A DNA stretch of 64,000 bases, taken from NCBI GenBank assembly GCA_016790225.1, contig JAEUOZ010000058.1, forward strand, positions 19,258 to 83,257, read 5' to 3'. Position numbers and translations under genes: made by a program. Under the pieces are notes generated by a model. It saw only the letters and a program-made list of their open reading frames with translations, made no database searches and was not told the origin of the DNA. This DNA is from Rubrivivax sp. Lineage in GTDB: Bacteria > Pseudomonadota > Gammaproteobacteria > Burkholderiales > Burkholderiaceae. Shown one piece after another: positions 1 through 64,000 of this stretch (positions are counted from its first letter, which is position 1; every line of letters starts with the position of its first letter).

Positions 1-811
1 GCGCTACTCGCTGCAATCGGACGCCGGCGCGCGTGTGCTGCTGCCCTTGCTGCGCTCGCGCGGTGAAGCGGCCATCGACCGGCTCGTGCTCAGCCACCGC
101 GACACCGATCACACGGGCGGCGCGCCCAGCCTGCTGGCGGGCATCCCCGTGCGCAGCGTGCTCAGCTCCCTGGAAGACGAGCACCCCTTGCGCCCGCGGC
201 TGCCGCAGCACCAGCGCTGCCTGGCCGGGCAGCACTGGCAGTGGGATGGCGTGCGCTTCGAGGTGCTGCACCCGATGGCCGGCGACGAGCAGCGCGGGCT
301 GAGGCCCAATGCGCTGAGCTGCGTGCTGCGCGTGGTGGATGCGCAGGGGCCGCGCCTGTTGCTGACCGGCGACATCGAGGTCGCGCAGGAGGCCGAGCTG
401 CTGGCCCGCCAACCCCGGCCCGACGGCTTGCGCGCGGACCTGCTGCTGCTGCCTCATCATGGCAGCGCGACCTCCAGCACCGCCGAGCTGCTGCGGGCCG
501 TGAAGCCCGATCTGGCGCTGGCGCAGGCCGGCTATCGCAACCGCTTCGGCCATCCGGCGCCGCCCGTGGTCCAGCGGCTGAACGAAGCCGGCATCCCGTT
601 GATCCGCACAGACCGTTGCGGGGCCTGGCAGTGGCCCGGGCCCTGGCGGGAGGCTGGGGGCATCTCGGCCGGTCCCCGGGGCGGGCCCGCAGGGCCGCCA
701 GGCCCCGCGGCGCAGGGTTTCGAGCCCTACGACAGGGTCCCGAAGGCCCATCCAGGGATTTGCGAGCGTGAAGAGCGTCGGCGCTACTGGCATCATGCGG
801 GCGCACCTTGA
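1..811 (+). CDS. comEC: ComEC/Rec2 DNA-uptake channel, C-terminal part (5' truncated by window edge)
   Basis: The reading frame is open from base 2 and runs about 269 residues to the stop, so the N-terminal competence and membrane domains lie outside the window. What remains is the metallo-beta-lactamase-like domain of ComEC, which in the family sits periplasmically and is thought to process the incoming DNA strand. Visible motifs are the metal-binding SHRDTDHTGG near the N-terminal side, LLTGDIE in the middle, LLLPHHGS, and the late NRFGHPAP motif. These appear in the order expected for the family. The last ~50 residues are Gly/Pro/Arg-rich and look like a poorly conserved tail. ComEC imports single-stranded DNA across the inner membrane during natural transformation. 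No other competence gene is in view. Confidence 0.88.
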   Translation, partial: RYSLQSDAGARVLLPLLRSRGEAAIDRLVLSHRDTDHTGGAPSLLAGIPVRSVLSSLEDEHPLRPRLPQHQRCLAGQHWQWDGVRFEVLHPMAGDEQRGLRPNALSCVLRVVDAQGPRLLLTGDIEVAQEAELLARQPRPDGLRADLLLLPHHGSATSSTAELLRAVKPDLALAQAGYRNRFGHPAPPVVQRLNEAGIPLIRTDRCGAWQWPGPWREAGGISAGPRGGPAGPPGPAAQGFEPYDRVPKAHPGICEREERRRYWHHAGAP

Positions 812-910
812 AGGGCCGGCCGGCCTCGGGCGCAGGTCGTGGCCCGGAGATTGCATCCTGGCAAGCCTGATGCGCCGGCAGGCCCTGTCGGCGACCCCAG
901 GAGATCAGCC

Positions 911-3900
911 TTGTCCATCCACGTTGCGCTTCATCACGTCACGCGCTACCGCTACGACCGCCGCGTCGGTCTTTCGCCGCAGGTCGTCCGCCTGCGGCCG
1001 GCACCCCACTGCAGAACGCCCATCCTCAGCTACTCGCTGCGCATCGAGCCGGGGGAGCACTTCATCAACTGGCAGCAGGATCCCTTTGCCAACCACCTGG
1101 CGCGGCTGGTCTTTCCGGAGCAGACGACGGAGTTCAAGGTCACGGTGGACCTGGTGGCCGAGATGGCCGTCTACAACCCCTTCGACTTTTTCCTGGAACC
1201 TTCGGCGGAGGAGTTCCCGTTCCGCTACGAGCCCGAGCTGGCTCATGATCTGGCGCCCTACCTGGCCAAGGAAGCCGCCACGCCGCGCTTCAAGGCGCTG
1301 CTGGACAGCATCTCCCTGAAGCCGCGGCGCACCATCGATTTCCTGGTCGAGGTCAACCAGCGCCTGCAGCGCGACATCGGCTATGTGATCCGCATGGAGC
1401 CGGGTGTTCAGACGCCTGAGGTCACGCTCAGCACGGGCAAGGGCTCCTGCCGCGATACCGGCTGGCTGCTGGTCCAGCTGCTGCGCCACCTGGGCCTGGC
1501 GGCGCGCTTCGTCTCCGGCTACCTCATCCAGCTCAAGCCCGATGTCAAGTCGCTGGATGGCCCGAGCGGCACCGAGGTCGATTTCACCGACCTGCACGCC
1601 TGGTGCGAGGTCTACCTGCCGGGCGCCGGATGGATCGGCCTGGACCCCACCTCGGGGCTGATGGCCGGGGAAGGGCACATTCCCGTGGCCTGCACGCCAG
1701 AGCCTTCCACCGCGGCGCCGGTGAGCGGCGCGGTGGACGAGTGCGAGGTGGAGTTCGGCCACGAGATGGGCATCACGCGCATCTACGAATCGCCGCGTGT
1801 CACCCAGCCCTATACCGATGAGCAGTGGCAGGCCATCCACCAGCTCGGCCATGAGGTGGATCGTCAGCTGTCCGCCGGCGATGTGCGGCTGACCATGGGC
1901 GGCGAGCCGACCTTCGTCTCGCTGGATGATCGCGACGGCGCCGAATGGAATACGGATGCGCTCGGGCCCACCAAGCGCGGCCTGGCCAACGAGCTGACGC
2001 GGCGCCTGATGGCACGCTACGGGGAGGGCGGCTTCCTGCACTTCGGCCAGGGCAAGTGGTACCCCGGCGAGCAGTTGCCGCGCTGGGCGCTGACCATCGC
2101 CTGGCGCGCCGATGGCCAGCCCTGCTGGCAGGATCCCTCGCTGTTTGCCGATGAGCGCGAGGTGCATCGCTACACCAGTGAAGACGCGCGCCGCTTCCTG
2201 GAGGCGCTGACGCGCCGCCTGGGCCTGTCCACGAACTACGTACAGCCGGGCTATGAGGACACCTGGTACTACCTGTGGCGTGAACGCCGGCTGCCGGTCA
2301 ACGTGGATCCCTTCGACAGCCAGCTCGATGACGAGATGGAACGTGTCCGCCTGCGCCGCATCTTCCAGCAGGGCCTGCAATCGGTCGTCGGCCACCTGCT
2401 GCCGCTCAAGCGCGAATGGGTACAGGGCGAAGCCGGGCCGCGCTGGATCACCGGCCCCTGGTTCCTGCGTGACGAGCGCCTCTACCTGATCCCGGGCGAT
2501 TCGCCGATGGGTTATCGGCTGCCGCTGGATTCCCTGCCCTGGGCCAGCGAGGGCGATCGCGAGTCGCTGTACGTGCAGGATCCCTTCGCACCTCGGGCGC
2601 CGCTGCCCACGGCGGCTGCACTGAGGCGTCAGACAGGCCTGTATGACCCGCACCGCGTGGGCGGCGGCTTTGCCGAAGGCGGTGCCGTGTCGATGCCGCT
2701 GGGCTGGGATGCACTGCCGGCCGGCGTGGCGGCCTTCGCGGCCGACGGTGTTCTGTCCGCTGCCGCGGGCGCTGAACGGGGCGCCGCGGGCGCCGGCGCT
2801 CCTGGCTCGCTTGCCGCTGGCCTGGCCGGTGAAGGCGAGCCAGGCGATGGCGCGCCTGTTTCGCCACACGCCCCGGTGCGGCCGCACCCGCGCGGGCTGG
2901 CGGCCTTTCCGCAGCGCGGCGAATCCGCGGGCTGGATCACGCGTACCGCGCTGTGCGTGGAAGTGCGCGATCCGCAGCGCTCCAACGGCCCCCGGGCCGA
3001 GGTGGAGCACGGCGGCAAGAGCGGTGTGATGTACGTCTTCATGCCGCCGCTGACGCACCTGGAAGACTATCTTGAACTGTTGGCGGCCATCGAGGCCACG
3101 GCCGCCGAGCAGGGCGTGAAGCTGGTGCTGGAAGGCTATCCGCCGCCGCGCGATCCGCGGCTGAAGATGCTGCAGGTCACACCCGATCCGGGCGTCATCG
3201 AGGTCAACATCCACCCCGCCCACGATTGGGAACAGCTGGTCGATCACACCGAGTTCCTGTACGAGGCCGCGCACCAGACGCGGCTGTGCACCGAGAAGTT
3301 CATGCTGGACGGGCGGCACACCGGCACCGGCGGCGGCAATCACTTCGTGCTGGGTGGCGCAACGCCGGCTGACAGCCCTTTCCTGCGCCGGCCGGATCTG
3401 CTGGCCAGCCTGCTGAGCTTCTGGCACAACCACCCCAGCCTGAGCTACCTGTTCAGCGGCATGTTCATCGGCCCGACCAGCCAGGCACCGCGCATCGACG
3501 AGGCGCGCAACGACCAGGTCTACGAGGTCGAGATCGCGTTGGCGGAGCTGGAGCGTCAGCTGTCCCTGTACGGCCAGTGCCCGCCCTGGATGGTGGACCG
3601 CAGCCTGCGCAACCTGCTGATCGATGTCACCGGCAATACGCACCGCGCGGAGTTCTGCATCGACAAGCTGTACTCGCCCGATGGGCCCACCGGCCGCCTG
3701 GGCCTGCTGGAACTGCGCGCCTTCGAGATGCCGCCCCATGCGCGAATGAGCCTGGCCCAGCAGCTGCTGCTGCGCGCGCTCGTGGCCTGGTTCTGGCGCG
3801 AGCCCTACCGCGGCGGCACGCGCACCCGGCTCACGCGCTGGGGCACCGGCTTGCATGATCGCTTCCTGCTGCCCAGCTTCGTGCAGATGGATTTCGACGA

Positions 3901-4519
3901 CGTGATGGCCGAACTCAACCGCGCCGGCTTCGCCTTCGACGCACAGTGGTTTGCGGCGCACTTCGAGTTCCGCTTCCCGCTCATCGGTTCGGTGGCCACG
4001 CGCGGCATCGAGCTCACGCTGCGCACGGCGCTGGAACCCTGGCACGTGATGGGCGAAGAGGGCTCCGCGGGTGGCACGGTGCGCTATGTCGATTCTTCGC
4101 TGGAGCGGCTGGAGCTGAAGGTCACGGGCCTCAACGACAACCGCCACATCATCTCCGTCAACGGCGAGCCGGCGCCGCTGCAGCCCACCGGCCGGGTCGG
4201 CGAATTTGTCTGCGGCGTGCGCTACCGGGCCTGGCAGCCGCCCTCGGCGCTGCACCCGACGATCGGCTCGCATGCGCCGCTGACCTTCGACATCGTCGAC
4301 AGCTGGCTCAAGCGTTCCCTGGGCGGTTGCCGCTACCACGTGTCGCATCCCGGCGGGCTCAGTCACGAGGCCTTCCCGGTCAATGCCTATGAGGCCGAGA
4401 GCCGGCGCCTGGCGCGCTTCTTCAGCTTCGGCCATACGCCGGGCAGCCTGGATCTGGCGCCCGCGCAGCCCAGCGGCGAGTTTCCGTTCACGCTGGATCT
4501 GCGCACGGCGCGGCACTGA
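911..4519 (+). CDS. Large transglutaminase-like protein with DUF2126 C-terminal region
   Basis: Predicted 1202-residue cytoplasmic protein. I chose the TTG at 911 because AGGAGA lies six bases upstream and the next residues (SIHVALHHVTRYRYDR) match the beginning of the family's N-terminal domain; an in-frame ATG at 839 lacks such support. The first ~290 residues are a transglutaminase-like domain with a complete triad: Cys180 in GSCRDTG, His229 in DLHAWCEVY and Asp245 in LDPTSG. The remaining ~900 residues correspond to the DUF2126 region that follows this domain in large family members. Residues ~600-690 form a low-complexity Ala/Gly/Pro linker. In such gene clusters the transglutaminase fold is predicted to act as an amidase, peptidase or acyltransferase working with ATP-grasp ligases; the substrate is unknown. 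It is the first of five collinear genes of the same system. Confidence 0.85.
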   Translation: MSIHVALHHVTRYRYDRRVGLSPQVVRLRPAPHCRTPILSYSLRIEPGEHFINWQQDPFANHLARLVFPEQTTEFKVTVDLVAEMAVYNPFDFFLEPSAEEFPFRYEPELAHDLAPYLAKEAATPRFKALLDSISLKPRRTIDFLVEVNQRLQRDIGYVIRMEPGVQTPEVTLSTGKGSCRDTGWLLVQLLRHLGLAARFVSGYLIQLKPDVKSLDGPSGTEVDFTDLHAWCEVYLPGAGWIGLDPTSGLMAGEGHIPVACTPEPSTAAPVSGAVDECEVEFGHEMGITRIYESPRVTQPYTDEQWQAIHQLGHEVDRQLSAGDVRLTMGGEPTFVSLDDRDGAEWNTDALGPTKRGLANELTRRLMARYGEGGFLHFGQGKWYPGEQLPRWALTIAWRADGQPCWQDPSLFADEREVHRYTSEDARRFLEALTRRLGLSTNYVQPGYEDTWYYLWRERRLPVNVDPFDSQLDDEMERVRLRRIFQQGLQSVVGHLLPLKREWVQGEAGPRWITGPWFLRDERLYLIPGDSPMGYRLPLDSLPWASEGDRESLYVQDPFAPRAPLPTAAALRRQTGLYDPHRVGGGFAEGGAVSMPLGWDALPAGVAAFAADGVLSAAAGAERGAAGAGAPGSLAAGLAGEGEPGDGAPVSPHAPVRPHPRGLAAFPQRGESAGWITRTALCVEVRDPQRSNGPRAEVEHGGKSGVMYVFMPPLTHLEDYLELLAAIEATAAEQGVKLVLEGYPPPRDPRLKMLQVTPDPGVIEVNIHPAHDWEQLVDHTEFLYEAAHQTRLCTEKFMLDGRHTGTGGGNHFVLGGATPADSPFLRRPDLLASLLSFWHNHPSLSYLFSGMFIGPTSQAPRIDEARNDQVYEVEIALAELERQLSLYGQCPPWMVDRSLRNLLIDVTGNTHRAEFCIDKLYSPDGPTGRLGLLELRAFEMPPHARMSLAQQLLLRALVAWFWREPYRGGTRTRLTRWGTGLHDRFLLPSFVQMDFDDVMAELNRAGFAFDAQWFAAHFEFRFPLIGSVATRGIELTLRTALEPWHVMGEEGSAGGTVRYVDSSLERLELKVTGLNDNRHIISVNGEPAPLQPTGRVGEFVCGVRYRAWQPPSALHPTIGSHAPLTFDIVDSWLKRSLGGCRYHVSHPGGLSHEAFPVNAYEAESRRLARFFSFGHTPGSLDLAPAQPSGEFPFTLDLRTARH

Positions 4520-4551
4520 ATGGCCAAGGCCGGACATCAGGATCGAGGCGC

Positions 4552-7137
4552 TTGAACCAGCAGCAATCGCAAGGCTCGCAGCAGCAGTCGCAAGGCGCGC
4601 TGCCGCTGGAAGCTGTGCCGCCGGGCCATTCGTCCACCGGCATGGCCTTGCTGCGGCGTGCCTGGCCGCCGGATCTGGGTGTCTACGACGAGCTGCGCGA
4701 CACCGCCGGCCGCGTGCGGCCGGCCTGGTCGAGGATGCTGGCGCTGATGCCGCCCGCCATGCCCGGCCACGATGGCGCGGCCACGCTGGAGCGCCGCGCG
4801 GCGCAGGTGGCCGAACGCATCCGCCAGGACGGCGTCACGCACAACGTGTTCAGCGAGACGGGGGTCGCGGCGCGGCCCTGGTCGCTGGAGCTGCTGCCGA
4901 TGATCATCGATGCGGCGGACTGGGCGCGCATCGAGCGGGGCGTGGCCCAGCGTGCGGCGCTGCTGCAGACGCTGCTGGATGACGTCTACGGCCCGCAGCG
5001 CGTGCTGCACGAAGGGCTGCTGCCACCTGCGCTGGTGCTGCGGCATCCGGGCTACCAGCGCCCGCTGCAGGGCGTGCAGGCTCCGGGCGGGCAGCGCCTG
5101 TTCATCGTCGCCTTCGACATCGCGCGCGCGCTGGACGGCAGCTGGTGGGTGATGGCCCAGCGCACGCAGGGCCCCTCGGGCCTGGGCTACGTGATGCACA
5201 ACCGGCTCATCATCTCGCGCCAGTTTCCCGAGGCCTTTCGAGAGCTGCAGGTGCAGCACCTGGCCTCCGGCTTCCGTCGCCTGCTCGATACGCTGGAAGT
5301 GCGGGCCCGCGAAGTGGCGGGCGGTCAGACGCCGCGCATCGTGCTGCTGACGCCCGGCCTGTACAGCGAGACCTACTTCGAGCACGCCTACCTCGCGCGC
5401 TACCTCGGCCTGCCGCTGGTGGAGGGTGGCGATCTCACGGTGCTGGGCGAGAACCTGTACCTCAAGACCGTCGAGGGCCTGCAGCCGGTGCATGGCGTGA
5501 TGCGCCGTCTGGACGATGACTTCTGCGATCCCCTGGAACTGCGGCCGGATTCCGCGCTGGGCGTGCCGGGCCTGCTGCAGGTGGCGCGTGCCGGCAATGT
5601 CGTGCTGGCCAATGCCCTGGGCAGCGCCTTCCTGGAATCGCCGGCCGTGCTGGGTTTTCTGCCGGGCATCGCCGAACGCCTCACCGGCCAGTCGCTGGAG
5701 ATGCCTTCGGTGCCCACCTGGTGGTGTGGCGAGCCGGCTGCCTGGGCCGATGTGCGGCAGCAGGCTGAAGGCAAGGTCTTGCGCAGCACCTTTCCCAAGG
5801 GCAGCCGCACGTCGCAGGTGCATGCGTTTTCCGAGGAACTGGTCGAATCCGATCCCGAGGCCTGGACGCTCCAGGCCCGCTTGCGCTTTTCGCGCGCCCC
5901 GATCTGGGGCCAGGGCGCGGTCCAGCCGCGCCCCGCGCTGGTGCGCGTGTATGCGGTGGCGGATGCGGGCGGGCGCTGGCATGTGCTGCCGGGCGGCATG
6001 ACACGCGTGGCGCCGCGCGAAGACGCCAGCCTGTCGATGCAGCGCGGCGGTTCCAGCCTGGATACCTGGGTGCTCACCGACGGTGCGGTGGATACCTATT
6101 CGATGCTGCCCCAGCGGCTGAGTGCAGCCGAAATCGAGCGCCGCACCGTCGTCGTGAGCAGCCGCACCGCCGAGAACCTGTTCTGGATGGGCCGCTATAC
6201 CGAGCGCACCGAGCAGCTGGTGCGCCTGGCGCGGGTGCTGCTGCAGGTGATCGATTCCGACAACGATGCCGATGTCGCCACGCTGCAGGCGCTGTCTTCG
6301 CTGGCGGTGCACAGCGGGCTGGCGCCGGAAGGTGTGCCGACGCTGGTGCAGTCCGAGGTCCTGTTCCAGCGCGCGCTGCTGGCCGCCTTGCCCGATGGCG
6401 AGGCAGCCTTCAGCATTGCCTTCAACCTGCGAAGCCTCGAAAACACCGCGCAGGCGCTGCGTGAGCGCCTTTCGGCCGAGCAGTTCGGCCTGATGCGGCT
6501 GATGCGCGAAGGCTTTTCGTTTGCGCTGGATGCCAGCACCGGGCGCGTGCCCGGCATGCTGCTGGTGATGCCCGCACTCGATCGCCTGGCCCTGCAGCTG
6601 GCCGCCGCCACCGGCGCGCAGACCGATCGCATGACGCGCGACCATGGCTGGCGCCTGCTCACGGTCGGGCGGCTGCTGGAACGGCTGCTGGGCTTGTGCG
6701 CCCGGCTGGAGCGCTTCGCCGGCACGCAGGCGCTGGCCTCGTCCACCGGCGTGGAGCTGCTGCTCGATCTGTTCGACAGTGCCATCACCTTCCGTTCGCG
6801 CTACCAGCGCCATGACGATCTGCTGGCCCTCGCCGAGCTGCTGGTGATCGACAACGCCAACCCGCGCGCGCTGGCCGGTGTGCTGCGCCGGCTGCGCACC
6901 GAGCTGCGCAACCTGCCCGGCGACGCGGCCTGGCACCAGCAGCTCATCGGCCGTCTGCCCACCGAAGGCGCCGGGCTCACCCTGGCCGAGCTGGACGGCT
7001 GCGACGATCCGGCGCTGCTGCGCGTGCTGCGCGAGCAGGTCGCCCGGCTGCACGCGGCTGCGCTGTCGCTGGCCGAGGACATCGCCCACCGCTACTTCAC
7101 GCTGCCCGGCGGTGCCGACGTGGCGCGTCGCGTATGA
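4552..7137 (+). CDS. Fusion of circularly permuted ATP-grasp domain and alpha-E domain
   Basis: Predicted 861 residues, TTG start 32 bases after the upstream gene with a modest GAGG upstream. Residues ~20-500 form a circularly permuted ATP-grasp domain (DUF404/DUF407 type), recognisable by IVLLTPGLYSETYFEHAYLA, RRLDDDFCDP and LPGGMTRVA. Residues ~535-850 form an alpha-E domain beginning SSRTAENLFWMGRYTERTEQ. The separate genes at 8168 and 9621 encode the same two domains, so this is an internal paralogue in fused form. Compared with the stand-alone ATP-grasp protein, the acidic EDN triplet expected to bind metal is A202-Q203-R204 here, and the glycine loop near the conserved Lys is replaced by STFPKGSRTS. 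It may therefore have altered or lost ligase activity. The stop codon overlaps the next start by four bases (ATGA). Confidence 0.87.
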   Translation: MNQQQSQGSQQQSQGALPLEAVPPGHSSTGMALLRRAWPPDLGVYDELRDTAGRVRPAWSRMLALMPPAMPGHDGAATLERRAAQVAERIRQDGVTHNVFSETGVAARPWSLELLPMIIDAADWARIERGVAQRAALLQTLLDDVYGPQRVLHEGLLPPALVLRHPGYQRPLQGVQAPGGQRLFIVAFDIARALDGSWWVMAQRTQGPSGLGYVMHNRLIISRQFPEAFRELQVQHLASGFRRLLDTLEVRAREVAGGQTPRIVLLTPGLYSETYFEHAYLARYLGLPLVEGGDLTVLGENLYLKTVEGLQPVHGVMRRLDDDFCDPLELRPDSALGVPGLLQVARAGNVVLANALGSAFLESPAVLGFLPGIAERLTGQSLEMPSVPTWWCGEPAAWADVRQQAEGKVLRSTFPKGSRTSQVHAFSEELVESDPEAWTLQARLRFSRAPIWGQGAVQPRPALVRVYAVADAGGRWHVLPGGMTRVAPREDASLSMQRGGSSLDTWVLTDGAVDTYSMLPQRLSAAEIERRTVVVSSRTAENLFWMGRYTERTEQLVRLARVLLQVIDSDNDADVATLQALSSLAVHSGLAPEGVPTLVQSEVLFQRALLAALPDGEAAFSIAFNLRSLENTAQALRERLSAEQFGLMRLMREGFSFALDASTGRVPGMLLVMPALDRLALQLAAATGAQTDRMTRDHGWRLLTVGRLLERLLGLCARLERFAGTQALASSTGVELLLDLFDSAITFRSRYQRHDDLLALAELLVIDNANPRALAGVLRRLRTELRNLPGDAAWHQQLIGRLPTEGAGLTLAELDGCDDPALLRVLREQVARLHAAALSLAEDIAHRYFTLPGGADVARRV

Positions 7138-8144
7138 GCCGGCAGCGCGACAGCTCGGCCCTGGCGTCCGAGGTGCTGGAGGCGCGCCAGGCGGCGCAGG
7201 GCCATGAGTCGCCCCTGGCTCTGGAGGTGCTGCACGAGACCCACTATCACTATGCGCAGCCGGTCGCGCAATCGCACCACATCGCGCACCTGAAGCCGCT
7301 GGACGACGAGGGCCAGCAGCTGCTGGATTTTGTGCTGTGCGTGCGGCCTGAGCCCTTGAGCTGGCGCGACAGCGTCGATCGCTTCGGCAATGCGTGCCTG
7401 CACTTTGCGCTGTCCCGTGCGCACCGCGAGCTGCAGGTCGAAGCGCGCAGCCGCGTGCGGGTGTCGCCCCGCTTTGCCCAGGTGCGCGCGGCGCAGTCGC
7501 CCGCCTGGGAAACACTCCGGGACAGGCTGCGCTACGTGGCGCGCGGGCCTTTTGATCCGGTGGTCGAGTTCGTGCAGCCTTCGCCGTACGTGCCGCGGCT
7601 GGACAGCCTGCGCAGCTATGCCCGACACAGCTTTGCGCCGGGCCGGCCTCTGGCCGAAGCCGCGATCGATCTGATGCAGCGCATCCACCGCGACTTCGAA
7701 TACCGCAGCGCCAGCACCGAGGTCGATACGCCGGTGGCGCAGGCTTTCGAGCAGCGCCTGGGCGTGTGCCAGGACTTTGCCCACGTGATGATCGGCGCCT
7801 GCCGCATGATGGGTGTGCCGGCGCGTTATGTCAGCGGTTATCTGCTGACGCGCACGGCCGACGAGAGCGAGGCGCTGGTCGGCGCCGATGCCTCGCATGC
7901 CTGGGTGCAGGTGCATGCGCCGGGCACGCCCGGCCTGCCGGCGGACGGCTGGCTGGATCTGGACCCCACGAACGACCGCGTGCCCGGCGTCGAGCACGTG
8001 CGCGTGGCCGTGGGGCGCGATTTTGGTGACGTCACGCCGCTGCGCGGCGTCATCCGTGGCGGCGGACGCCACACGCTGAGCGTGGGAGTCACCACGCGCC
8101 GATGGCCGGAGCCCGGAGTCACGGGCCCGGTTGTTGCTTTGTAG
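7134..8144 (+). CDS. Transglutaminase-like cysteine peptidase family protein
   Basis: Predicted 336 residues. It starts at the ATG overlapping the previous stop, which indicates translational coupling. An N-terminal all-beta region (LEVLHETHYHYAQPV...) is followed by a transglutaminase core with Cys212 in GVCQDFAHVM, His255 in SHAWVQVH and Asp277 in LDLDPTND, so the triad is intact. This is the usual short transglutaminase partner of circularly permuted ATP-grasp and alpha-E proteins. No signal peptide is visible, so it probably acts in the cytoplasm. Family knowledge suggests cleavage or transfer at an amide bond made by the neighbouring ligase; no substrate can be read from the sequence. 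Confidence 0.9.
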   Translation: MSRQRDSSALASEVLEARQAAQGHESPLALEVLHETHYHYAQPVAQSHHIAHLKPLDDEGQQLLDFVLCVRPEPLSWRDSVDRFGNACLHFALSRAHRELQVEARSRVRVSPRFAQVRAAQSPAWETLRDRLRYVARGPFDPVVEFVQPSPYVPRLDSLRSYARHSFAPGRPLAEAAIDLMQRIHRDFEYRSASTEVDTPVAQAFEQRLGVCQDFAHVMIGACRMMGVPARYVSGYLLTRTADESEALVGADASHAWVQVHAPGTPGLPADGWLDLDPTNDRVPGVEHVRVAVGRDFGDVTPLRGVIRGGGRHTLSVGVTTRRWPEPGVTGPVVAL

Positions 8145-8167
8145 CCTTGAAAGAACAGGACAGGACC

Positions 8168-9601
8168 ATGCAACACCCCTTCGACGAGATGCGTTCCGTC
8201 GCGGGCGATCTGAGGGATCAGTACACCGCCTACGCACGCTGGCTGCAGGCCCAGCCGGATGAGGGAATGCGCGCCCGGCGCGAGGAAGCCGAGGTCATCT
8301 TCCGGCGCGTGGGCATCACCTTCGCCGTCTACGGCGCCAAGGATGAAGACGGCGCCGGCACCGAGCGCCTCATTCCCTTCGATCTGATTCCGCGCGTGAT
8401 TCCCAAGCACGAGTGGGTCGAGATGGAACGGGGCCTGGTGCAGCGCGTGACGGCGCTCAACCGCTTCATCCAGGACATCTACCACGACCAGGAGATCCTC
8501 AAGGCGGGCCATGTGCCGGCGGATGCGGTGCTCAACAACGCGCAGTTCCGCCCCGAGATGAGCGGCGTGAACGTGCCGGGCGGCATCTATTCGCACATTG
8601 CCGGCATCGACATCGTGCGCGCCGGCAATGCCGATGGCAGCGGCAGCTACTACGTGCTGGAAGACAACCTGCGTGTGCCCAGCGGCGTGAGCTACATGCT
8701 GGAGAACCGCAAGATGATGATGCGGCTCTTCCCGGATCTGTTCGTGCAGAACCGCGTGGCGCCGGTCGCGCACTATCCCGATCTGCTGCTGGAGACGCTT
8801 CGCGCCGTGGCGCCCGCGGCTGTCAATGAACCGACGGTCGTGGTGCTGACGCCGGGCATGTACAACAGCGCCTACTTCGAGCATGCCTTTCTCGCGCAGC
8901 AGATGGGCATCGAGCTGCTCGAAGGCCAGGATCTCTTCGTGCGCGATGACTTCGTCTACATGCGCACGACGCAGGGCCCCAAGCGTGTGGACGTGATCTA
9001 CCGCCGCGTGGATGACGACTTTCTGGATCCGCGTGCCTTCCGGCCTGACAGCACGCTGGGCTGCGCCGGGCTGCTGGATGTCTACCGCAAGGGAAACATC
9101 ACGCTGTGCAATGCCATCGGCACCGGCATCGCGGACGACAAGAGCATCTATCCCTACGTGCCCAAGATGATCGAGTTCTACCTGGGCGAGAAGCCGATCC
9201 TGCACAACGTGCCCACCTACCTCTGCCGCGAGGCTGACGATCTGGCTTATGTGCTGGATCACCTGGGCGAGCTGGTCGTCAAGGAAGTGCATGGCGCCGG
9301 TGGCTACGGCATGCTGGTGGGCCCGGCGGCCAGCAAGGCGGAGATCGAGGAATTTCGCGCCGTGCTGAAGACCAACCCCGCCAACTACATCGCCCAGCCG
9401 ACGCTGAGCCTCTCGACCTGCCCGACCTATGTCGACAGCGGCATCGCGCCGCGGCACATCGATCTGCGGCCCTTCGTGCTGTCCGGCAAGACGGTGCAGA
9501 TGGTGCCCGGCGGCCTCACGCGCGTCGCGCTCAAGGAAGGGTCCCTGGTGGTCAATTCGTCGCAGGGCGGCGGCACCAAGGACACCTGGGTCCTCGAATA
9601 A
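8168..9601 (+). CDS. Circularly permuted ATP-grasp protein (DUF404/DUF407 type)
   Basis: Predicted 477 residues. The ATG at 8168 was preferred to an upstream in-frame ATG at 8102 because it lies just past the previous gene, has CAGGAC in front, and gives the normal family N-terminus (MQHPFDEMR). Family landmarks are present: E165-D166-N167 followed by LRVPSG, VVLTPGMYNSAYFEHAFLAQ, YRRVDDDFLDP, a Gly-rich loop GAGGYGMLVG after VVKEVH (about residues 372-385), and QMVPGGLTRVALKEGS near the end. All expected ligand-binding elements look intact, so this is the likely catalytically active ATP-dependent carboxylate-amine ligase of the cluster. It is 19 bases upstream of the alpha-E gene and presumably co-translated with it. 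Confidence 0.91.
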   Translation: MQHPFDEMRSVAGDLRDQYTAYARWLQAQPDEGMRARREEAEVIFRRVGITFAVYGAKDEDGAGTERLIPFDLIPRVIPKHEWVEMERGLVQRVTALNRFIQDIYHDQEILKAGHVPADAVLNNAQFRPEMSGVNVPGGIYSHIAGIDIVRAGNADGSGSYYVLEDNLRVPSGVSYMLENRKMMMRLFPDLFVQNRVAPVAHYPDLLLETLRAVAPAAVNEPTVVVLTPGMYNSAYFEHAFLAQQMGIELLEGQDLFVRDDFVYMRTTQGPKRVDVIYRRVDDDFLDPRAFRPDSTLGCAGLLDVYRKGNITLCNAIGTGIADDKSIYPYVPKMIEFYLGEKPILHNVPTYLCREADDLAYVLDHLGELVVKEVHGAGGYGMLVGPAASKAEIEEFRAVLKTNPANYIAQPTLSLSTCPTYVDSGIAPRHIDLRPFVLSGKTVQMVPGGLTRVALKEGSLVVNSSQGGGTKDTWVLE

Positions 9602-9620
9602 AACCACACGGAGCCAGCCT

Positions 9621-10589
9621 ATGCTTTCCCGTACCGCCGACCACCTCTTCTGGATGGCCCGCTACATGGAGCGGGCCGAAAACACCGCGCGCATGCTCGA
9701 TGTGAACTACCAGACCGCGCTGCTGCCGCAATCGGCCGACATGGCCGAGCAGGGCTGGCGCGGCCTGCTGAGCATCAGCGAGCTCACGGCGCTCTTTGCG
9801 CAGCGCCAGCAGCCGGTGGATGCCCGCCACGTCATGGACTTCATGGTGGGCGACGAGAACAACCTCTCCAGCATCTGGAACTGCCTGCGCGCTGCCCGGG
9901 AAAACGCCCGTGCCGTGCGCGGCACGCTGACCACCGAGGTCTGGGAAACGCAGAACCAGACCTGGCTCGAATTCAACCGCCTGCTCAAGGATGACGCCTT
10001 CGAGCGCGATCCGGGCGCCTTCTTCGAATGGGTCAAGTTCCGCTCGCACCTCAGCCGCGGCGTGACCGTGGGCACGATGCTGATGGACGAGGCGCTGCAC
10101 TTCATCCGCATCGGCACCTTCCTGGAACGATCGGACAACACGGCGCGCCTGCTGGACGTGAAGTACCACGCGCTCACCGGCGGCGAGTATTTCGGCCCGG
10201 GCGGCAACGTCAAGGAGAGCCAGGAAGTCGATTTCTACCACTGGAGCGCGATCCTGCGCTCGGTCTCCGGCTTCGAGATCTACCGCAAGGTCTACCGCAA
10301 CGTGATCCGCCCCGAGAAGGTGGCCGAGCTGCTGATCCTGCGCCCGGACATGCCGCGCTCGCTGGCGGCGAGCATGAACGAGGTCGTGGCCAACCTGCAG
10401 ATGGTCGCCAACCAGCAAAGCGGTGAGACGCTGCGGCGTGCCGGCCGCCTGCAGAGCGATCTGCGCTACGGCCGCATCGACGAGATCCTGGCCACCGGGC
10501 TGCACGCCTACCTGACGCAGTTCCTGGACCGCGTGAACGATCTCGGGGCCGGCATCGGCCGCGATTTCCTGGTGCCGGTGGCGGCCTGA
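9621..10589 (+). CDS. Alpha-E domain-containing protein
   Basis: Predicted 322 residues, starting at the ATG after GGAGCC and giving the typical alpha-E opening MLSRTADHLFWMARYMERAE. The entire protein is this mostly helical domain. A second conserved block, ERSDNTARLLDVKYHAL, lies near the middle. The family has no proven activity but almost always accompanies circularly permuted ATP-grasp proteins, as here. It is the last gene of the five-gene run and is followed by a hairpin between convergent genes. Confidence 0.9.
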   Translation: MLSRTADHLFWMARYMERAENTARMLDVNYQTALLPQSADMAEQGWRGLLSISELTALFAQRQQPVDARHVMDFMVGDENNLSSIWNCLRAARENARAVRGTLTTEVWETQNQTWLEFNRLLKDDAFERDPGAFFEWVKFRSHLSRGVTVGTMLMDEALHFIRIGTFLERSDNTARLLDVKYHALTGGEYFGPGGNVKESQEVDFYHWSAILRSVSGFEIYRKVYRNVIRPEKVAELLILRPDMPRSLAASMNEVVANLQMVANQQSGETLRRAGRLQSDLRYGRIDEILATGLHAYLTQFLDRVNDLGAGIGRDFLVPVAA

Positions 10590-10595
10590 AGGCCA

Positions 10596-10621
10596 GGGCT
10601 TGCCGCCCCGAGCGGCAGCCC
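10596..10621. terminator. Hairpin between convergent genes
   Basis: The stem pairs GGGC-TGCCGC with GCGGCA-GCCC around the loop CCCGA, with one bulged T. It lies in the 43-base gap between the end of the alpha-E gene and the end of the minus-strand orphan gene. There is no T-run on either side, so intrinsic termination is plausible but not certain. Confidence 0.4.
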
Positions 10622-10632
10622 GACCCCGCGGA

Positions 10633-11097
10633 TCACTCGAGCTCGAACTCCCAGCGCTTGCGCCGGATGAGCAGCAGGCCCATCGAGAGCAGCACGATCG
10701 ATTGCATCGCTGCGCCCTGGCCGTGTTGCCAACGGGGCATCTTCGCGGCGATCTGCTCGCGCAGCCCCGGGCGCTGCGACTCGCCGGTCATGCGCGCGAG
10801 CCAGCCGTAGACAGCGGCGTTCTGTCCGTAGTCCAGCGAGGGCAGGGCAGGGCCTGAGGCCCGGGCCCGCATGCCGGCCTCAGCTGCACCTGTGGCAGCT
10901 CCGGAGGTGCGCTGCGCTGGATCCGCGCTTGGCGCATACAGGTTGGGCAGCTCGACACAAGCGTCGGCCGAGGATGACGCCGCATCGGCGCCCAAGGACT
11001 GCGCCAGCGACTGGAAGCTCTGAGGCGGCACGCAGTCTGCCTGCGCGGGCAGGGCGCTGGCCAGCGCGGCCAGCAGGAGGGCGGTGCGCCATGTCAT
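10633..11097 (-). CDS. Small exported protein with C-terminal membrane anchor, function unknown
   Basis: Predicted 154 residues. The ATG at 11097 starts a clear signal peptide (MTWRTALLLAALASALPAQA), which is why the longer in-frame start was rejected. The mature part is Ala/Ser-rich with two Cys near its beginning (DCVPP and DACVELPN). It ends in a hydrophobic stretch, SIVLLSMGLLLI, followed by RRKRW, the layout of a C-terminal sorting or anchoring tail. The PEP motif of classical PEP-CTERM proteins is absent. I recognise no family. It is isolated, facing the ATP-grasp cluster and downstream of the Liv operon. Confidence 0.6.
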   Translation of the reverse strand: MTWRTALLLAALASALPAQADCVPPQSFQSLAQSLGADAASSSADACVELPNLYAPSADPAQRTSGAATGAAEAGMRARASGPALPSLDYGQNAAVYGWLARMTGESQRPGLREQIAAKMPRWQHGQGAAMQSIVLLSMGLLLIRRKRWEFELE

Positions 11098-11282
11098 CTG
11101 CTGAAGTCCCAACGGTTCGTCCTCTTGATGCGAGGCGATTATGGGAAGCGGAAAAACGCCGGTGTACACAGGTCCCCCGGCTCGCGGGCCTTGCCTGCAG
11201 GGGGTCAGAGGCCGTTGCCGGCGGCAGCCCGTCGGCAGCGGCCGGGTCGAACCTTTCGGGCCTTGGTGGCTCGCCAATGAAA

Positions 11283-11305
11283 ACGCCGCCCGGTGGGCGG
11301 CGTTG
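11283..11305 (-). terminator. Rho-independent terminator downstream of the Liv operon
   Basis: A perfect ten-base-pair stem (AACGCCGCCC with GGGCGGCGTT) and three-base loop. On the minus strand it is followed by TTCATT, giving a short T-run that starts inside the stem. It is about 105 bases beyond the stop of the substrate-binding protein gene and fits the end of the Liv operon transcript. Confidence 0.7.
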
Positions 11306-11411
11306 GAGTCGGCCTTCGTGGGGCTGCGGCTCAGGCTGCAACTGCACCTGCGAGCCGCCGCCGCTCAGGCTGGGGCGACCTGCCCGTGGACCGGGCAGCG
11401 CGAGCGTCAGC

Positions 11412-12581
11412 TCACTTGCCCGGCTTGATGTAGTCGGACACCACCACCCAGCGCGCATCCTTCAGCTGCGACAGGCGCGACAGATCGCTGCCCAGGCGCT
11501 TCTTCGGCCCGAAGGTCATCTCGGCGCTGCCGAAGATGTCCGGCGGGATGGTCATGCTGTCCATGGCCTTGATGAAGCTGTCGGTCGTCAGGTTCGGGCC
11601 GGCCTTGTTGGCGGCACGGATGAACGCGTCGATGATGGTGTAGCCGTAGACGGAGAAGACCGTGGGATCCTCGTTGAACTTGGTCTTGTACTTGTTGGCC
11701 CAGAAGCTCACCTGCTGCGAGGTCGCGTCCAGGTAGGGGTTCTGCACGGTCATCGTGGCGTACAGGCCATCCATCGCCTTGCCGCCCAGCTTGTGGATCA
11801 GATCGGTATAGGCCGCGCTGCTGCCCAGGAACGTGGGGTTGAAGCCGGTCTTGCGGCTTTCGCCGATGGCGCCGATCGTTTCGCGGATGATGGTGCCGAG
11901 GACGACGAAGTCGCAGCCGGCGGCCTTCATGCGCGCCACCTGGCTGGAAAAGTCCGTGGCGCCGCGCTTGTAGCTGGTCTTCTCGGCCAGCTCCACGTTG
12001 ATGGTCTTGAGCCCGGCTTCGGCGCCGCGCATCACTTCCAGGCCGAACTCATCGTCCTGGTACATGGTGCAGGCCTTCTTGGCATTGACCTGCTTGAACA
12101 GCTGCGGCGCGGCCGTGCGCATCTGATCGAAGTAGGTGGCCGCGAAGCTGTACTTCAGGCGGTGGAAGGGCTCGTACATTTCCCGCGCCGCGGTGACGGG
12201 CAGGAAGTTGATGACGTTCTTCTCGAACTGCACCGGCATGGCGGCCATGTTCTGCGCCGTGCCGATATGGCCGACCATCGCGAAGATCTTGTCCTGGTTG
12301 ACCAGCTTCTGCGCGGCCAGCACGGCCTTCTGCGGGGAGTAGGCCGAGTCCTCGATCACCAGGCGCAGCTTGCGGCCGTTGACGCCGCCTTGCTCGTTGA
12401 CCTCGTCCACGCGCAGCATCATGCCCAGGCGCACCTGCTTGCCGAAGCCGGCAATGGGGCCGGAGAGATCCTGGATCGAGCCGAGCACGATCTCGTTCTT
12501 GGAAACGCCCTGGGTAGCCTGGGCCAACACCGGGCCGCTGGCGACGGCCAGCGCGGCGGTGATCACGGCGAGAGATTTCAT
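11412..12581 (-). CDS. Branched-chain amino acid-type ABC transporter substrate-binding protein
   Basis: Predicted 389 residues with a clean signal peptide (MKSLAVITAALAVASGPVLA) and AGGAG upstream of the ATG. The mature protein shows the periplasmic-binding fold of the LivJ/LivK group: NEIVLGSIQDLSGPIAGFG at the start, GVNGRKLRLVIEDSAY, and MVGHIGTAQN. It captures a ligand in the periplasm and delivers it to the LivHMGF complex encoded upstream on the same strand. Family members bind amino acids but also aromatic and aliphatic carboxylates. The acyl-CoA ligase gene immediately upstream makes an organic acid a more attractive ligand than leucine; this is inference. It is the last gene of the operon and precedes a terminator hairpin. 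Confidence 0.92.
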   Translation of the reverse strand: MKSLAVITAALAVASGPVLAQATQGVSKNEIVLGSIQDLSGPIAGFGKQVRLGMMLRVDEVNEQGGVNGRKLRLVIEDSAYSPQKAVLAAQKLVNQDKIFAMVGHIGTAQNMAAMPVQFEKNVINFLPVTAAREMYEPFHRLKYSFAATYFDQMRTAAPQLFKQVNAKKACTMYQDDEFGLEVMRGAEAGLKTINVELAEKTSYKRGATDFSSQVARMKAAGCDFVVLGTIIRETIGAIGESRKTGFNPTFLGSSAAYTDLIHKLGGKAMDGLYATMTVQNPYLDATSQQVSFWANKYKTKFNEDPTVFSVYGYTIIDAFIRAANKAGPNLTTDSFIKAMDSMTIPPDIFGSAEMTFGPKKRLGSDLSRLSQLKDARWVVVSDYIKPGK

Positions 12582-12660
12582 CGTTTGTCTCCTGGAGGGG
12601 ATGGTTGGTATGGGTCTGCGCTGAACTGAAAGGGTAACGCGCGGGTCCGGCCGGGGGTGG

Positions 12661-14526
12661 TCAGGCAGAACCCTTGTACATGCCGTTGATGAGATCGGCG
12701 TATTTCTTCTGGACCAGGCTGCGTTTGAGCTTCATCGTCGGTGTCAGTTCCTCGTCCTCGGCGGTGAGCTGGTTCTCCAGCAGCCGGAAGGCCTTGATCT
12801 GCTCGACGCGCGCAAACTTGGCATTCACCTTGTCCAGCTCGCGCTGGATCAGATCCAGCACCTCCTGCGCGCGGGTGAGGCTGGCGAAGTTGGAGAAGGG
12901 CACGTCGTGGTCCTGGGCAAACTTCTCGACGTTCTCCTGGTCGATCATGATCAGCACGGTGAGGTAGGCGCGCTTGTCGCCGATGACCACCGCATCGCTG
13001 ATGTAGGGCGAGAACTTCAGTTCGTTCTCCAGCTCGCTGGGCGTGATGTTCTTGCCGCCGGCCGTGATGATGATGTCCCGCATGCGGTCGGTGATGCGGA
13101 AGAAGCCTTCGGCATCCACGTGGCCCACGTCGCCCGTGTGCAGCCAGCCCTCGCCGTCGATGGTCTCGGCCGTCTTCTCGGGCTGGTTCAGGTAGCCCAT
13201 GAAGACGTTCGGGCCGCGGATCAGCAGTTCCTGCGTGTGGGGATCGACCTTCACCTCGTTGTAGCTGCAGGCCGGGCCTATGGAGCCGGGCTTGATCTTC
13301 CAGGCCGGCATGCCGGTGGAGGCGCCGCCCGATTCGGTCTGCCCCCAGACCTCGAGCATGGGCACGCCCAAGGCCAGGTACCAGCGGATCAGCTCCGGCG
13401 AGATGGGCGCCGCTCCAGTGACGAGGTAGCGTGCACGGTGGATGCCCACCAGCTTGCGCACGTTGTTCAGTGCCAGCAGCCGCGCCACATGGAACTGCAG
13501 CTTCAGGCTGCCAGGGACAGGCTGGCCTGCCAGCACGAGCTCGGCGATGCGCTTGCCCACGCCGATCGACCAGCCGTAGACCAGCTGCTGTGTCTTGCCG
13601 GCCTCGGCCAGCGCGATCATCACGGCGGAATAGAACTTCTCCCACACACGCGGCACGGCCACGAAGACCGTGGGCGCGATCTCGCGCACGTTCTCAGGCA
13701 CGGTGTCGGGGTTCTCGACGAAGTTCAGCTTGGCGCCGGTGTACATCGAGAAGTACTCGCCGCCCAGGCGCTCGGCCACGTGGCACAGCGGCAGGAAGCA
13801 CATGCGCTCGTCGTTCTCGTCCTGCGCGATCACCGTGTTGTAGCCGCGCGTGGTGTAGACCAGCCCCTGGTGGCTGTGCATCGCGCCCTTGGGCCGGCCC
13901 GTGGTGCCGGAGGTATAGATCAGGATCGCCAGGTCCTCGGGCTTGCGGCTTTTCAGCCGCTGCTCGAAGACAGCGGGCTGTGCCTGGTCATGCTGGCGGC
14001 CGAGCTCGCGCAGCGCGGCAAAGCTGATGACCATCGGATCGTCCAGCTTGCCCAGGCCTTCCATGTCGAAGACGATGATCTTGCGCAGCAGCGGCAGCTG
14101 ATCGCGCACCACCAGCGCCTTGTCCAGCTGTTCTTCATCCTCGACGATCAGGATGCAGGTGCGCGAGTCCTCGCACAGGTACTGCACCTGGCTGGCTGCG
14201 TCCGTCGGATAGATGCCGTTGGAGACGCCCCCGGCGCTGAGGATGCCCAGATCGGAGATCACCCACTCGGGCACCGTGTTGGACAGCACCGAGACGCAGT
14301 CGCCCGGCTGCAGGCCCAGGGCCACCAGGCCCATGGCTGTTTCGCGCACGGCCTGGCCGGTCTGGTCCCAGCTCATCTCGCGCCACAGGCCCAGATGCTT
14401 CTCGCGCATCCAGACCTTGGGGCCGCGCATCTTCACGGCGTTCCAGAAGACCTCTGGCACGGTCTCGCCCGGCACCACCGTCTCGGTGCGGGGCTGGATG
14501 CTGCTGGTATCCCACAAGACCGCCAT
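12661..14526 (-). CDS. AMP-dependent acyl-CoA synthetase/ligase
   Basis: Predicted 621 residues, the length of long-chain-type ligases (FadD15-like). It activates a carboxylic acid with ATP to the acyl-adenylate and then the CoA thioester. Visible motifs are the phosphate-binding loop LIYTSGTTGRPKGAMHSH, the adenine-site region VWGQTESGG, and the C-terminal motifs HTGDVGHVDAEGFFRITDR and ITAGGKNITPSE. No signal peptide. The gene lies between livF and the substrate-binding protein in a Liv-type operon, an arrangement seen in Burkholderiales where uptake and CoA activation are probably coupled. The acid cannot be determined from sequence; fatty acid or aromatic acid are both possible. Confidence 0.9.
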   Translation of the reverse strand: MAVLWDTSSIQPRTETVVPGETVPEVFWNAVKMRGPKVWMREKHLGLWREMSWDQTGQAVRETAMGLVALGLQPGDCVSVLSNTVPEWVISDLGILSAGGVSNGIYPTDAASQVQYLCEDSRTCILIVEDEEQLDKALVVRDQLPLLRKIIVFDMEGLGKLDDPMVISFAALRELGRQHDQAQPAVFEQRLKSRKPEDLAILIYTSGTTGRPKGAMHSHQGLVYTTRGYNTVIAQDENDERMCFLPLCHVAERLGGEYFSMYTGAKLNFVENPDTVPENVREIAPTVFVAVPRVWEKFYSAVMIALAEAGKTQQLVYGWSIGVGKRIAELVLAGQPVPGSLKLQFHVARLLALNNVRKLVGIHRARYLVTGAAPISPELIRWYLALGVPMLEVWGQTESGGASTGMPAWKIKPGSIGPACSYNEVKVDPHTQELLIRGPNVFMGYLNQPEKTAETIDGEGWLHTGDVGHVDAEGFFRITDRMRDIIITAGGKNITPSELENELKFSPYISDAVVIGDKRAYLTVLIMIDQENVEKFAQDHDVPFSNFASLTRAQEVLDLIQRELDKVNAKFARVEQIKAFRLLENQLTAEDEELTPTMKLKRSLVQKKYADLINGMYKGSA

Positions 14527-14548
14527 CAGGGCTCCTCTGCGTGCGTCT

Positions 14549-15322
14549 TCATCGCCAGGTCTTCTTCTTCTTCCAGCGCCGTTCCCCGCGCGCGCCGGCT
14601 TCCTTCATGCCGAGATAGAACTCCTTGATGTCTTCCTTCTCGCGCAGGCGCTCGCAGGTGTCTTCCATCACGATGCGGCCGTTTTCCAGGACGTAGCCGT
14701 AGTCGGATGCATTGAGCGCCATGTTGGCGTTCTGCTCCACCAGCAGCATGGTCGTGCCGCGCTCGCGGTTGATGCGCACGACGATCTCGAAGATTTCCTT
14801 GGTCAGCTTGGGGCTCAGGCCAAGGCTGGGCTCGTCCAGCAGGATCAGCTCCGGCGCGGCCATGATGGCGCGGCTGATGGCCAGCATCTGCTGCTGGCCG
14901 CCGGACAGCAGCCCGGCATCCTGTCGTTCACGCTCCTTGAGGATGGGGAAGTAGCGAAAGACCGCCTCGATGTCCTGCGCCACGCCGTCGCGGTCCTTGC
15001 GGGTGTAGGCGCCCATCATCAGGTTGTCGTGCACGCTCAGCAGCGGGAAGACCTCGCGGCCCTCGGGAACGTGCATCAGGCCCTGCTGCACGACGAAGGC
15101 CGGATCCTTGGAGGTGATGTCCTCGCCCTTGAAGACGATGCTGCCCTTGCGCGGATCGATGATGCCGCTGATGGTCTTGAGGATGGTCGTCTTGCCCGCG
15201 CCGTTGCTGCCCAGCACGGTGGCGATCCGCCCTTTTTCGACCTTCAGGCTGACGCCGCGGATGGCCTTGATCGGGCCATAGGCGCTCTCCACGTTGTTGA
15301 GCTGCAGGATGATGTCGCTCAT
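14549..15322 (-). CDS. livF: Liv-type ABC transporter ATP-binding protein LivF
   Basis: Predicted 257 residues. It has Walker A GSNGAGKTT, signature LSGGQQQMLAISRA and Walker B LILLDEPSLGLS, with the LivF-type opening ILQLNNVESAYGPIKAIRGV. It is one of the two nucleotide-binding subunits energising import through LivH and LivM. Its start overlaps the livG stop by four bases. The C-terminus is a Lys/Arg-rich tail of about 20 residues (RGERRWKKKKTWR) beyond the usual domain end. Confidence 0.93.
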   Translation of the reverse strand: MSDIILQLNNVESAYGPIKAIRGVSLKVEKGRIATVLGSNGAGKTTILKTISGIIDPRKGSIVFKGEDITSKDPAFVVQQGLMHVPEGREVFPLLSVHDNLMMGAYTRKDRDGVAQDIEAVFRYFPILKERERQDAGLLSGGQQQMLAISRAIMAAPELILLDEPSLGLSPKLTKEIFEIVVRINRERGTTMLLVEQNANMALNASDYGYVLENGRIVMEDTCERLREKEDIKEFYLGMKEAGARGERRWKKKKTWR

Positions 15323-16119
15323 CGGGCGCTCCTGCGCAGCGAGGACACGTCGTCGGCCGTGCCCAGGTAGGCTTCGATCACGCCGGGGTGCGACTGCACT
15401 TCAGCGGGCGTCCCCAGGGCCAGCTTCTCGCCCTGGTTCATGGCCAGCACCCGATCGCTGACGCGCGAAACCAGCGTCATGTCGTGCTCCACCATCAGCA
15501 CCGTGATGCCCAGGTCGGAGACGATGTCCTGGATCCAGAAGGCCATGTCGCCCGTCTCTTCGACGTTCAGGCCGGAAGACGGCTCGTCCAGCAGCAGCAG
15601 CTTGGGCTTGGTGGACAGGGCGCGCGCCAGTTCCACGACCTTGCGCACGCCGTAGGGCAGGCCGGCGACCATGGTGTCGCGGTAGTGCTGCAGATCGAGG
15701 AACTCGATCACTTCTTCGACGGCCTCGCGCGTCTGGCGCTCGGCCTGCCGCACCGAGGGCAGGAAGAACATCTCGCTGAACAGGCTGCTGCCGCGGTGCA
15801 CGTGGCGGCCGATCAGCAGGTTCTGCAGCACGGTGGCGTGTTCGAAGAGTTCGATGTTCTGGAAGGTGCGCGCAATGCCCAGGCGCGCGATCTGGTGCGG
15901 CGGCTGGGCCAGCAGGTTCTGGCCTTCGAAGCTGATCGAACCCTGCGTGGGCGTGTAGATGCGGCTGATCAGGTTGAAGACGGTCGTCTTGCCGGCACCA
16001 TTGGGGCCGATGAGCGTGAAGACCTCGCCGCGCTGGACGTCGAAGCTGACCTTGTTGACGGCCAGCACGCCGCCGAAGCGCACTTGCAGGTCCTGGGCGG
16101 ATAACAGGGCTTCGCTCAT
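15319..16119 (-). CDS. livG: Liv-type ABC transporter ATP-binding protein LivG
   Basis: Predicted 266 residues. Walker A is GPNGAGKTT and Walker B LLLDEPSSGLN. The signature is the variant LPYGVRKVVELARA, typical of LivG proteins in place of LSGGQ. The conserved ARTFQNIELF motif follows the Q-loop. It pairs with LivF as the cytoplasmic ATPase. The gene starts three bases after livM and overlaps livF by four bases. Confidence 0.93.
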   Translation of the reverse strand: MSEALLSAQDLQVRFGGVLAVNKVSFDVQRGEVFTLIGPNGAGKTTVFNLISRIYTPTQGSISFEGQNLLAQPPHQIARLGIARTFQNIELFEHATVLQNLLIGRHVHRGSSLFSEMFFLPSVRQAERQTREAVEEVIEFLDLQHYRDTMVAGLPYGVRKVVELARALSTKPKLLLLDEPSSGLNVEETGDMAFWIQDIVSDLGITVLMVEHDMTLVSRVSDRVLAMNQGEKLALGTPAEVQSHPGVIEAYLGTADDVSSLRRSAR

Positions 16120-16122
16120 GCC

Positions 16123-17199
16123 TTACCTGAGGCGATCGGACTTGGTGAAGGCCTTCTGACGCTTGAAGAGGCCCTTGCGGTAGAACGGGAACAACTGGAA
16201 CCAGGTGCGCACCTTGAGCCAGCGCCCGTACAGGCCCAGCGGCTCGAACATCACGAAAGCGATCAGGACCGCGCCATAGATGACGGACTTGAGGCCCGGC
16301 GCCTGGCCGATGGCATCGGGCAGGAAATCCTTCACCGCCGAGATCGCCTGGGGCAGGCCGATCAGGAAGATCGCGCCGAGGAAGGCGCCGTGCACGCTGC
16401 CCAGGCCGCCGATGACCACCATCAGCAGCAGATCGATGGACTGGATGATGTTGAACTGATCCGGCGACAGGAAGCGGATCTGGTGCGCATAGAGCGCGCC
16501 GCCGATGCCGGCGAGTGCTGCGCTCAGCGCGAAGCTCAGCGTCTTGTAGTAGGCCAGGTGGATGCCCATGCTCTGCGCGGAGATCTCGCTGTCGCGGATG
16601 GCGACGAAGGCGCGCCCTGTGGGCGAGCGCAGCAGGTTCAGCACCGCCAGCGTGCACAGCACCGTCACCACCAGGCACACGAAGTAGAAGGATTCGCTGG
16701 TGTCGGCCGCCCAGCCGAAAGCGCTGGGCGAGCCCACGCTCATGCCGGAATTGCCCCCGGTCACGGATTCCCAGCGCGCCAGCACCTCTTCGACGATGAA
16801 GCCGAAGGCGAGGGTGGCGATGCCCAGATAGATGCCCTTGACGCGCAGCGCCGGCAGGCCCACCACCACGCCCACCGAAGCGGAGATCAGCGCAGCCATC
16901 AGCATCGACAGTGGAAAGGGCCAGCCGTGAGACTGCAGCACCGCTTCGGTGTACGCGCCGACGCCCAGGAAGGCGGCATGGCCGATGGAAAACAGCCCCG
17001 TGAAGCCCGCCAGCAGCATCAGCCCCAGGCCCACGACGCTGTAGATGAGGATGAAGGTCAGCTGCGCCAGACCATAGTCACCCAGCCACCAGGGCGCCGT
17101 GAGCAGCGCGGCCAGCAGCAGGCCGTACCAGAAGCGGTGGCCACCGTGCTTGGCCAGGCGGATGTCCTGGTCGTAGGCGGTCTTGAAGATGAAGCGCAT
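16123..17199 (-). CDS. livM: Liv-type ABC transporter permease LivM
   Basis: Predicted 358-residue inner-membrane permease with about nine hydrophobic segments. LivM landmarks are GLGLMLLAGFTGLFSIGHAAF near the N-terminus, LPALRVKGIYLGIATLAFG in the middle, and MVVIGGLGSVHGAFLGA in the second half. The last ~40 residues are basic and cytoplasmic. With LivH it forms the translocation path for the ligand delivered by the binding protein at the end of the operon. Confidence 0.92.
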   Translation of the reverse strand: MRFIFKTAYDQDIRLAKHGGHRFWYGLLLAALLTAPWWLGDYGLAQLTFILIYSVVGLGLMLLAGFTGLFSIGHAAFLGVGAYTEAVLQSHGWPFPLSMLMAALISASVGVVVGLPALRVKGIYLGIATLAFGFIVEEVLARWESVTGGNSGMSVGSPSAFGWAADTSESFYFVCLVVTVLCTLAVLNLLRSPTGRAFVAIRDSEISAQSMGIHLAYYKTLSFALSAALAGIGGALYAHQIRFLSPDQFNIIQSIDLLLMVVIGGLGSVHGAFLGAIFLIGLPQAISAVKDFLPDAIGQAPGLKSVIYGAVLIAFVMFEPLGLYGRWLKVRTWFQLFPFYRKGLFKRQKAFTKSDRLR

Positions 17200-17227
17200 G
17201 GTGTCGGGTGGGTTGTCTTGCTCGGGG

Positions 17228-18112
17228 TCAGACCTTCTTGCGCAGGTTCTCGCCGAACAAGCCGTTGGGCTTGACCATCAGCATGACCAGCACCACGACA
17301 TAGGCGGCGATGTCCTTGAAGCCTTCGGGCAGGTAGAAGCCCGCCATGGACTCCACGACGCCGATGATCACGCCGCCCACGATGGCGCCGGGCAGGCTGC
17401 CGAAGCCACCCACCACGGCGGCCGGAAAGGCCTTCAGGCCGATGAAGCCCATGTTGGCGTGCACGAAGGTGATCGGCGCGAGCAGCAGCCCGGCAATGGC
17501 GGCCACGGCGGCCGCCAGACCCCACACCAGCGTATTGAGCATCTTCACCGGGATGCCCATGTAGTAGGCCGCCAGCTGGTTCTGCGAGGCCGCCTGCATG
17601 GCGATGCCCACCTTGGAGCGCGAAAACAGCAGGTACAGCAGGCCGCAGAGCACGGCCGTCGCGGCGATCACCACCAGCTGCTCCACCGCCAGCACCACGC
17701 CGCCCATCGGGATCACGGCGTCCTTGTAGGGCACGCGCAGGATGTGGGTTTCGGTGCCGATTCCGGGGATCATGGTCACGAGGCCGCGGGCCACGTAGCC
17801 GATGCCGATGGTCAGCATCACGATGGAGAAGGTCGGCTGCCCCAGGATGGGGCGGATCACCACGCGCTCGGTGAGCATGCCAAAAACAAACATGGCCAGG
17901 ATCGCGCTGGGTACCGTCAGCCAGAACGGCCAGCCCAGCGCGGTGAGCAGCGCCAGCCCCAGGAAGGCGCCCAGCATCATCAGCTCGCCCTGGCAGAAGC
18001 TCACGGCTTCGCTGGCCTTGTAGATGAGCACGAAGCCCAAGGCGATCAGGCCGTAGATGCAGCCCTGCGCGATGCCGCTGATGAGAACCTGGAGAACTTG
18101 CAAGTGCAACAA
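17228..18112 (-). CDS. livH: Liv-type ABC transporter permease LivH
   Basis: Predicted 294 residues from the TTG at 18112, which gives the normal LivH opening (LHLQVLQVLISGIAQGCIYG) and the usual family length. The frame stays open for 67 further codons upstream, but those residues have no hydrophobic or family character. A second TTG directly follows the first, so the exact start is uncertain by one codon. Typical features are YGLIALGFVLIYKASEAVSF at the first membrane segments and AAVVGGFGSLPGAIVGG later. It is the first gene of the livH-livM-livG-livF-ligase-binding protein operon. Confidence 0.88.
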   Translation of the reverse strand: MLHLQVLQVLISGIAQGCIYGLIALGFVLIYKASEAVSFCQGELMMLGAFLGLALLTALGWPFWLTVPSAILAMFVFGMLTERVVIRPILGQPTFSIVMLTIGIGYVARGLVTMIPGIGTETHILRVPYKDAVIPMGGVVLAVEQLVVIAATAVLCGLLYLLFSRSKVGIAMQAASQNQLAAYYMGIPVKMLNTLVWGLAAAVAAIAGLLLAPITFVHANMGFIGLKAFPAAVVGGFGSLPGAIVGGVIIGVVESMAGFYLPEGFKDIAAYVVVLVMLMVKPNGLFGENLRKKV

Positions 18113-18390
18113 CCCATCCGTGCGACCGGCTGAGGAAGCCCATGCACCTTCGCATGCGGTATCCCATGTCGCTGACGACGGCCTGAGTTGTACCCAGTCC
18201 GGTGCATATTCACCGAGCGAGAAAACCCCATATGACGGCTCGGGATATGCCCGCATCCGTGTGTCGCGGCAGAGACAGTGCCTCGCGTCAGGCGCGCCTG
18301 CCGTCCATCGCACCGGCCCGCCGCAATGCCCCTGTCGCCGTATGATGATTTGGCGCCGGAGCGTTCCGGCACTTCCGGAGGTGGATCGTC

Positions 18391-19452
18391 ATGGCACTCA
18401 TGGACTTCATCAGAAAACAGTTCATCGACATCCTGGAATGGCAGGAGTCGGGCGACCAGGTGCTCGCCTGGCGCTTTCCGATGGCCGACAACGAGATCCA
18501 GTACGGCGGATCGCTGACGGTGCGCGAAAGCCAGATGGCGGTGTTCGTCAACGAAGGCAAGGTGGCCGATGTCTTCGGCCCGGGGATGTACAAGCTGACC
18601 ACGCAGACGCTGCCCATCCTGACCTACCTGAAGAACTGGGACAAGCTGTTCCAGAGCCCGTTCAAGAGCGACGTCTACTTCTTCAGCACTCGCCAGCGGA
18701 TCGACCGCCGCTGGGGCACGGCCCAGCCGGTGACCATCCGCGACAAGGATTTCGGCGCCGTGCGCCTGCGTGCCTTCGGCAACTACGCCTACCGCATCAG
18801 CGATCCCAAGGCCTTCTTCACCGAGATCTCCGGCACGCGCGATGCCTACACGGTGGATGAACTGGACGGCCAGCTGCGCGGGCTGATGCTGCAGCACATC
18901 AGCGATGCCGTGGCGGCCAGCGGCATTCCCTTCCTGGACCTGGCGGCCAACCAGGTGGAGTTTGCCCAGCAGCTGAAGGAAGCCACCGCAGCGAGCTTCG
19001 GCAAGCTGGGCCTCACGCTGGAGGCGGTGCAGCTGCAGAACGTGAGCCTGCCCGAGGAACTGCAGAAGATCCTGGATCAGAAGATCGGCATGGGCATGGT
19101 CGGCAACGACATGGGCAAGTTCATGCAGTACCAGACGGCGCAGGCGATCCCCAAGTTCGCCGAAGGCTCTGCCGCGGGCGGCGGGGGCGTGGTGGGCGAT
19201 GCGATGGGCCTGGGCGCCGGTGTCGCGCTGGGCCAGGTGATGGCGCAGCAGCTCAACCAGGGTCTGCAGAACAACGCCGCGGCCGCGGCCGCGGCAGCTG
19301 CCGCCGCAGCGGCGCCGGCTGCCCCGGTGGGCGTGAAGCCCGAGGACGTGATGGCCACGATCGAGAAGCTGGCCGACCTGAAGGCCAAGGGCATCCTCAC
19401 GGAGGAGGAGTTCGCCGGCAAGAAGGCGGAGCTGCTGAAGAAGCTCGTTTGA
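18391..19452 (+). CDS. SPFH-domain protein with C-terminal SHOCT motif
   Basis: Predicted 353 residues with a strong GGAGG ten bases before the ATG. Residues ~20-240 form an SPFH/Band-7-like domain of the virion-core-protein (YdjI-like) type: MALMDFIRKQFIDILEW opening, then FGPGMYKLTTQTLP and VRLRAFGNYAYRISDP. A linker with about 14 consecutive Ala follows (from ~residue 296). The protein ends in a SHOCT-like helix pair, IEKLADLKAKGILTEEEFA. There is no signal peptide, so it is likely a cytoplasmic membrane-associated scaffold. It heads a run of envelope-related genes with DUF4178, DUF350 and a membrane aminopropyltransferase. Family members sit in comparable membrane-stress gene sets (B. subtilis ydjFGHI); the exact role is unknown. 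Confidence 0.85.
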   Translation: MALMDFIRKQFIDILEWQESGDQVLAWRFPMADNEIQYGGSLTVRESQMAVFVNEGKVADVFGPGMYKLTTQTLPILTYLKNWDKLFQSPFKSDVYFFSTRQRIDRRWGTAQPVTIRDKDFGAVRLRAFGNYAYRISDPKAFFTEISGTRDAYTVDELDGQLRGLMLQHISDAVAASGIPFLDLAANQVEFAQQLKEATAASFGKLGLTLEAVQLQNVSLPEELQKILDQKIGMGMVGNDMGKFMQYQTAQAIPKFAEGSAAGGGGVVGDAMGLGAGVALGQVMAQQLNQGLQNNAAAAAAAAAAAAAPAAPVGVKPEDVMATIEKLADLKAKGILTEEEFAGKKAELLKKLV

Positions 19453-19479
19453 GATCGGGCGCGCGCCCTTCGCCGCCCC

Positions 19480-21084
19480 TTGGCCACCGAACCTCCTGCC
19501 GAGCCGGCACGCGCGCAGCGTGCCTGGCGCGCCGCATGCCCCAACTGCGGCGCGCCGGTTGACTTTCGCTCGGCTGCCTCCACCACGGCGGTCTGCAGCT
19601 TCTGCCGCAGCACCCTGGCACGCGATGGCGAGACGCTGCAGCGCATCGGCCAGGCGGCCGAGCTGTTCGACGATCACTCGCCGCTGCAGCTGGGCGCCAG
19701 CGGCCGCCTGCAGGGCATCGCCTTCACCCTGGTCGGCCGTCTGCAGATGGCCTATGCCGAGGGCACCTGGAACGAGTGGCATGTGCTGTTCGACAACGGG
19801 CGCAGCGGCTGGCTGTCGGAGGACAACGGCGCCTACGTGCTGGGCTTCGACACCGCCCTGCCGGGCGACGCGCCACCCTTCCTGGAGCTTCAGCCCGGGC
19901 GCCGCCTGACCCTGGCGGGCAGCAGCTGGGATGTGGCCTCGCTGGTGCTGGCCCACGTCCTGAGCGCGCAGGGCGAGCTGCCTCGAAGGCCGCCACCCAG
20001 CACGCTGGAGTACGGCGTGGTCGACTTGCGCAACGCGCAGGGCGAGGTGGCCACGCTGGATTACGCCGATCCCGCCGGCGTGCAGTTCAGCGTGGGGCGC
20101 TCGGCCTCGCTGGCCGAGCTGGCGATGCAGGGCCTGCGCGAGACCAGCGAGAAGACGCTGCGGGCCGGCGCGCTGAACTGCCCCAGCTGCGGCGCGGCGC
20201 TGGAGCTGAAGCTGGCCGGCACGCAGTCGCTGGCCTGCCCGCAGTGCCATGCGCTGATCGATGTCTCGCAGGGCACCGGCGCGCAGATGCGTGCGGTTCA
20301 GCAGAGCGCGGCGCCAGCGGGCGGGCGCGGGCCGACCCTTCCGATCGGCCAGACAGGGCGTCTCTCGATCGGCGCGCAGGGGCAGGACGCGCCTCTGGAC
20401 TGGCAGGTGGTGGGCTACCTCCTGCGCCAGGACGAGCCCGAGGACGGCGAATCTCCGACACCCTGGAGCGAATACCTGCTCTTCAACCGCACGGCGGGTT
20501 TTGCCTTCCTGGTGGACAGCAGCGAAGGCTGGAGCCTCGTGCGGCCGCTGACCGGCGCGCCCGAGACGCGCGGCGAGCAGGCCCGCTGGCAGGGCGAGCC
20601 CTACCGCCAGCGCTACAGCTACGTGGCGCGGGTGACCTGGGTGGAAGGCGAGTTCTACTGGCGTGTGCGGCGCGACGAACGCGCGCGTGTCACCGACTAT
20701 GCCGGCGAGGGCCCGGCACGCGGCAAGCTGATGTCGCGCGAGCAGACGGGCAGCGAGGTCACCTGGTCCGCCGGGCGGCAGATGCCGGCGGCCGAGGTGG
20801 CGCAGGCGTTCGGGCTGGCCGGTGGATCGCTGCGCCCCGATGTCAAGCCGCTGGCCTCGGGCGGCGGGCTGAGCTTTGTCGGCCTGCTGGTGGCCTTCTT
20901 CGCGCTGCTCATCATCGTGCTGCTCTTCACGCGCTGCGCGGCGGATGACGATTGCGACGACGTGGCCCAGGCCTACGGCGCGCAGAGCAACGAGTACCGC
21001 CAGTGCGTGAATGCGCGCCGCACCGGTGGCAGCACCGGCGGCGGTTCCTGGGGCGGCAGTTCAGGCGGAGGCGGGCACAAGTAG
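19480..21084 (+). CDS. Zinc-ribbon, DUF4178-type membrane-anchored protein
   Basis: Predicted 534 residues from the TTG at 19480, 27 bases after the SPFH gene; no strong ribosome-binding site is visible, so the start is less certain. Two zinc ribbons are evident: C20-x2-C23...C39-x2-C42 and C234-x2-C237...C253-x2-C256. Each is followed by a beta-rich DUF4178-like domain, for example around WNEWHVLFDNGRSGWLSED and WSEYLLFNRTAGFAFLVD, so the protein is an internal duplication. Residues ~466-485 form one membrane segment (FVGLLVAFFALLIIVLLF). The tail is Gly/Ser-rich and ends GGGGHK. The domain composition fits a membrane-bound scaffold with a large cytoplasmic face; function unknown. Confidence 0.82.
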   Translation: MATEPPAEPARAQRAWRAACPNCGAPVDFRSAASTTAVCSFCRSTLARDGETLQRIGQAAELFDDHSPLQLGASGRLQGIAFTLVGRLQMAYAEGTWNEWHVLFDNGRSGWLSEDNGAYVLGFDTALPGDAPPFLELQPGRRLTLAGSSWDVASLVLAHVLSAQGELPRRPPPSTLEYGVVDLRNAQGEVATLDYADPAGVQFSVGRSASLAELAMQGLRETSEKTLRAGALNCPSCGAALELKLAGTQSLACPQCHALIDVSQGTGAQMRAVQQSAAPAGGRGPTLPIGQTGRLSIGAQGQDAPLDWQVVGYLLRQDEPEDGESPTPWSEYLLFNRTAGFAFLVDSSEGWSLVRPLTGAPETRGEQARWQGEPYRQRYSYVARVTWVEGEFYWRVRRDERARVTDYAGEGPARGKLMSREQTGSEVTWSAGRQMPAAEVAQAFGLAGGSLRPDVKPLASGGGLSFVGLLVAFFALLIIVLLFTRCAADDDCDDVAQAYGAQSNEYRQCVNARRTGGSTGGGSWGGSSGGGGHK

Positions 21085-21114
21085 CCCGCGATCAACTCAA
21101 TTCGGAGGTGGGAT

Positions 21115-21339
21115 ATGGCAGGCATCGAGTGGCTCAAGCCCAGCGTCTTCTTCGGCAGCATGCTGTTCGCGCTGATGGGCGTGATCATCTTCTGGCTGTG
21201 TTTTGTCATCATCGACAAGCTGACGCCCTATGACCTGTGGGGCGAGATCGTCGAGCGCAAGAACGTCGCGCTGGCCATCGTGGTCGGGGCGATGTGCATC
21301 GCCATCGGCCTGATCGTCTCTGCGGCCGTGCACGGTTGA
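21115..21339 (+). CDS. DUF350 family small membrane protein
   Basis: Predicted 74 residues with a strong Shine-Dalgarno (GGAGGTGGGAT before ATG). Two membrane segments are visible, LFALMGVIIFWLCFVII and NVALAIVVGAMCIAIGLIVS, separated by a short charged loop (DKLTPYDLWGEIVERK). The loop and second helix match the DUF350 (YjfL) repeat; longer members carry two such repeats. DUF350 proteins recur next to DUF4178 and spermidine-synthase-like proteins, as here. Molecular function is not established. Confidence 0.82.
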   Translation: MAGIEWLKPSVFFGSMLFALMGVIIFWLCFVIIDKLTPYDLWGEIVERKNVALAIVVGAMCIAIGLIVSAAVHG

Positions 21340-21358
21340 GCGTGCCGGGAGGGCAGCG

Positions 21359-22960
21359 GTGATCGATCCGGCGGCACCGGCGCGGGCGGAGCCCGTGGCC
21401 GCGCCGAGCGAGAGCGGCATCCACCCGGCCGAGGTGGCGCTGCTGGCCTCGGTCTTCGTGGTGGCGGCCTGCGGGCTGGTGTATGAGCTGGCCGCCGGTG
21501 CGCTGGCCAGTTATCTGCTGGGCGATTCGGTGCTGCAGTTCAGCACCATCATCGGCACCTATCTGTTTGCGATGGGCATCGGCTCCTGGCTCAGCCGCTT
21601 CGTGGAGCACCAGCTGGTGGCGCAGTTCCTGCGCATCGAGCTGCTGGTGGGCCTGATCGGCGGCCTGATGCCGGCGGCGCTGTTCCTGGCCCATGGCAGC
21701 CTGCCGCCCGATGCCATGGGCGGCTTTCGCATCCTGCTGTACGGGCTGGTGGTGGTGGTCGGCACGCTGGTGGGCCTGGAGATCCCGCTGGTGATGCGCA
21801 TCCTCAAGCGCCAGTTTGCCGCCCGCTACGCGCTGAAGGACCTGGTCTCTCAGGTACTGACCTTCGATTACCTGGGCGCGCTGGCCGTGGCCGTGGCCTT
21901 TCCGCTGCTGCTGGTGCCGCACCTCGGGCTGATCCGCACGGGGCTCTTCTTCGGGCTGCTGAATGCGGCGGTGGCGGTCTGGGCGCTGTGGCTGTTCCGC
22001 CGCGAGCTGCGGGCGCTGGGCGCCCATGTGCTGGCCTGTGCCGCGGTCGTGGCCACGCTGCTGGCGGGCATGGTGGGGGCCGATGAACTGACGAGCTGGG
22101 CCGAAGACCGCTTCTACGGCGGTGACGTGGTGCTGCGCGAGCAGACGCCCTACCAGCGCATCGTCGTCACCCAGGGCGCGGCGGGCGTGCGCCTGTTTCT
22201 GAACGGCAACCTGCAATTCCACTCGCGCGACGAGTACCGCTACCACGAGGTGCTGGCGCATCCGGCCCTGCTGGCGCATGGCGCGCCGCGTCGCGTGCTG
22301 GTGCTGGGCGGCGGCGACGGCATGGCGGTGCGCGAGATCCTGCGGCACCCGGGTGTGCAGCAGGTGACGCTGGTGGAGCTGGATCCGGCGATGACGCGCC
22401 TGTTCAGCCAGCAGCCCATGCTGCGGCGCTTGAATGCCGATGCGCTGCTGAACCCGAAAGTCAGGGTCGTGAATGCCGATGCCTTCCAGTGGCTGCAGAC
22501 CCAGCGCGAGATCTTCGATGTGATCCTCATCGACTTCCCGGATCCGAGCAACTTCTCTCTGGGCAAGCTCTACACCACCACCTTCTACGAAAGCGTGGAC
22601 CAGCACCTGGCCGCGGGCGGCTTTCTGGCCGTGCAGACCACGAGCCCGCTGGTCGCGCCGCGCAGCTTCTGGACGGTGGCCGCCACGCTGGAAGCCATCG
22701 GCCTGCAGACCTGGCCTTACCACGCCCATGTGCCCAGCTTTGGCGAGTGGGGCTTCATCCTGGCTGGGCGGCGGCCCTTGCGCGAGCCCGAGGCCCTGCC
22801 GCCGCTGCCGGCGGGCCTGCGTTTCCTCACCCCCGGCATCTGGCCTTCGCTGTTCCAGTTTCCGGCCGACATGGCACGCGTGCCGGCCGAGCCGAACCGG
22901 CTGAGCAACCAGCTGCTGGTGCAGATCTTCGAGCAGGAGTGGGGCAAGGTGCACGAGTGA
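21359..22960 (+). CDS. Polyamine aminopropyltransferase-like enzyme with N-terminal membrane domain
   Basis: Predicted 533 residues; GTG start with GGGAGGG upstream. Residues ~25-250 contain about seven hydrophobic helices (e.g. VALLASVFVVAACGLVYELA). The C-terminal half is a spermidine synthase/methyltransferase fold: LGGGDGMAVREILRH (~residue 315), VTLVELDPAMTRLF, and LIDFPDPSNFSLGKLYTTTFY. The family transfers an aminopropyl group from decarboxylated S-adenosylmethionine to an amine; substrates of the membrane-anchored branch are poorly defined. speD, which supplies the donor, is encoded about 4 kb downstream on the other strand. The stop overlaps the next start (GTGA), implying coupling with the flavoprotein. 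Confidence 0.88.
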   Translation: MIDPAAPARAEPVAAPSESGIHPAEVALLASVFVVAACGLVYELAAGALASYLLGDSVLQFSTIIGTYLFAMGIGSWLSRFVEHQLVAQFLRIELLVGLIGGLMPAALFLAHGSLPPDAMGGFRILLYGLVVVVGTLVGLEIPLVMRILKRQFAARYALKDLVSQVLTFDYLGALAVAVAFPLLLVPHLGLIRTGLFFGLLNAAVAVWALWLFRRELRALGAHVLACAAVVATLLAGMVGADELTSWAEDRFYGGDVVLREQTPYQRIVVTQGAAGVRLFLNGNLQFHSRDEYRYHEVLAHPALLAHGAPRRVLVLGGGDGMAVREILRHPGVQQVTLVELDPAMTRLFSQQPMLRRLNADALLNPKVRVVNADAFQWLQTQREIFDVILIDFPDPSNFSLGKLYTTTFYESVDQHLAAGGFLAVQTTSPLVAPRSFWTVAATLEAIGLQTWPYHAHVPSFGEWGFILAGRRPLREPEALPPLPAGLRFLTPGIWPSLFQFPADMARVPAEPNRLSNQLLVQIFEQEWGKVHE

Positions 22961-24624
22961 ACGTGCCGCTGCGCGGCCAGGCCCCGCCGGCGCTCGCGGC
23001 CTTGTCGCGGCGCCGCTGGCTCGCGGGCGCGGGTGCCCTGCTGGCCGGGTGCTCGCGCCCCGGCGCGCCTGCGGGGCCGGCCTGGACGGGTGGCTATGTC
23101 GGCGAGGCCGTGGGCGCCGGACATGCGTGGCGCGATGGCGCAGGGGCAGGCGATGTCGCACCGGCGCGCACCCACCGCTGCCAGGTGCTGATCGTCGGCG
23201 CCGGCATCGCCGGGCTGGCGGCCGCGCGGGCCTTGCGCCAGCGCGGCATCGAGGATCTGGCCGTGCTCGAGCTGCATGCCCAGCCCGGGGGCAATGCGCG
23301 GGGCCACCAGATCGACGGCGTGGCCTGCCCGATGGGCGCGCACTACCTGCCGGTGCCGGATGCCGGTGATCATGAACTCCTGCGCTGGCTTCACGAACTG
23401 GGCCTGGCGCGGCACGAGCTGGGCCGCACCGTCTTCGACGAGCGGCATCTGTGCCACAGCCCGCAGGAGCGCGTCTGGCACGAAGGCCGCTGGCACGAAG
23501 GCCTGTTGCCGCCGCTGCAGCCTGGCACGGCCGCGCACACCCAGGCCGGGCGGCTGGCGCTGCGCATCGATGCCCTGCAGCGCGAACTGGGCTTTGCGCT
23601 GCCGGCCGGGCGAAGCGGCTGGAAGCCCGGCCATGCGGCGCTGGACGCGCAAAGCTTTGCGGCCTGGCTTGATCAGCAGGGCATCCAGGATCCGCTGCTG
23701 CGCTGGTTTCTGGACTACAGCTGCCGTGACGACTACGGCGCGCCGGCCGATGCGGTCTCCGCCTGGGCGGGCATCCACTACTTTGCCAGCCGCCACGGTT
23801 TTCCCGCACCGGGTGCCGAGGTCGAATCGGGCCGCGACGCGGTCTTCACCTGGCCGCAGGGCAATGCCTGGCTGGTGGAGCGCCTGGCCGCGCCGCTGGG
23901 CGATCGGCTGCACAACGGATGGATGGTGAGCCAGGTGCAGGAATGGCGCGACCGTGTCGAACTCATCGCACGGCGTCAGCCAGAGCCTGCGGCGCCCGGC
24001 CCGGCAGAGATCCACCGCTGGCAGGCGGATCAGCTGATCCTGGCCGTTCCGCTGAAGTGGGCCGTCAGGCTCTGGCCTCAGGCACCGGCCCCGTTGCACC
24101 AGGCTGCCGCGGCACTGCCCGTGGCCCCCTGGCTGGTGGCCAACCTGCACCTGAAGCAGCCGCTGATCGAGCGCCCCGGGGTGTCAGCGGCCTGGGACAG
24201 CGTGATCGCCGGGCGAGAAGGCCTGGGCTATGTGGACGCGCTGCACCAGAGCATGGGCGCACGCGGCGAATCCACGGTGCTCACGGTCTACCACGCGCTG
24301 CCTGTCGCGCGGCGCCCGGATCTGCTGCAGCGCAGCTGGGCGGACTGGGCCGCCTGGGTGGTGGCCGATCTGGCGGCCACCCACGTGGATCTGCCGGCCA
24401 AGCTGCGCCGCGTGGACCTGATTCGCCACGGCCACGCGATGGCTGTCCCCGCGCCCGGCGTGCGCACCCGCATGGCTGCGCTGCAGGGCGCCCGCCGCAC
24501 GCACAGTGGCCGCGTGCACTGGGCCCACGGTGACGGGGCTGGCTATTCCGTGCTCGAAGAAGCCTTCGCCGAAGGTCACACCGCCGCCGCCGCCGCCGCG
24601 CTGCGCCGCCTGCGCGCAGCCTGA
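22957..24624 (+). CDS. FAD-dependent amine-oxidase-like protein, probable Tat-exported lipoprotein
   Basis: Predicted 555 residues from the GTG at 22957 that overlaps the upstream stop. The N-terminus carries a twin-arginine-like run followed by a lipobox: SRRRWLAGAGALLAGC, lipidation Cys32. This suggests folded export by Tat and anchoring to a membrane outside the cytoplasm. From ~residue 76 the FAD-binding Rossmann motif LIVGAGIAGLAAARALRQRG is clear, followed by LELHAQPGGNARG. The C-terminal WAHGDGAGYSVLEEA resembles the second flavin-contact motif of flavin amine oxidases. Coupling to an aminopropyltransferase makes a polyamine-like amine an attractive substrate, but that is inference only. 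Confidence 0.82.
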   Translation: MNVPLRGQAPPALAALSRRRWLAGAGALLAGCSRPGAPAGPAWTGGYVGEAVGAGHAWRDGAGAGDVAPARTHRCQVLIVGAGIAGLAAARALRQRGIEDLAVLELHAQPGGNARGHQIDGVACPMGAHYLPVPDAGDHELLRWLHELGLARHELGRTVFDERHLCHSPQERVWHEGRWHEGLLPPLQPGTAAHTQAGRLALRIDALQRELGFALPAGRSGWKPGHAALDAQSFAAWLDQQGIQDPLLRWFLDYSCRDDYGAPADAVSAWAGIHYFASRHGFPAPGAEVESGRDAVFTWPQGNAWLVERLAAPLGDRLHNGWMVSQVQEWRDRVELIARRQPEPAAPGPAEIHRWQADQLILAVPLKWAVRLWPQAPAPLHQAAAALPVAPWLVANLHLKQPLIERPGVSAAWDSVIAGREGLGYVDALHQSMGARGESTVLTVYHALPVARRPDLLQRSWADWAAWVVADLAATHVDLPAKLRRVDLIRHGHAMAVPAPGVRTRMAALQGARRTHSGRVHWAHGDGAGYSVLEEAFAEGHTAAAAAALRRLRAA

Positions 24625-24671
24625 GCATGGCGAAGGCCCGTGTCGAAGGGTCGTGGACTTGCCAGCCGCTC

Positions 24672-24703
24672 TCAAGCAAATGGGGCTTTGCTGCATTGCT
24701 TGA
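24672..24703. repeat. Inverted repeat downstream of the flavoprotein gene
   Basis: Perfect eight-base arms TCAAGCAA and TTGCTTGA separated by 16 bases. It sits between the ends of two convergent genes, just before the stronger GC-rich hairpin, and may contribute to transcription termination or RNA 3' end stability. Confidence 0.45.
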
Positions 24704-24713
24704 ACCCCGCCGG

Positions 24714-24739
24714 GGGCCGGGCTGGGCGCAGCCCGGCCC
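24714..24739. terminator. Strong GC hairpin between convergent genes
   Basis: A perfect eleven-base-pair stem (GGGCCGGGCTG with CAGCCCGGCCC) with loop GGCG. It lies between the end of the flavoprotein gene and the end of the bciA-like gene and could serve both. No T-run is present. Confidence 0.6.
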
Positions 24740-24748
24740 TGGGGGCGT

Positions 24749-25816
24749 TTAGAACACCGCGTGATCCCCGCGCTCCACCTGCAGCTCTCCGCGCAGCAGG
24801 GCCTGGTAGTGATCGGCCAGCGTGCGGCTGCCGGTGGACGGCGTGGCCGCGGCGTCGTAGCGCCCGGCCTGCGCATCCCACACCAGCATCGACTCCGTCG
24901 CGTAGTAGCGGCCGATGCGCGCCAGCTCGGCCTTGGCGGCCAGCGCAGGCAGCAGCCGCCCGACCAGCGACAGCCCGCCCACGATCGTGTCCATCAAGGC
25001 CAGCGGCACCTGCTTGAAGCGTGGCGGCTGACCGGTCAGGCGGAACAGCAGTTCGCCCTGTTCTCGCGGCGTGATGGCCGCGCCCGGCCCGCCGATGGGC
25101 AGGATGCGCCCTTGCAGGCGCGGATCGGTCACGCAGCGCGCCAGGTAGTCCGCCAGGTCTTCGTCCGCGATGGGCTTGCAGGCCGTCAGCCGGCCGTCGC
25201 CGAAGACGACAAAGGGCTTGCCGGCCTGCACACGCGCCACCTGACCGGACAGGGATTTGAAGAAGGCCGTCGGCCGAACGATCGAATAGCCCACGCCGGA
25301 ATCGATGAGTTCCCGCTCGAAGGCGAGCTTGGCGTGCTGGAACGCCAGTTGCGGCTTCTGCACGCACAGCGCGGACAGCAGCACCACCTGGGAAACACCG
25401 GCAGCGCGCGCCAGCCGCAGCGCCTGCGCATGGGCCTGGTGATCGATGGCCCAGGCATCGGCCGGCGCGCCCGTGCGCGAGCCCAGGCAAGACAGCAGCA
25501 CATCGAAGCACTCGCCGCGAAAGCCTTCGCGTTCCAGCAGGCCGGCGTCCTGCACCGGGCCGAAGCGCAGCTCGGCGCCGGCCAGGCGCGTGGCCAGATC
25601 CGCAGCCTTCAGCCTGCCGCCCACGCCGGCCTGGGGCCGTGTCCAACAGACCACCTCATGGCCTTGCCGGATCAGCGCTCGCGCCGTGGCCTGGCCGATG
25701 GTGCCGGTGGCGCCGAGCATGAAGACTCGGCGGCGCGTGCCCGCTGGCGCCGCCGCGGGCTGGGGCTGCGCCGACGCCGATGACGAAGCGGTGGCAGGCG
25801 ATTCAGGCCTCGTCAT
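24749..25816 (-). CDS. bciA: NAD(P)-dependent oxidoreductase, BciA-type divinyl (bacterio)chlorophyllide 8-vinyl reductase-like
   Basis: Predicted 355 residues. The first ~28 residues are an Ala/Ser/Pro-rich extension. The rest is an atypical short-chain dehydrogenase with the nucleotide-binding motif VFMLGATGTIGQATARALI. Segments resembling BciA 8-vinyl reductases are SIVRPTAFFKSLSGQV, KPFVVFGDGRLTACKPI, RILPIGGPGAAITPREQGEL and LARIGRYYATESMLVWD. BciA reduces the 8-vinyl group of divinyl chlorophyllide during (bacterio)chlorophyll synthesis. No other pigment gene is in this window, so the assignment rests on sequence recall alone; a diverged NmrA-like reductase is the alternative. It is the last gene after speD and a hydrolase on the minus strand. 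Confidence 0.75.
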   Translation of the reverse strand: MTRPESPATASSSASAQPQPAAAPAGTRRRVFMLGATGTIGQATARALIRQGHEVVCWTRPQAGVGGRLKAADLATRLAGAELRFGPVQDAGLLEREGFRGECFDVLLSCLGSRTGAPADAWAIDHQAHAQALRLARAAGVSQVVLLSALCVQKPQLAFQHAKLAFERELIDSGVGYSIVRPTAFFKSLSGQVARVQAGKPFVVFGDGRLTACKPIADEDLADYLARCVTDPRLQGRILPIGGPGAAITPREQGELLFRLTGQPPRFKQVPLALMDTIVGGLSLVGRLLPALAAKAELARIGRYYATESMLVWDAQAGRYDAAATPSTGSRTLADHYQALLRGELQVERGDHAVF

Positions 25817-25896
25817 GTCGTGCGCTGCACCGGTCTGTTGGAAGCACCTGCAAGTTCTCCGCGCTGCTGACCGTCACCCGTGAGCCCGTGAGCCCA

Positions 25897-26640
25897 TCAT
25901 CGCGGCAGCCAGCCCAGCACGGCCTGCAGCAGGCGCTGCCGCACATGGGCCTGTCGCTGCGCATCAGCGGCGCCGCAGGCGAGCGAGCAGATCCAGTCGC
26001 TCGGTGATTCGAAATCGCAGTGCGAGGCGCCCTCGATCACCTCGTCGTGGCGCAGCGCCGGCAATCGGGTGGCCCAGGGCGCGGCCACGGCCTGCGCATT
26101 GCAGCGCGAAGGCGGCGCCCGCAGCAGCCAGGCCTCGGTCTTCAGGCCGGCGGCCTGCTGCAGACCGAGTGCCATCTCTCCATCGGGCCGCGTCCTATCG
26201 AATGGATCCAGGCCCACATAGCCCACGACGCCTGGCGCATCCGCCGCGAGCAGGGTGGACAAGCCACCCGCCGAGAAGCCGATGAGCACCACGCGCGCCA
26301 GCGGCGGGCCGAAGGGACCGCCTTCGCGCAGCTGCGCCACCAGGCTCTTGAGGGCCTGGGCATTGCGCACGAAGTCGAAGCTGGTGGGCGTGTCCGGGGT
26401 CAGCGCCAGCACGCCGGCTTCGGCCAGGGCCTGGGCGTGGCCGCCCAGGGTGCTGCGGCTGCGCGTGAAGCCATGCAGCAGGATGGCCGCCCCGCGCGGC
26501 GGGCCTTCGGCCGCGTACACATCCAGCCTGACGCGCAGGCCGGCCAGCTCAGCGTCCACCGTGACGGGCAGCGCCCCGGCACCTGCCGGCAGCGCCAGCG
26601 CCGCCCAGAGCAGGGCGCGGCGCAGCCACGCCCTGCTCAC
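25897..26640 (-). CDS. Exported alpha/beta hydrolase
   Basis: Predicted 247 residues from the GTG at 26640, which overlaps the speD stop (GTGA) and directly precedes a signal peptide (RRALLWAALALPAGAGALP); the upstream open frame is speD shadow. The fold markers are ILLHGFTRS (oxyanion hole), LIGFSAGGLS (nucleophile Ser) and EGASHCDFESPSDW containing the likely catalytic His. Probable periplasmic esterase or dienelactone-hydrolase-like enzyme with unknown substrate. Translational coupling to speD suggests co-regulation rather than a shared pathway. Confidence 0.8.
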   Translation of the reverse strand: MSRAWLRRALLWAALALPAGAGALPVTVDAELAGLRVRLDVYAAEGPPRGAAILLHGFTRSRSTLGGHAQALAEAGVLALTPDTPTSFDFVRNAQALKSLVAQLREGGPFGPPLARVVLIGFSAGGLSTLLAADAPGVVGYVGLDPFDRTRPDGEMALGLQQAAGLKTEAWLLRAPPSRCNAQAVAAPWATRLPALRHDEVIEGASHCDFESPSDWICSLACGAADAQRQAHVRQRLLQAVLGWLPR

Positions 26641-27011
26641 GCGAGCCCTTCCGCGCCGCGTTCCAGTGACTGGTGGACCGCGTGACGGGGCGCGAAGGCC
26701 GCTTGCAGCCGGTCCAGCAACGCGTGGGCCTTGTGCCGGTTGTCGCTTGCGAGGTTGCAGACATAGACGTCCAGCGTGACCGCGCCGATCTCCGGCCAGG
26801 TGTGCACGGCCAGGTGCGATTCGGCCAGCAGCACCACGCCGGTGATGCCGCTGCCTTGTGGCGAAAAGGCATGGAACAGCTCGGCGACCGGCGCGAGCCC
26901 GCTGGCCAGCACCGCGGCCCGGCATTCGGCGGCGAGTGCCGCGCGGTCGCGCATGAGCCGCTGCGCTGGATCGCAGCCGCTGAGGTCGGCCGTCAGGTGC
27001 AGGCCTTGCAT
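26637..27011 (-). CDS. speD: S-adenosylmethionine decarboxylase, prokaryotic class 1B
   Basis: Predicted 124 residues from the ATG at 27011, the start matching family length; an in-frame GTG at 27056 would add 15 residues, and neither has a strong ribosome-binding site. The self-processing signature LLAESHLAVHTWPE is intact: cleavage before Ser65 yields the pyruvoyl cofactor, and His70 and Cys85 (in DVYVC) are the expected processing and catalytic residues. The enzyme makes decarboxylated AdoMet, the aminopropyl donor for polyamine synthesis. The membrane aminopropyltransferase at 21359-22960 is a plausible consumer. First gene of a minus-strand set with the hydrolase and bciA-like genes. Confidence 0.92.
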   Translation of the reverse strand: MQGLHLTADLSGCDPAQRLMRDRAALAAECRAAVLASGLAPVAELFHAFSPQGSGITGVVLLAESHLAVHTWPEIGAVTLDVYVCNLASDNRHKAHALLDRLQAAFAPRHAVHQSLERGAEGLA

Positions 27012-27085
27012 GGTGGACGGGTGGGCAGGTGGGAGCGGTTCAGCCTCATTGTGCACGGCCTGGCTGGCGGCCTGGCGAGCGCTTC

Positions 27086-27109
27086 CCTACTGCTCCGCGC
27101 AGCAGTAGG
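27086..27109. repeat. Perfect inverted repeat between divergent genes
   Basis: Nine-base arms CCTACTGCT and AGCAGTAGG around the six-base loop CCGCGC. It lies 75 bases upstream of the speD ATG and about 150 bases upstream of the plus-strand basic protein. It could be an operator or a leader hairpin; no T-run follows in either direction. Confidence 0.5.
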
Positions 27110-27257
27110 ATCGCCGTCCGGCCGGAACGCAGGCCCGAGTGAGGCGCAGCATCGACCGCGCTGCGCCGCAGGAGCCCGCCCAGCTGCCGGTGCCGAACGG
27201 GCCACGATGAACAATCGTTCGCGTGGTTCGCACCCTTGTGCAGGAGGAGACCAACCC

Positions 27258-27914
27258 ATGGCTACCGCTCGAAAGAAGGCGACACCGTCCTCGACGGCCG
27301 CCCGCCCCACCAAGCAGACCGCTCCCGTCGGCCGGAAGGCCGCCGCACCCGCCGCCGGGAAGCAGGCCGCCGCGCCTGCAGCCGGCAAGCAGGCCGCCGC
27401 GCCTGCGGCCAGGAAGCGGGCCACGGCGCCTGTGTCGATGCCAGCGCCTGCCAGGGCGCCGGCCCGCTCCCGCGGCGCGATCGCGCCGGCTGCCTCGGCA
27501 AGCCCGGCTGCCCCTGTCAAGGCCGCCGCCGTCGCCGCCGCGCCCATGGCGCGCGGCATGATCGTGGGCCTCAAGGTCGCGCTCACCCTCAACGCGCGCA
27601 ACGGCCTGCGCCGCGTGATCTTCGGGCTGGAAAAGAAGGTGGCCGGCAGCACGACCACCTGGATCATCCATTTCGAGCTGCTCGAGCGCGCCAGTCGCTC
27701 GGAAGCCTTTGCCGATCCGCTGGTCCTGCTGGACGTGGAGGTCGACAGCAAGCTCAACAAGAAGGCCGAGACGGCGGCCAGCAAGGGCTTGACGCCCGAT
27801 CAGGCGGCGCACGCGCTGGGCCCTGCGTCCAGCGATGCGAAGGCGGCCAAGGCGGGCGAGATCGACGAGGCGGAGGCTTCCCAGACCGTGCAGGACACCC
27901 TGGCGCAGAAGTGA
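27258..27914 (+). CDS. Ala/Lys-rich basic protein with conserved C-terminal domain, function unknown
   Basis: Predicted 218 residues; GGAGG lies ten bases before the ATG. Residues 1-~95 are a low-complexity Ala/Lys/Arg/Pro tail containing nine-residue repeats (KQAAAPAAG), reminiscent of histone-H1-like or AlgP-type tails. Residues ~98-190 look like a folded domain: IVGLKVALTLNARNGLRRVI, VFGLEKKV-like segment, TTWIIHFELLERASRS, and PLVLLDVEVDSKLN. I do not recognise the family. The basic tail suggests nucleic-acid or polyanion binding. The next gene, an outer-membrane-like protein, begins five bases after the stop, so the two are probably co-transcribed. Confidence 0.7.
   Translation: MATARKKATPSSTAARPTKQTAPVGRKAAAPAAGKQAAAPAAGKQAAAPAARKRATAPVSMPAPARAPARSRGAIAPAASASPAAPVKAAAVAAAPMARGMIVGLKVALTLNARNGLRRVIFGLEKKVAGSTTTWIIHFELLERASRSEAFADPLVLLDVEVDSKLNKKAETAASKGLTPDQAAHALGPASSDAKAAKAGEIDEAEASQTVQDTLAQK
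27351..27431 (+). repeat. 27-base tandem repeat inside the basic-protein gene
   Basis: AAGCAGGCCGCCGCGCCTGC occurs at 27360 and again at 27387, exactly 27 bases apart, with a diverged third unit after 27410. Each unit encodes nine residues (KQAAAPAAG). Such near-identical units can expand or contract by slippage without breaking the frame. Confidence 0.75.
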
Positions 27915-27918
27915 TGCC

Positions 27919-30069
27919 GTGACGCACTGCAAGGCCCGCGCTCGCCTTGTTGGCGCGGCGCTGGTGGCCCTTCCCGGGGTCGTGCTGGCTGCGGCGCCTC
28001 CCGGCGGACGCTGCACGGAGGGCGTGGACTACCAGGCCCTGGGCTTCACCGTGCGCAGCGTCGCCGTGCAGACGCTGTTCGGCTTTCTGCCCTGGGTACA
28101 GCTCGAGCTTCAGCAGGCGCAGGCCGAGGCGCGGGAGCGTCTGGAAGGCAAGCCCTTCGATCTGGAAGCTGCCCTGCGGGTTCGCGATGAGCTCAGAGCC
28201 TATGGCTTCGCTCGTGCCGATCCGGATCAGCGCCTGGCCGTCGCCTGGTCCTACCTGCGGCTGGAGCGCTGCGAAGAAGGGGCGCTGGATCTGCGGCTGG
28301 TCGCGGCGGCGCCTTCGATCGACGTGGGCCTGAGCGGCACGGTGGAGGCCTTGCGGCGCAGCCGCTTTGCGCCGGAGGCGGTGGCGGGCACGCCGCCTGT
28401 GGACGCCTCCGGGCTGCGGTGGCGCCTGACGCCCCGGCTGGGCTGGTCGCCCGGGGACCTGGCCTCGGCGGGCTTGCGGCTGGACGTGCCGCTGCGCGCG
28501 GAGACCGGCCGCGGCCTGGGCTGGCGTGCGCTGTCAGCCGACGCCGAGCGCGTGGGCAGCGGGCAGCGCTGGGCGCTGTCGCTGGAAGGTGGGCGGGATG
28601 TGTCGCCGCAGGCGCGCGAGGCGGCAGCTTCCGTCGGATCCGCAGAGCGCGACGATGACGCGGCGGCGCGCGAGCCGCGCGATGCCGCCGCGCAGCCGCT
28701 GGCCCTGAACCCGATCGGGCTCAGCTGGCGGCTGGATGCCCAGGGCACGCGCGCCCTGCGCGATGTCGCCAATGCCTGGCGCGAGAGGCTGACGGCCCAG
28801 TTCATGATCAGCGACGCGCCCACCGGGCCCGCCGGAACCTCCTGGCGTGTGGGCGGCGTGCTCGGAACGGGGCGCGATGCGGCCGCTGCGGCAGACGAGC
28901 GGGTGATCACCGCTCAACTGGGCCTGGGGCTGGATGCCCGCGGCAGCCGGCACCTGATGGCGCTGTCCTGGGGCCTGGACTTCTCGAAGCCTGCGCGTGG
29001 CGCCAGCCTGCGGCGCCAGTTGCTGGATGCCAGCCTGGATTTGCGCGGGACCTGGGGCGCTCGTCCCGTCCATCTGGATCAACGGCTGCAGGCCGGCTGG
29101 CTGCAGGGCGCCGTCACGGATCTTCCGGGCCAGGCGTTTCGCGCGGGGCATCGGGAACAGCCCTGGCTGCAAGGCGAAGACTGGCAGTTCCGAGAGCAGC
29201 CCGTGATCCGAGGGCGGCCGGGCCAGCCGCAGGAAGCCGGGGCGCGGCGCTTTGTGGCCCACCAGGCGACGCTGGCCCTGACCTGGTGGCGGCAGCCGCT
29301 GCTGCCGGCGGCCGTGCGCGAGGATCCTGAGATCACGCAGGCCATCGAAGGCGCGCTGCAATCGGCGGCCAGCGTGCTGCAGAAGGACCATGTGTCACGC
29401 GATCCGGCGTTCCAGCGCGTCGTCTTGAGCCTGCCGGCGCTCTCCCGGGATCTGGGGCTGCTGCACCTGCGGCTTGAGCAGCTTCAACCCGGGGTGTCTG
29501 CGGAGATCCAGGGTTTGCTGGTGGCTTGCGACCTGCTGGCCAAGGGAACGCGGCGCCGCGTGGAGGAGGCGCTGGTCTCGCGCAGCGGCGCGCAGGTGGG
29601 CGAGCTGCGGACCCTGCTGCCGGGGCACACCGAGCAGCGCCTGCCGCGCCTGCAAGAAGCCTGTGGGACTTCCTTGTTGCCACGCCTGCCCGATGCGGCG
29701 CTGGTGCGCGCCGTGGAGGCCATCGAGCAGCATCACCGCTTCATCGCCTCGCAGATGGCGCTGATCGACGAAGCCGCAGCGATGGCCGGTGCGCAGGCAG
29801 AAGTGGCGCCGGCCGGCCGCACGCTGCAGCGCCTGCTCTTCGATACCGATCTGGCCTCGGCCAGCCCGCTGCTGATGCTGGATCAGGCCTGGCTGAAGCC
29901 GCAGGGTGGCGGGCCGCAGCGCCATCTGCTGAGCCTGGGCCTGGGCTTGCGTCTGACGCTGGTATCCAGCGTGGATCTCAACCTCGGCGTGCTGCGCCAC
30001 CTGCGGCGCGGCCCGCAGGATGCGCGCAGCGGCGGCTTCCTCACGCTGCAGTTCAAGGATTTCTTCTGA
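27919..30069 (+). CDS. Predicted outer-membrane beta-barrel-like protein, function unknown
   Basis: Predicted 716 residues from the GTG at 27919, which leads into a signal peptide (RLVGAALVALPGVVLAAAPP). The N-terminal region (FTVRSVAVQTLFGFLPWVQ; AWSYLRLERCEEGALDLRLV) alternates strand-like and helical segments as in POTRA-type domains. Much of the rest shows alternating polar and hydrophobic strands (e.g. LGLGLDARGSRHLMALSWGLDFS). The chain ends LTLQFKDFF, a C-terminal Phe typical of outer-membrane barrels recognised by BamA. A helical region at ~480-650 interrupts the barrel pattern. No family recognised with confidence. Confidence 0.65.
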   Translation: MTHCKARARLVGAALVALPGVVLAAAPPGGRCTEGVDYQALGFTVRSVAVQTLFGFLPWVQLELQQAQAEARERLEGKPFDLEAALRVRDELRAYGFARADPDQRLAVAWSYLRLERCEEGALDLRLVAAAPSIDVGLSGTVEALRRSRFAPEAVAGTPPVDASGLRWRLTPRLGWSPGDLASAGLRLDVPLRAETGRGLGWRALSADAERVGSGQRWALSLEGGRDVSPQAREAAASVGSAERDDDAAAREPRDAAAQPLALNPIGLSWRLDAQGTRALRDVANAWRERLTAQFMISDAPTGPAGTSWRVGGVLGTGRDAAAAADERVITAQLGLGLDARGSRHLMALSWGLDFSKPARGASLRRQLLDASLDLRGTWGARPVHLDQRLQAGWLQGAVTDLPGQAFRAGHREQPWLQGEDWQFREQPVIRGRPGQPQEAGARRFVAHQATLALTWWRQPLLPAAVREDPEITQAIEGALQSAASVLQKDHVSRDPAFQRVVLSLPALSRDLGLLHLRLEQLQPGVSAEIQGLLVACDLLAKGTRRRVEEALVSRSGAQVGELRTLLPGHTEQRLPRLQEACGTSLLPRLPDAALVRAVEAIEQHHRFIASQMALIDEAAAMAGAQAEVAPAGRTLQRLLFDTDLASASPLLMLDQAWLKPQGGGPQRHLLSLGLGLRLTLVSSVDLNLGVLRHLRRGPQDARSGGFLTLQFKDFF

Positions 30070-30370
30070 ACGGCACGCGTCTGGATGTATCAGCGGCATC
30101 CGCGTGAATCGTTGCGCTCGGTTGCACTTTCCAACAAGTAAGGCCGGCGGCTGTCAATCCCCTAATACATCGCGCGCGGGGCCATGCTGCACTGCATCGT
30201 GAGTTCTAGGGGGGTGTATCCAGGCGTTGCGATGCATTTGCATGCACTCCGCACAGGGCTTCACGGAACCGGATCGTGCGGCGGATACGGTGCAGGTCAT
30301 TCGGCGAAGCGCCGGTTCCAGCTGAGCCTGGTTCCCGCGCACCGCCCGGACCCACCGAGAGCCCGCCACC
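30070..30370 (+). promoter_or_regulatory. Intergenic region before the large redox operon
   Basis: About 300 bases without a gene. A weak imperfect hairpin (GGATG...CATCC flanked by ACGC...GCGT) at 30075-30105 may end the upstream transcript. TAATAC at 30163-30168 is a possible -10 element without a convincing -35. ATGCATTTGCAT at 30232-30243 is a short palindrome near a second TGCA-rich stretch at 30184-30196, a possible operator. The promoter of the 17-kb operon beginning with apbE most likely lies here. Confidence 0.4.
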
Positions 30371-31402
30371 ATGTTCCAGTCCCTGCAGTCCCTGCGAACG
30401 GCGCTTCGACGCCACCTGCCGCACCGCGGGCCGCCGCCCGGCCTGCACCGCATCGAACCGGTGGAAGACGCCGGCTGGTACCGCGACGAAGCCGCCATCA
30501 TGGGCACGGCGATCACCGCGGAGCTGTGGGCCGACAGCCAGGAGCAGGGTGCCGAAGCCCTGGCCGCCGTGATGGGCGAGATGCGCCGCATCGACGAGGC
30601 CATGAGCCCGCACAAGAGCGGCTCGGAGCTGTCGCGCATCAACCGCGAGGCCTTTCACCGCTGGGTGCCGGTCTCGGGCGAGATGTTCGGCCTGCTGGAC
30701 CGTGCGCTGCAGTTTTCGGCGCTGACCGAGGGCGCCTTCGACATCAGCTTTGCCGCCGTCGGGCGCCTGTACGACTACCGCGCCGGCACGGCGCCGGACG
30801 AGGCCGCGCTGGCCGCGGCGCTGCCGGGTGTCGGCTGGCGCCATCTGGAGCTGGATGCCCTGATGCACGCGGTGCGCTTTCACCACCCGGCCACCTGCAT
30901 CGATCTGGGTGGCTTTGCCAAGGGCCATGCCGTGGATCGCGCCGCCACGGAGCTGAAGCGCCTGGGCATCGGCCATGCGTTTGTCAGTGCCGGCGGCGAC
31001 AGCCGCGTCATCGGTGACCGCCGCGGCCGCCCCTGGCAGCTGGGCGTGCGCGATCCGCGCCGCGAGGGCCAGCTGGTGGCGGTGCTGCCGCTGGAAGAGG
31101 TCTCGGTGTCGACCTCGGGCGACTACGAGCGCTGCTTCGAGCGCGACGGCGAGCGCGTCCACCACCTGCTGGATCCGGCCACCGGGCGACCGGCGCAGGG
31201 CGCACGCAGCGTCACCGTGCTGGCGCCCGACGGGCTGACGGCGGAGGCGCTGTCCAAGACCGCCTTTGTGCGCGGGCCGCAGGCCGGGCTGGCCTTGATC
31301 GAACGGGTGCCCGGCGTGGATGCCGTGATCGTCGATGCCCAGGGCGTGCTGCACCGCTCGTCCGGCCTGCTTCTGGACACCGCGTCGGAGCAACTGCCAT
31401 GA
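30371..31402 (+). CDS. apbE: FAD:protein FMN transferase ApbE
   Basis: Predicted 343 residues. The family transfers FMN from FAD to a Ser/Thr of exported or membrane target proteins. Conserved blocks are present: MGTAITAELW, RRIDEAMSPHKSGSELSRIN, TEGAFDISFAAVGRLYDYR, CIDLGGFAKGHAVDRA, VSAGGDSRVIG, VSVSTSGDYERCF and HHLLDPATGRPA. No cleavable signal peptide or lipobox is obvious, so its compartment is uncertain. It is the first gene of the redox operon; the four-base overlap with the next gene (ATGA) indicates coupling. I saw no clear flavinylation motif ([DE]xx[ST]GA[ST]) in neighbouring proteins by eye, so the acceptor is unknown. Confidence 0.9.
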   Translation: MFQSLQSLRTALRRHLPHRGPPPGLHRIEPVEDAGWYRDEAAIMGTAITAELWADSQEQGAEALAAVMGEMRRIDEAMSPHKSGSELSRINREAFHRWVPVSGEMFGLLDRALQFSALTEGAFDISFAAVGRLYDYRAGTAPDEAALAAALPGVGWRHLELDALMHAVRFHHPATCIDLGGFAKGHAVDRAATELKRLGIGHAFVSAGGDSRVIGDRRGRPWQLGVRDPRREGQLVAVLPLEEVSVSTSGDYERCFERDGERVHHLLDPATGRPAQGARSVTVLAPDGLTAEALSKTAFVRGPQAGLALIERVPGVDAVIVDAQGVLHRSSGLLLDTASEQLP

Positions 31403-34400
31403 CCGCCGATCCGCGTGAGACCCCGCCGCAAGGCGGCTGGCGGCCCGATGCCTCGCGCATCGTGCTGGTGCTCGTGGCCCTGCTGCTGGCCGCCGTGCTG
31501 CTGGGTTGCGGCGGCGCTGCCACCAGCCAGGGCGAAGGCCTGACGGTGACCGGCGAGGTGCCGCTGGTCTATGCCAAGCGCTCGAGTGCCGTGCGCATGA
31601 ACCCGACCAACGGCGCCCCCAGCGCGCCGGGCGGTGACCTGATGCTGCGCGAGAAGAGCTCGCCCAGTGCGCCGGAGCACAACCTCACCGCGGCCATCAC
31701 GCAAGGGCAGGGCGATGTCTCCGACCCCGAGGTGTCCTACGACGGCAAGAAGGTGGTCTTTGCGCTCCGGTGCCCGAGCGCCGGCACCGCGCAGATTGAC
31801 GGGGCGCCGGCCTGCACGGGGCGCTGGAACCTCTGGGAATACGACATGACGGGTGCGGCCTCGCTGGCCGCTGGCAAGCTGCGGCGCATCACCGCCAGCA
31901 CCGATGCCGACGATGTGGACCCGGTCTACCTGCCCGATGGTCGCGGCTTCGTCTTCAGCTCCAACCGGCAGGCCAAGTCGCGGCTGAACCAGGCCCTGGG
32001 CCGCGCCTACCTGGCGCTGGACGAATACGAGCGCGAGCGCGTCTTCAACCTGCACACCGTCAATCCCAGCGGCGGCAACCTGCAGCAGATCAGCTTCAAC
32101 CAGAGCCACGAGCGCAACCCGGTGATCCGCGCCAACGGCGACATCATGTTTGCGCGCTGGGAACACGTGGCCGACCGCAACCGCTTCGCCATCTTCCGCG
32201 CCAAGCCGGATGGAACGGACCTCTTCGTGCTGTACGGCGCACACAGCCCGGGCAACAGCTACCTGCACCCGCGGGAGATGGATCCGGCCGGTCGCTACAA
32301 GGGCTTCGTGGCGACCTCGCTGATGCCGCTGTCCGGCACGCACGAAGGCGGCTCGCTGGTCTTCATCGATGCCGCCAACTATTCAGAACAGGATACGCCG
32401 GCCAACAACCGCGTGCCGACCCAGGGTGGCAACACCGAGCCCACGGCGCAGACCCTGGAATCCGGCCGCGGACTGTCGCGCTGGGGCCGGGTCACCTCGC
32501 CCTACCCGCTGTGGGACGGCACGGACCGCGTGCTGGTGGCCTACCGCCCTTGCGAAGTGACGCGGGCCGGCGCGGTGGTGCCCTGCGCCAATCTCACGGC
32601 CGCCGAGCTGGCGCGCCTGTCGTCCGATCGTTCGATGGCGGCCGAGGCTGCCGACGAGTTGCAGGACAACGTGCCGCCCAACTATGCGATCTACCTGTTC
32701 GATCCGAAGGATCAGACCTGGCTGAACGTCGCGGCACCGCCCAGCGGCTTCATGCACGTCGATCCGGTGCCGCTGATCGCACGCGCCGAACCCAACGCGC
32801 CGGAACCCACCAATGTGGATGCCGCGCTCGCTGCCCAGGGAATGGCACTGATCGAGGTGCGCAGCGTCTTCGATACCGACGGTCTGGACCGCATGGGCCG
32901 CAGCATGATCGTGGCGGCCGATCTGCCGGCGGGCTGCAGCAGCGGCATCCCGCAGACAGCCCCGCTGGAGGCGCAGGACACGCGGGCCCGCGTGGCCGAT
33001 CTGCTGCGCCTGAAGGACCCGGCCGACGCGGCCTATGGCTGCAACCCCGTGCGCTTCGTGCGGGCGCTGCGCGGCATCCCGCCGCCTTCGGGCAGCACCG
33101 GCCTGCGCGCCGCCATCGGCGAGACCGATTTCGAGCAGCAGCAGATCCTGGGCTATGCGCCGATCGAACCCGACGGCTCGTTCAAGCTCAAGGTGCCGGC
33201 CGATGTGCCGCTGGCGCTGCAGGTGGTGGATGCGCAGGGCCGCGGCTTCCAGACGCACACCAACTGGATCCAGGTGCGCCCCGGCGAGCGCCGCACCTGC
33301 GATGGCTGCCACAGCCCGCGCCGCGGCGGCGCCATCAATTCCGGCTCCATCGTGGATACGCTGGCCGCGGGCATCCAGCGCATCCTGGCCACCGCGCGCC
33401 AGGGTGGCGAGACCATGGCCGGCACACGCACGCGGCTGGATCCGGCGCTGCTGAACCTCAGCCGCGACCCGCAGTACCTGGACGCCTGGGCCGACGCCGG
33501 CGTGATGGGCGTGACGCCGCGCACGCGGCTGAGCCTGGCCTACACCGGCAACGCCGATCCGGCGCAGGACCTGCGCACCGCGGTTCCGCTGAACGGCGTC
33601 ATCAACTACCCCGAGCACATCGCGCCGCTGTGGACGCGCGACCGCGGCGCGGCGACCTGCGTCAACTGCCACACGGGCAGTGCGCGCCTGGACCTGCGCA
33701 GCACGGTCGCCGGCACCGGCCGCCTGGTCTCGTACGAAGAGCTGCTGGTCGGCGATCCGCAGATCGATCCGGCCACCGGCCGCCCGGTGACCCGGCTGGA
33801 AGACGGCGTGCCCGTGGTGCAGCGCCTGCCCGCGCTGGTGGAGACGAGTTCCGGCGCGATGAACACGGCGGGCCAGGCGCGCAAGAGCCGGCTGACCGAG
33901 ATCCTGTTCGGGCAGTCGTTGCTGGCCTCGGCCGCCGCACGGGCTGCGCATCCGCAGCCACCGGCTGACGCTCCGGACCATGCGACGCTGCTCAACGTGG
34001 CCGAGAAGCGGCTGCTGGCCGAATGGATGGATCTCGGCGGGCAGTACTACAACGATCCCTTCACGCCGGGCGCCGGTGTGCGCAGCGTCACCGGCCTGAG
34101 CGAGGCGAGCTTTGCCAGCGAGGTGCTGCCGGTGCTGCGCGCCAACTGCGCCAGTGCCTGCCACCAGGCCGTGGGCACCAATGCCGCGCCCTCCGGCGCG
34201 AGCTTCCGCGAGAACCGCTTCGTGCTCACCGGCGACGCCACGGGCGACTACGGCGCCACGCTGTCGATGATCAACGACACCTGCAACCCGGGTGCCAATC
34301 CCCTGCTGCGCCGGCCTTCCACGGCGCCGCATCCGCAAGGGGCTGCCGGCGCCGCCGCGGTGCTGCCCGCAGGCAGCGCGGGCTACCAGGCCATTGCCGG

Positions 34401-34431
34401 GTGGATCTCGCGCGGCTGCGCCGGATCGTGA
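31399..34431 (+). CDS. HzsA-related lipoprotein with beta-propeller-like repeats and c-type haem motifs
   Basis: Predicted 1010 residues. A hydrophobic segment ending in the lipobox VLLGC (Cys37) marks an exported lipoprotein. Residues ~90-450 contain PD40/TolB-like propeller blades (e.g. PVYLPDGRGFVFSSNRQ; NPVIRANGDIMFARWE). The C-terminal half carries C634-DG-C-H638, C754-VN-C-H758 and C917-ASA-C-H922, that is, two standard CxxCH and one CX3CH motif. The overall plan resembles proteins named after the hydrazine synthase alpha subunit (HzsA), but the hydrazine synthase beta and gamma subunits and hydroxylamine dehydrogenase are absent, so hydrazine chemistry is not implied. A periplasmic electron-transfer or redox enzyme role is likely. 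Coupled to apbE by a four-base overlap. Confidence 0.83.
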   Translation: MTADPRETPPQGGWRPDASRIVLVLVALLLAAVLLGCGGAATSQGEGLTVTGEVPLVYAKRSSAVRMNPTNGAPSAPGGDLMLREKSSPSAPEHNLTAAITQGQGDVSDPEVSYDGKKVVFALRCPSAGTAQIDGAPACTGRWNLWEYDMTGAASLAAGKLRRITASTDADDVDPVYLPDGRGFVFSSNRQAKSRLNQALGRAYLALDEYERERVFNLHTVNPSGGNLQQISFNQSHERNPVIRANGDIMFARWEHVADRNRFAIFRAKPDGTDLFVLYGAHSPGNSYLHPREMDPAGRYKGFVATSLMPLSGTHEGGSLVFIDAANYSEQDTPANNRVPTQGGNTEPTAQTLESGRGLSRWGRVTSPYPLWDGTDRVLVAYRPCEVTRAGAVVPCANLTAAELARLSSDRSMAAEAADELQDNVPPNYAIYLFDPKDQTWLNVAAPPSGFMHVDPVPLIARAEPNAPEPTNVDAALAAQGMALIEVRSVFDTDGLDRMGRSMIVAADLPAGCSSGIPQTAPLEAQDTRARVADLLRLKDPADAAYGCNPVRFVRALRGIPPPSGSTGLRAAIGETDFEQQQILGYAPIEPDGSFKLKVPADVPLALQVVDAQGRGFQTHTNWIQVRPGERRTCDGCHSPRRGGAINSGSIVDTLAAGIQRILATARQGGETMAGTRTRLDPALLNLSRDPQYLDAWADAGVMGVTPRTRLSLAYTGNADPAQDLRTAVPLNGVINYPEHIAPLWTRDRGAATCVNCHTGSARLDLRSTVAGTGRLVSYEELLVGDPQIDPATGRPVTRLEDGVPVVQRLPALVETSSGAMNTAGQARKSRLTEILFGQSLLASAAARAAHPQPPADAPDHATLLNVAEKRLLAEWMDLGGQYYNDPFTPGAGVRSVTGLSEASFASEVLPVLRANCASACHQAVGTNAAPSGASFRENRFVLTGDATGDYGATLSMINDTCNPGANPLLRRPSTAPHPQGAAGAAAVLPAGSAGYQAIAGWISRGCAGS

Positions 34432-34439
34432 GGCCACCG

Positions 34440-35144
34440 ATGCGAACCCTGCCGGGACTCCTGAAAACCCTGCGCTGGAGCACTGCCGGCGATGCGGGGC
34501 TCGCGACCGGCCGTGCCCGGCGCCAGGCCCAGCGCCGGCTGCGCGCCGCCTGGCCGCGGCTGGCGCTGCCGCTGGCCCTGGTGACGCTGGTTGCCTGCGG
34601 CGGCGGCAGCAACCCCTTCGACAACCCGCCCGCCGTGGACAACCCGGTGATCCAGGGCGGACGCAAGCTGTCCTTCGCCTACTACCAGCGCTGCGTGCAC
34701 CCGGTCCTGCTGATGCAGCTGCCGGTGGTGCAGAACGGCGTGCGTTCGCTCAATACCTGCGCGGCGGCCGGCTGCCATGACGATGTCTCCGGCACGGGCG
34801 GCGCGCTGCGCGTGCGGCCGCAGGCAGCAGCGGTCAACCTGGCCGACACCACGCTGACGCCCGAAGCCATCCGCGGCACCGAGATGTACCGCAACTTCTA
34901 TTCGGCGCAGGGTGAATCGATTCCTGGCCAGCCGCTGTCCAGCCGATTGCTGCTCAAGCCGCTGCTGCAGAACATGCTGCACGGCGGCGGGCTGATCTTC
35001 GAGAACCTGGACGATCCCCAGCTCAAGCGCATCGCCTACTGGATCAACCGCCCGATGCCGGCCGGCCAGGATGAATTCAGCGCCGCGGCGGCTTCGATGT
35101 TCACGCCGGCGGACATCCACACAGGGGTCTGCAATGCAGACTGA
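34440..35144 (+). CDS. Exported lipoprotein with an unusual CX4CH haem-like motif
   Basis: Predicted 234 residues; the ATG lies eight bases after the upstream gene. A basic N-region precedes a hydrophobic stretch ending in lipobox TLVAC (Cys53). C107-AAAG-C-H113 (in NTCAAAGCHDDVSG) is a CX4CH arrangement, known as a non-standard covalent haem site in some cytochromes c. The protein continues with RLLLKPLLQNMLHGGG and IAYWINRP, which resemble small c-type cytochrome helices. Likely a partner of the HzsA-related protein. The stop overlaps the next gene by 11 bases. Confidence 0.75.
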   Translation: MRTLPGLLKTLRWSTAGDAGLATGRARRQAQRRLRAAWPRLALPLALVTLVACGGGSNPFDNPPAVDNPVIQGGRKLSFAYYQRCVHPVLLMQLPVVQNGVRSLNTCAAAGCHDDVSGTGGALRVRPQAAAVNLADTTLTPEAIRGTEMYRNFYSAQGESIPGQPLSSRLLLKPLLQNMLHGGGLIFENLDDPQLKRIAYWINRPMPAGQDEFSAAAASMFTPADIHTGVCNAD

Positions 35145-35979
35145 GCGGCGTCGTTGGGGACGTTCCGCCGCGCGGGCGGTGCTGCTGACGGCTGGCCTGC
35201 TGCCGGCCCTGGTCGGCCTGCGGCCCGCCGCGGCGCAGACCGCAGCCGCACCGTCCGCGCCGGGCGCGGCGTCCGTGACGACACCGTCCCAGCCGCCCGA
35301 TGCGGCATCCGAGCGCCTGGTGGTGGCCGATCCCTTCCTGGAGTTGCACACCGGGCCGGGCCGCGGCTATCCGGTCTTCCACGTGGCGGCCCGGGGCGAG
35401 TGGGTGGAAATCCGGCTGCGCCACACCGACTGGTTCCAGGTGCGCACCGACAAGGGCATCGAAGGCTGGGTGCAGCGCGCGCAGCTGCAGGGCACGCTCA
35501 CGGCCGCCGGCGCGCCCAAGACCTTTCGCGATCTGCTGCTGGACGACTACCTCGCACGCCGGCTGGAGCTCGGCGCCGCCTGGGGGCGCTTCAAGAGCGA
35601 GCCGCTGCTGAAGGTGTTCGTCAGCTACCGCCTGACCGAAGCCTTCCATGTCGAGGGCACGCTGGGCCAGGTGCAGGGCGTCTTCTCGGGCACCGACTAC
35701 TGGCACCTGAATCTGCACACCGAGCCCTGGTCGGACCGGCGCCTCTCGCCCAGCTTCGGCATCGGCTTCGGGCGCTTCCGCAACCTGCCCAACGCCAGCC
35801 TCGTAGGCACCCAGGTGACCGACACACCCATGGCCCAGATGACGCTGGGGCTGCGCTGGCACCTGAGCGACCGCTTCATCCTGCGTGCGGACTACGGGCT
35901 GCACACGGCCTACCTGGACAACCGGCGCACGGGCGAGTACCGCTCGCTCTCGACGGGCCTGTCCTTCTTCTTCCGCTGA
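35134..35979 (+). CDS. SH3-like domain plus outer-membrane barrel protein
   Basis: Predicted 281 residues from the ATG within the end of the previous gene; signal peptide AVLLTAGLLPALVGLRPAAAQ. Residues ~60-125 form a bacterial SH3-like domain (FLELHTGPGRGYPVFHVAARG; WFQVRTDKGIEGWVQRAQL). Residues ~150-281 form an eight-strand-like barrel of the outer-membrane beta-barrel family, ending SLSTGLSFFFR. SH3 modules often bind peptidoglycan, so it may tether the operon's machinery between wall and outer membrane. Confidence 0.8.
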   Translation: MQTERRRWGRSAARAVLLTAGLLPALVGLRPAAAQTAAAPSAPGAASVTTPSQPPDAASERLVVADPFLELHTGPGRGYPVFHVAARGEWVEIRLRHTDWFQVRTDKGIEGWVQRAQLQGTLTAAGAPKTFRDLLLDDYLARRLELGAAWGRFKSEPLLKVFVSYRLTEAFHVEGTLGQVQGVFSGTDYWHLNLHTEPWSDRRLSPSFGIGFGRFRNLPNASLVGTQVTDTPMAQMTLGLRWHLSDRFILRADYGLHTAYLDNRRTGEYRSLSTGLSFFFR

Positions 35980-36004
35980 CAACGACAAACCTGGAGTGAA
36001 CGCC

Positions 36005-36739
36005 TTGAATCCCCAATCCGACACCGCCCTCGATCCCGGGCCCGTGCTGCCGCCAGGCAACGCAAGGCCGCACCTGAGCGGCAACGCGCTCGCCTGCGCC
36101 GGCCTGCTGGTGCTGCTGGCCGCCGCCGGGCCGGTGGCCTGGGGACAGACAGCCCCTGCGCCGGGCACGCCGGCCACCACCACCTCCGAGGCCACCATCG
36201 TGCCGCAGGTGCAGCGCCGCGAGCTGAAGCTGCCACGCATCCCGTCGAAGGACATCGAGGTCGGCGTGCTGGCGGGCGTCTACAACGCGCAGAACTTCGG
36301 TGCCAGCGGGCTGGCCGGCCTGCGCCTGGGCTACCACCTGACCGAGGACTTCTTCGTCGAGGGCGAGTTCGGCCGCACCACGGTGAGCGACGATTCCTTC
36401 CGCGCCATCCTGCCCGGCGGCGTGATCCCCGCCACCCAGGGCGCGCTGTCCTACGGCACGCTGTCGCTGGGCTGGAACTTCCTGCCGGGCGAAGTCTTCC
36501 TGGGCAGCCGCCAGGCGCGGCAATCGCAGTTCTACCTGCTGGGCGGCATCGGCAGCACCGATTTTGTCGGCCAGAAGCGCCAGACCATCAACCTGGGCGT
36601 GGGTCTGAAGGTCTTTGCCACGCAGCGGCTGGCCCTGCGGGTGGACATGCGCGATCACCTCTACACGCTCGATCTGCTGGGCCAGCGGGAGCGCACGCAC
36701 AACCTGCAGCTCGGCGCCGGGCTGTCGTACTTCTTCTGA
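36005..36739 (+). CDS. Outer-membrane beta-barrel family protein
   Basis: Predicted 244 residues. I chose the TTG at 36005 because CTGGAG lies eight bases upstream; a GTG at 35996 in the same frame is an alternative. After a hydrophobic export segment (ALACAGLLVLLAAAGPVAWGQ) and a Pro/Thr linker, the protein is an amphipathic barrel: IEVGVLAGVYNAQNFG, LRLGYHLTEDFFVEGEFG, LQLGAGLSYFF at the C-terminus. The terminal Phe is typical of outer-membrane insertion. It resembles the barrel half of its upstream neighbour, suggesting duplication within the operon. Confidence 0.8.
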   Translation: MNPQSDTALDPGPVLPPGNARPHLSGNALACAGLLVLLAAAGPVAWGQTAPAPGTPATTTSEATIVPQVQRRELKLPRIPSKDIEVGVLAGVYNAQNFGASGLAGLRLGYHLTEDFFVEGEFGRTTVSDDSFRAILPGGVIPATQGALSYGTLSLGWNFLPGEVFLGSRQARQSQFYLLGGIGSTDFVGQKRQTINLGVGLKVFATQRLALRVDMRDHLYTLDLLGQRERTHNLQLGAGLSYFF

Positions 36740-36752
36740 GGCGGGCGCGGCC

Positions 36753-37253
36753 ATGTGGATGCCTCTTCTGACCCCGCTGGCGATGGCCGGCCTGCTGCTG
36801 ATCGTTTCGGCCGCGGCGCAGGCCCGCCTGACGCTGGGCGACATGCCGGACTTCACGCTGCGCCAGCTCAACGGCCCCAACCTTCGACTGCAGGAGCAGC
36901 GCGGCCAGGTGGTGATGGTGAACTTCTGGGCCACCTGGTGCGGCCCCTGCCGGCAGGAACTGCCGCACCTGAACCGCCTGCAGCAGACCTACGCGCGCAG
37001 CGGCTTCGTGATGCTGGGCGTGAATGTCGACGATGACCCGGGCAAGGCCACGGCGCTGGCCACGCAGCTGGGCCTGCGCTTTCCGGTGCTCTTCGACACC
37101 AGCAAGCGTGTGATCGGCCAGTGGAACCTGAGCGCCATGCCCAGCACCGTGCTGATCGATCGCCAGGGCCGCGTGCGACATCTTCACCGCGGCTACCGGC
37201 AGGGCCTGGAGCAGACCTATGACGAGCAGATCCGCGGTCTGCTGAAGGAGTGA
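36753..37253 (+). CDS. TlpA/ResA-like thioredoxin-fold protein
   Basis: Predicted 166 residues with an N-terminal hydrophobic export or anchor segment (PLAMAGLLLIVSAAAQA). The active site is FWATWCGPCRQELPHLNRL, with Cys63 and Cys66, and the cis-Pro loop AMPSTVLIDRQG follows. TlpA-type proteins reduce periplasmic disulfides, often to keep haem-binding CxxCH cysteines ready for cytochrome assembly. This fits the haem-motif proteins encoded just upstream. It is followed by DUF4266 and DUF3570 genes, a recurring trio with ApbE. Confidence 0.9.
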   Translation: MWMPLLTPLAMAGLLLIVSAAAQARLTLGDMPDFTLRQLNGPNLRLQEQRGQVVMVNFWATWCGPCRQELPHLNRLQQTYARSGFVMLGVNVDDDPGKATALATQLGLRFPVLFDTSKRVIGQWNLSAMPSTVLIDRQGRVRHLHRGYRQGLEQTYDEQIRGLLKE

Positions 37254-37258
37254 GGACC

Positions 37259-37489
37259 ATGCGCAAGACCTCGATGGCGGCCTGTGTCGTCCTGCTGCTG
37301 GCCACGCTGCTGGGCGGCTGTGCCGTGCAGCCCTGGGTGAAGCCCTATGAACGCGAGCGCCTGGCCGATCCGGTGATGCGTTTCTCGCGCGATGCGCTGT
37401 CGGAGCGCCACCGCGAGCATGTGCATGCGGTGCGCGAAGGCGCACGCGGCGCCACCGGGGTGCAGGGGAGCGGCTGTGGCTGCAACTGA
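37259..37489 (+). CDS. DUF4266 small lipoprotein
   Basis: Predicted 76 residues from the ATG at 37259, preceded by AAGGAG. Signal peptide with lipobox LLGGC (Cys21). The mature part is short, with KPYERERLADPVM and a C-terminus GVQGSGCGCN containing two Cys; this Gly/Cys end is the hallmark of DUF4266. Such proteins occur between TlpA-like and DUF3570 genes. Their role is unknown. The C-terminal Cys pair could be a redox or metal site or a target of the adjacent TlpA-like protein; that is speculative. Confidence 0.83.
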   Translation: MRKTSMAACVVLLLATLLGGCAVQPWVKPYERERLADPVMRFSRDALSERHREHVHAVREGARGATGVQGSGCGCN

Positions 37490-38723
37490 AGACAAGCGTT
37501 GGGCTGGCATCGCCGGGCGGCGTGAAGCGGCCGGCGAACGGGCCGGGGAGCGGCCGGCCCACAGGTGGCCCGGCCTGCGCTGGCCTGCGGGTCTCGGCCG
37601 CGGCCTGCGCGCGCTGGGCGGCGTGCTCACGGCCCTGTTCGGCAGCACGCTGGCCGCCTTGTCCGGCGGCGTGCTGGGCGGCTTGAGCGCGGGTGCCCAG
37701 GCCGCCACGCTGCCGGAAGACCGCGCCGAGGCGCTGCTGCACAGCTACCGGGGCGGCGGCATCAGCGCCGGCGGCCCGGCCTTCCTGGTGCGCAAGAGCC
37801 TGGCCGGGCGCGTCTCGCTGTCGGCTTCGGCCTATGTGGATGCGGTCAGCAATGCCTCGGTGGACGTGGTGACGACCGCCAGCCCGTACCGCGAGACACG
37901 TCGCGCGCTGGACCTGTCGCTCGACACCGTGGTGCGCGATGCCACGATCACGCTGGGCCTGAGCAACAGCCGCGAGCCCGACTATGTGGCCGACAGCCTG
38001 AGCCTGGATGTGGCGCAGGAGTTCTTCGGCGGCATGAGCACGCTGAACCTCGGCTTCAGCCGTGGCGCGGACAAGGTCGGGGCCAGGACACGCGGCTTCT
38101 TCGATACCGCGCACCACTGGAACTACCGCCTGGGCCTGACGCAGGTGCTGACGCCGCGCTGGATGGCCAGCGCCAACCTGGAGGTGGTGTCGGATGACGG
38201 CTACCTCGGCAACCCCTACCGCGTGGCGCGGATCTTCGGCGCCGCGGTGGCCGAGCGTGTTCCGCGCACGCGCACCAGCCGCAGCCTCAAGCTGCGGGCG
38301 ACGGGCGATCTGGGTTCGCGCGATGCCCTGCGCCTGGAATACCGCTACTTCTGGGACACCTGGGATATCCGCGCCCACACGCTGGAAGCGGGCTACAGCC
38401 GCTACCTGGGCACGAAGTGGCTCCTGGATGCCGGCGTGCGCTGGCACACGCAGGACAAGGCGCTGTTCTACAGCGACAACGCCACGGCCGAGACGCTCTA
38501 CGTCACGCGCAACCGCCAGCTCGGCACGGCCAGCAACTGGGGCCTGAGCTCGCGCCTCACCGTCAACCTGCCCAAGTGGTGGGGAGGCCGCTTCGATCCG
38601 CGCCTGAGCGGGCAGCTGGAGCTCAAGCGCTTCGATTTCAAGGACTACACCGATCTGCGCACCGGGCTGCCGTATCGCCACAACGCGGCGCTGATGCAGG
38701 TCTATCTGTCCGGCAGCTTCTGA
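37476..38723 (+). CDS. DUF3570 outer-membrane protein
   Basis: Predicted 415 residues from the GTG at 37476, which overlaps the DUF4266 gene by 14 bases and has GGGAG upstream. After a long basic N-region and a hydrophobic export segment (FGSTLAALSGGVLGGLSAGAQA) the protein is built of amphipathic strands: KSLAGRVSLSASAYVDAVSN, YRLGLTQVLTPRWMASANL, LRLEYRYFWDTWDIRAHTLE. It ends MQVYLSGSF with a terminal Phe. DUF3570 is a predicted beta-barrel family found with DUF4266, TlpA-like and ApbE genes. Possibly the outer-membrane component of an electron- or metal-handling conduit. Confidence 0.85.
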   Translation: MAATEDKRWAGIAGRREAAGERAGERPAHRWPGLRWPAGLGRGLRALGGVLTALFGSTLAALSGGVLGGLSAGAQAATLPEDRAEALLHSYRGGGISAGGPAFLVRKSLAGRVSLSASAYVDAVSNASVDVVTTASPYRETRRALDLSLDTVVRDATITLGLSNSREPDYVADSLSLDVAQEFFGGMSTLNLGFSRGADKVGARTRGFFDTAHHWNYRLGLTQVLTPRWMASANLEVVSDDGYLGNPYRVARIFGAAVAERVPRTRTSRSLKLRATGDLGSRDALRLEYRYFWDTWDIRAHTLEAGYSRYLGTKWLLDAGVRWHTQDKALFYSDNATAETLYVTRNRQLGTASNWGLSSRLTVNLPKWWGGRFDPRLSGQLELKRFDFKDYTDLRTGLPYRHNAALMQVYLSGSF

Positions 38724-38724
38724 A

Positions 38725-39387
38725 ATGAGCCTCATGACTTCTTGCCATCCCTTGCGTCGGCTGATGTCGACCGTCTTGCTGGCGGCGGCACTCGCCCCGG
38801 CGATCGTTCATGCGCAGGCGCAGGCGCAGGCCCCGGCCGGCCCGGCGCCAGCCGCGGCGGCGGTGCCCCCGCCGGCAACGGCTTCAGCGCCGGCCCCCAC
38901 GGCCCCGGTGGCGACGGTCGGCAGCGTGGCCCCGGCGCCGCCCGCTTCGCTGGATGCACGCATCCAGGCCGCCAAGGCCGATGTCATCCAGCTCAACCGC
39001 GATCTGCTGGTGCTGGAGGAAGAGCTGCTCTTTCCGGCCAATACCCAGCTGGCGGTCTTTGTCTCGATGGACGTGGGCAAGCTCTTCCAGCTGGAATCCG
39101 TGCAGCTGAGGCTGGACGACAAGCCGCTGGCGAGCCACCTCTACACGCCCCTGGAAGTGGCCGCGCTGCACCGCGGCGGCGTGCAGCGCCTGCATCTGGG
39201 CCATCTGAAGGCCGGCAAGCATGTGCTGACAGCCTTTTTCACCGGACAGGGCCCGCATGAGCGCGACTACCGGCGCGCCACGACGCTGGAGTTCGAGAAG
39301 CCTGCCGGTGCGCGCTTCATCGAGCTGCAGATCCGCGATGTCCAGGCCAAGCTGCAGCCCGAGTTTCAGGTGAAGGTGTGGCAGTGA
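38725..39387 (+). CDS. Exported protein of unknown function with coiled-coil start
   Basis: Predicted 220 residues; signal peptide LMSTVLLAAALAPAIVHA followed by an Ala/Pro-rich linker of about 45 residues. Residues ~75-100 can form a helix (LDARIQAAKADVIQLNRDL). The C-terminal ~120 residues are beta-rich: LAVFVSMDVGKLFQLESVQ and HLGHLKAGKHVLTAFFTGQG. Not an enzyme by any motif I can see. It sits between the DUF3570 gene and the TPR-type genes, overlapping the latter by four bases, so it probably belongs to the same envelope complex. Confidence 0.7.
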   Translation: MSLMTSCHPLRRLMSTVLLAAALAPAIVHAQAQAQAPAGPAPAAAAVPPPATASAPAPTAPVATVGSVAPAPPASLDARIQAAKADVIQLNRDLLVLEEELLFPANTQLAVFVSMDVGKLFQLESVQLRLDDKPLASHLYTPLEVAALHRGGVQRLHLGHLKAGKHVLTAFFTGQGPHERDYRRATTLEFEKPAGARFIELQIRDVQAKLQPEFQVKVWQ

Positions 39388-41363
39388 GGCCTGTCTCCGG
39401 GGCCTGCGGGTCTCGCCTCAGGCGCCTGAGTGCACTGGCGCTGGCGCTGGCCTGCCTGCCGCTTGGCGCCGCGGCGCAGGGCAGCGGCCCGGCGCCGGCC
39501 ACTGGGGCCCATCCGCCTCTGGCCGCACGGGTGACTGCCGCACCGGCCGCCGACGAAGGCTTCAAGCCGGTGGCCGTGAAGAACCCGTATTGGGGCACGG
39601 CGCTGTTCGAGGTCTACCAGGACCAGACCTTTGCCGCGCTCACCGGCCTGATGGCCTCGCAGCACTTCGGTCGCGTGCCGCTGCATGCGGACGAGGCCGA
39701 AGTGCTGCGTGGTGGCCTGCTGCTGGACTACGGGCTGCACACCCAGGCCGGCGAGGTCTTTGCCCGGCTGATCGAGCGCGGCGCGCCGCCTTCGGTGCAG
39801 GACCGCGCCTGGTACCACCTGGCCAGGCTGCGCCACTGGAAAGGCCTGCCGGCCGAGGCCGAGTCGGCGCTGGCGCGCATCGGCCCGGCGCTGCCGCGCG
39901 AGCTGCAGGATCCCAAGCTGCTGCTGCAGGCGCAGCTGCAGATGGCCCGTGCCGATTACGCTGCCGCGGCGCAGACGCTCGCGGCCTTGCCACCCGGCAG
40001 CCCGCTGGCCCCCTATGGCCGCTTCAACCTGGGCGTGGCGCGCATCAAGTCGGGCGATGCCGCGGGCGGCAGCGCCGATCTGCTGGCCGTGGCCACCGGG
40101 ACAGCGCTGAACGACGACGCCCGCAGCCTGCGCGACAAGGCCAATCTCGCGCTGGGCTTTGCAGCGTTGCAGGCCGGCCAGGCCGAGCCTGCGCTGCAGG
40201 CGCTGGAGCGCGTGCGCCTGCAGGGGCCGCAGTCCCACGCGGCGCTGCTGGGCTTCGGCTGGGCCTCGCTGCTGAAGAAGGAGCCGCGGCGCTCGCTGGT
40301 GGCGTTCCAGGAACTCTCGGCCCGGCCGCTGCGTGACGCGCCGGTGCTGGAGTCGCAGATCGCGCAGGCCTATGCACTGGCCGAGGCCGGTGCACCCGGC
40401 TCGGCCTTGCGCGCCTACGAGCAGGCCATCGAGCTCTTTGGCCAGGAAGAGCGCCGGCTGGACGAGGCCGTGGCGCGCGCGCGCAGCGGCGCCTTGATCG
40501 AACAGCTGCTGGGTCTGGACGCGCCGCAGCGCCTGGGCGTGGCGGCCCCGCTGTCGCTGGACGCGACGCTGCCGCAGGCCGGCCTGCTGGCCCCGTTGCT
40601 CGCGCAGCATGGCCTGCAGGAGGCGCTGAAGAACCTGCGCGACCTGCGCTTCCTGTCGGGCAACCTGCAGCGCTGGTCGGCCGATCTGGCGCAGTTCGAC
40701 GACATGCTGGCGCACCGCCGTCAGGGCTTCGAGCAGCGCCTGCCGCAGGTGCAGGGCGGCGCGCAGGCGGGGGGGCGCGACCTCGCCACCCTGCAGGAGA
40801 GACTGAGGACGATCGTTGGCGATCTGGCGCAGGCCGAAGCCGCAGCAGACGGCCAGGCCCATGCGACCGAGCGCGAGCGGGCGCTGCGCGAGCGGCTGGC
40901 CGCCGCCCGCGCGGCCCTGCCGCAGCTCGACGCGGCCGAGCAGGAGTCTGCGCGCGAGCGCTTGCGTCTGGCCGAAGGTGCGCTGATCTGGCATTGGGCA
41001 CGCGAATACCCGCTGCGCCAGGCCGCCGCGCAGCAGGAACTCGTGCGGCTGCAGCAGGGCATGGCGCAGGCAGACGCCAGAACGCAGGCGCTGCAGCAGG
41101 CCCAGCGCGAAGAGCCCCTGCGTCTGGACGCCCTGGGCGCCCGCATTGCCGAGATCCGCGGCCGGCTGGCGCTGCTGGCGCCGCGCGTGGCGGCGCTCTC
41201 GGCCGAGCAGCAGGGGCAGGCACAGGACATGGCCGCCGCCGAACTGCTGCGCCAGAAGGAACGCCTGGCCGGCTATGTGGCGCAGGCGCGCTGGGCGGTG
41301 GCCCAACTGCATGACCAGGCCCGCGTCGCGCGGGCACCGGGAGCGGCTGATGTCGCACGTTGA
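39384..41363 (+). CDS. Large exported TPR-like helical protein
   Basis: Predicted 659 residues from the GTG at 39384 (AAGGTG six bases upstream; an in-frame GTG two codons earlier is possible). Signal peptide LSALALALACLPLGAAAQG. The rest is almost entirely helical: TPR-like pairs (DRAWYHLARLRHWKGLPAEA; YGRFNLGVARIKSGDAAGG) from ~100 to 350, then long coiled-coil segments after ~430 rich in Glu/Arg/Ala (LRERLAAARAALPQLDAAEQ). Likely periplasmic scaffold. It overlaps the next TPR gene by 14 bases. Confidence 0.75.
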   Translation: MRPVSGACGSRLRRLSALALALACLPLGAAAQGSGPAPATGAHPPLAARVTAAPAADEGFKPVAVKNPYWGTALFEVYQDQTFAALTGLMASQHFGRVPLHADEAEVLRGGLLLDYGLHTQAGEVFARLIERGAPPSVQDRAWYHLARLRHWKGLPAEAESALARIGPALPRELQDPKLLLQAQLQMARADYAAAAQTLAALPPGSPLAPYGRFNLGVARIKSGDAAGGSADLLAVATGTALNDDARSLRDKANLALGFAALQAGQAEPALQALERVRLQGPQSHAALLGFGWASLLKKEPRRSLVAFQELSARPLRDAPVLESQIAQAYALAEAGAPGSALRAYEQAIELFGQEERRLDEAVARARSGALIEQLLGLDAPQRLGVAAPLSLDATLPQAGLLAPLLAQHGLQEALKNLRDLRFLSGNLQRWSADLAQFDDMLAHRRQGFEQRLPQVQGGAQAGGRDLATLQERLRTIVGDLAQAEAAADGQAHATERERALRERLAAARAALPQLDAAEQESARERLRLAEGALIWHWAREYPLRQAAAQQELVRLQQGMAQADARTQALQQAQREEPLRLDALGARIAEIRGRLALLAPRVAALSAEQQGQAQDMAAAELLRQKERLAGYVAQARWAVAQLHDQARVARAPGAADVAR

Positions 41364-44300
41364 AGCTCGAATCCTGCGTGGCGGTGCGGGCGCCTGCCTG
41401 CCGGGGCTGGCGCTGCAGGCCTTGCCGCGCCAGCTGCTGCTGGCCGGGCTGCTGGTGGCCGTCGTCGGCCTGGCCGGCTGTGCCAGCCGCGGCAAGGCCG
41501 TCGCCGAGGAACCCCCGACGCTGAAGGCCCTGGCCAGCCGCCCGGCGCCCGTGCCGGCCGATGCCGGCATCCGCACCAGCGAGGCGCAGGCCAAGGCCGC
41601 CTACGAGGCCTTCCTGGCGGCCAACCCGCGTGCGCCGCAGCGTGCGCAAGCGCTGCGCCGGCTGGGCGATCTGGAAATGGATGTCGCGCAGCGCAAGCTG
41701 GAGGAAGACAGCGCCGCCACGCCGGATTTCCGCGCCGCGATCCAGCGCTACGAAACCGTGCTCAAGGCCCATCCCCAGGATCCGGCGAACGACCGCGTGC
41801 TCTACCAGCTGGCGCGTGCTCATGAACAGGGCGGCCAGCTGGACGCCGCGCTGAAGACGCTGGACCGCCTGGTGGCCCAGTATCCGCAGACGGCGCACCG
41901 CGACGAGGCGCAGTTCCGCCGCGGCGAACTGCTCTTCACCAACCGGGCCTATGCGCAGGCCGAGGCCGCCTTCGCGCAAGTCCTGGCGCGCGAGGCCCGC
42001 ACACCGTTTCACGAGCGCGCGCTGTACATGCAGGGCTGGTCCCAGTTCAAGCAGGCACGCCTGGACGAAGGCCTGCGCAGCTTCCTGGGCGTGCTCGATC
42101 TCAAGCTCGAAGGGCAGGGCGACGAGCCGCTGGATCAGCTGCCCGGCATGACACGCGCCGATCGCGAGCTGGTCGACGACACCTTCCGCGTGGCCAGCCT
42201 CAGCCTGATGCAGCTGCAGGGCGCGGGCTCGATCCCGCCGCTGATCGATACCCCTGCGCGCCAGGGCTACGAGTTCCGCCTGTACCAGCACCTGGGCGAG
42301 CTGTATCTCGGCCAGGAACGGGTGAAGGACGCGGCCGAGACGCTGGGCGCCTTCGCGCGCCGCCATCCCCGCCACGCCCAGGCGCCCCGCCTGCAGGCGC
42401 GTGTGATCGACATCTACGCCGGCAGCGGCTTTGCACAGCTGGCGCTGGAGGCCAAGCGAGATTATGTGGAGCGTTATGGGCCGGCCAGCGACTTCCGCCG
42501 CGCCAACCCTGAGGGCTGGGCCCAGGCCCAGCCGCTGCTGCGCCAGCACCTGATCGAACTGGCCAGCCACCATCACGCGCTCTACCAGAAGCGGCGCGAC
42601 GAGCCCGATGCGCTGGAGGCCGAGCGCTGGTACCGCCAGTGGCTGGCCGCCTTCGGCGGCGATGCGCAGGCGCCGCACAACAGCTTCCTGCTGGGCGAGC
42701 TGCTGTTCGAAGCACGCCGCTGGGCTGCTGCCGAGCAGGCCTACGAGCAGGCGGCGTATGGATTCGCCCCGCACGCGCGCAGCGCCGATGCCGGCTACGG
42801 AGCGCTGCTGGCGCTGGAGCAGCAGGCCCGGGCCCTCGGCCCGGAGGCTGCGCCGCGCCGGGCCCTGCGCCAGCGCCAGGCCCAGGCCGCGCAGCGCTTC
42901 GCTCAGGCCTTTGCACAGGATGCCCGCACCGGTCCGGTGCTGGCCGAGGCCGCGGATCAGCTCTTCGCGCTGGGTGATGGCGCGGCCGCCGCGGCCCTGG
43001 CAGACCAGGTGCTGGCGCTTCGGCCGCCGGCCCCGGATGCGGCGCTGCGCACGGCGCTGACCGTCCTGGCGCACCGCGCCTTCGAGCAGAAGGCCTACGC
43101 CGAGGCGGAGCAGGCCTATGCGCGCCTGCTCGCGCTGCCGCGACCAGGCGCGCCCACGCCGGGCGCGATCACGCCGCAGGAGCTGCAGGAGCGTCTGGCC
43201 GCGGCGATCTACCAGCAGGGTGACGCGGCGCGGGCGGCCGGCCGCCTGCAGGAGGCCGCCGGCCACTTTGCCCGCGTGGAAGCGGCGGCGCCCGCGTCCC
43301 GCGTGCGGGCGAATGCGCAGTTCGACCAGGCGGCCACGCAGATCGCACTGAAGGACTGGGAATCGGCGTCGCGCACGCTGGAGGCCTTCCGCCAGCAGCA
43401 TGCCGGACATGCCCTGGCGCCGCAGGTGGCTCCCCGGCTGGCCGCGGTCTATCTGGAGCTGAACCGGCCGGCCGCGGCAGCGGCGGAATTCGAGCGTTGG
43501 GCCTCGGCCGAAGGCACGGCCGAGGATGTGGCACGCGCTGCCCGCTGGCAGGCTGCGCAGCTGCAGGCCCAGGCCGGCCCGCCGGCACAGGCGGCGCGCG
43601 CCTGGGAGCACTATCTGCGCCGCCACCCGCAGCCCCTGGAGCCCGCCGTCGAGGCCCGCTGGCGCCTGGTGCAGCTCGCCCAGGCTGAAGGCCAGGCGGC
43701 CCGCGCGCTGCAATGGGCACGCGAACTGCGCCAGGCGGAAGAGCAGGGTGCGGAGCAGCGCACGCCGCGCAGCCGCGCGTTTGCGGCCAGGGCGCAGCTT
43801 GCGCTGGCCGCGCCGCTGCTGCAGGCCTATCGCGAGGTGCGCCTGGTGGAGCCGCTGGCGCGACAGCTCAAGCTGAAGAAGGCGCGCATGGAAGCCGTGC
43901 TGCAGGTCTACGCCACGGCCTCGGAATCCGGCGCGGCCGAAGTGGTGACCGAGGCCACCTTCAAGACCGCCGCGCTGTACCAGGACTTCGGCCAGGCGCT
44001 GCTGGCCGCGCCGCGCCCCAAGGGCCTGAAGAAGGCCGAGGCGGAGCAGTACGCCGTGATGCTGGAAGAGCAGGCCTTTCCCTTCGAGGAAAGAGCCGCC
44101 GAGCTGCACGAGCTCAACGCACGCCGCACCGCGCAGGGCCTGTGGGACGACGCGATCCGCGACAGCCTGCAGGCGCTCGCCCAGCTGCGCCCGGCGCGCT
44201 GGGGCCGTGCAGAGCGCAGCGAGCCGTCGCTGCCGGGGGCGGAGCTGGCGGTGCTGGAAAAGGCCGTGGCTGCCGGCCCGGCTGCCGCGGAGCTCTGGAA

Positions 44301-44580
44301 CCAGCTGGGTGTGGCCTACCGCCGCGCCGGCCGCTTTGATGACGCGCGACGCGCTTACGAAAAGGCGATGACGGCGCGCGCCGGCTACGCCACACCGGTG
44401 CTCAACCTGGCCATCCTGGACGACCTCTATCTGCGCCGCAGCGCGCAGGCGCTGGCCGGCTACGAGCGCTACCAGGCCCTGCTGGGCGCACCCGATGCAC
44501 AGGTGAGCCGTTGGCAGGCCGAGCTGAAGACCCGCAAGCCCGATGCGCCGGCCCTGGCCGCCGCGGGAGGAAAGCCGTGA
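41350..44580 (+). CDS. Very large TPR lipoprotein
   Basis: Predicted 1076 residues; lipobox VVGLAGC gives lipidation at Cys44. The protein is a solenoid of TPR or Sel1-like helix pairs, e.g. VLYQLARAHEQGGQLDAALK, DEAQFRRGELLFTNRAYAQA and, near the C-terminus, AELWNQLGVAYRRAGRFDDA followed by RRAYEKAMTARAGYATPVLN. It probably extends through the periplasm as an interaction platform. Gene order (TPR genes, ExbB/ExbD pair, AgmX-like protein) is that of TPR-associated energy-transducing motors. Confidence 0.83.
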   Translation: MSHVEARILRGGAGACLPGLALQALPRQLLLAGLLVAVVGLAGCASRGKAVAEEPPTLKALASRPAPVPADAGIRTSEAQAKAAYEAFLAANPRAPQRAQALRRLGDLEMDVAQRKLEEDSAATPDFRAAIQRYETVLKAHPQDPANDRVLYQLARAHEQGGQLDAALKTLDRLVAQYPQTAHRDEAQFRRGELLFTNRAYAQAEAAFAQVLAREARTPFHERALYMQGWSQFKQARLDEGLRSFLGVLDLKLEGQGDEPLDQLPGMTRADRELVDDTFRVASLSLMQLQGAGSIPPLIDTPARQGYEFRLYQHLGELYLGQERVKDAAETLGAFARRHPRHAQAPRLQARVIDIYAGSGFAQLALEAKRDYVERYGPASDFRRANPEGWAQAQPLLRQHLIELASHHHALYQKRRDEPDALEAERWYRQWLAAFGGDAQAPHNSFLLGELLFEARRWAAAEQAYEQAAYGFAPHARSADAGYGALLALEQQARALGPEAAPRRALRQRQAQAAQRFAQAFAQDARTGPVLAEAADQLFALGDGAAAAALADQVLALRPPAPDAALRTALTVLAHRAFEQKAYAEAEQAYARLLALPRPGAPTPGAITPQELQERLAAAIYQQGDAARAAGRLQEAAGHFARVEAAAPASRVRANAQFDQAATQIALKDWESASRTLEAFRQQHAGHALAPQVAPRLAAVYLELNRPAAAAAEFERWASAEGTAEDVARAARWQAAQLQAQAGPPAQAARAWEHYLRRHPQPLEPAVEARWRLVQLAQAEGQAARALQWARELRQAEEQGAEQRTPRSRAFAARAQLALAAPLLQAYREVRLVEPLARQLKLKKARMEAVLQVYATASESGAAEVVTEATFKTAALYQDFGQALLAAPRPKGLKKAEAEQYAVMLEEQAFPFEERAAELHELNARRTAQGLWDDAIRDSLQALAQLRPARWGRAERSEPSLPGAELAVLEKAVAAGPAAAELWNQLGVAYRRAGRFDDARRAYEKAMTARAGYATPVLNLAILDDLYLRRSAQALAGYERYQALLGAPDAQVSRWQAELKTRKPDAPALAAAGGKP

Positions 44581-45014
44581 AACCCGAGAAGAGCCCTGGA
44601 GTCTGGATGGCCCGCATGACCTGCGGCCTGGCATTGCTGATGCCCGGCCTGAGCCCGGCGCAGGACCGCGCCGAGATCGATCGCACCCGCATCGTGGGCA
44701 ACCGTGAGCTGCCCAAGGTGATCTACATCGTGCCCTGGAAGAGACCGCTGCCCGATGAACTGATCGGCAAGCCTCTGGCGAGCGTGCTCGACGAGGTGCT
44801 GGCGCCGGTGGACCGCGAGGTGCACCGCCGGCAGGTCGCCTACCACGCGAGGGTCCTGCCGCCCGGCCTGTCGCCCTTGAGCAGCCCGCTGGCGGACGCG
44901 GCCACCGGACCAGCGGCGCCATCCGCCGCAGCACCGGCCCGCGGGCCATCCGCCGCGTCCCCTGCTCCCAGCCCCTCCGTCAACCCCACCCCTCCGCAGG
45001 AGAAAAGACCATGA
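44577..45014 (+). CDS. Small exported protein, function unknown
   Basis: Predicted 145 residues from a GTG overlapping the upstream stop, with GGGAGG just before it. A short hydrophobic segment (MTCGLALLMPGLSPAQD) suggests export. The core RTRIVGNRELPKVIYIVPWK resembles the short conserved block of small proteins encoded next to ExbB/ExbD/AgmX sets, and the C-terminal ~50 residues are Pro/Ala/Ser linker. It overlaps the ExbB-like gene by four bases. No function assignable. Confidence 0.65.
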   Translation: MKPEKSPGVWMARMTCGLALLMPGLSPAQDRAEIDRTRIVGNRELPKVIYIVPWKRPLPDELIGKPLASVLDEVLAPVDREVHRRQVAYHARVLPPGLSPLSSPLADAATGPAAPSAAAPARGPSAASPAPSPSVNPTPPQEKRP

Positions 45015-45778
45015 GCGCCCTCGACACCGCCGTCAAGTTCTTCCAGGACAGCGGCCTGTTCATCTACCCCAGCCTTCTGATCATGTCCATCGGCCTGGCC
45101 ATCGCCATCGAGCGCTTCATCTTCCTGCAGCGCGCGCGCTCGCAGAACAGCCAGCTGTGGGCCCAGCTGCACCCGCTGCTGAAGAGCGGCCGCTTCAAGG
45201 AGGCGCACCAGGCGAGCAGCCAGTCCGACGCCGCGGTCGGCAAGATCGTCACGCACGGCCTGGACCGCATGCAGAGCCCGGGCCGCCGCGAGGACATCGA
45301 CGCCGCGATGGAGGAGGGCATGATGCAGATCGTGCCGCGCCTGGAGAAGCGCACCCACTACATCGCCACCTTCGCCAACGTCATCACGCTGGTCGGCCTG
45401 CTGGGCACCATCATCGGCCTGATCAAGGGCTTCACGGCCGTCGCCGCGGTCAACCCGGCGGAGAAGGCCGAGATGCTCTCGGCCTCGATCTCCATCGCCA
45501 TGAACAACACGGCCTTCGCGCTGATGGTGGCGATCCCCTTCCTGCTGATCCACGCCTACCTGCAGGCGCGCACCAGCGAGATCGTGGACGGACTGGAGGC
45601 AGCCAAGATCAGCTTTCTCAACCTGGTGCAGCGGCTGCGCGCCGAGAACTCCGCCAGCCGCAGCGCGGGGGGCAGCGCGAGCGCCAGCGCGTCGGCAAGC
45701 GAATCCGGTGGCCACGGCTTTGCGCCCACGCAAGCGCTGGTGACGCCGGCAGGCCTTGCGGCCGTGCGGGGTGCCTGA
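45011..45778 (+). CDS. MotA/TolQ/ExbB proton-channel protein
   Basis: Predicted 255 residues with three membrane segments: LFIYPSLLIMSIGLAIAIE, ANVITLVGLLGTIIGLIKGF and TAFALMVAIPFLLIHAYLQ. The second and third contain the conserved Gly/Thr pattern of the ion-channel core (LVGLLGTIIGL, NNTAFALMVAIP). It couples proton flow to movement of the ExbD/TonB-like partners encoded immediately downstream. A Ser/Ala-rich tail follows the last helix. Part of the redox operon by overlap and spacing. Confidence 0.92.
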   Translation: MSALDTAVKFFQDSGLFIYPSLLIMSIGLAIAIERFIFLQRARSQNSQLWAQLHPLLKSGRFKEAHQASSQSDAAVGKIVTHGLDRMQSPGRREDIDAAMEEGMMQIVPRLEKRTHYIATFANVITLVGLLGTIIGLIKGFTAVAAVNPAEKAEMLSASISIAMNNTAFALMVAIPFLLIHAYLQARTSEIVDGLEAAKISFLNLVQRLRAENSASRSAGGSASASASASESGGHGFAPTQALVTPAGLAAVRGA

Positions 45779-46276
45779 GTGGCCGCGCGACGTCGCCTGC
45801 GGCGCACCGCGGCCGGGCTGGAGGTCACGGCCTTCATCAACCTGATCGTGGTGCTGGTGCCCTTCCTGCTGTCGACCACCGTGTTCACGCGCATGGCCGT
45901 GCTGGATCTGTCGCTACCGGCCCAAAGCAGCGGCGTCGAGCAGCTGAAGGTCGATCAGCTGCAGCTGGAGCTGGTGATCCGGCCGGAGCGCATCGATGTG
46001 GCCGATCGGATCGGCGGGCTGATCCGCAGCATCCCCGCCGTCGATGGCCGGCATGACTATGCCCAGGTCACGGCGCTGATGGGCGAGCTCAAGCAGCGCT
46101 TCCCGCAGCACAGCAGCGCCACCTTGCTGGCCGAGCCGCAGACCCCTTACGAGCAGGTCGTGCAGCTGATGGATGCGGTGCGTGCGCGGGTGCAGGCGCA
46201 GGGTGCGCAGCTGATCCGCACCGAGCTGTTTCCGGACATCGCCATCGGCGATGCGCCGCTGGAGAAAAGGACCTGA
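45779..46276 (+). CDS. ExbD/TolR-like protein lacking the membrane aspartate
   Basis: Predicted 165 residues; GTG start directly abuts the ExbB stop. One N-terminal membrane segment, TAFINLIVVLVPFLLSTTVF, is followed by a periplasmic domain. Aligning the helix end FLLS with the downstream paralogue places Asn21 where ExbD/TolR proteins normally have the essential proton-carrying Asp. The periplasmic region includes LELVIRPERIDVADRIGGLI. It probably forms a mixed dimer with the second ExbD-like protein, in which the Asp is retained. Confidence 0.85.
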   Translation: MAARRRLRRTAAGLEVTAFINLIVVLVPFLLSTTVFTRMAVLDLSLPAQSSGVEQLKVDQLQLELVIRPERIDVADRIGGLIRSIPAVDGRHDYAQVTALMGELKQRFPQHSSATLLAEPQTPYEQVVQLMDAVRARVQAQGAQLIRTELFPDIAIGDAPLEKRT

Positions 46277-46281
46277 GAGCC

Positions 46282-46797
46282 ATGAGCGGCAAGCCCTCTT
46301 CCCTGGACAAGCGCGCCGAGCGGCGCAGCAGAAATCAGCAGCACGTGGACATGAACCTCGTGGCGCTGATCGACATCTTCACCATCCTCATCTTCTTCCT
46401 GCTGTCCAGCGCCGCAGGCGTGGAACTGCTGAACTCGCCCAAGACCGTCAAGCTGCCCGAATCCACGGCCGAGAAGGCCCCGCGCGAAACGGTGGTGGTG
46501 GTCGTCGCCGGTGACGACATCCTGGTCGACGGACGGCGCGTGGCCACCGTGAGTGCGGCGCTGGCCGAGGCAGGTGACGAGATCGCCGGCCTGAAGACCG
46601 AGCTGCAGGGCGTGGCCAGCCGCCGCGTGGTGAACGCCGCGGCGAATGCCGATGTGCGGGCCGCAAGCCGCGCGGTCACGCTGATGGCGGACAAGGACAT
46701 CCCGTATCGCCTGCTGCGCAAGCTGATGGTGACCTGCTCCCAGGCCGAGTTTGCCGATGTCTCCTTTGCGGTCCGCCAGCAGCTGAAGGTGTCGTGA
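46282..46797 (+). CDS. ExbD/TolR-like protein with intact aspartate
   Basis: Predicted 171 residues; starts five bases after the first ExbD-like gene. The membrane helix MNLVALIDIFTILIFFLLSS contains Asp31, the residue that carries protons in ExbD/TolR. The periplasmic part includes VVVVVAGDDILVDGRRVATV and the helical end DKDIPYRLLRKLMVTCSQA, typical of ExbD. Overlaps the next gene's start by one base (TGATG). Confidence 0.9.
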   Translation: MSGKPSSLDKRAERRSRNQQHVDMNLVALIDIFTILIFFLLSSAAGVELLNSPKTVKLPESTAEKAPRETVVVVVAGDDILVDGRRVATVSAALAEAGDEIAGLKTELQGVASRRVVNAAANADVRAASRAVTLMADKDIPYRLLRKLMVTCSQAEFADVSFAVRQQLKVS

Positions 46798-47936
46798 TGA
46801 GTGCTGCTTCCTTTGCCCTGCCGCGTGCCGGGGTGTCGTTTCGGGTGGCGGTGCTGCCCTGGTCGCTCTCGCCGGACGACCGGCTGCGCTTTCGGCGCAT
46901 CCTGCAGCGCGTGCTGCTGGCCTGCGCCGTCTTCGCGGTCGTGATGCCCTGGCTGCCGGTTCGGCCGCCGGATCGGGCCCAGCCGGCCGAGTTGCCGCTG
47001 CCGGTGGCGCGCCTGATGATCCAGCGCGCCGAGCAACCGGCTGCCCCGCCGCCGCGCAAGGCGCCGCCGACACCCCCGTCGACCGCGAAGGCCGAGCTGC
47101 CACCCAGGCCCGACGCGACACCTCAAGCGCCCAGACCCGCGGCGCAGAAGCCGCAGCCCCGCGAAGGCCTGGTGGCCGAGGCGCGCAATCCACGCCCCAA
47201 CCGCCCGCCCGGGGAGGACCTGAATGCGGTACGCCAGCGCGCCACCGGCGTCGGCCTGCTTGCCGCGAAGGACCAGCTCGCCGCGCTGCACGCGGCTCCG
47301 GTGGCGGTGCAGTTGAACCAGGCCATCAAGCCCGGCCCCGGCGTGGGCACCGGCAGCGGCTCCGGCGTGGGTGCCGGAACGGAAGCCGGCCTTCCGGTGC
47401 GCGCCTTGATCACCTCCAGCGCCACACAGGGCAGCGGGGGCATCAACACGGCGGCGTTCAGCCGCAACAGTGGTGGCGGAGGACTGGCTGGGCGTTCGAC
47501 GACCCTGGTCGAAGGTGCGATCGGCGGCGGCGGTGGCGGCGGCCCAGGCGGCGGTGCCGGCACGGGCCGGGGCGGCGAAGGCACGGGCGGGCCGGGCGGT
47601 TCGGCGCAGAAGGGTGGATCGCTGCAAAAGGGCGGCGGCGGCAAGGCCTCGCGCTCCATCGAGGAGATCCGTCTGGTCTTCGAGCGCCACAAGGGCGCGA
47701 TCTATGCGCTCTACCAGCGTGCGCTGCGCGAAGACGCCTCGCTGCAGGGCAAGGTGGTGCTGGAACTGAAGATCACGCCCGGCGGCGAAGTCAGCTCGGC
47801 GCGCCTGGTCTCCAGCGAACTGAAGACGCCGGAGCTGGAAGCCAAGCTGCTGGCCCGCATCCGCCAGTTCGACTTTGGCGCCAAGGATGTGGAGACGATG
47901 GTCGTCACCTGGCCGGTGGACTTCCTGCCCTCCTGA
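46797..47936 (+). CDS. AgmX/PglI C-terminal-domain protein (TonB-like energy transducer)
   Basis: Predicted 379 residues. One membrane segment near the N-terminus (RVLLACAVFAVVMPWLP) is followed by a Pro/Lys/Arg-rich spanning region, then a Gly-rich stretch (~residues 240-280), and finally residues ~285-379 forming an AgmX/PglI-type TonB-like domain: SIEEIRLVFERHKGAIYALY, GKVVLELKITPGGEVSSARL, VTWPVDFLPS. This architecture passes motor energy across the periplasm to an outer-membrane partner; the barrels and haem lipoproteins upstream are candidates. Last gene of the operon, followed by a strong hairpin. Confidence 0.88.
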   Translation: MSAASFALPRAGVSFRVAVLPWSLSPDDRLRFRRILQRVLLACAVFAVVMPWLPVRPPDRAQPAELPLPVARLMIQRAEQPAAPPPRKAPPTPPSTAKAELPPRPDATPQAPRPAAQKPQPREGLVAEARNPRPNRPPGEDLNAVRQRATGVGLLAAKDQLAALHAAPVAVQLNQAIKPGPGVGTGSGSGVGAGTEAGLPVRALITSSATQGSGGINTAAFSRNSGGGGLAGRSTTLVEGAIGGGGGGGPGGGAGTGRGGEGTGGPGGSAQKGGSLQKGGGGKASRSIEEIRLVFERHKGAIYALYQRALREDASLQGKVVLELKITPGGEVSSARLVSSELKTPELEAKLLARIRQFDFGAKDVETMVVTWPVDFLPS

Positions 47937-47944
47937 GATGCACA

Positions 47945-47969
47945 ACGGGCCACCTCAGCGGTGGCCCGT
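47945..47969. terminator. Bidirectional hairpin at the end of the redox operon
   Basis: Perfect nine-base arms ACGGGCCAC and GTGGCCCGT with loop CTCAGCG. It sits in the 37-base gap between the convergent AgmX-like and dctM genes and can serve both; no long T-run. Confidence 0.7.
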
Positions 47970-47973
47970 CGCC

Positions 47974-49773
47974 TCACTTCTTGGTCGCCTCTTCGCGCTT
48001 CAGCGCATCCTGCAGCGCCTTCATCGGATCTTCTGCCGAGCTGGTGCCGGCCGGCTGCGAAGCCGTGAGATCCGGCGCCGGCGGTGGCGCATCGGTCTGC
48101 GGAAGGGACATCTCCTGGATGGCCTTTTCGGCATCGACCTTGACACCCTGCTCGATGCCGTCGATCACCAGGCCCGGCCAGGTGATCACCGCAGCCACCA
48201 TCACCAGCTGCAGGATGATGAAGGCGATCGATCCCTTGTAGATCTGCGGCGTGGTGACGGCCGGGATCAGAGCGCCGGTGACGCGGTCCTTGTAGTCGCT
48301 CTTTGGGGCGACGCTGCGCAGGTAGAACAGCGCAAAGCCGAAGGGCGGCGTGAGGAACGAGGTCTGCAGATTCATCGCGATGATCACGCCGAACCAGACC
48401 ATGATGCCGTCGATGGGTGTGCCGGGCGGGAACAGCTCAGGCAGGATCTTCTCGGCCACCGGGGCGAGCATCGGAATGACGATGAACGCGATCTCGAAGA
48501 AATCGATGAAGCAGCCCAGGATGAACACCAGGATGTTCACGACGATCAGGAAGCCCAGTGCGCCGCCGGGCATGTCCACGAACAGGTGTTCCACCCACAC
48601 GTGACCGTCAGCCGCATTGAAGGTGAAGCTGAACACCGTGGAGCCGATCAGGATGAACAGCACGAAGGTGGCCAGCTTGGCCGTGCCATCCAGCGCCTGG
48701 CGCAGCAGCGGGAGCGTCAGACGGCGGCGGGTGATCGCCATGATCAGCGCGCCCAGGGCACCCATCGCACCGCCTTCGGTGGGCGTGGCCACGCCCAGGA
48801 AGATGGTGCCCAGCACCAGGAAGATCAGCACCAGCGGCGGAATCAGCACGAAGGTGACCTGCTCGGCCAGGCGAGACAGCAGGCCCATCTTGCTGACCCG
48901 GTTGATGACGGCCAGCAGCAGCGCCAGGAATGACGCGACCGTCATCGCCATGATCACCACTTCATCGCCCGGCGCCTTGCTGGTGCGACCCAGCAGGGAC
49001 TGCATCAGGCCGTTGTGCACCTGTGCCCAGCCCCAGCCGGCCACCGCGCAGATGCCAAAGAGGGCCAGCAGCGAGACGTGGCCGCTGGCGCCGTTGTCTT
49101 CGCGGTAGATGCGGGCCTCAGGGGGCAGCGCCGGCACCCAGGACGGCTTGACGATGGCGACTGCCACGACGAAGGCGATGTAGAGACCCACCAGCAGCAG
49201 GCCGGGGACCAGTGCGCCGGCGTACATGTCGCCCACCGAACGGCCCAGCTGATCCGCCAGCACGATGAGCACCAGCGAAGGCGGGATGGCCTGGGCCAGC
49301 GTGCCCGAGGCCGTGATCGTGCCCGTGGCGATGGTGCGGTTGTAGCCGTAGCGCAGCATGATGGGCAGCGAGATCAGGCCCATCGAGATGACCGCGGCCG
49401 CCACGACGCCGGTGGTGGCGGCCAGCAGCGCGCCGACCAGGATCACCGCGATGGCCACGCCGCCGCGTACCGGCCCGAAGACCTGGCCCACGGTCTCGAG
49501 CAGATCCTCGGCCATGCCGGATCGCTCAAGGATGATGCCCATGAAGGTGAAGAAAGGAATGGCCAGCAGCGTGTCGTTGCTCATGATGGCAAACACACGC
49601 TGCGGCAGGGCCTGGAACAGGTTGGGCGGGAACAGACCCACTTCCATGCCGATGAAGCCGAACAGCAGGCCCGTGGCCGCCAGGCCGAAGGCCACCGGGA
49701 TGCCGGTAAGCAGGAAAAACAGCAGCCCGCAGAACAGCAGCGGGACAAAGTTCTGCGCGATGAAGGCGGTCAT
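47974..49773 (-). CDS. dctM: TRAP transporter large permease subunit (DctM type)
   Basis: Predicted 599 residues, longer than the ~430 of classical DctM, with an extra Pro/Ala-rich tail of about 50 residues. Multiple membrane helices; DctM landmarks LLAIPFFTFMGIILERSGMAEDLLE, PTEGGAMGALGALIMA and GVIIAMNLQTSFLTPPFGFALFYLR are visible as separate blocks. It forms the ion-coupled translocation unit for a carboxylate delivered by a DctP protein, which is not in this window. The dctQ gene ends one base upstream. Confidence 0.92.
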   Translation of the reverse strand: MTAFIAQNFVPLLFCGLLFFLLTGIPVAFGLAATGLLFGFIGMEVGLFPPNLFQALPQRVFAIMSNDTLLAIPFFTFMGIILERSGMAEDLLETVGQVFGPVRGGVAIAVILVGALLAATTGVVAAAVISMGLISLPIMLRYGYNRTIATGTITASGTLAQAIPPSLVLIVLADQLGRSVGDMYAGALVPGLLLVGLYIAFVVAVAIVKPSWVPALPPEARIYREDNGASGHVSLLALFGICAVAGWGWAQVHNGLMQSLLGRTSKAPGDEVVIMAMTVASFLALLLAVINRVSKMGLLSRLAEQVTFVLIPPLVLIFLVLGTIFLGVATPTEGGAMGALGALIMAITRRRLTLPLLRQALDGTAKLATFVLFILIGSTVFSFTFNAADGHVWVEHLFVDMPGGALGFLIVVNILVFILGCFIDFFEIAFIVIPMLAPVAEKILPELFPPGTPIDGIMVWFGVIIAMNLQTSFLTPPFGFALFYLRSVAPKSDYKDRVTGALIPAVTTPQIYKGSIAFIILQLVMVAAVITWPGLVIDGIEQGVKVDAEKAIQEMSLPQTDAPPPAPDLTASQPAGTSSAEDPMKALQDALKREEATKK

Positions 49774-49774
49774 G

Positions 49775-50377
49775 TCAGTTGGCTCCCCGGAGCTTGCGTT
49801 CGGCTTCGGCAGCCAGTTCTTCGGCCAGCTTCTCTTCGTCGGACTTCGTCGATTCCATGCTGAAGGGTTCGCTCAAGTGGCCGGTCAGAAAGCCGACGCG
49901 CTTGATCAGCTCGGAGACGGCCTGGAGGGTGAGGATCGCAAAGCCCATCGGCACCAGCAGCAGCACCGGCCAGCGGATCAGGCCGCCGGCGTTCTGGCTC
50001 ATCTCACCGGTCTCGAAGGCGCGCACGAACAGCGGCCAGCCCAGGTCGATCATGATCAGCGAGAGCGGGATCGTGAAGATCACGATGCCGATGGCATCGA
50101 TGATGGCGTTGGTGCGCTTGGACAGCTTGTTGGAGATGAAGTCGATCCGCACATGCGCGTTGCGCAGCATCACATAGCCCACGCCCAGCATGAAGACCGC
50201 GGCAAACAGGTACCACTGGATCTCCAGGAAGGCATTCGAGCCGATGTTGAACGCCTTGCGCACGATCGCATTGCCGGCGCTGATGAGCACGGCGGCCAGG
50301 ACCAGCCACATGATCACCTGGCCGACCCATTCATTGAACCTGTCGATCAGGCGCGAAAGCTTGAGCAGTGGGGTCAC
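49775..50377 (-). CDS. dctQ: TRAP transporter small permease subunit (DctQ type)
   Basis: Predicted 200 residues with four hydrophobic helices (VGQVIMWLVLAAVLISAG; WYLFAAVFMLGVGYVMLRNA; AIGIVIFTIPLSLIMIDLG; WPVLLLVPMGFAILTLQAV). It is the accessory membrane subunit that stabilises DctM. A cytoplasmic acidic/basic tail of ~35 residues follows the last helix. Transcribed ahead of dctM; a substrate-binding protein gene is not adjacent. A TAGAAT at 50405-50410 (minus) is a possible -10 element. Confidence 0.9.
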   Translation of the reverse strand: MTPLLKLSRLIDRFNEWVGQVIMWLVLAAVLISAGNAIVRKAFNIGSNAFLEIQWYLFAAVFMLGVGYVMLRNAHVRIDFISNKLSKRTNAIIDAIGIVIFTIPLSLIMIDLGWPLFVRAFETGEMSQNAGGLIRWPVLLLVPMGFAILTLQAVSELIKRVGFLTGHLSEPFSMESTKSDEEKLAEELAAEAERKLRGAN

Positions 50378-50661
50378 TGTCTCCTCCAGTCGTTGTACGC
50401 CGTCATTCTAGGGACCCCGGGAGGGGCTTCTGGAGCGCCGAAACCCGCGGAACACCTGAAAGGTGTACGCGCGTTGCGTCTTGTCAGTTGCGGCGGCTGT
50501 CCGGACCCTGATCGCCCGCTCGCCTGGCCGAAGGGCAGGCGCATCCCTGTCGCGCACCCGGGCGGGTGCGCGGACAAACCGTCAGCGCGGTGGTTCGCGG
50601 TGCGCTGGCTCTGGCGGCCGGAGTCCAGCGATGTGTCGCGGGCAGGCCCTGCCCGAGCGGG

Positions 50662-51012
50662 CTACTGGCTGGTCGCGAGCGAGAACAACCGTGCCGAGCG
50701 CGCGCCGGAGCGGCAGAACATCAGCAAGGGCCGCGGCAGTTCGGCCAGCAGGCTCGCCATCGCGGCCACTTCCTCGGGCGACTGGTAGCCGCCGTTGACC
50801 GGCAGGTAGCGGTATTCCAGGCCGGCAGCCTGCGCCGCCGCCGCGATGGAGGCGCTGGTGGGTTGATCCGGCCCGCCTTCAAAATCCGGGCGGTTGTTCA
50901 CGATGCTGCGAAAGCCGGCCTGCGCGGCCGATGCCATCGCCTCGGGCGACAGCTGGGGCGCCACGCAGACGTCATCGGCGATCTGGCGGACGGCGACGGG
51001 TTCAGTGCTCAT
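50662..51012 (-). CDS. DUF442 / TIGR01244-family phosphatase-like protein
   Basis: Predicted 116 residues from the ATG at 51012 (GAGGAA upstream); an upstream in-frame start overlaps yqeY. The sequence VAPQLSPEAMASAAQAGFRS, IVNNRPDFEGGPDQP and LMFCRSGARSARLF follows the DUF442 family, which has a dual-specificity-phosphatase-like fold with a reactive Cys in CRSGAR. Relatives are fused to or encoded near sulfur-metabolism or beta-lactamase-like proteins. Exact activity (sulfur transfer or phosphatase) unproven. Confidence 0.82.
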   Translation of the reverse strand: MSTEPVAVRQIADDVCVAPQLSPEAMASAAQAGFRSIVNNRPDFEGGPDQPTSASIAAAAQAAGLEYRYLPVNGGYQSPEEVAAMASLLAELPRPLLMFCRSGARSARLFSLATSQ

Positions 51013-51022
51013 CGGGGGTTCC

Positions 51023-51472
51023 TCATTTCGCAAGTGCCTGCTTGACTGCAGCAGAAACCATGCCCATGTCGGCCTTGCCGCCCAGGCTGGCCTTGGCGGC
51101 GGCCATGACCTTGCCCATGTCGGCCGGCCCGGCAGCGCCCAGCTGCTGAACCAGCGCCGCGACTTCCGAAGCGATCTCCTCGGCAGTCAGGCGCTGCGGC
51201 AGGTAGGCCTCGAGCACCTGCAGCTCGGCGGTCTCCTTGGCCACCAGATCGTCGCGTCCGGCCGCCTGGAATGCCGTGATCGAATCCTTGCGCTGCTTCA
51301 CCAGCTTGTCCACGATGGCCACCACCGCGGCGTCATCCAGCACGATGCGCTCGTCCACCTCGCGCTGCTTGCAGGCGGCCAGCAGCAGGCGGATGGCACC
51401 CAGGCGTTCGCTGTCGCGCGCCCGCATGGCGGCCTTCATGTCTTCCTGGATGCGTTCCTTGAGCATGCTCAT
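51023..51472 (-). CDS. yqeY: GatB/YqeY domain-containing protein
   Basis: Predicted 149 residues, the normal YqeY length. MLKERIQEDMKAAMRARDSE, RLLLAACKQREVDERI and the C-terminal MGKVMAAAKASLGGKADMGM are characteristic. The domain resembles the tRNA-binding tail of GatB. The gene follows rpsU, the usual neighbour, with a terminator between them. Function is unproven; a role in tRNA-related processes is suggested by the fold. Confidence 0.92.
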   Translation of the reverse strand: MSMLKERIQEDMKAAMRARDSERLGAIRLLLAACKQREVDERIVLDDAAVVAIVDKLVKQRKDSITAFQAAGRDDLVAKETAELQVLEAYLPQRLTAEEIASEVAALVQQLGAAGPADMGKVMAAAKASLGGKADMGMVSAAVKQALAK

Positions 51473-51501
51473 CTTGGGGTCTCCGTTCAGGAGGCAGAAA
51501 C

Positions 51502-51534
51502 AAAAAAGCCCGCTGCGGCGGACCGCGCGGGCTT
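51502..51534 (-). terminator. Rho-independent terminator between rpsU and yqeY
   Basis: On the minus strand AAGCCCG pairs with CGGGCTT and an inner GCGG/CCGC stem extends it, followed by a run of six T. It is the most convincing intrinsic terminator in the window and lies 35 bases past the rpsU stop, so it should separate rpsU expression from yqeY, or attenuate it. Confidence 0.85.
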
Positions 51535-51568
51535 CTTGGGGGGGATCACCGGCGTGGGCCGAAGGCCT

Positions 51569-51781
51569 TCAGAACAACTTCTTGGGAAGCTGCATGCTGC
51601 GCACGCGCTTGTAGTGGCGCTTGACGGCAGCGGCCTTCTTGCGCTTGCGCTCGGCCGTGGGCTTCTCGTAGAACTCGCGTGCGCGCAGTTCGGTCAACAG
51701 GCCCAGCTTTTCGATGGTGCGCTTGAAGCGACGCAGGGCGACATCAAAGGGCTCGTTTTCCTTGACGCGGATCGTGGTCAT
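51569..51781 (-). CDS. rpsU: 30S ribosomal protein S21
   Basis: Predicted 70 residues from the ATG at 51781; the frame is open further upstream but only this start gives the universal S21 N-terminus ([20 protein letters not shown]). Typical basic C-terminal half with [21 protein letters not shown]21 is a small-subunit protein near the anti-Shine-Dalgarno region that helps translation initiation. Followed by a strong terminator and then yqeY. Confidence 0.97.
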
Positions 51782-51818
51782 GAACGTGGTTACGGTTGAG
51801 TTGCCAGCAAAGTCGGAC

Positions 51819-51826
51819 ATTCTATA
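51819..51826 (-). promoter_or_regulatory. Candidate -10 element for rpsU
   Basis: TATAGAAT on the minus strand, about 38 bases upstream of the rpsU ATG. It contains TAGAAT, one mismatch from consensus. No good -35 element is visible, so the call rests on the -10 only. Confidence 0.45.
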
Positions 51827-52055
51827 CCGGAATTCACGGCTGACCGCGAGGCGGCGGCCGGGGAGCCTCTGCCTGGCATGGAGAGCGGAAGTCCGGCGGC
51901 GTTTCGCGGCTACCCCACGCATGGGTGGTTGAGCCTGAGCTTCCCTCAAGCTAGGGGTCGGGGCTGTCGATTGCCATTCTTGGTCTTGCTAGCCTGATCG
52001 CGGTCGCCCAACATGCACCTGACAGGTCCCTTTCGACACCCGCACGCGAGAGCCC

Positions 52056-53072
52056 ATGCTCACTGCCGACACCGACGCCACGCCCCTGGGCCATGCCGAT
52101 GGCCACCGCCCGTTTGACCTGGAACCGGTGCTGGCTGCGCTGCTTCCGGTCGTCATGGCGCAGCAGGGTGACCTGCTCACCGTCAAGGATGCGGTGTCCG
52201 GCCGCTACCTGTATGTCAATCACGCGATGGCTGCCCTGCTGGAGCGAGCGCCGGCGCATGTGATCGGCCTGAGCGACAACGAACTCTTCGATGCGCAGCT
52301 GGCGGCGATCTTCCGCGCGGCTGATCTGACGGCGCAGGGCAGCAGCGAGCCGGCGCTGAGCGAGCACCGCTTCGAGTGGGCCGGGCTGCGCCGGGACTTC
52401 AGCGTCCTGCGCGTGCTGCTGGAGCGCGGCGAGCGCGCTTTCGTCTGCGCGGTCTGGCGCGATCAGGGCGCGCAGCGCCTGAAGGAAGCCCAGCTGCGCG
52501 GTGCGCTGGATCAGCTCGAGCGCGAACAGCGAGCCAACGAAGCCTTGCGGCGCGAGATCAAGGAACAGGGCCTGCGAGAGACCCACAGCGGCCTGTACAC
52601 CCGCGCTCACTTCGAGGATCAGCTGCGCCGCGAGGTGGACCTGTCGATGCGCGAGCAGCGCGAGTTTGCGCTTGTGCTCATCGACATCGACCCCTGGAGC
52701 GACTCGGTGCGCCAGCGTGGCGAGCCGGCGCAGCTCAAGGTCGTGGAGGCACTGGGCAAGCTGCTGCGCAGCAACACGCGCGCCATGGACGCTTCCTGTC
52801 ATCTGGACGGCAGCCGCTTTGCCGTGCTGCTGTCGGGCGTCGGCCTGGCCACGGCCCATGGCCGCATGGAGCAGCTGCGGCGCCAGTGCGCGACGCAGAT
52901 CGTCATGCTGGATGCGCAGGAGCTGCACTTCAGCGTGTCCATCGGCGTGGCCAGCTTTCCCCACACGGCCCATACGCGCGATCAGCTGCTGCTGGCGGCC
53001 GAGCAGGCCGTGGTTGCGGCGCGCTCGCGCGGCAATCACGTCTCGCTGGCCAGCATCCGGCTGGAAGACTGA
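52056..53072 (+). CDS. PAS-like plus degenerate GGDEF-domain protein
   Basis: Predicted 338 residues. Residues ~35-140 look like a PAS-type sensor (GDLLTVKDAVSGRYLYVNHA), followed by a coiled coil (~140-172) and a GGDEF domain (~175-335). The active-site signature is D251-G-S-R-F255 instead of GGDEF, and the upstream substrate residues (usual NDxxGH region) are also altered (DPWSDSVRQRG), so diguanylate cyclase activity is unlikely. The inhibitory I-site R242-A-M-D245 sits at the normal five-residue distance. The protein may bind cyclic di-GMP as an effector. It is a single-gene unit. Confidence 0.85.
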   Translation: MLTADTDATPLGHADGHRPFDLEPVLAALLPVVMAQQGDLLTVKDAVSGRYLYVNHAMAALLERAPAHVIGLSDNELFDAQLAAIFRAADLTAQGSSEPALSEHRFEWAGLRRDFSVLRVLLERGERAFVCAVWRDQGAQRLKEAQLRGALDQLEREQRANEALRREIKEQGLRETHSGLYTRAHFEDQLRREVDLSMREQREFALVLIDIDPWSDSVRQRGEPAQLKVVEALGKLLRSNTRAMDASCHLDGSRFAVLLSGVGLATAHGRMEQLRRQCATQIVMLDAQELHFSVSIGVASFPHTAHTRDQLLLAAEQAVVAARSRGNHVSLASIRLED

Positions 53073-53102
53073 TCCCGGTCGGCGGGCCGGGTAGCGAACT
53101 CC

Positions 53103-53573
53103 TCAGTTCAGCAGCGACAGGACGGCCGCCCACTCTTGCGCGCTGACCGGCGTGATGGACAGCCGGTTGCCGCGCTGGAGCACCCGCAGGCTGGCCAGCG
53201 AAGGCTCGGCGCGCATGCGCTGCAGGCTCAGCAAGCGCGTCTTGCGCTCCAGCTGCACATCGATCTGCAGCCAGCGCGGCGACTGCGCGCTGGACTTCGG
53301 GTCGTGATAGGGACTCTGGGGATCGAACTGCGTCGCATCCGGTTGGACATGTCCCACGATCCTGGCGAGGCCGGCAATGCCCGGCTCTGCGCAGGACGAG
53401 TGGTAGAACAGCACGCCATCACCGGGGCGCATCTGGTCGCGCATGAAATTGCGTGCCTGGTAGTTGCGCACGCAGGTCCAGGGCAGCGTCTGCCCGGGCG
53501 CGCGTTCGAGGTCATCGATCGAGGCCTCCGCGGGCTCGCTCTTCATCAGCCAGTACTGGCGTGGTGCGGACAT
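53103..53573 (-). CDS. EVE domain-containing protein
   Basis: Predicted 156 residues from the ATG at 53573, giving MSAPRQYWLMKSEPAEASID; the longer frame overlaps the 6S RNA side. EVE hallmarks are WLMKSEP, VRNYQARNFMRDQMRPGDGV, FYHSSCAEPGIAG and PYHDPKSS. EVE domains belong to the PUA-like superfamily and are thought to bind modified bases in RNA or DNA. The gene lies about 75 bases downstream of the predicted 6S RNA on the same strand. Confidence 0.92.
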   Translation of the reverse strand: MSAPRQYWLMKSEPAEASIDDLERAPGQTLPWTCVRNYQARNFMRDQMRPGDGVLFYHSSCAEPGIAGLARIVGHVQPDATQFDPQSPYHDPKSSAQSPRWLQIDVQLERKTRLLSLQRMRAEPSLASLRVLQRGNRLSITPVSAQEWAAVLSLLN

Positions 53574-53647
53574 GGTGTGAGGTGACGGCGCACGCGCTGC
53601 GCCCGGCCAACAGCGCGCAGCTTGGCGCGGCTGCCGGTGTGCATGGA

Positions 53648-53831
53648 GGGTGTCCACGGCGACTCGAAGGCCGCATTCCCGAACCCTCAGCGAAGATTCA
53701 GGTGGGCGAGGTCAGCAAGGCTTCGGGTTCATCTGACGCGAGACGATCACACCTGCCGGGCGATGTTCCAGGCCCTTGCTCAATGAGCATCGGTTCGAGG
53801 AAATCAAGGCCTTCAAGACCACCGTGGACGA
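53648..53831 (-). ncRNA. ssrS: 6S RNA (predicted)
   Basis: No gene is convincing between zapA and the EVE gene, but the minus strand folds into a long rod of about 180 bases. Closing arms GTCCACGG (53822-53829) and CCGTGGAC (53652-53659) pair; inside them CTTGAAGGCC (53808-53817) pairs with GGCCTTCGAG (53663-53672), then CTCGAACC (53792-53799) with GGTTCGGG (53678-53685). An apical stem uses CAGGTG (53750-53755) with CACCTG (53699-53704), and GTCAG (53733-53737) with CTGAC (53711-53715). Length, rod shape with central unpaired region, and position directly after zapA match 6S RNA, which binds and inhibits the housekeeping RNA polymerase. Ends are approximate. Confidence 0.72.
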
Positions 53832-53835
53832 GTCC

Positions 53836-53841
53836 ATTCTA
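53836..53841 (-). promoter_or_regulatory. -10 element of the predicted 6S RNA
   Basis: TAGAAT on the minus strand ends seven bases before the first base of the predicted closing stem, the right distance for transcription to begin at the RNA 5' end. A clear -35 hexamer is not visible. Confidence 0.5.
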
Positions 53842-53912
53842 GGCACGCTTTGCCCTGCAGAACACGCCGTTTTCTGGCGACCTTTTGCAACATCGGGTGA
53901 CGGAGATCAAGC

Positions 53913-53934
53913 GCGCCGCAACGGGGTGCGGCGC
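53913..53934 (-). terminator. Hairpin downstream of zapA
   Basis: Eight-base perfect arms GCGCCGCA and TGCGGCGC around ACGGGG, 17 bases beyond the zapA stop. It may stop or stabilise the zapA transcript before the 6S RNA promoter; no T-run. Confidence 0.5.
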
Positions 53935-53950
53935 CAGCGGCAGGCGGGCC

Positions 53951-54262
53951 TCAGATGAGGTGGCCGTCGCTGCCCAGCACCGCATCCAGGCGCCTCACGA
54001 GCGCATCGACATCGACCGCGGGTTCCTCCGCGGCGACGGCTGGCGCGGGCACCGGTGGTGCGGGCATCTCGGCCAGGCGGTAGGCCAGGTTCAGGGCCGC
54101 CAGCACGGCGATGCGCTCACGGGCCTTGACCTTGCCGCCGTCGCGGATGCCGCTCATCTCGCTGTCCACGGCACGCACGGCAGTCTGCAGCAGGGCCTCG
54201 CCGCCTTCGGGGCAACCCAGGATGTAGCCCTGGCCGAGGATGGTGACTTCCACCTGGTTCAT
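53951..54262 (-). CDS. zapA: Cell division protein ZapA
   Basis: Predicted 103 residues, family length. MNQVEVTILGQGYILGCPEG and ALLQTAVRAVDSEMSGIRDG are the ZapA N-domain, followed by the helix KARERIAVLAALNLAYRLAE used in oligomerisation. ZapA crosslinks and stabilises FtsZ protofilaments at the division ring. The gene overlaps the zapB-like gene by four bases and precedes the 6S RNA. Confidence 0.92.
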   Translation of the reverse strand: MNQVEVTILGQGYILGCPEGGEALLQTAVRAVDSEMSGIRDGGKVKARERIAVLAALNLAYRLAEMPAPPVPAPAVAAEEPAVDVDALVRRLDAVLGSDGHLI

Positions 54263-54474
54263 GAGCCACTCCCGTCGCGCGCCGGTTCAGCCGGCAGACG
54301 TTCGATCAGCGCATCCACACGGGCGCGCGCCGAGCTCAGGCGCGAACGCAGGCCGTCGCGCTCGGCGGTGAGCGTCTCGACCTCCTGCAGCAGCAGCGCG
54401 TTGGTCCGCTTGAGCTCTTCGTGCCGCAGGATGAGACGTTCGATGCGCTCGGCCAGATCGCGCAGGTCATGCAT
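54259..54474 (-). CDS. Small coiled-coil protein, ZapB-like / TIGR02449 type
   Basis: Predicted 71 residues; almost entirely coiled coil (LAERIERLILRHEELKRTNA, LLQEVETLTAERDGL). Such short proteins are encoded just upstream of zapA in many gamma- and betaproteobacteria and are assumed to work with ZapA at the division site. The four-base overlap with zapA supports this. Confidence 0.83.
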   Translation of the reverse strand: MHDLRDLAERIERLILRHEELKRTNALLLQEVETLTAERDGLRSRLSSARARVDALIERLPAEPARDGSGS

Positions 54475-54503
54475 GGGGGTCTCGCGGCGGCAGGTTCAAG
54501 GGC

Positions 54504-55160
54504 TCAGATTGTAGGCAGGTCACCGCCGGGTCGGCGTGCTGGCGCGCTGTCGCACCAGGCGCTGACGGCACAGCGCTCGCAATCCGGCTTGCGCGCCTGG
54601 CAGACGTAGCGGCCATGGAGGATGAGCCAGTGGTGCGCGTCGGCACGATAGGGCGCCGGCACGCGTGCGAGCAGTGCGTCTTCGACGTCCCGCACGTTCT
54701 TTCCGGGCGCGAGCCCGGTTCGGTTGGCGACGCGAAAGATGTGCGTGTCCACCGCCATGGTCTCTTCGCCCAGCGCGCAGTTCAGCACCACGTTGGCCGT
54801 CTTGCGGCCGACGCCGGGCAGCTGCTCCAGCGCTTCGCGGTCCCGCGGGACCTCGCCGCGGTATTGCTCCACCAGGATGCGGCAGGTCTCGTGCAGGTGG
54901 CGTGCCTTGGTCCGGTACAGGCCGATCGTGCGGATGTGGGCCTCGATGCCTTCCACGCCCAGCGCCAGCATGCGCTGCGGCGTGGGAGCCCGCGCGAAGA
55001 GGCTGCGCGTGGCCTTGTTGACGGAGACATCCGTGGCCTGCGCCGAGAGCAGCACCGCGGCCAGCAGTTCGAAGACACTGGTGTAGGCCAGTTCCGTCTG
55101 CGGCTGGGGATTGGCGGCCCGCAGCGTGGCGAAGAAGGATTCGATGGCCTGCGGCGTCAT
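54504..55160 (-). CDS. nth: Endonuclease III (DNA glycosylase/AP lyase)
   Basis: Predicted 218 residues, normal length. The helix-hairpin-helix [14 protein letters not shown] carries the catalytic Lys, [11 protein letters not shown] carries the catalytic Asp, and the iron-sulfur loop C-x6-C-x2-C-x5-C is complete at the C-terminus ([17 protein letters not shown]). It removes oxidised pyrimidines in base-excision repair. Its start overlaps the stop of the ferredoxin gene upstream. Confidence 0.96.
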
Positions 55161-55888
55161 GCCGGGCTGTCCTCGTTCGGGCCGGCTTCTGTGCCGCTTT
55201 CCGGGCGCGGCACCGGCTGCGCCGACCCCGCTGGGGCGAGCTTGGCCTGCGCGCGGGCGAGCGCGGCCTCCACCACCGCCCGCTTGCGTTCCAGGACCTC
55301 AGGGTCGGTGTGCAGGCTCGCGGCCGCCATGTCGGCCAGCTTGTGCGCCGCCTTGGCGGCGAGCCGTTCGTCGTTTTCGCGCTGGGCGCGCTGCAGCCGC
55401 TGGGCACGAAAGCCGTAGGCCTCGCGCGCTTGCTGGGCCTGGGCGGCACTCCAGGCCTCCCAGCCAGTGCGGGTGCCCGTGACCGGGACGAGAGAGATGC
55501 AATCCACCGGGCAGGCCGGGATGCACAGCTCGCAGCCGGTGCAGTCGGCCTCGACCACCGTGTGCATCAGCTTGGACGCGCCGACGATGCAATCGACCGG
55601 GCAGGCCTTGATGCACAGCGTGCAGCCGATGCACCAGTCTTCGTCGATCACCGCCAGCTGCCGGGGGCCCTCCAGGCCGTTGGCCGGATTGAGCGGGATC
55701 ACGGGTCGCCCGGTCACCTGCGCCAGGCGGCGGATGCCTTCGGCGCCCCCGGGCGGGCATTGGTTGATGGCCGCTTCGCCCTCGCTGATCGCTTGGGCAT
55801 AGGCGCGGCAATCGGCGTAGCCGCAGCGGGTGCACTGCGTCTGTGGCAGCACGGCATCAATGGGGTCGAGCAGGTCCTGGGTACCCAT
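55157..55888 (-). CDS. rsxB: RsxB/RnfB-like ferredoxin without membrane anchor
   Basis: Predicted 243 residues from the ATG at 55888. An N-terminal 4Fe-4S motif, [20 protein letters not shown] followed by INQCPPGG, is typical of RnfB/RsxB. Two further ferredoxin clusters follow: [15 protein letters not shown] and [15 protein letters not shown]. Enteric RsxB begins with a hydrophobic anchor before the first cluster; here only [18 protein letters not shown] precedes it, so the protein looks soluble. No other Rnf/Rsx gene is in view. The tail is a charged Ala-rich helix. Adjacent to nth, as rsx genes are in enterics, though other roles as electron donor are possible. Confidence 0.9.
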
Positions 55889-56064
55889 GGCCGCAAGGCT
55901 AACAGCGTCCGCGCGGGGCACCGCAGAAGCCCATGCTGTCGACCCCTTGCAGCTCAGGGCAAGCCGGGCCGGGAGGCCCTGCGCGCCGAAGGACCCGCGC
56001 ACTTCGCCGCAATCGGCTCTCGCACCGGCCGTCTCGGACGGCAAGTCCGGGAGAGACCCGGCCC

Positions 56065-57354
56065 TCAGGCCTTGCGGATCCGGCGCACGCGCGGGGCCGC
56101 TTCTTCTGCCGCGGCGACGTCGTGGCCGCTGATGAAGTCGCGCACGCGCGGGTAGACCATCTCGCGCCAGCGGCGACCGCTGAAGATGCCGTAGTGACCG
56201 GCGCCTGCGACGTCATAGTGGAACTGGCGTTCTTTCGGAATGCCGGTGCACAGATCGTGCGCAGCGCGCGTCTGCCCCGCACCGGAGATGTCGTCCAGTT
56301 CGCCTTCGATCGTCAGCAGGGCCGAGCTGCTGATGTCCTGCGGACGCACCAGATCGCCGCTGACTTCCCAGGTGCCATTGACCAGCGCAAAGTCCTGGAA
56401 GACGGTCTTGATGGTGTCCAGGTAGTACTCCGCGGGCATGTCCAGCACGGCGTTGTACTCGTCATAGAACTGGCGGTGCGAATCCGCACTGTCTTCATCG
56501 CCCCGCACCAGATCCAGGAAGTAGTCGTAGTGCGAGCTGAGGTGCCGGTCCGGGTTCATGGCCACGAAGCCGGTGTGCTGCAGGAAGCCGGGGTACACGC
56601 GGCGGCCAGAGCCCGGATAGTTGGGCGGCACCCGGTAGATGACGTTGTTCTCGAACCAGTCGTGGCTCTTGTTCATCGCCAGGTTGTTGACGGCGGTGGG
56701 CGACTTGCGGGCATCGATCGGGCCGCCCATCATCGTCAACGAGCGCGGCGTGAACTCGCCCGCGCTGGCCAGCAGCGAGACCGCCGCCAGCACCGGCACC
56801 GTCGGCTGGCACACCGAGATCACGTGGACCGAAGGGCCGATGTGCCGGATGAAGTCCTGGACGTAGTGCACGTAGTCGTCGAGATGGAATTCGCCGTTGT
56901 CCATCGAGACCATGCGCGCGTCCGTCCAGTCGGTGATGAACACCTTGTGGTCGTGCAGCAGGCTCTTGACCGTGTCGCGCAGCAGGGTGGAGTGGTGCCC
57001 GGACAGGGGCGCGACCACCAGGACGGTGGGCTGGTTCTTCATCACCGCCAGGGCGCGCGGGTCGTCGGTGAAGCGCTTGAAGCGCAGCAGGCGGCAGAAC
57101 GGGTGGTTGATCGCAACCTGCTCCTGCACCGCGACCTCGATGCCATCGACCGTGGCTGCGGTGATGCCGAACGGAGGCTTTTCGTACTCCTTGGCCAGGC
57201 GGTGCATCAGATCCAGCCCGGCCGAGATCCGTTGCGCCATCGGCGTGTGGGCAAAGGGCGACAAGGGGTGGTTGTAGAGCTTGGCTGCCGCGCTGGCAAA
57301 TTCTGAGAACGGAGCCATCAGCGCGCGTTGTGTCTCGTAGATCTGGTACAGCAT
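56065..57354 (-). CDS. phaZ: Intracellular polyhydroxyalkanoate depolymerase
   Basis: Predicted 429 residues, typical for intracellular PHB depolymerases of Burkholderiales. No signal peptide ([20 protein letters not shown]). The nucleophile is Cys182 in [12 protein letters not shown], as in the Ralstonia-type enzyme. Other conserved blocks are [20 protein letters not shown] and the late [15 protein letters not shown] with the probable catalytic His. It mobilises stored polyhydroxybutyrate granules. A TGC-rich inverted element upstream could be a PhaR site. Confidence 0.94.
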
Positions 57355-57499
57355 GGAGATCCTTTTCGTCAGCCTTCAAGGAGAGCCGGCGCCGCGTCGC
57401 GGCCGTTGGGCCGCTTCATCAACGGGAGAGGCCGGCTGCCCCAGAGTGGGGCGCACGACACTGAAAAGCGCCTGACAGGCCCGAATGTCGCACGACTTT

Positions 57500-57514
57500 T
57501 GTTGCAGTGCAGCA
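57500..57514 (-). promoter_or_regulatory. Candidate PhaR-type operator upstream of phaZ
   Basis: TGTTGCAGTGCAGCA contains the symmetric core TGCAGTGCA flanked by A/T runs, similar to TGC-rich elements bound by the polyhydroxyalkanoate repressor PhaR. It lies about 145 bases before the phaZ start. Recognition is from memory of the motif style only. Confidence 0.35.
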
Positions 57515-57541
57515 TTTTTTTCTGGGGCCCAAGCCCGATCC

Positions 57542-58744
57542 TCAGTCTTTCATGACCGCCACGATCGCCGGAATCACGGTACGCAGGTTGCGCTCATTGA
57601 GCGCCGCGACGCAGATGCGGCCCGAATCGACACCGTAGACGCCAAATTCCTGGCGAAGACGTTGCATCTGGTCTTTGCTGAGGCCGGAGTAGCTGAACAT
57701 CCCCCTTTGGCGGGTGATGTAGGAAAGGTCCTGGCTGACGCCGGCAGCCCGCAGCCCGTCCGCCAGCTGCTTGCGCATCTCGCGGATCCGCAGCCGCATG
57801 CCGGCGAGCTCTTCATCCCACTGCCGGCGCAGATCCGGGGTGGTCAAGACCGTGGTCACGATCTGCGCGCCGTGCGTAGGCGGGTTGGAATAGTTGGTGC
57901 GCACGGCGATCTTCAGCTGGGACAGCACGCGGGCGGTCTCTTCAGGGTTCGAGCAGACGACGCTGAGCGCCCCGACGCGTTCGCCGTACAGCGAGAAGCT
58001 CTTGGAGAACGAGGTGGCGACGAAGAAATCCAGCCCCGCGGCGACAAACTGCTGGATCACCGCGCCGTCTTCGGCCAGGCCGTCGCCGAAGCCCTGGTAG
58101 GCCATGTCCAGGAAGGCGACCAGGCCGCGCGCTTTCACGGCATCGACCACCTGTGCCCATTGCGCGGGCGTGAGGTCGGCGCCCGTGGGGTTGTGGCAGC
58201 AGGCATGCAGCACGACGACGGTGCCGGCGGCGGCAGCCTGCAGCGAAGCGAGCATGGCCTCGAACTTCACGCCGCGCGTGCCGGCGTCGTAGTACGGGTA
58301 GCTGCCGACCTCGAACCCCGCGTTGGTGAACAGCGCTCGGTGGTTCTCCCAGCTGGGGTCGCTGATCAGCACCTGCGCCTGCGGGTTCAGGCGCTTGAGA
58401 AAATCGGCGCCCACTTTCAGGCCGCCGGTGCCGCCCAGCGCCTGCACGGTGGCCACGCGGCCGGCCTTGAGCAGTTCGCTGTCGGCGCCGAATACCAGCC
58501 CCTGCACGGCCTTGTCGTAGGCGGCGATGCCGTCGATGGGCAGATAGCCGCGCGGCTTGGCCGCAGCCACCAGCGCCTGCTCCGCGGCGGCCACGCAACG
58601 CAGCAGCGGCAGCTTGCCGTTCTCGTCGAAATACACGCCGACGCCCAGGTTGACCTTGTCGGCACGGCCGTCAGCCGTGAACTGCTCGTTCAGACCCAGG
58701 ATCGGGTCACGGGGGGCCATGTCGACGGCGGCAAAGAGGGACAT
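57542..58744 (-). CDS. tyrB: Aromatic-amino-acid/aspartate aminotransferase
   Basis: Predicted 400 residues from the ATG at 58744, giving MSLFAAVDMAPRDPILGLNE, the canonical class I start of TyrB/AspC. Key motifs: VNLGVGVYFDENG, QALGGTGGLKVGADF, SDPSWENHRALF, HACCHNPTGADLT, and the PLP Lys in SFSKSFSLYGERVG. It transfers amino groups between aromatic amino acids or aspartate and 2-oxoglutarate; sequence alone does not fix the preferred substrate, so tyrB is tentative. Transcribed divergently from uvrB. Confidence 0.9.
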   Translation of the reverse strand: MSLFAAVDMAPRDPILGLNEQFTADGRADKVNLGVGVYFDENGKLPLLRCVAAAEQALVAAAKPRGYLPIDGIAAYDKAVQGLVFGADSELLKAGRVATVQALGGTGGLKVGADFLKRLNPQAQVLISDPSWENHRALFTNAGFEVGSYPYYDAGTRGVKFEAMLASLQAAAAGTVVVLHACCHNPTGADLTPAQWAQVVDAVKARGLVAFLDMAYQGFGDGLAEDGAVIQQFVAAGLDFFVATSFSKSFSLYGERVGALSVVCSNPEETARVLSQLKIAVRTNYSNPPTHGAQIVTTVLTTPDLRRQWDEELAGMRLRIREMRKQLADGLRAAGVSQDLSYITRQRGMFSYSGLSKDQMQRLRQEFGVYGVDSGRICVAALNERNLRTVIPAIVAVMKD

Positions 58745-58921
58745 CGGGACTTCCTGTGGTGATCGGCGCGACGGGGCGAGGGCCCGGCGCCATGCGTTAC
58801 GCTGCCGGGTGGCACGATGGCCCACGGCAGCCTCCGTGACGGCGAGCGGCCGATGCCGCCCGAGCCGCGGGCGGCGTTGAAACCGCTGCCAGAAAACTTC
58901 CTGATTTTAGGACCGCCCTGC

Positions 58922-61045
58922 ATGAATGACCTGACAGCCGCTCCGGTGGCCGAGCCAGTGCCCGCGGCCGAGGGCAGCTTCGTGAGCTTTCCCGGCTCGC
59001 CCTACCAGCTCTTCCAGCCCTATCCGCCGGCCGGCGACCAGCCGGCAGCGATCCAGCAGCTGGTGGAGGGCATCGAGGAGGGCCTGAGCTACCAGACGCT
59101 GCTGGGTGTCACGGGCTCGGGCAAGACCTTCACGATGGCCAATGTCATCGCGCGCACGGGGCGGCCCGCCATCGTCTTTGCGCCCAACAAGACGCTGGCC
59201 GCGCAGCTGTACAGCGAGTTCCGCGAGTTCTTTCCGAAGAACGCCGTCGAGTACTTCGTCAGCTACTACGACTACTACCAGCCCGAGGCCTATGTGCCGC
59301 AGCGGGACCTGTTCATCGAGAAGGACAGCTCGATCAACGAGCACATCGAGCAGATGCGGCTGAGTGCGACGAAGAGCCTGCTGGAGCGTCGCGACGTGAT
59401 CATCGTGGCCAGCGTCAGCGCGATCTACGGCATCGGCAACCCGGCCGACTACCACCAGATGGTGATGACGCTGCGCGTGGGCGACAAGCTGGGCCAGCGC
59501 GAGGTCATCGCTCACCTCATCCGCATGCAGTACGCGCGCAACGAGACCGACTTCTCGCGCGGCAGCTTTCGCGTGCGCGGCGACACGATCGATGTCTTTC
59601 CGGCCGAGCACTCCGAGCTGGCCATCCGCATCGAGCTGTTCGATGACGAAGTCGAATCACTTCAACTGTTCGATCCCCTGACCGGCCGCGTGCGGCAGAA
59701 GATCCCGCGCTTCACCGTCTACCCGAGCAGCCACTACGTGACCCCCCGCGAGCGCGTGCTCTCGGCCGTGGAGACCATCAAGGCCGAACTGCGCGAGCGG
59801 CTGGACGAGCTGGTCAAGGCCGGCAAGCTGGTGGAGGCGCAGCGCCTGGAGCAGCGCACGCGCTTCGATCTGGAGATGCTGGTCGAGGTGGGCCACTGCA
59901 AGGGCATCGAGAACTACACCCGGCACCTGTCCGGCGCGCTGCCGGGCGAGCCGCCGCCGACGCTGGTGGATTACCTGGCGCGCGATGCCTTGATGTTCCT
60001 TGACGAAAGCCACGTGCTGATCGGCCAGCTGGGCGGCATGTTCAATGGCGACCGGGCCCGCAAGACGGTGCTGGTGGAGTTCGGCTTCCGGCTGCCCAGC
60101 GCGCTGGACAACCGGCCACTGAAGTTCGAGGAGTTCGAGCGCAAGATGCGTCAGGCCGTCTTCGTCTCGGCCACGCCGGCTGAATACGAGCGCACACATG
60201 CCGGCCAGGTGGTGGAGCAGCTGGTGCGTCCCACGGGCCTGATCGACCCGGTCGTGGAGGTGCGGCCGGCCGTGCATCAGGTGGATGACGTGCTGCAGGA
60301 GATCCGCGAGCGCGTGAAGGTCAACGAGCGCGTGCTCATCACCACGCTGACCAAGCGCATGGCCGAGCAGCTCACGGACTACCTGGGCGAAAACGGGGTG
60401 AAGGTGCGCTACCTGCACAGCGACGTCGACACCGTGGAGCGCGTCGAGATCCTGCGTGACCTTCGACTGGGCCAGTTCGATGTCCTGGTGGGCATCAACC
60501 TGCTGCGCGAAGGCCTGGACATCCCTGAGGTCTCCCTGGTGGCCATCCTGGATGCCGACAAGGAAGGTTTCCTGCGCGCCGAGCGCAGCCTCATCCAGAC
60601 CATCGGACGCGCGGCTCGCAACGTCAACGGAAAGGCCATCCTCTATGCCGACAACATGACCGATTCCATGCGCCGCGCGCTGGACGAGACCGAGCGCCGA
60701 CGGGTGCGGCAGATGGCCCACAACGAAGCCGAAGGCATCGTGCCGCGCAGCGTGAAGAAGGACGTGCGCGAGCTCATCGACGGCGTGGTCTCGGACAAGA
60801 CCGCCAAGGACGACATCAAGGCCGCGCAGGCGGCCGCCGAGGTCGAGGCCCTGAGCGAGAAGGATCTGGGCAAGCGCATCAAGCTGCTGGAAAAGCAGAT
60901 GCTGGAACACGCGCGCAACCTGGAGTTCGAGAAGGCCGCGCGGGTGCGCGATCAGCTGGCCTTGCTGCGCGAACAGGCCTTTGGCGCCGGTGGCGGCCAC
61001 GACAGCAATGTCGTGCCCCTGGGGGCGCCCGGAGGCCGCCGATGA
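58922..61045 (+). CDS. uvrB: Excinuclease ABC subunit B
   Basis: Predicted 707 residues from the ATG at 58922, preceded by TTAGGA; earlier in-frame ATGs add a non-conserved 35 residues. Helicase motif [15 protein letters not shown], the damage-verifying beta-hairpin region [15 protein letters not shown], motif [11 protein letters not shown], and [12 protein letters not shown] are all present, with the C-terminal UVR motif ([20 protein letters not shown]). UvrB loads onto damaged DNA with UvrA and recruits UvrC in nucleotide-excision repair. Overlaps the phosphatase gene by four bases. Confidence 0.97.
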
Positions 61046-61569
61046 GCGCCGCGCCGCGGCGCCGCGGCGAGAGGCCCGCGGCCGACTTCGCGGTCCTGAT
61101 GGTCTGCATGGGCAACATCTGCCGTTCTCCCACCGCCGAAGCCGTGCTGCGCCAGAAGCTGCAGGCCATCGGACTGGACAGCCGGGTGAGGGTGGATTCG
61201 GCAGGCACGCACAGCTACCACGTGGGCTCGCCGCCGGACGAGCGCGCGCAGCGTCATGCACGCGAGCGAGGCTACGAACTGTCGGGCCTTCGTGCCCGGC
61301 GTGTCTGCGAGGCCGATTTCCAGGACTTCAACCTGTTGCTGGCGATGGACGAAGACAACCTGGCCGAGCTGCAGTCGCTGGCGCCCCCGGGTGCGGAGGG
61401 CCGGGTGAAGCTGCTGATGGATTTCGCCCGCACGCGGCGCGATGTCCGTGAGGTGCCGGATCCCTACTACGGCGCGGCAGCCGGCTTCGAGCAGGTGCTC
61501 GATCTGGTGGCAGATGCCTGCGACGGGCTGACCGGGGTCCTGCAGCGCGTATTGACGCGCCCGGCCTGA
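61042..61569 (+). CDS. Low-molecular-weight protein-tyrosine phosphatase
   Basis: Predicted 175 residues; ATG overlaps the uvrB stop. The P-loop [10 protein letters not shown] has nucleophile Cys22 and Arg28, and the general-acid loop DPYYG is present at the C-terminal side, so the enzyme should be active. Its N-terminal ~15 residues are an extra Arg/Ala-rich extension. Such phosphatases remove phosphate from tyrosine or arginine on proteins, often linked to capsule synthesis, but no capsule gene is nearby. Confidence 0.93.
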
Positions 61570-61604
61570 GTCCTTGATCGTTGTCAGGGAACTTCCGGCG
61601 TCGA

Positions 61605-61652
61605 ACCTGACCAAATCGCTCGGCTTCTGGTAAACTTGAGTGAAGCGCTCGG
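61605..61652 (+). promoter_or_regulatory. iscR promoter with two tandem IscR-like boxes
   Basis: CTGACC (61607-61612) and TAAACT (61631-61636) form a -35/-10 pair with 18-base spacing. ACCTGACCAAATCGCTCGG at 61605 closely resembles the iron-sulfur-dependent (type 1) IscR site that overlaps the E. coli iscR promoter (TTGACCAATTTACTCGG). A second similar box, ACTTGAGTGAAGCGCTCGG, begins at 61634 over the start region. This layout predicts negative autoregulation of isc by holo-IscR. Confidence 0.72.
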
Positions 61653-61795
61653 ATTAAGGCCCGCAAGGTCCGTCCGGTGCAGCCAGGTCGGTGGGCGGTG
61701 AGCCGTCTTCCTCCCGGGGCTCGAGTGTTACTGCCGGTTCCTTCACGTTCCCCGTTGTCCCACCAGGCTCTGCCGCCAATCGACAGGAGTTCCGA

Positions 61796-62329
61796 ATGCG
61801 TTTGACCACCAAAGGCCGTTTCGCCGTGACCGCGATGATCGACCTCGCCCTGCGTTCCCAGAACGGGCCGGTGGCCCTGGCTGCGATCAGCCAGCGGCAG
61901 CAGATCTCTCTGTCCTACCTGGAGCAGCTGTTCGGCAAGCTGCGCCGGGCGGATCTTGTGGCCAGCACGCGCGGCCCGGGCGGCGGCTATACGCTCGGCC
62001 GCGATGCCGATGACATCACCGTCGCCGACATCATCGTCGCCGTGGACGAGCCGATTGATGCCACCGGCTGCGGCGGCAAGGGCGACTGCATGGGCGAAGA
62101 CAGCGGCAAGTGCATGACGCACGATCTGTGGGCCAGCCTGAACGAGAAGATGATCGAGTTTCTCGATTCCATCTCCTTGAAGAAGCTGGCCAGCGAGCAG
62201 CTGGCCAAGGGCATCTCCATCGAGGAGTCGCCGGTCAAGCGGGCCATCTCCACGGTGCCCGTGGTCAAGCCGATCAAGGTGACCGCGCCCAACTCGGTGT
62301 TTGCGCTTGGCACGGCCATGGCCAAGTGA
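61796..62329 (+). CDS. iscR: Fe-S cluster regulator IscR
   Basis: Predicted 177 residues; AGGAG precedes the ATG. The winged-helix start [19 protein letters not shown] and [20 protein letters not shown] are typical Rrf2-family. Cluster ligands are Cys92, Cys98 and Cys106 in the segment [20 protein letters not shown]; the second gap is seven residues rather than the five of E. coli. IscR with its [2Fe-2S] cluster represses the isc operon; promoter boxes are visible upstream. First gene of iscR-iscS-iscU. Confidence 0.95.
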
Positions 62330-62372
62330 GCATCGCCCTCCCACACACCACCTGCCTTCAGGGCTTGAACCG

Positions 62373-63587
62373 ATGACTCCGCACTTTCCCATCTACATGG
62401 ACTATGGGGCCACCACGCCGGTGGATCCCCGCGTGGTTGACGCCATGGTGCCCTGGCTGCGTGAACACTTCGGCAATCCTGCCTCGCGCAGCCACGCCTG
62501 GGGCTGGGAGGCCGAAGAGGCCGTCGAGAAGGCCCGCGGCCAAGTGGCCGATCTGATCGGTGCCGACCCGCGCGAGATCGTCTGGACCAGCGGCGCCACC
62601 GAAAGCAACAACCTGGCGCTGAAGGGCGCGGCGCACTTCTATGCCAGCCGCGGCAAGCACCTGGTCACGGTGAAGACCGAGCACAAGGCGGTGCTGGACA
62701 CCATGCGCGAGCTCGAGCGCCAGGGCTTCGAGGTCACCTACCTCGACGTGCAGGAGAACGGCCTGCTCGACCTCGACCGCTTCAGGGACGCGCTGCGCAA
62801 GGACACCATCCTGGTGTCGGTGATGCTGGTCAACAACGAGATCGGCGTGATCCAGGACATCCCCGCCATCGGTGCGATGTGCCGCGAGCGCGGCATCGTG
62901 CTGCATGTCGACGGGGCACAGGCCACGGGCAAGGTGGCCATCGACATGGCGCAACTGCCGGTCGACCTGCTGAGCCTGGCCTCGCACAAGACCTATGGTC
63001 CCAAAGGCATCGGCGCGCTGTACGTGCGCCGCAAGCCGCGCGTGCGGCTCGAGGCCCAGATGCACGGCGGCGGCCACGAGCGCGGCATGCGCAGCGGCAC
63101 GCTGCCCACGCACCAGATCGTGGGCATGGGCGAGGCCTTCCGCATCGCCCAGGCCGAGATGGGCACCGAGAGCGAGCGCATCCGCATGCTGCAGAAGCGG
63201 CTGCTCGACGGCATCGGCCGCATCGAGCAGGTGTACATCAACGGCGACCTCTCCGCCCGAGTGCCGCACAACGTCAACGCCTCGTTCAACTTCGTGGAAG
63301 GCGAGTCGCTGATCATGGGCATCAAGGGCATCGCGGTGTCGTCGGGCTCGGCCTGCACCTCGGCCAGCCTGGAGCCCAGCTACGTGCTGCGCGCCCTGGG
63401 GCGGTCGGACGAACTGGCCCACTCGTCGCTGCGCATGACGATCGGCCGCTTCACCACCGAGCAGGAGATCGACCTGGCCGTGGGCACGCTGCAGGAGCAG
63501 GTGGCCCGGCTGCGCGAGCTCTCGCCGCTGTGGGAGATGTACAAGGACGGTGTCGACCTCAGCACCATCCAATGGGCTGCACATTGA
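62373..63587 (+). CDS. iscS: Cysteine desulfurase IscS
   Basis: Predicted 404 residues from the ATG at 62373 ([18 protein letters not shown]). Class V aminotransferase fold with PLP Lys in [12 protein letters not shown] and the sulfur-accepting Cys in [15 protein letters not shown]. It removes sulfur from cysteine and passes persulfide to IscU, encoded 14 bases downstream. Transcribed with iscR. Confidence 0.97.
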
Positions 63588-63601
63588 AGGAGTAGACGCA
63601 C

Positions 63602-63997
63602 ATGGCCTACAGCGAGAAGGTTGTCGAGCACTACGAGAACCCGCGCAACGTCGGCTCGTTCGACAAGGGTGACGAGTCGGTGGGCACCGGCATGGTGGGC
63701 GCCCCGGCCTGCGGCGACGTGATGAAGCTGCAGATCAAGGTCAACCCGGCCACCGGGCTGATCGAGGACGCGCGCTTCAAGACCTACGGCTGCGGCTCGG
63801 CGATCGCGTCGAGCTCGCTGGTCACCGAATGGGTCAAGGGCAAGACGCTCGACCAGGCGCTGACCATCAAGAACACGCAGATCGCCGAGGAACTGGCGCT
63901 GCCGCCGGTCAAGATCCACTGCTCGATCCTGGCCGAGGACGCCATCAAGGCCGCGGTCGACGACTACAAGGCCAAGCACGGGGCGGGGTCCGCCTGA
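63602..63997 (+). CDS. iscU: Fe-S cluster scaffold IscU
   Basis: Predicted 131 residues; GGAG upstream of the ATG. The three cluster-binding Cys are Cys37 (GAPACGDVMK), Cys64 (YGCGSAIASS) and Cys107 (VKIHCSILAED), and the HscA-binding LPPVK motif is present. Complete, ending three bases before the window edge; iscA and hscBA presumably follow. Confidence 0.97.
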   Translation: MAYSEKVVEHYENPRNVGSFDKGDESVGTGMVGAPACGDVMKLQIKVNPATGLIEDARFKTYGCGSAIASSSLVTEWVKGKTLDQALTIKNTQIAEELALPPVKIHCSILAEDAIKAAVDDYKAKHGAGSA

Positions 63998-64000
63998 AGC

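Follow-up and report, generated by a model that had tools for sequence, protein, structure and literature searches.

Open reading frame analysis of the window, by which we mean the whole 64,000-nucleotide stretch of Rubrivivax sp. DNA studied here, places sixteen packed genes on the plus strand between positions 30371 and 47936, in full agreement with the gene count and coordinates given by an earlier sequence-only reading of this DNA. At the junctions, neighbouring genes either overlap, by 4-14 bases, or leave gaps, the widest of which measures 25 bases (35979/36005). Most of the sixteen ORFs passed a coding-composition filter, the ones missed being short or overlapping, and promoter- or terminator-like sites within the block showed no excess over shuffled sequence. 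We divided the block into half A (30371-38723, genes a1 to a8) and half B (38725-47936, genes b9 to b16).

Half A opens with a1 (30371-31402), encoding ApbE, an FAD:protein FMN transferase (PF02424, 265.7 bits). It is followed by a2 (31399-34431), which encodes an HzsA-like lipoprotein with a PD40 propeller repeat, an HZS_alpha domain (PF18582, 68.4 bits) and three c-type haem motifs, and by a3 (34440-35144), which encodes a lipoprotein with one haem-type motif, CxxxxCH, conserved in all 61 beta homologues. The product of a4 (35134-35979) joins an SH3 domain (SH3_3, 33.6 bits) to a beta-barrel that matches the OMP_myx_plus family weakly, at 25.6 bits and below the cut-off; of its homologues, 69 had their last residue tallied and 63 of these end in F, and the protein of the window ends FFFR. 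The neighbouring a5 (36005-36739) encodes an outer-membrane barrel well within the same family (TIGR04565, 146.1 bits, cut-off 60) and starts at a TTG codon, an alternative GTG at 35996 being possible. A TlpA/ResA-like periplasmic thioredoxin with the motif WATWCGPC is encoded by a6 (36753-37253; Redoxin 93.7 bits, AhpC-TSA 93.0 bits, PF13899 15.7 bits and below its cut-off), and the pattern W-x-x-W-C-x-x-C is kept in 72/72 beta homologues. The last two genes of this half are a7 (37259-37489), for a small DUF4266 lipoprotein (PF14086, 79.8 bits) with the C-terminus GCGCN, a tail found as GCGCN or GCGCK in 71 of 72 beta homologues, and a8 (37476-38723), for a DUF3570 protein (PF12094, 135.8 bits) with the candidate flavin acceptors S128 (SNAS) and S136 (TTAS). 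An inner-membrane electron donor such as DsbD was not found among the sixteen operon genes.

Half B begins with b9 (38725-39387), which encodes a conserved exported protein modelled as a helix and a beta-sandwich; it matched no family in profile searches and no structure in Foldseek at E 0.001 or better, and it served as our marker of the motor module. Two TPR proteins follow, namely the exported b10 protein (39384-41363), which is 660 aa long, GltC-like by length and position and matches TPR designs in the PDB, and a large lipoprotein encoded by b11 (41350-44580; PF14559, PF13432). The product of b12 (44577-45014) is a small exported protein with a Pro/Ala-rich tail and no family match. The remaining genes encode an ExbB/TolQ/AglR-like proton channel (b13, 45011-45778; PF01618, 88.6 bits), an ExbD1/AglQ-like protein with Asn21 at the position where a membrane Asp is usual (b14, 45779-46276; PF02472, 47.1 bits), an ExbD2/AglS-like protein that retains Asp31 (b15, 46282-46797; PF02472, 53.9 bits) and a Pro- and Gly-rich GltG/AgmX/TonB-like force transducer (b16, 46794-47936; NF033768, 62.4 bits against a cut-off of 40; TIGR01352, 31.1 bits against 27.1), in which the family profile search found no FHA domain.

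Haem-motif lipoproteins

The haem motifs of a2 lie at C634-C637-H638, C754-C757-H758 and C917-C921-H922, and these residues are invariant in the 20 aligned rows. Three C-x2/3-C-H motifs are present in 60/60 beta homologues longer than 850 aa, with 2/62 shorter rows left out. The best solved relative of a2 is the alpha subunit of hydrazine synthase (5c2v_A, E 3.9e-10), with which it shares the HZS_alpha middle domain including its CxxCH motif. Unlike that subunit, a2 is a lipoprotein with three haem motifs, and the Tyr at 5c2v chain position 564, which we take to be Tyr591, the ligand at haem alpha-I, is replaced by Arg641, again invariant in 20 rows. Proteins of the hydrazine synthase beta and gamma types were not found among the sixteen; on this and on Arg641 at the place of the Tyr ligand we reject a hydrazine synthase activity of a2. 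Many relatives of HZS_alpha without key residues and without another proven function have been described (PMC12758564).

A predicted barrel with candidate flavin sites

The structural model of the DUF3570 protein has 16 strands (pLDDT 76.8), and a Foldseek search matched it to 352 PDB chains with E values of 0.001 or lower; the best 50 of these were barrels or barrel machinery. Among these best 50 the TM-score by query length reached 0.47, with porins and receptors matched alike. DUF3570 is thus predicted by the model to be a 16-strand outer-membrane barrel. The loops that follow odd strands include long ones (13, 22 and 25 residues), whereas no loop after an even strand exceeds 9 residues; because long loops follow odd strands, the modelled loop 126-138 with the two candidate flavin sites was placed outside. 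The pLDDT of this loop is below 50, so that its external position, which we consider probable, is assigned from loop parity.

Flavinylation of DUF3570 by ApbE has been demonstrated experimentally in Chlorobium luteolum, and two sites of the form [ST]GA[ST] are given for the cluster (PMC8238504). The window sites, SNAS and TTAS, differ from this form at the second position. The register of the sites nevertheless appears right even though the Gly is not kept, because [ST]xA[ST] occurs twice in 72/72 beta loci and a related locus, L068, has SGAS at the place of the first site. In the open-access literature searched, DUF3570 or DUF4266 was mentioned only in PMC8238504, the main text of which does not contain the word 'barrel' and does not call DUF3570 one. 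Half A resembles the cluster described there, in that it has ApbE, DUF3570, DUF4266 and a thioredoxin next to one another, DUF4266 terminates with CXC and the acceptor Ser positions are retained. Beyond the cluster as presented in that paper, the operon has haem lipoproteins, two further barrels and a motor, and it is without DsbD.

MtrCAB-type porin-cytochrome conduits consist of a large barrel with decahaem cytochromes. The operon is similar to these conduits in combining an outer-membrane barrel with redox carriers, but it differs from them in the 16 predicted strands of DUF3570 and in its few haem motifs.

Conservation of the locus

Related loci were retrieved with DUF3570 as the sole seed (an alignment of 15 DUF3570 proteins), which gave 79 genome loci; after L068 and five gamma loci had been set aside, 73 were counted. 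By their titles, nearly all of these belong to Burkholderiales or Betaproteobacteria, and three are given only as Pseudomonadota. The gene order of the block recurs in the 73 loci, and the genes present are always on the same strand. When only genes whose expected place falls within the contig were counted, the genes of half A were present in 60/61 (a1), 61/62 (a2), 66/67 (a3), 67/67 (a4), 69/69 (a5), 69/69 (a6), 72/72 (a7) and 70/70 (a8) loci and those of half B in 71/71 (b9), 70/70 (b10), 58/59 (b11), 57/58 (b12), 53/54 (b13), 52/53 (b14), 51/52 (b15) and 23/23 (b16), the absences coming from L059 and L001. Because the loci were chosen by DUF3570 alone, these counts do not presuppose that the other fifteen genes are conserved. 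The median identity of b9 across the beta loci is 70%.

The flanking genes are not shared: no family was common to more than 9 of 62 loci, and none was common with the window. The block therefore recurs as a whole between unshared flanks, which bears out the proposal of the sequence-only reading that it is one unit. On plasmids, DUF3570 was found only on two from Hymenobacter, at less than 60% identity.

The gamma-type loci depart from this arrangement. In most of them the C-terminal TPR part of b11 is a separate GltE-like gene, the product of which scores 53.2 bits against the GltE model NF033758, below the cut-off of 225 and amid general TPR matches, and a3 is often missing. An extra block lies between or beside the halves and encodes the Tat-type protein c7, a LamG lipoprotein with two CxxCH haem motifs and a third protein, which has a single CxxCH and matches DUF1585 weakly. 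We found c7 in 49 of the 369 class genomes surveyed below, 42 of them among the 51 genomes with a strong HZS_alpha match. It gave no match in Pfam at 0.001, in NCBIfam at 0.01 or in PDB sequences, and the c7/LamG-type block is absent among the sixteen genes of the window.

Association of the two halves

We surveyed 369 genomes of the GTDB class around a Methylibium genome with b9, DUF4266 and HZS_alpha, which were positive in 81, 90 and 57 genomes, respectively. With strong-match cuts of 1e-50 for b9 and 1e-12 for HZS_alpha, chosen after the matches were seen, 47 genomes had both, 7 had b9 alone, 4 had HZS_alpha alone and 311 had neither; with no cuts the corresponding numbers were 50, 31, 7 and 281. 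At any level, b9 was found in 50 of the 51 genomes with strong HZS_alpha (the exception being G331), and DUF4266 in 52 of the 54 genomes with strong b9. DUF2271, another ApbE substrate used as a small control, was over its cut-off in 13/369 genomes, 4 of them with b9 against 2.9 expected, and showed no association with b9.

The Fisher values for the association of b9 with HZS_alpha are tiny, with kinship among genomes ignored in them, and the varied layouts of the halves are more telling. Among the 53 strong HZS_alpha rows, b9 follows less than 12 kb downstream on the same strand in 26, lies divergently within 12 kb in 10, upstream at 19-26 kb in 2 and on another contig in 13, and 2 rows (both from G331) are without b9. 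This repeated linkage in different layouts argues strongly against a chance joining of the halves. Far from lacking co-occurrence elsewhere, one of the points on which the sequence-only reading had let its proposal hang, the halves occur together and are linked in several arrangements.

HMM maps were drawn for 40 fetched stretches and six earlier loci. Wherever b9 was present (37/37 loci), the genes from b9 to b16, so far as detected, followed the same order. Five split loci have most of their redox genes in divergent orientation, at a distance or on a different contig, and in these apbE immediately adjoins the motor module, preceding it in L156, L158, L160 and L165 and following it in L147; in L162, L163 and L175 a thioredoxin-like (TlpA) gene takes a place beside the module. 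This relocation to the motor side ties the flavin enzyme to the motor. The motor module also occurs without a strong redox-gene match in 14 fetched loci (L167-L170, L172, L176-L180 and L183-L186, of which L183 is a short contig), and therefore appears to be portable and to serve clients of more than one kind; 31 of the 81 genomes with b9 are without HZS_alpha. A quick tree of 41 b11 rows shows redox-linked and unlinked copies interleaved, with 6 label changes against 12.8 expected when the labels were shuffled.

The motor and the Agl/Glt core

In the ExbB-like protein b13, T133 and T167 are present in 41/41 rows, as is Asp31 in the ExbD2-like protein b15. The ExbD1-like protein b14 has Asn21 in 41/41 beta rows, and of 28 other rows 25 have Asn, with Asp in L163, Ser in L183 and an unreadable residue in L164. 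This Asn/Asp split suggests an obligate heterodimeric axle with the usual proton-binding Asp in one subunit only. In Myxococcus, both AglQ and AglS carry the membrane Asp, and whether they form a heterodimer has been called unknown (PMC9389320).

For Gamma- and Betaproteobacteria, Luciano et al. (2011, PMC3169522) described an Agl/Glt 'core complex of unknown function' and named Saccharophagus degradans as a carrier with duplicated genes; a Saccharophagus genome in our set has the motor module (L160). Half B shares with that core one ExbB-like and two ExbD-like proteins, a putative GltG/AgmX-type transducer, large exported TPR proteins and an extra gene, and the operon brings an AglR-like channel and two ExbD-type subunits together in one cluster. 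The length, TPRs and order of b10 and b11 fit GltC, GltD and GltE, and just as the barrel genes gltB and gltA precede gltC in Myxococcus, barrel genes here precede b10. Against the GltG equivalog, b16 scores 25.8 bits in the window and 58.3 bits in L170, the cut-off being 650. Half B differs from AglQ/AglS, both of which have Asp (PMC9389320), in the Asn of b14, and from the core in the missing FHA domain of b16 and in its fusion or linkage to a flavin/haem module, which does not figure in the account of the core on which we drew (PMC3169522). We therefore liken the working of the b13-b16 motor to Agl/Glt and do not file it as AglRQS, because b14 is without the membrane Asp. The gliding adhesin CglB (NF033757) was found in 0/6 genomes but likewise gave no match in 14 control genomes, and TraA (NF033759) gave no match anywhere, controls included. 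The ExbB/ExbD/ExbD/TonB-like motor recognised from the sequence alone thus holds as to the channel, the ExbD pair and the TonB-family domain, while its closest likeness is to Agl/Glt over a plain Ton system.

Interpretation and alternatives

We hold with considerable confidence that both halves form one functional system. Our preferred reading of that system, to which we give somewhat better than even chances, is a single envelope machine driven by the proton-motive force, in which b16 and the TPR proteins would transmit the action of the motor to outer-membrane barrels bearing a flavin, thiol and haem relay. From the gene set and its order, the co-occurrence and linkage of the halves, the haem motifs, the barrel model and the motor residues, we infer a mechanism along the following lines. 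The channel b13 and the pair of b14 and b15 would use the proton-motive force, and the GltG/TonB-like rod b16 would be pulled or turned. The proteins b10, b11, b9 and b12 could carry the force across the periplasm to the barrels a4, a5 and DUF3570, the last with two FMN groups putatively attached by ApbE. TlpA (a6) and the CXC lipoprotein DUF4266 (a7) would form a thiol relay, and the three-haem a2 and one-haem a3 proteins may be further outer-membrane redox carriers. The likely purpose would be redox chemistry at the cell surface, with electrons passing from the periplasm to an acceptor outside the cell or from an outside donor to the periplasm, and the motor might open, assemble or move the outer-membrane redox complex. 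The joining of redox proteins to a proton-driven motor, as first suggested for this locus, is borne out by the gene content, and the dependence of the redox work on the proton-motive force, likewise suggested there, is a conjecture from it.

Energised uptake, in which a Ton-like motor serves a redox-dependent import while a metal or redox-active compound is reduced or stripped by the surface module and taken in through a barrel, is in our view unlikely, though it deserves to be taken seriously. An energised transducer is common to the operon and the Ton system, ExbB/ExbD and a TonB-family C-terminal domain are present, and 25 DUF3570 clusters are reported to contain a ferrous iron transporter, a role in iron assimilation being proposed in the same paper (PMC8238504). 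Unlike the Ton system, however, the operon has no TonB-dependent receptor, and no metal transporter either, among its sixteen proteins as judged by family profile searches, and the TM-scores of DUF3570 are low (at most 0.47 among the best 50 of 352 chains) and do not set receptors apart from porins.

Myxococcus motors of this type serve gliding (Glt) and the spore coat (Nfs). The core architecture of half B is the same as that of Agl/Glt, and the gamma loci add the two-haem-motif LamG lipoprotein and the Tat-type c7, which 42 of the 51 genomes with strong HZS_alpha contain; both would suit a machine for transport or display, in which the motor drives the movement or export of a surface polymer or lipoprotein, with the thiol and flavin parts serving to mature this cargo rather than to respire. 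We rate this lower still, as the haem and flavin carriers are more numerous than plain maturation factors. It is highly improbable that the halves are two independent operons that are neighbours by chance or travel together: each half is known alone and copies of the motor module exist that lack redox genes, but both halves are kept in fused, divergent and distant layouts, and apbE shifts to the motor side.

Returning to the single proton-motive-force-driven machine, we advance only tentatively, as a possibility that falls short of probable, that it is of a new kind, in which an Agl/Glt-type motor mechanically drives an outer-membrane flavin/haem device, with covalent flavins carried by an external loop of a 16-strand barrel and with an ExbD pair made asymmetric by having the usual Asp in one member only. 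No paper joining the halves was found in the open-access literature searched. The locus had been put forward as a candidate for an undescribed system; both halves have in fact been described (PMC8238504, PMC3169522), and it is the link between them that is new, because they are in print separately and were found joined in no paper of that literature.

Implications

DUF3570, known as an experimentally flavinylated domain, gains a predicted location, the outer membrane, and an adjoining motor. The Asn/Asp split of the ExbD pair would bear on the question of whether AglQ and AglS heterodimerise (PMC9389320). The apparent coupling of the halves suggests a use for an envelope motor of the gliding type, known from myxobacteria, in bacteria that do not glide. 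If the coupling is true, electron transfer would be linked with mechanical work at the outer membrane, a feature absent from the Ton, Tol and gliding models in the published accounts on which we drew. Luciano et al. left open the role of the Agl/Glt core in non-gliding bacteria (PMC3169522), and the linkage supplies a defined set of partners for it; should the new kind of machine prove real, the flavin/haem device would be a client of this long-orphan core in many Gamma- and Betaproteobacteria.

Across the beta loci (73 of the 79 fetched with the DUF3570 seed), genes of the conserved unit were absent at within-contig places in only two, L059, which lacks the first three genes of the redox half (a1-a3), and L001, which lacks b11-b15 of the motor module, each gap reflecting either an assembly break or a real loss. 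Within the motor, the usual membrane Asp position of ExbD1 (window 45779-46276) is occupied by an invariant Asn (Asn21), whereas ExbD2 retains the Asp; judged from these residues, the pair could possibly form a one-Asp axle.

In gamma genomes, the redox and motor genes are adjoined by a further block (12205-17489 in L147, 13003-18900 in L149, 14776-19898 in L158 and 10169-12334 in L165). It encodes a Tat-type protein that was assigned to no family and is present in 42 of the 51 genomes with a strong HZS_alpha match. Also encoded there are a LamG lipoprotein, in which CxxCH occurs twice, and another CxxCH protein that weakly resembles DUF1585.

Immediately upstream of ApbE, the window carries a long ORF (27835-30069) with a secreted-looking product, for which Pfam and NCBIfam searches returned no match and no counterpart was found in the 79 loci. 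Elsewhere lie a gene for a DUF2126 amidoligase/transglutaminase protein and, after it, one for a circularly permuted ATP-grasp/Alpha-E protein (839-7137), as well as adjoining genes for an SPFH protein, a DUF4178 protein and a spermidine-synthase-like protein (18391-22960).

A lone b9-like gene, resembling the motor's marker gene, adjoins ApbE in L173 (genome G294, 9.8-11.9 kb); no further module genes were detected in the 20 kb covered. The motor genes b9-b16 also occur without strong redox-gene matches (L167-L170, L172, L176-L180 and L183-L186). A molybdopterin oxidoreductase set, for instance, adjoins them in L186 and a YfaZ-like barrel in L176. Since the neighbours of these modules vary between loci, the motor may have further clients.
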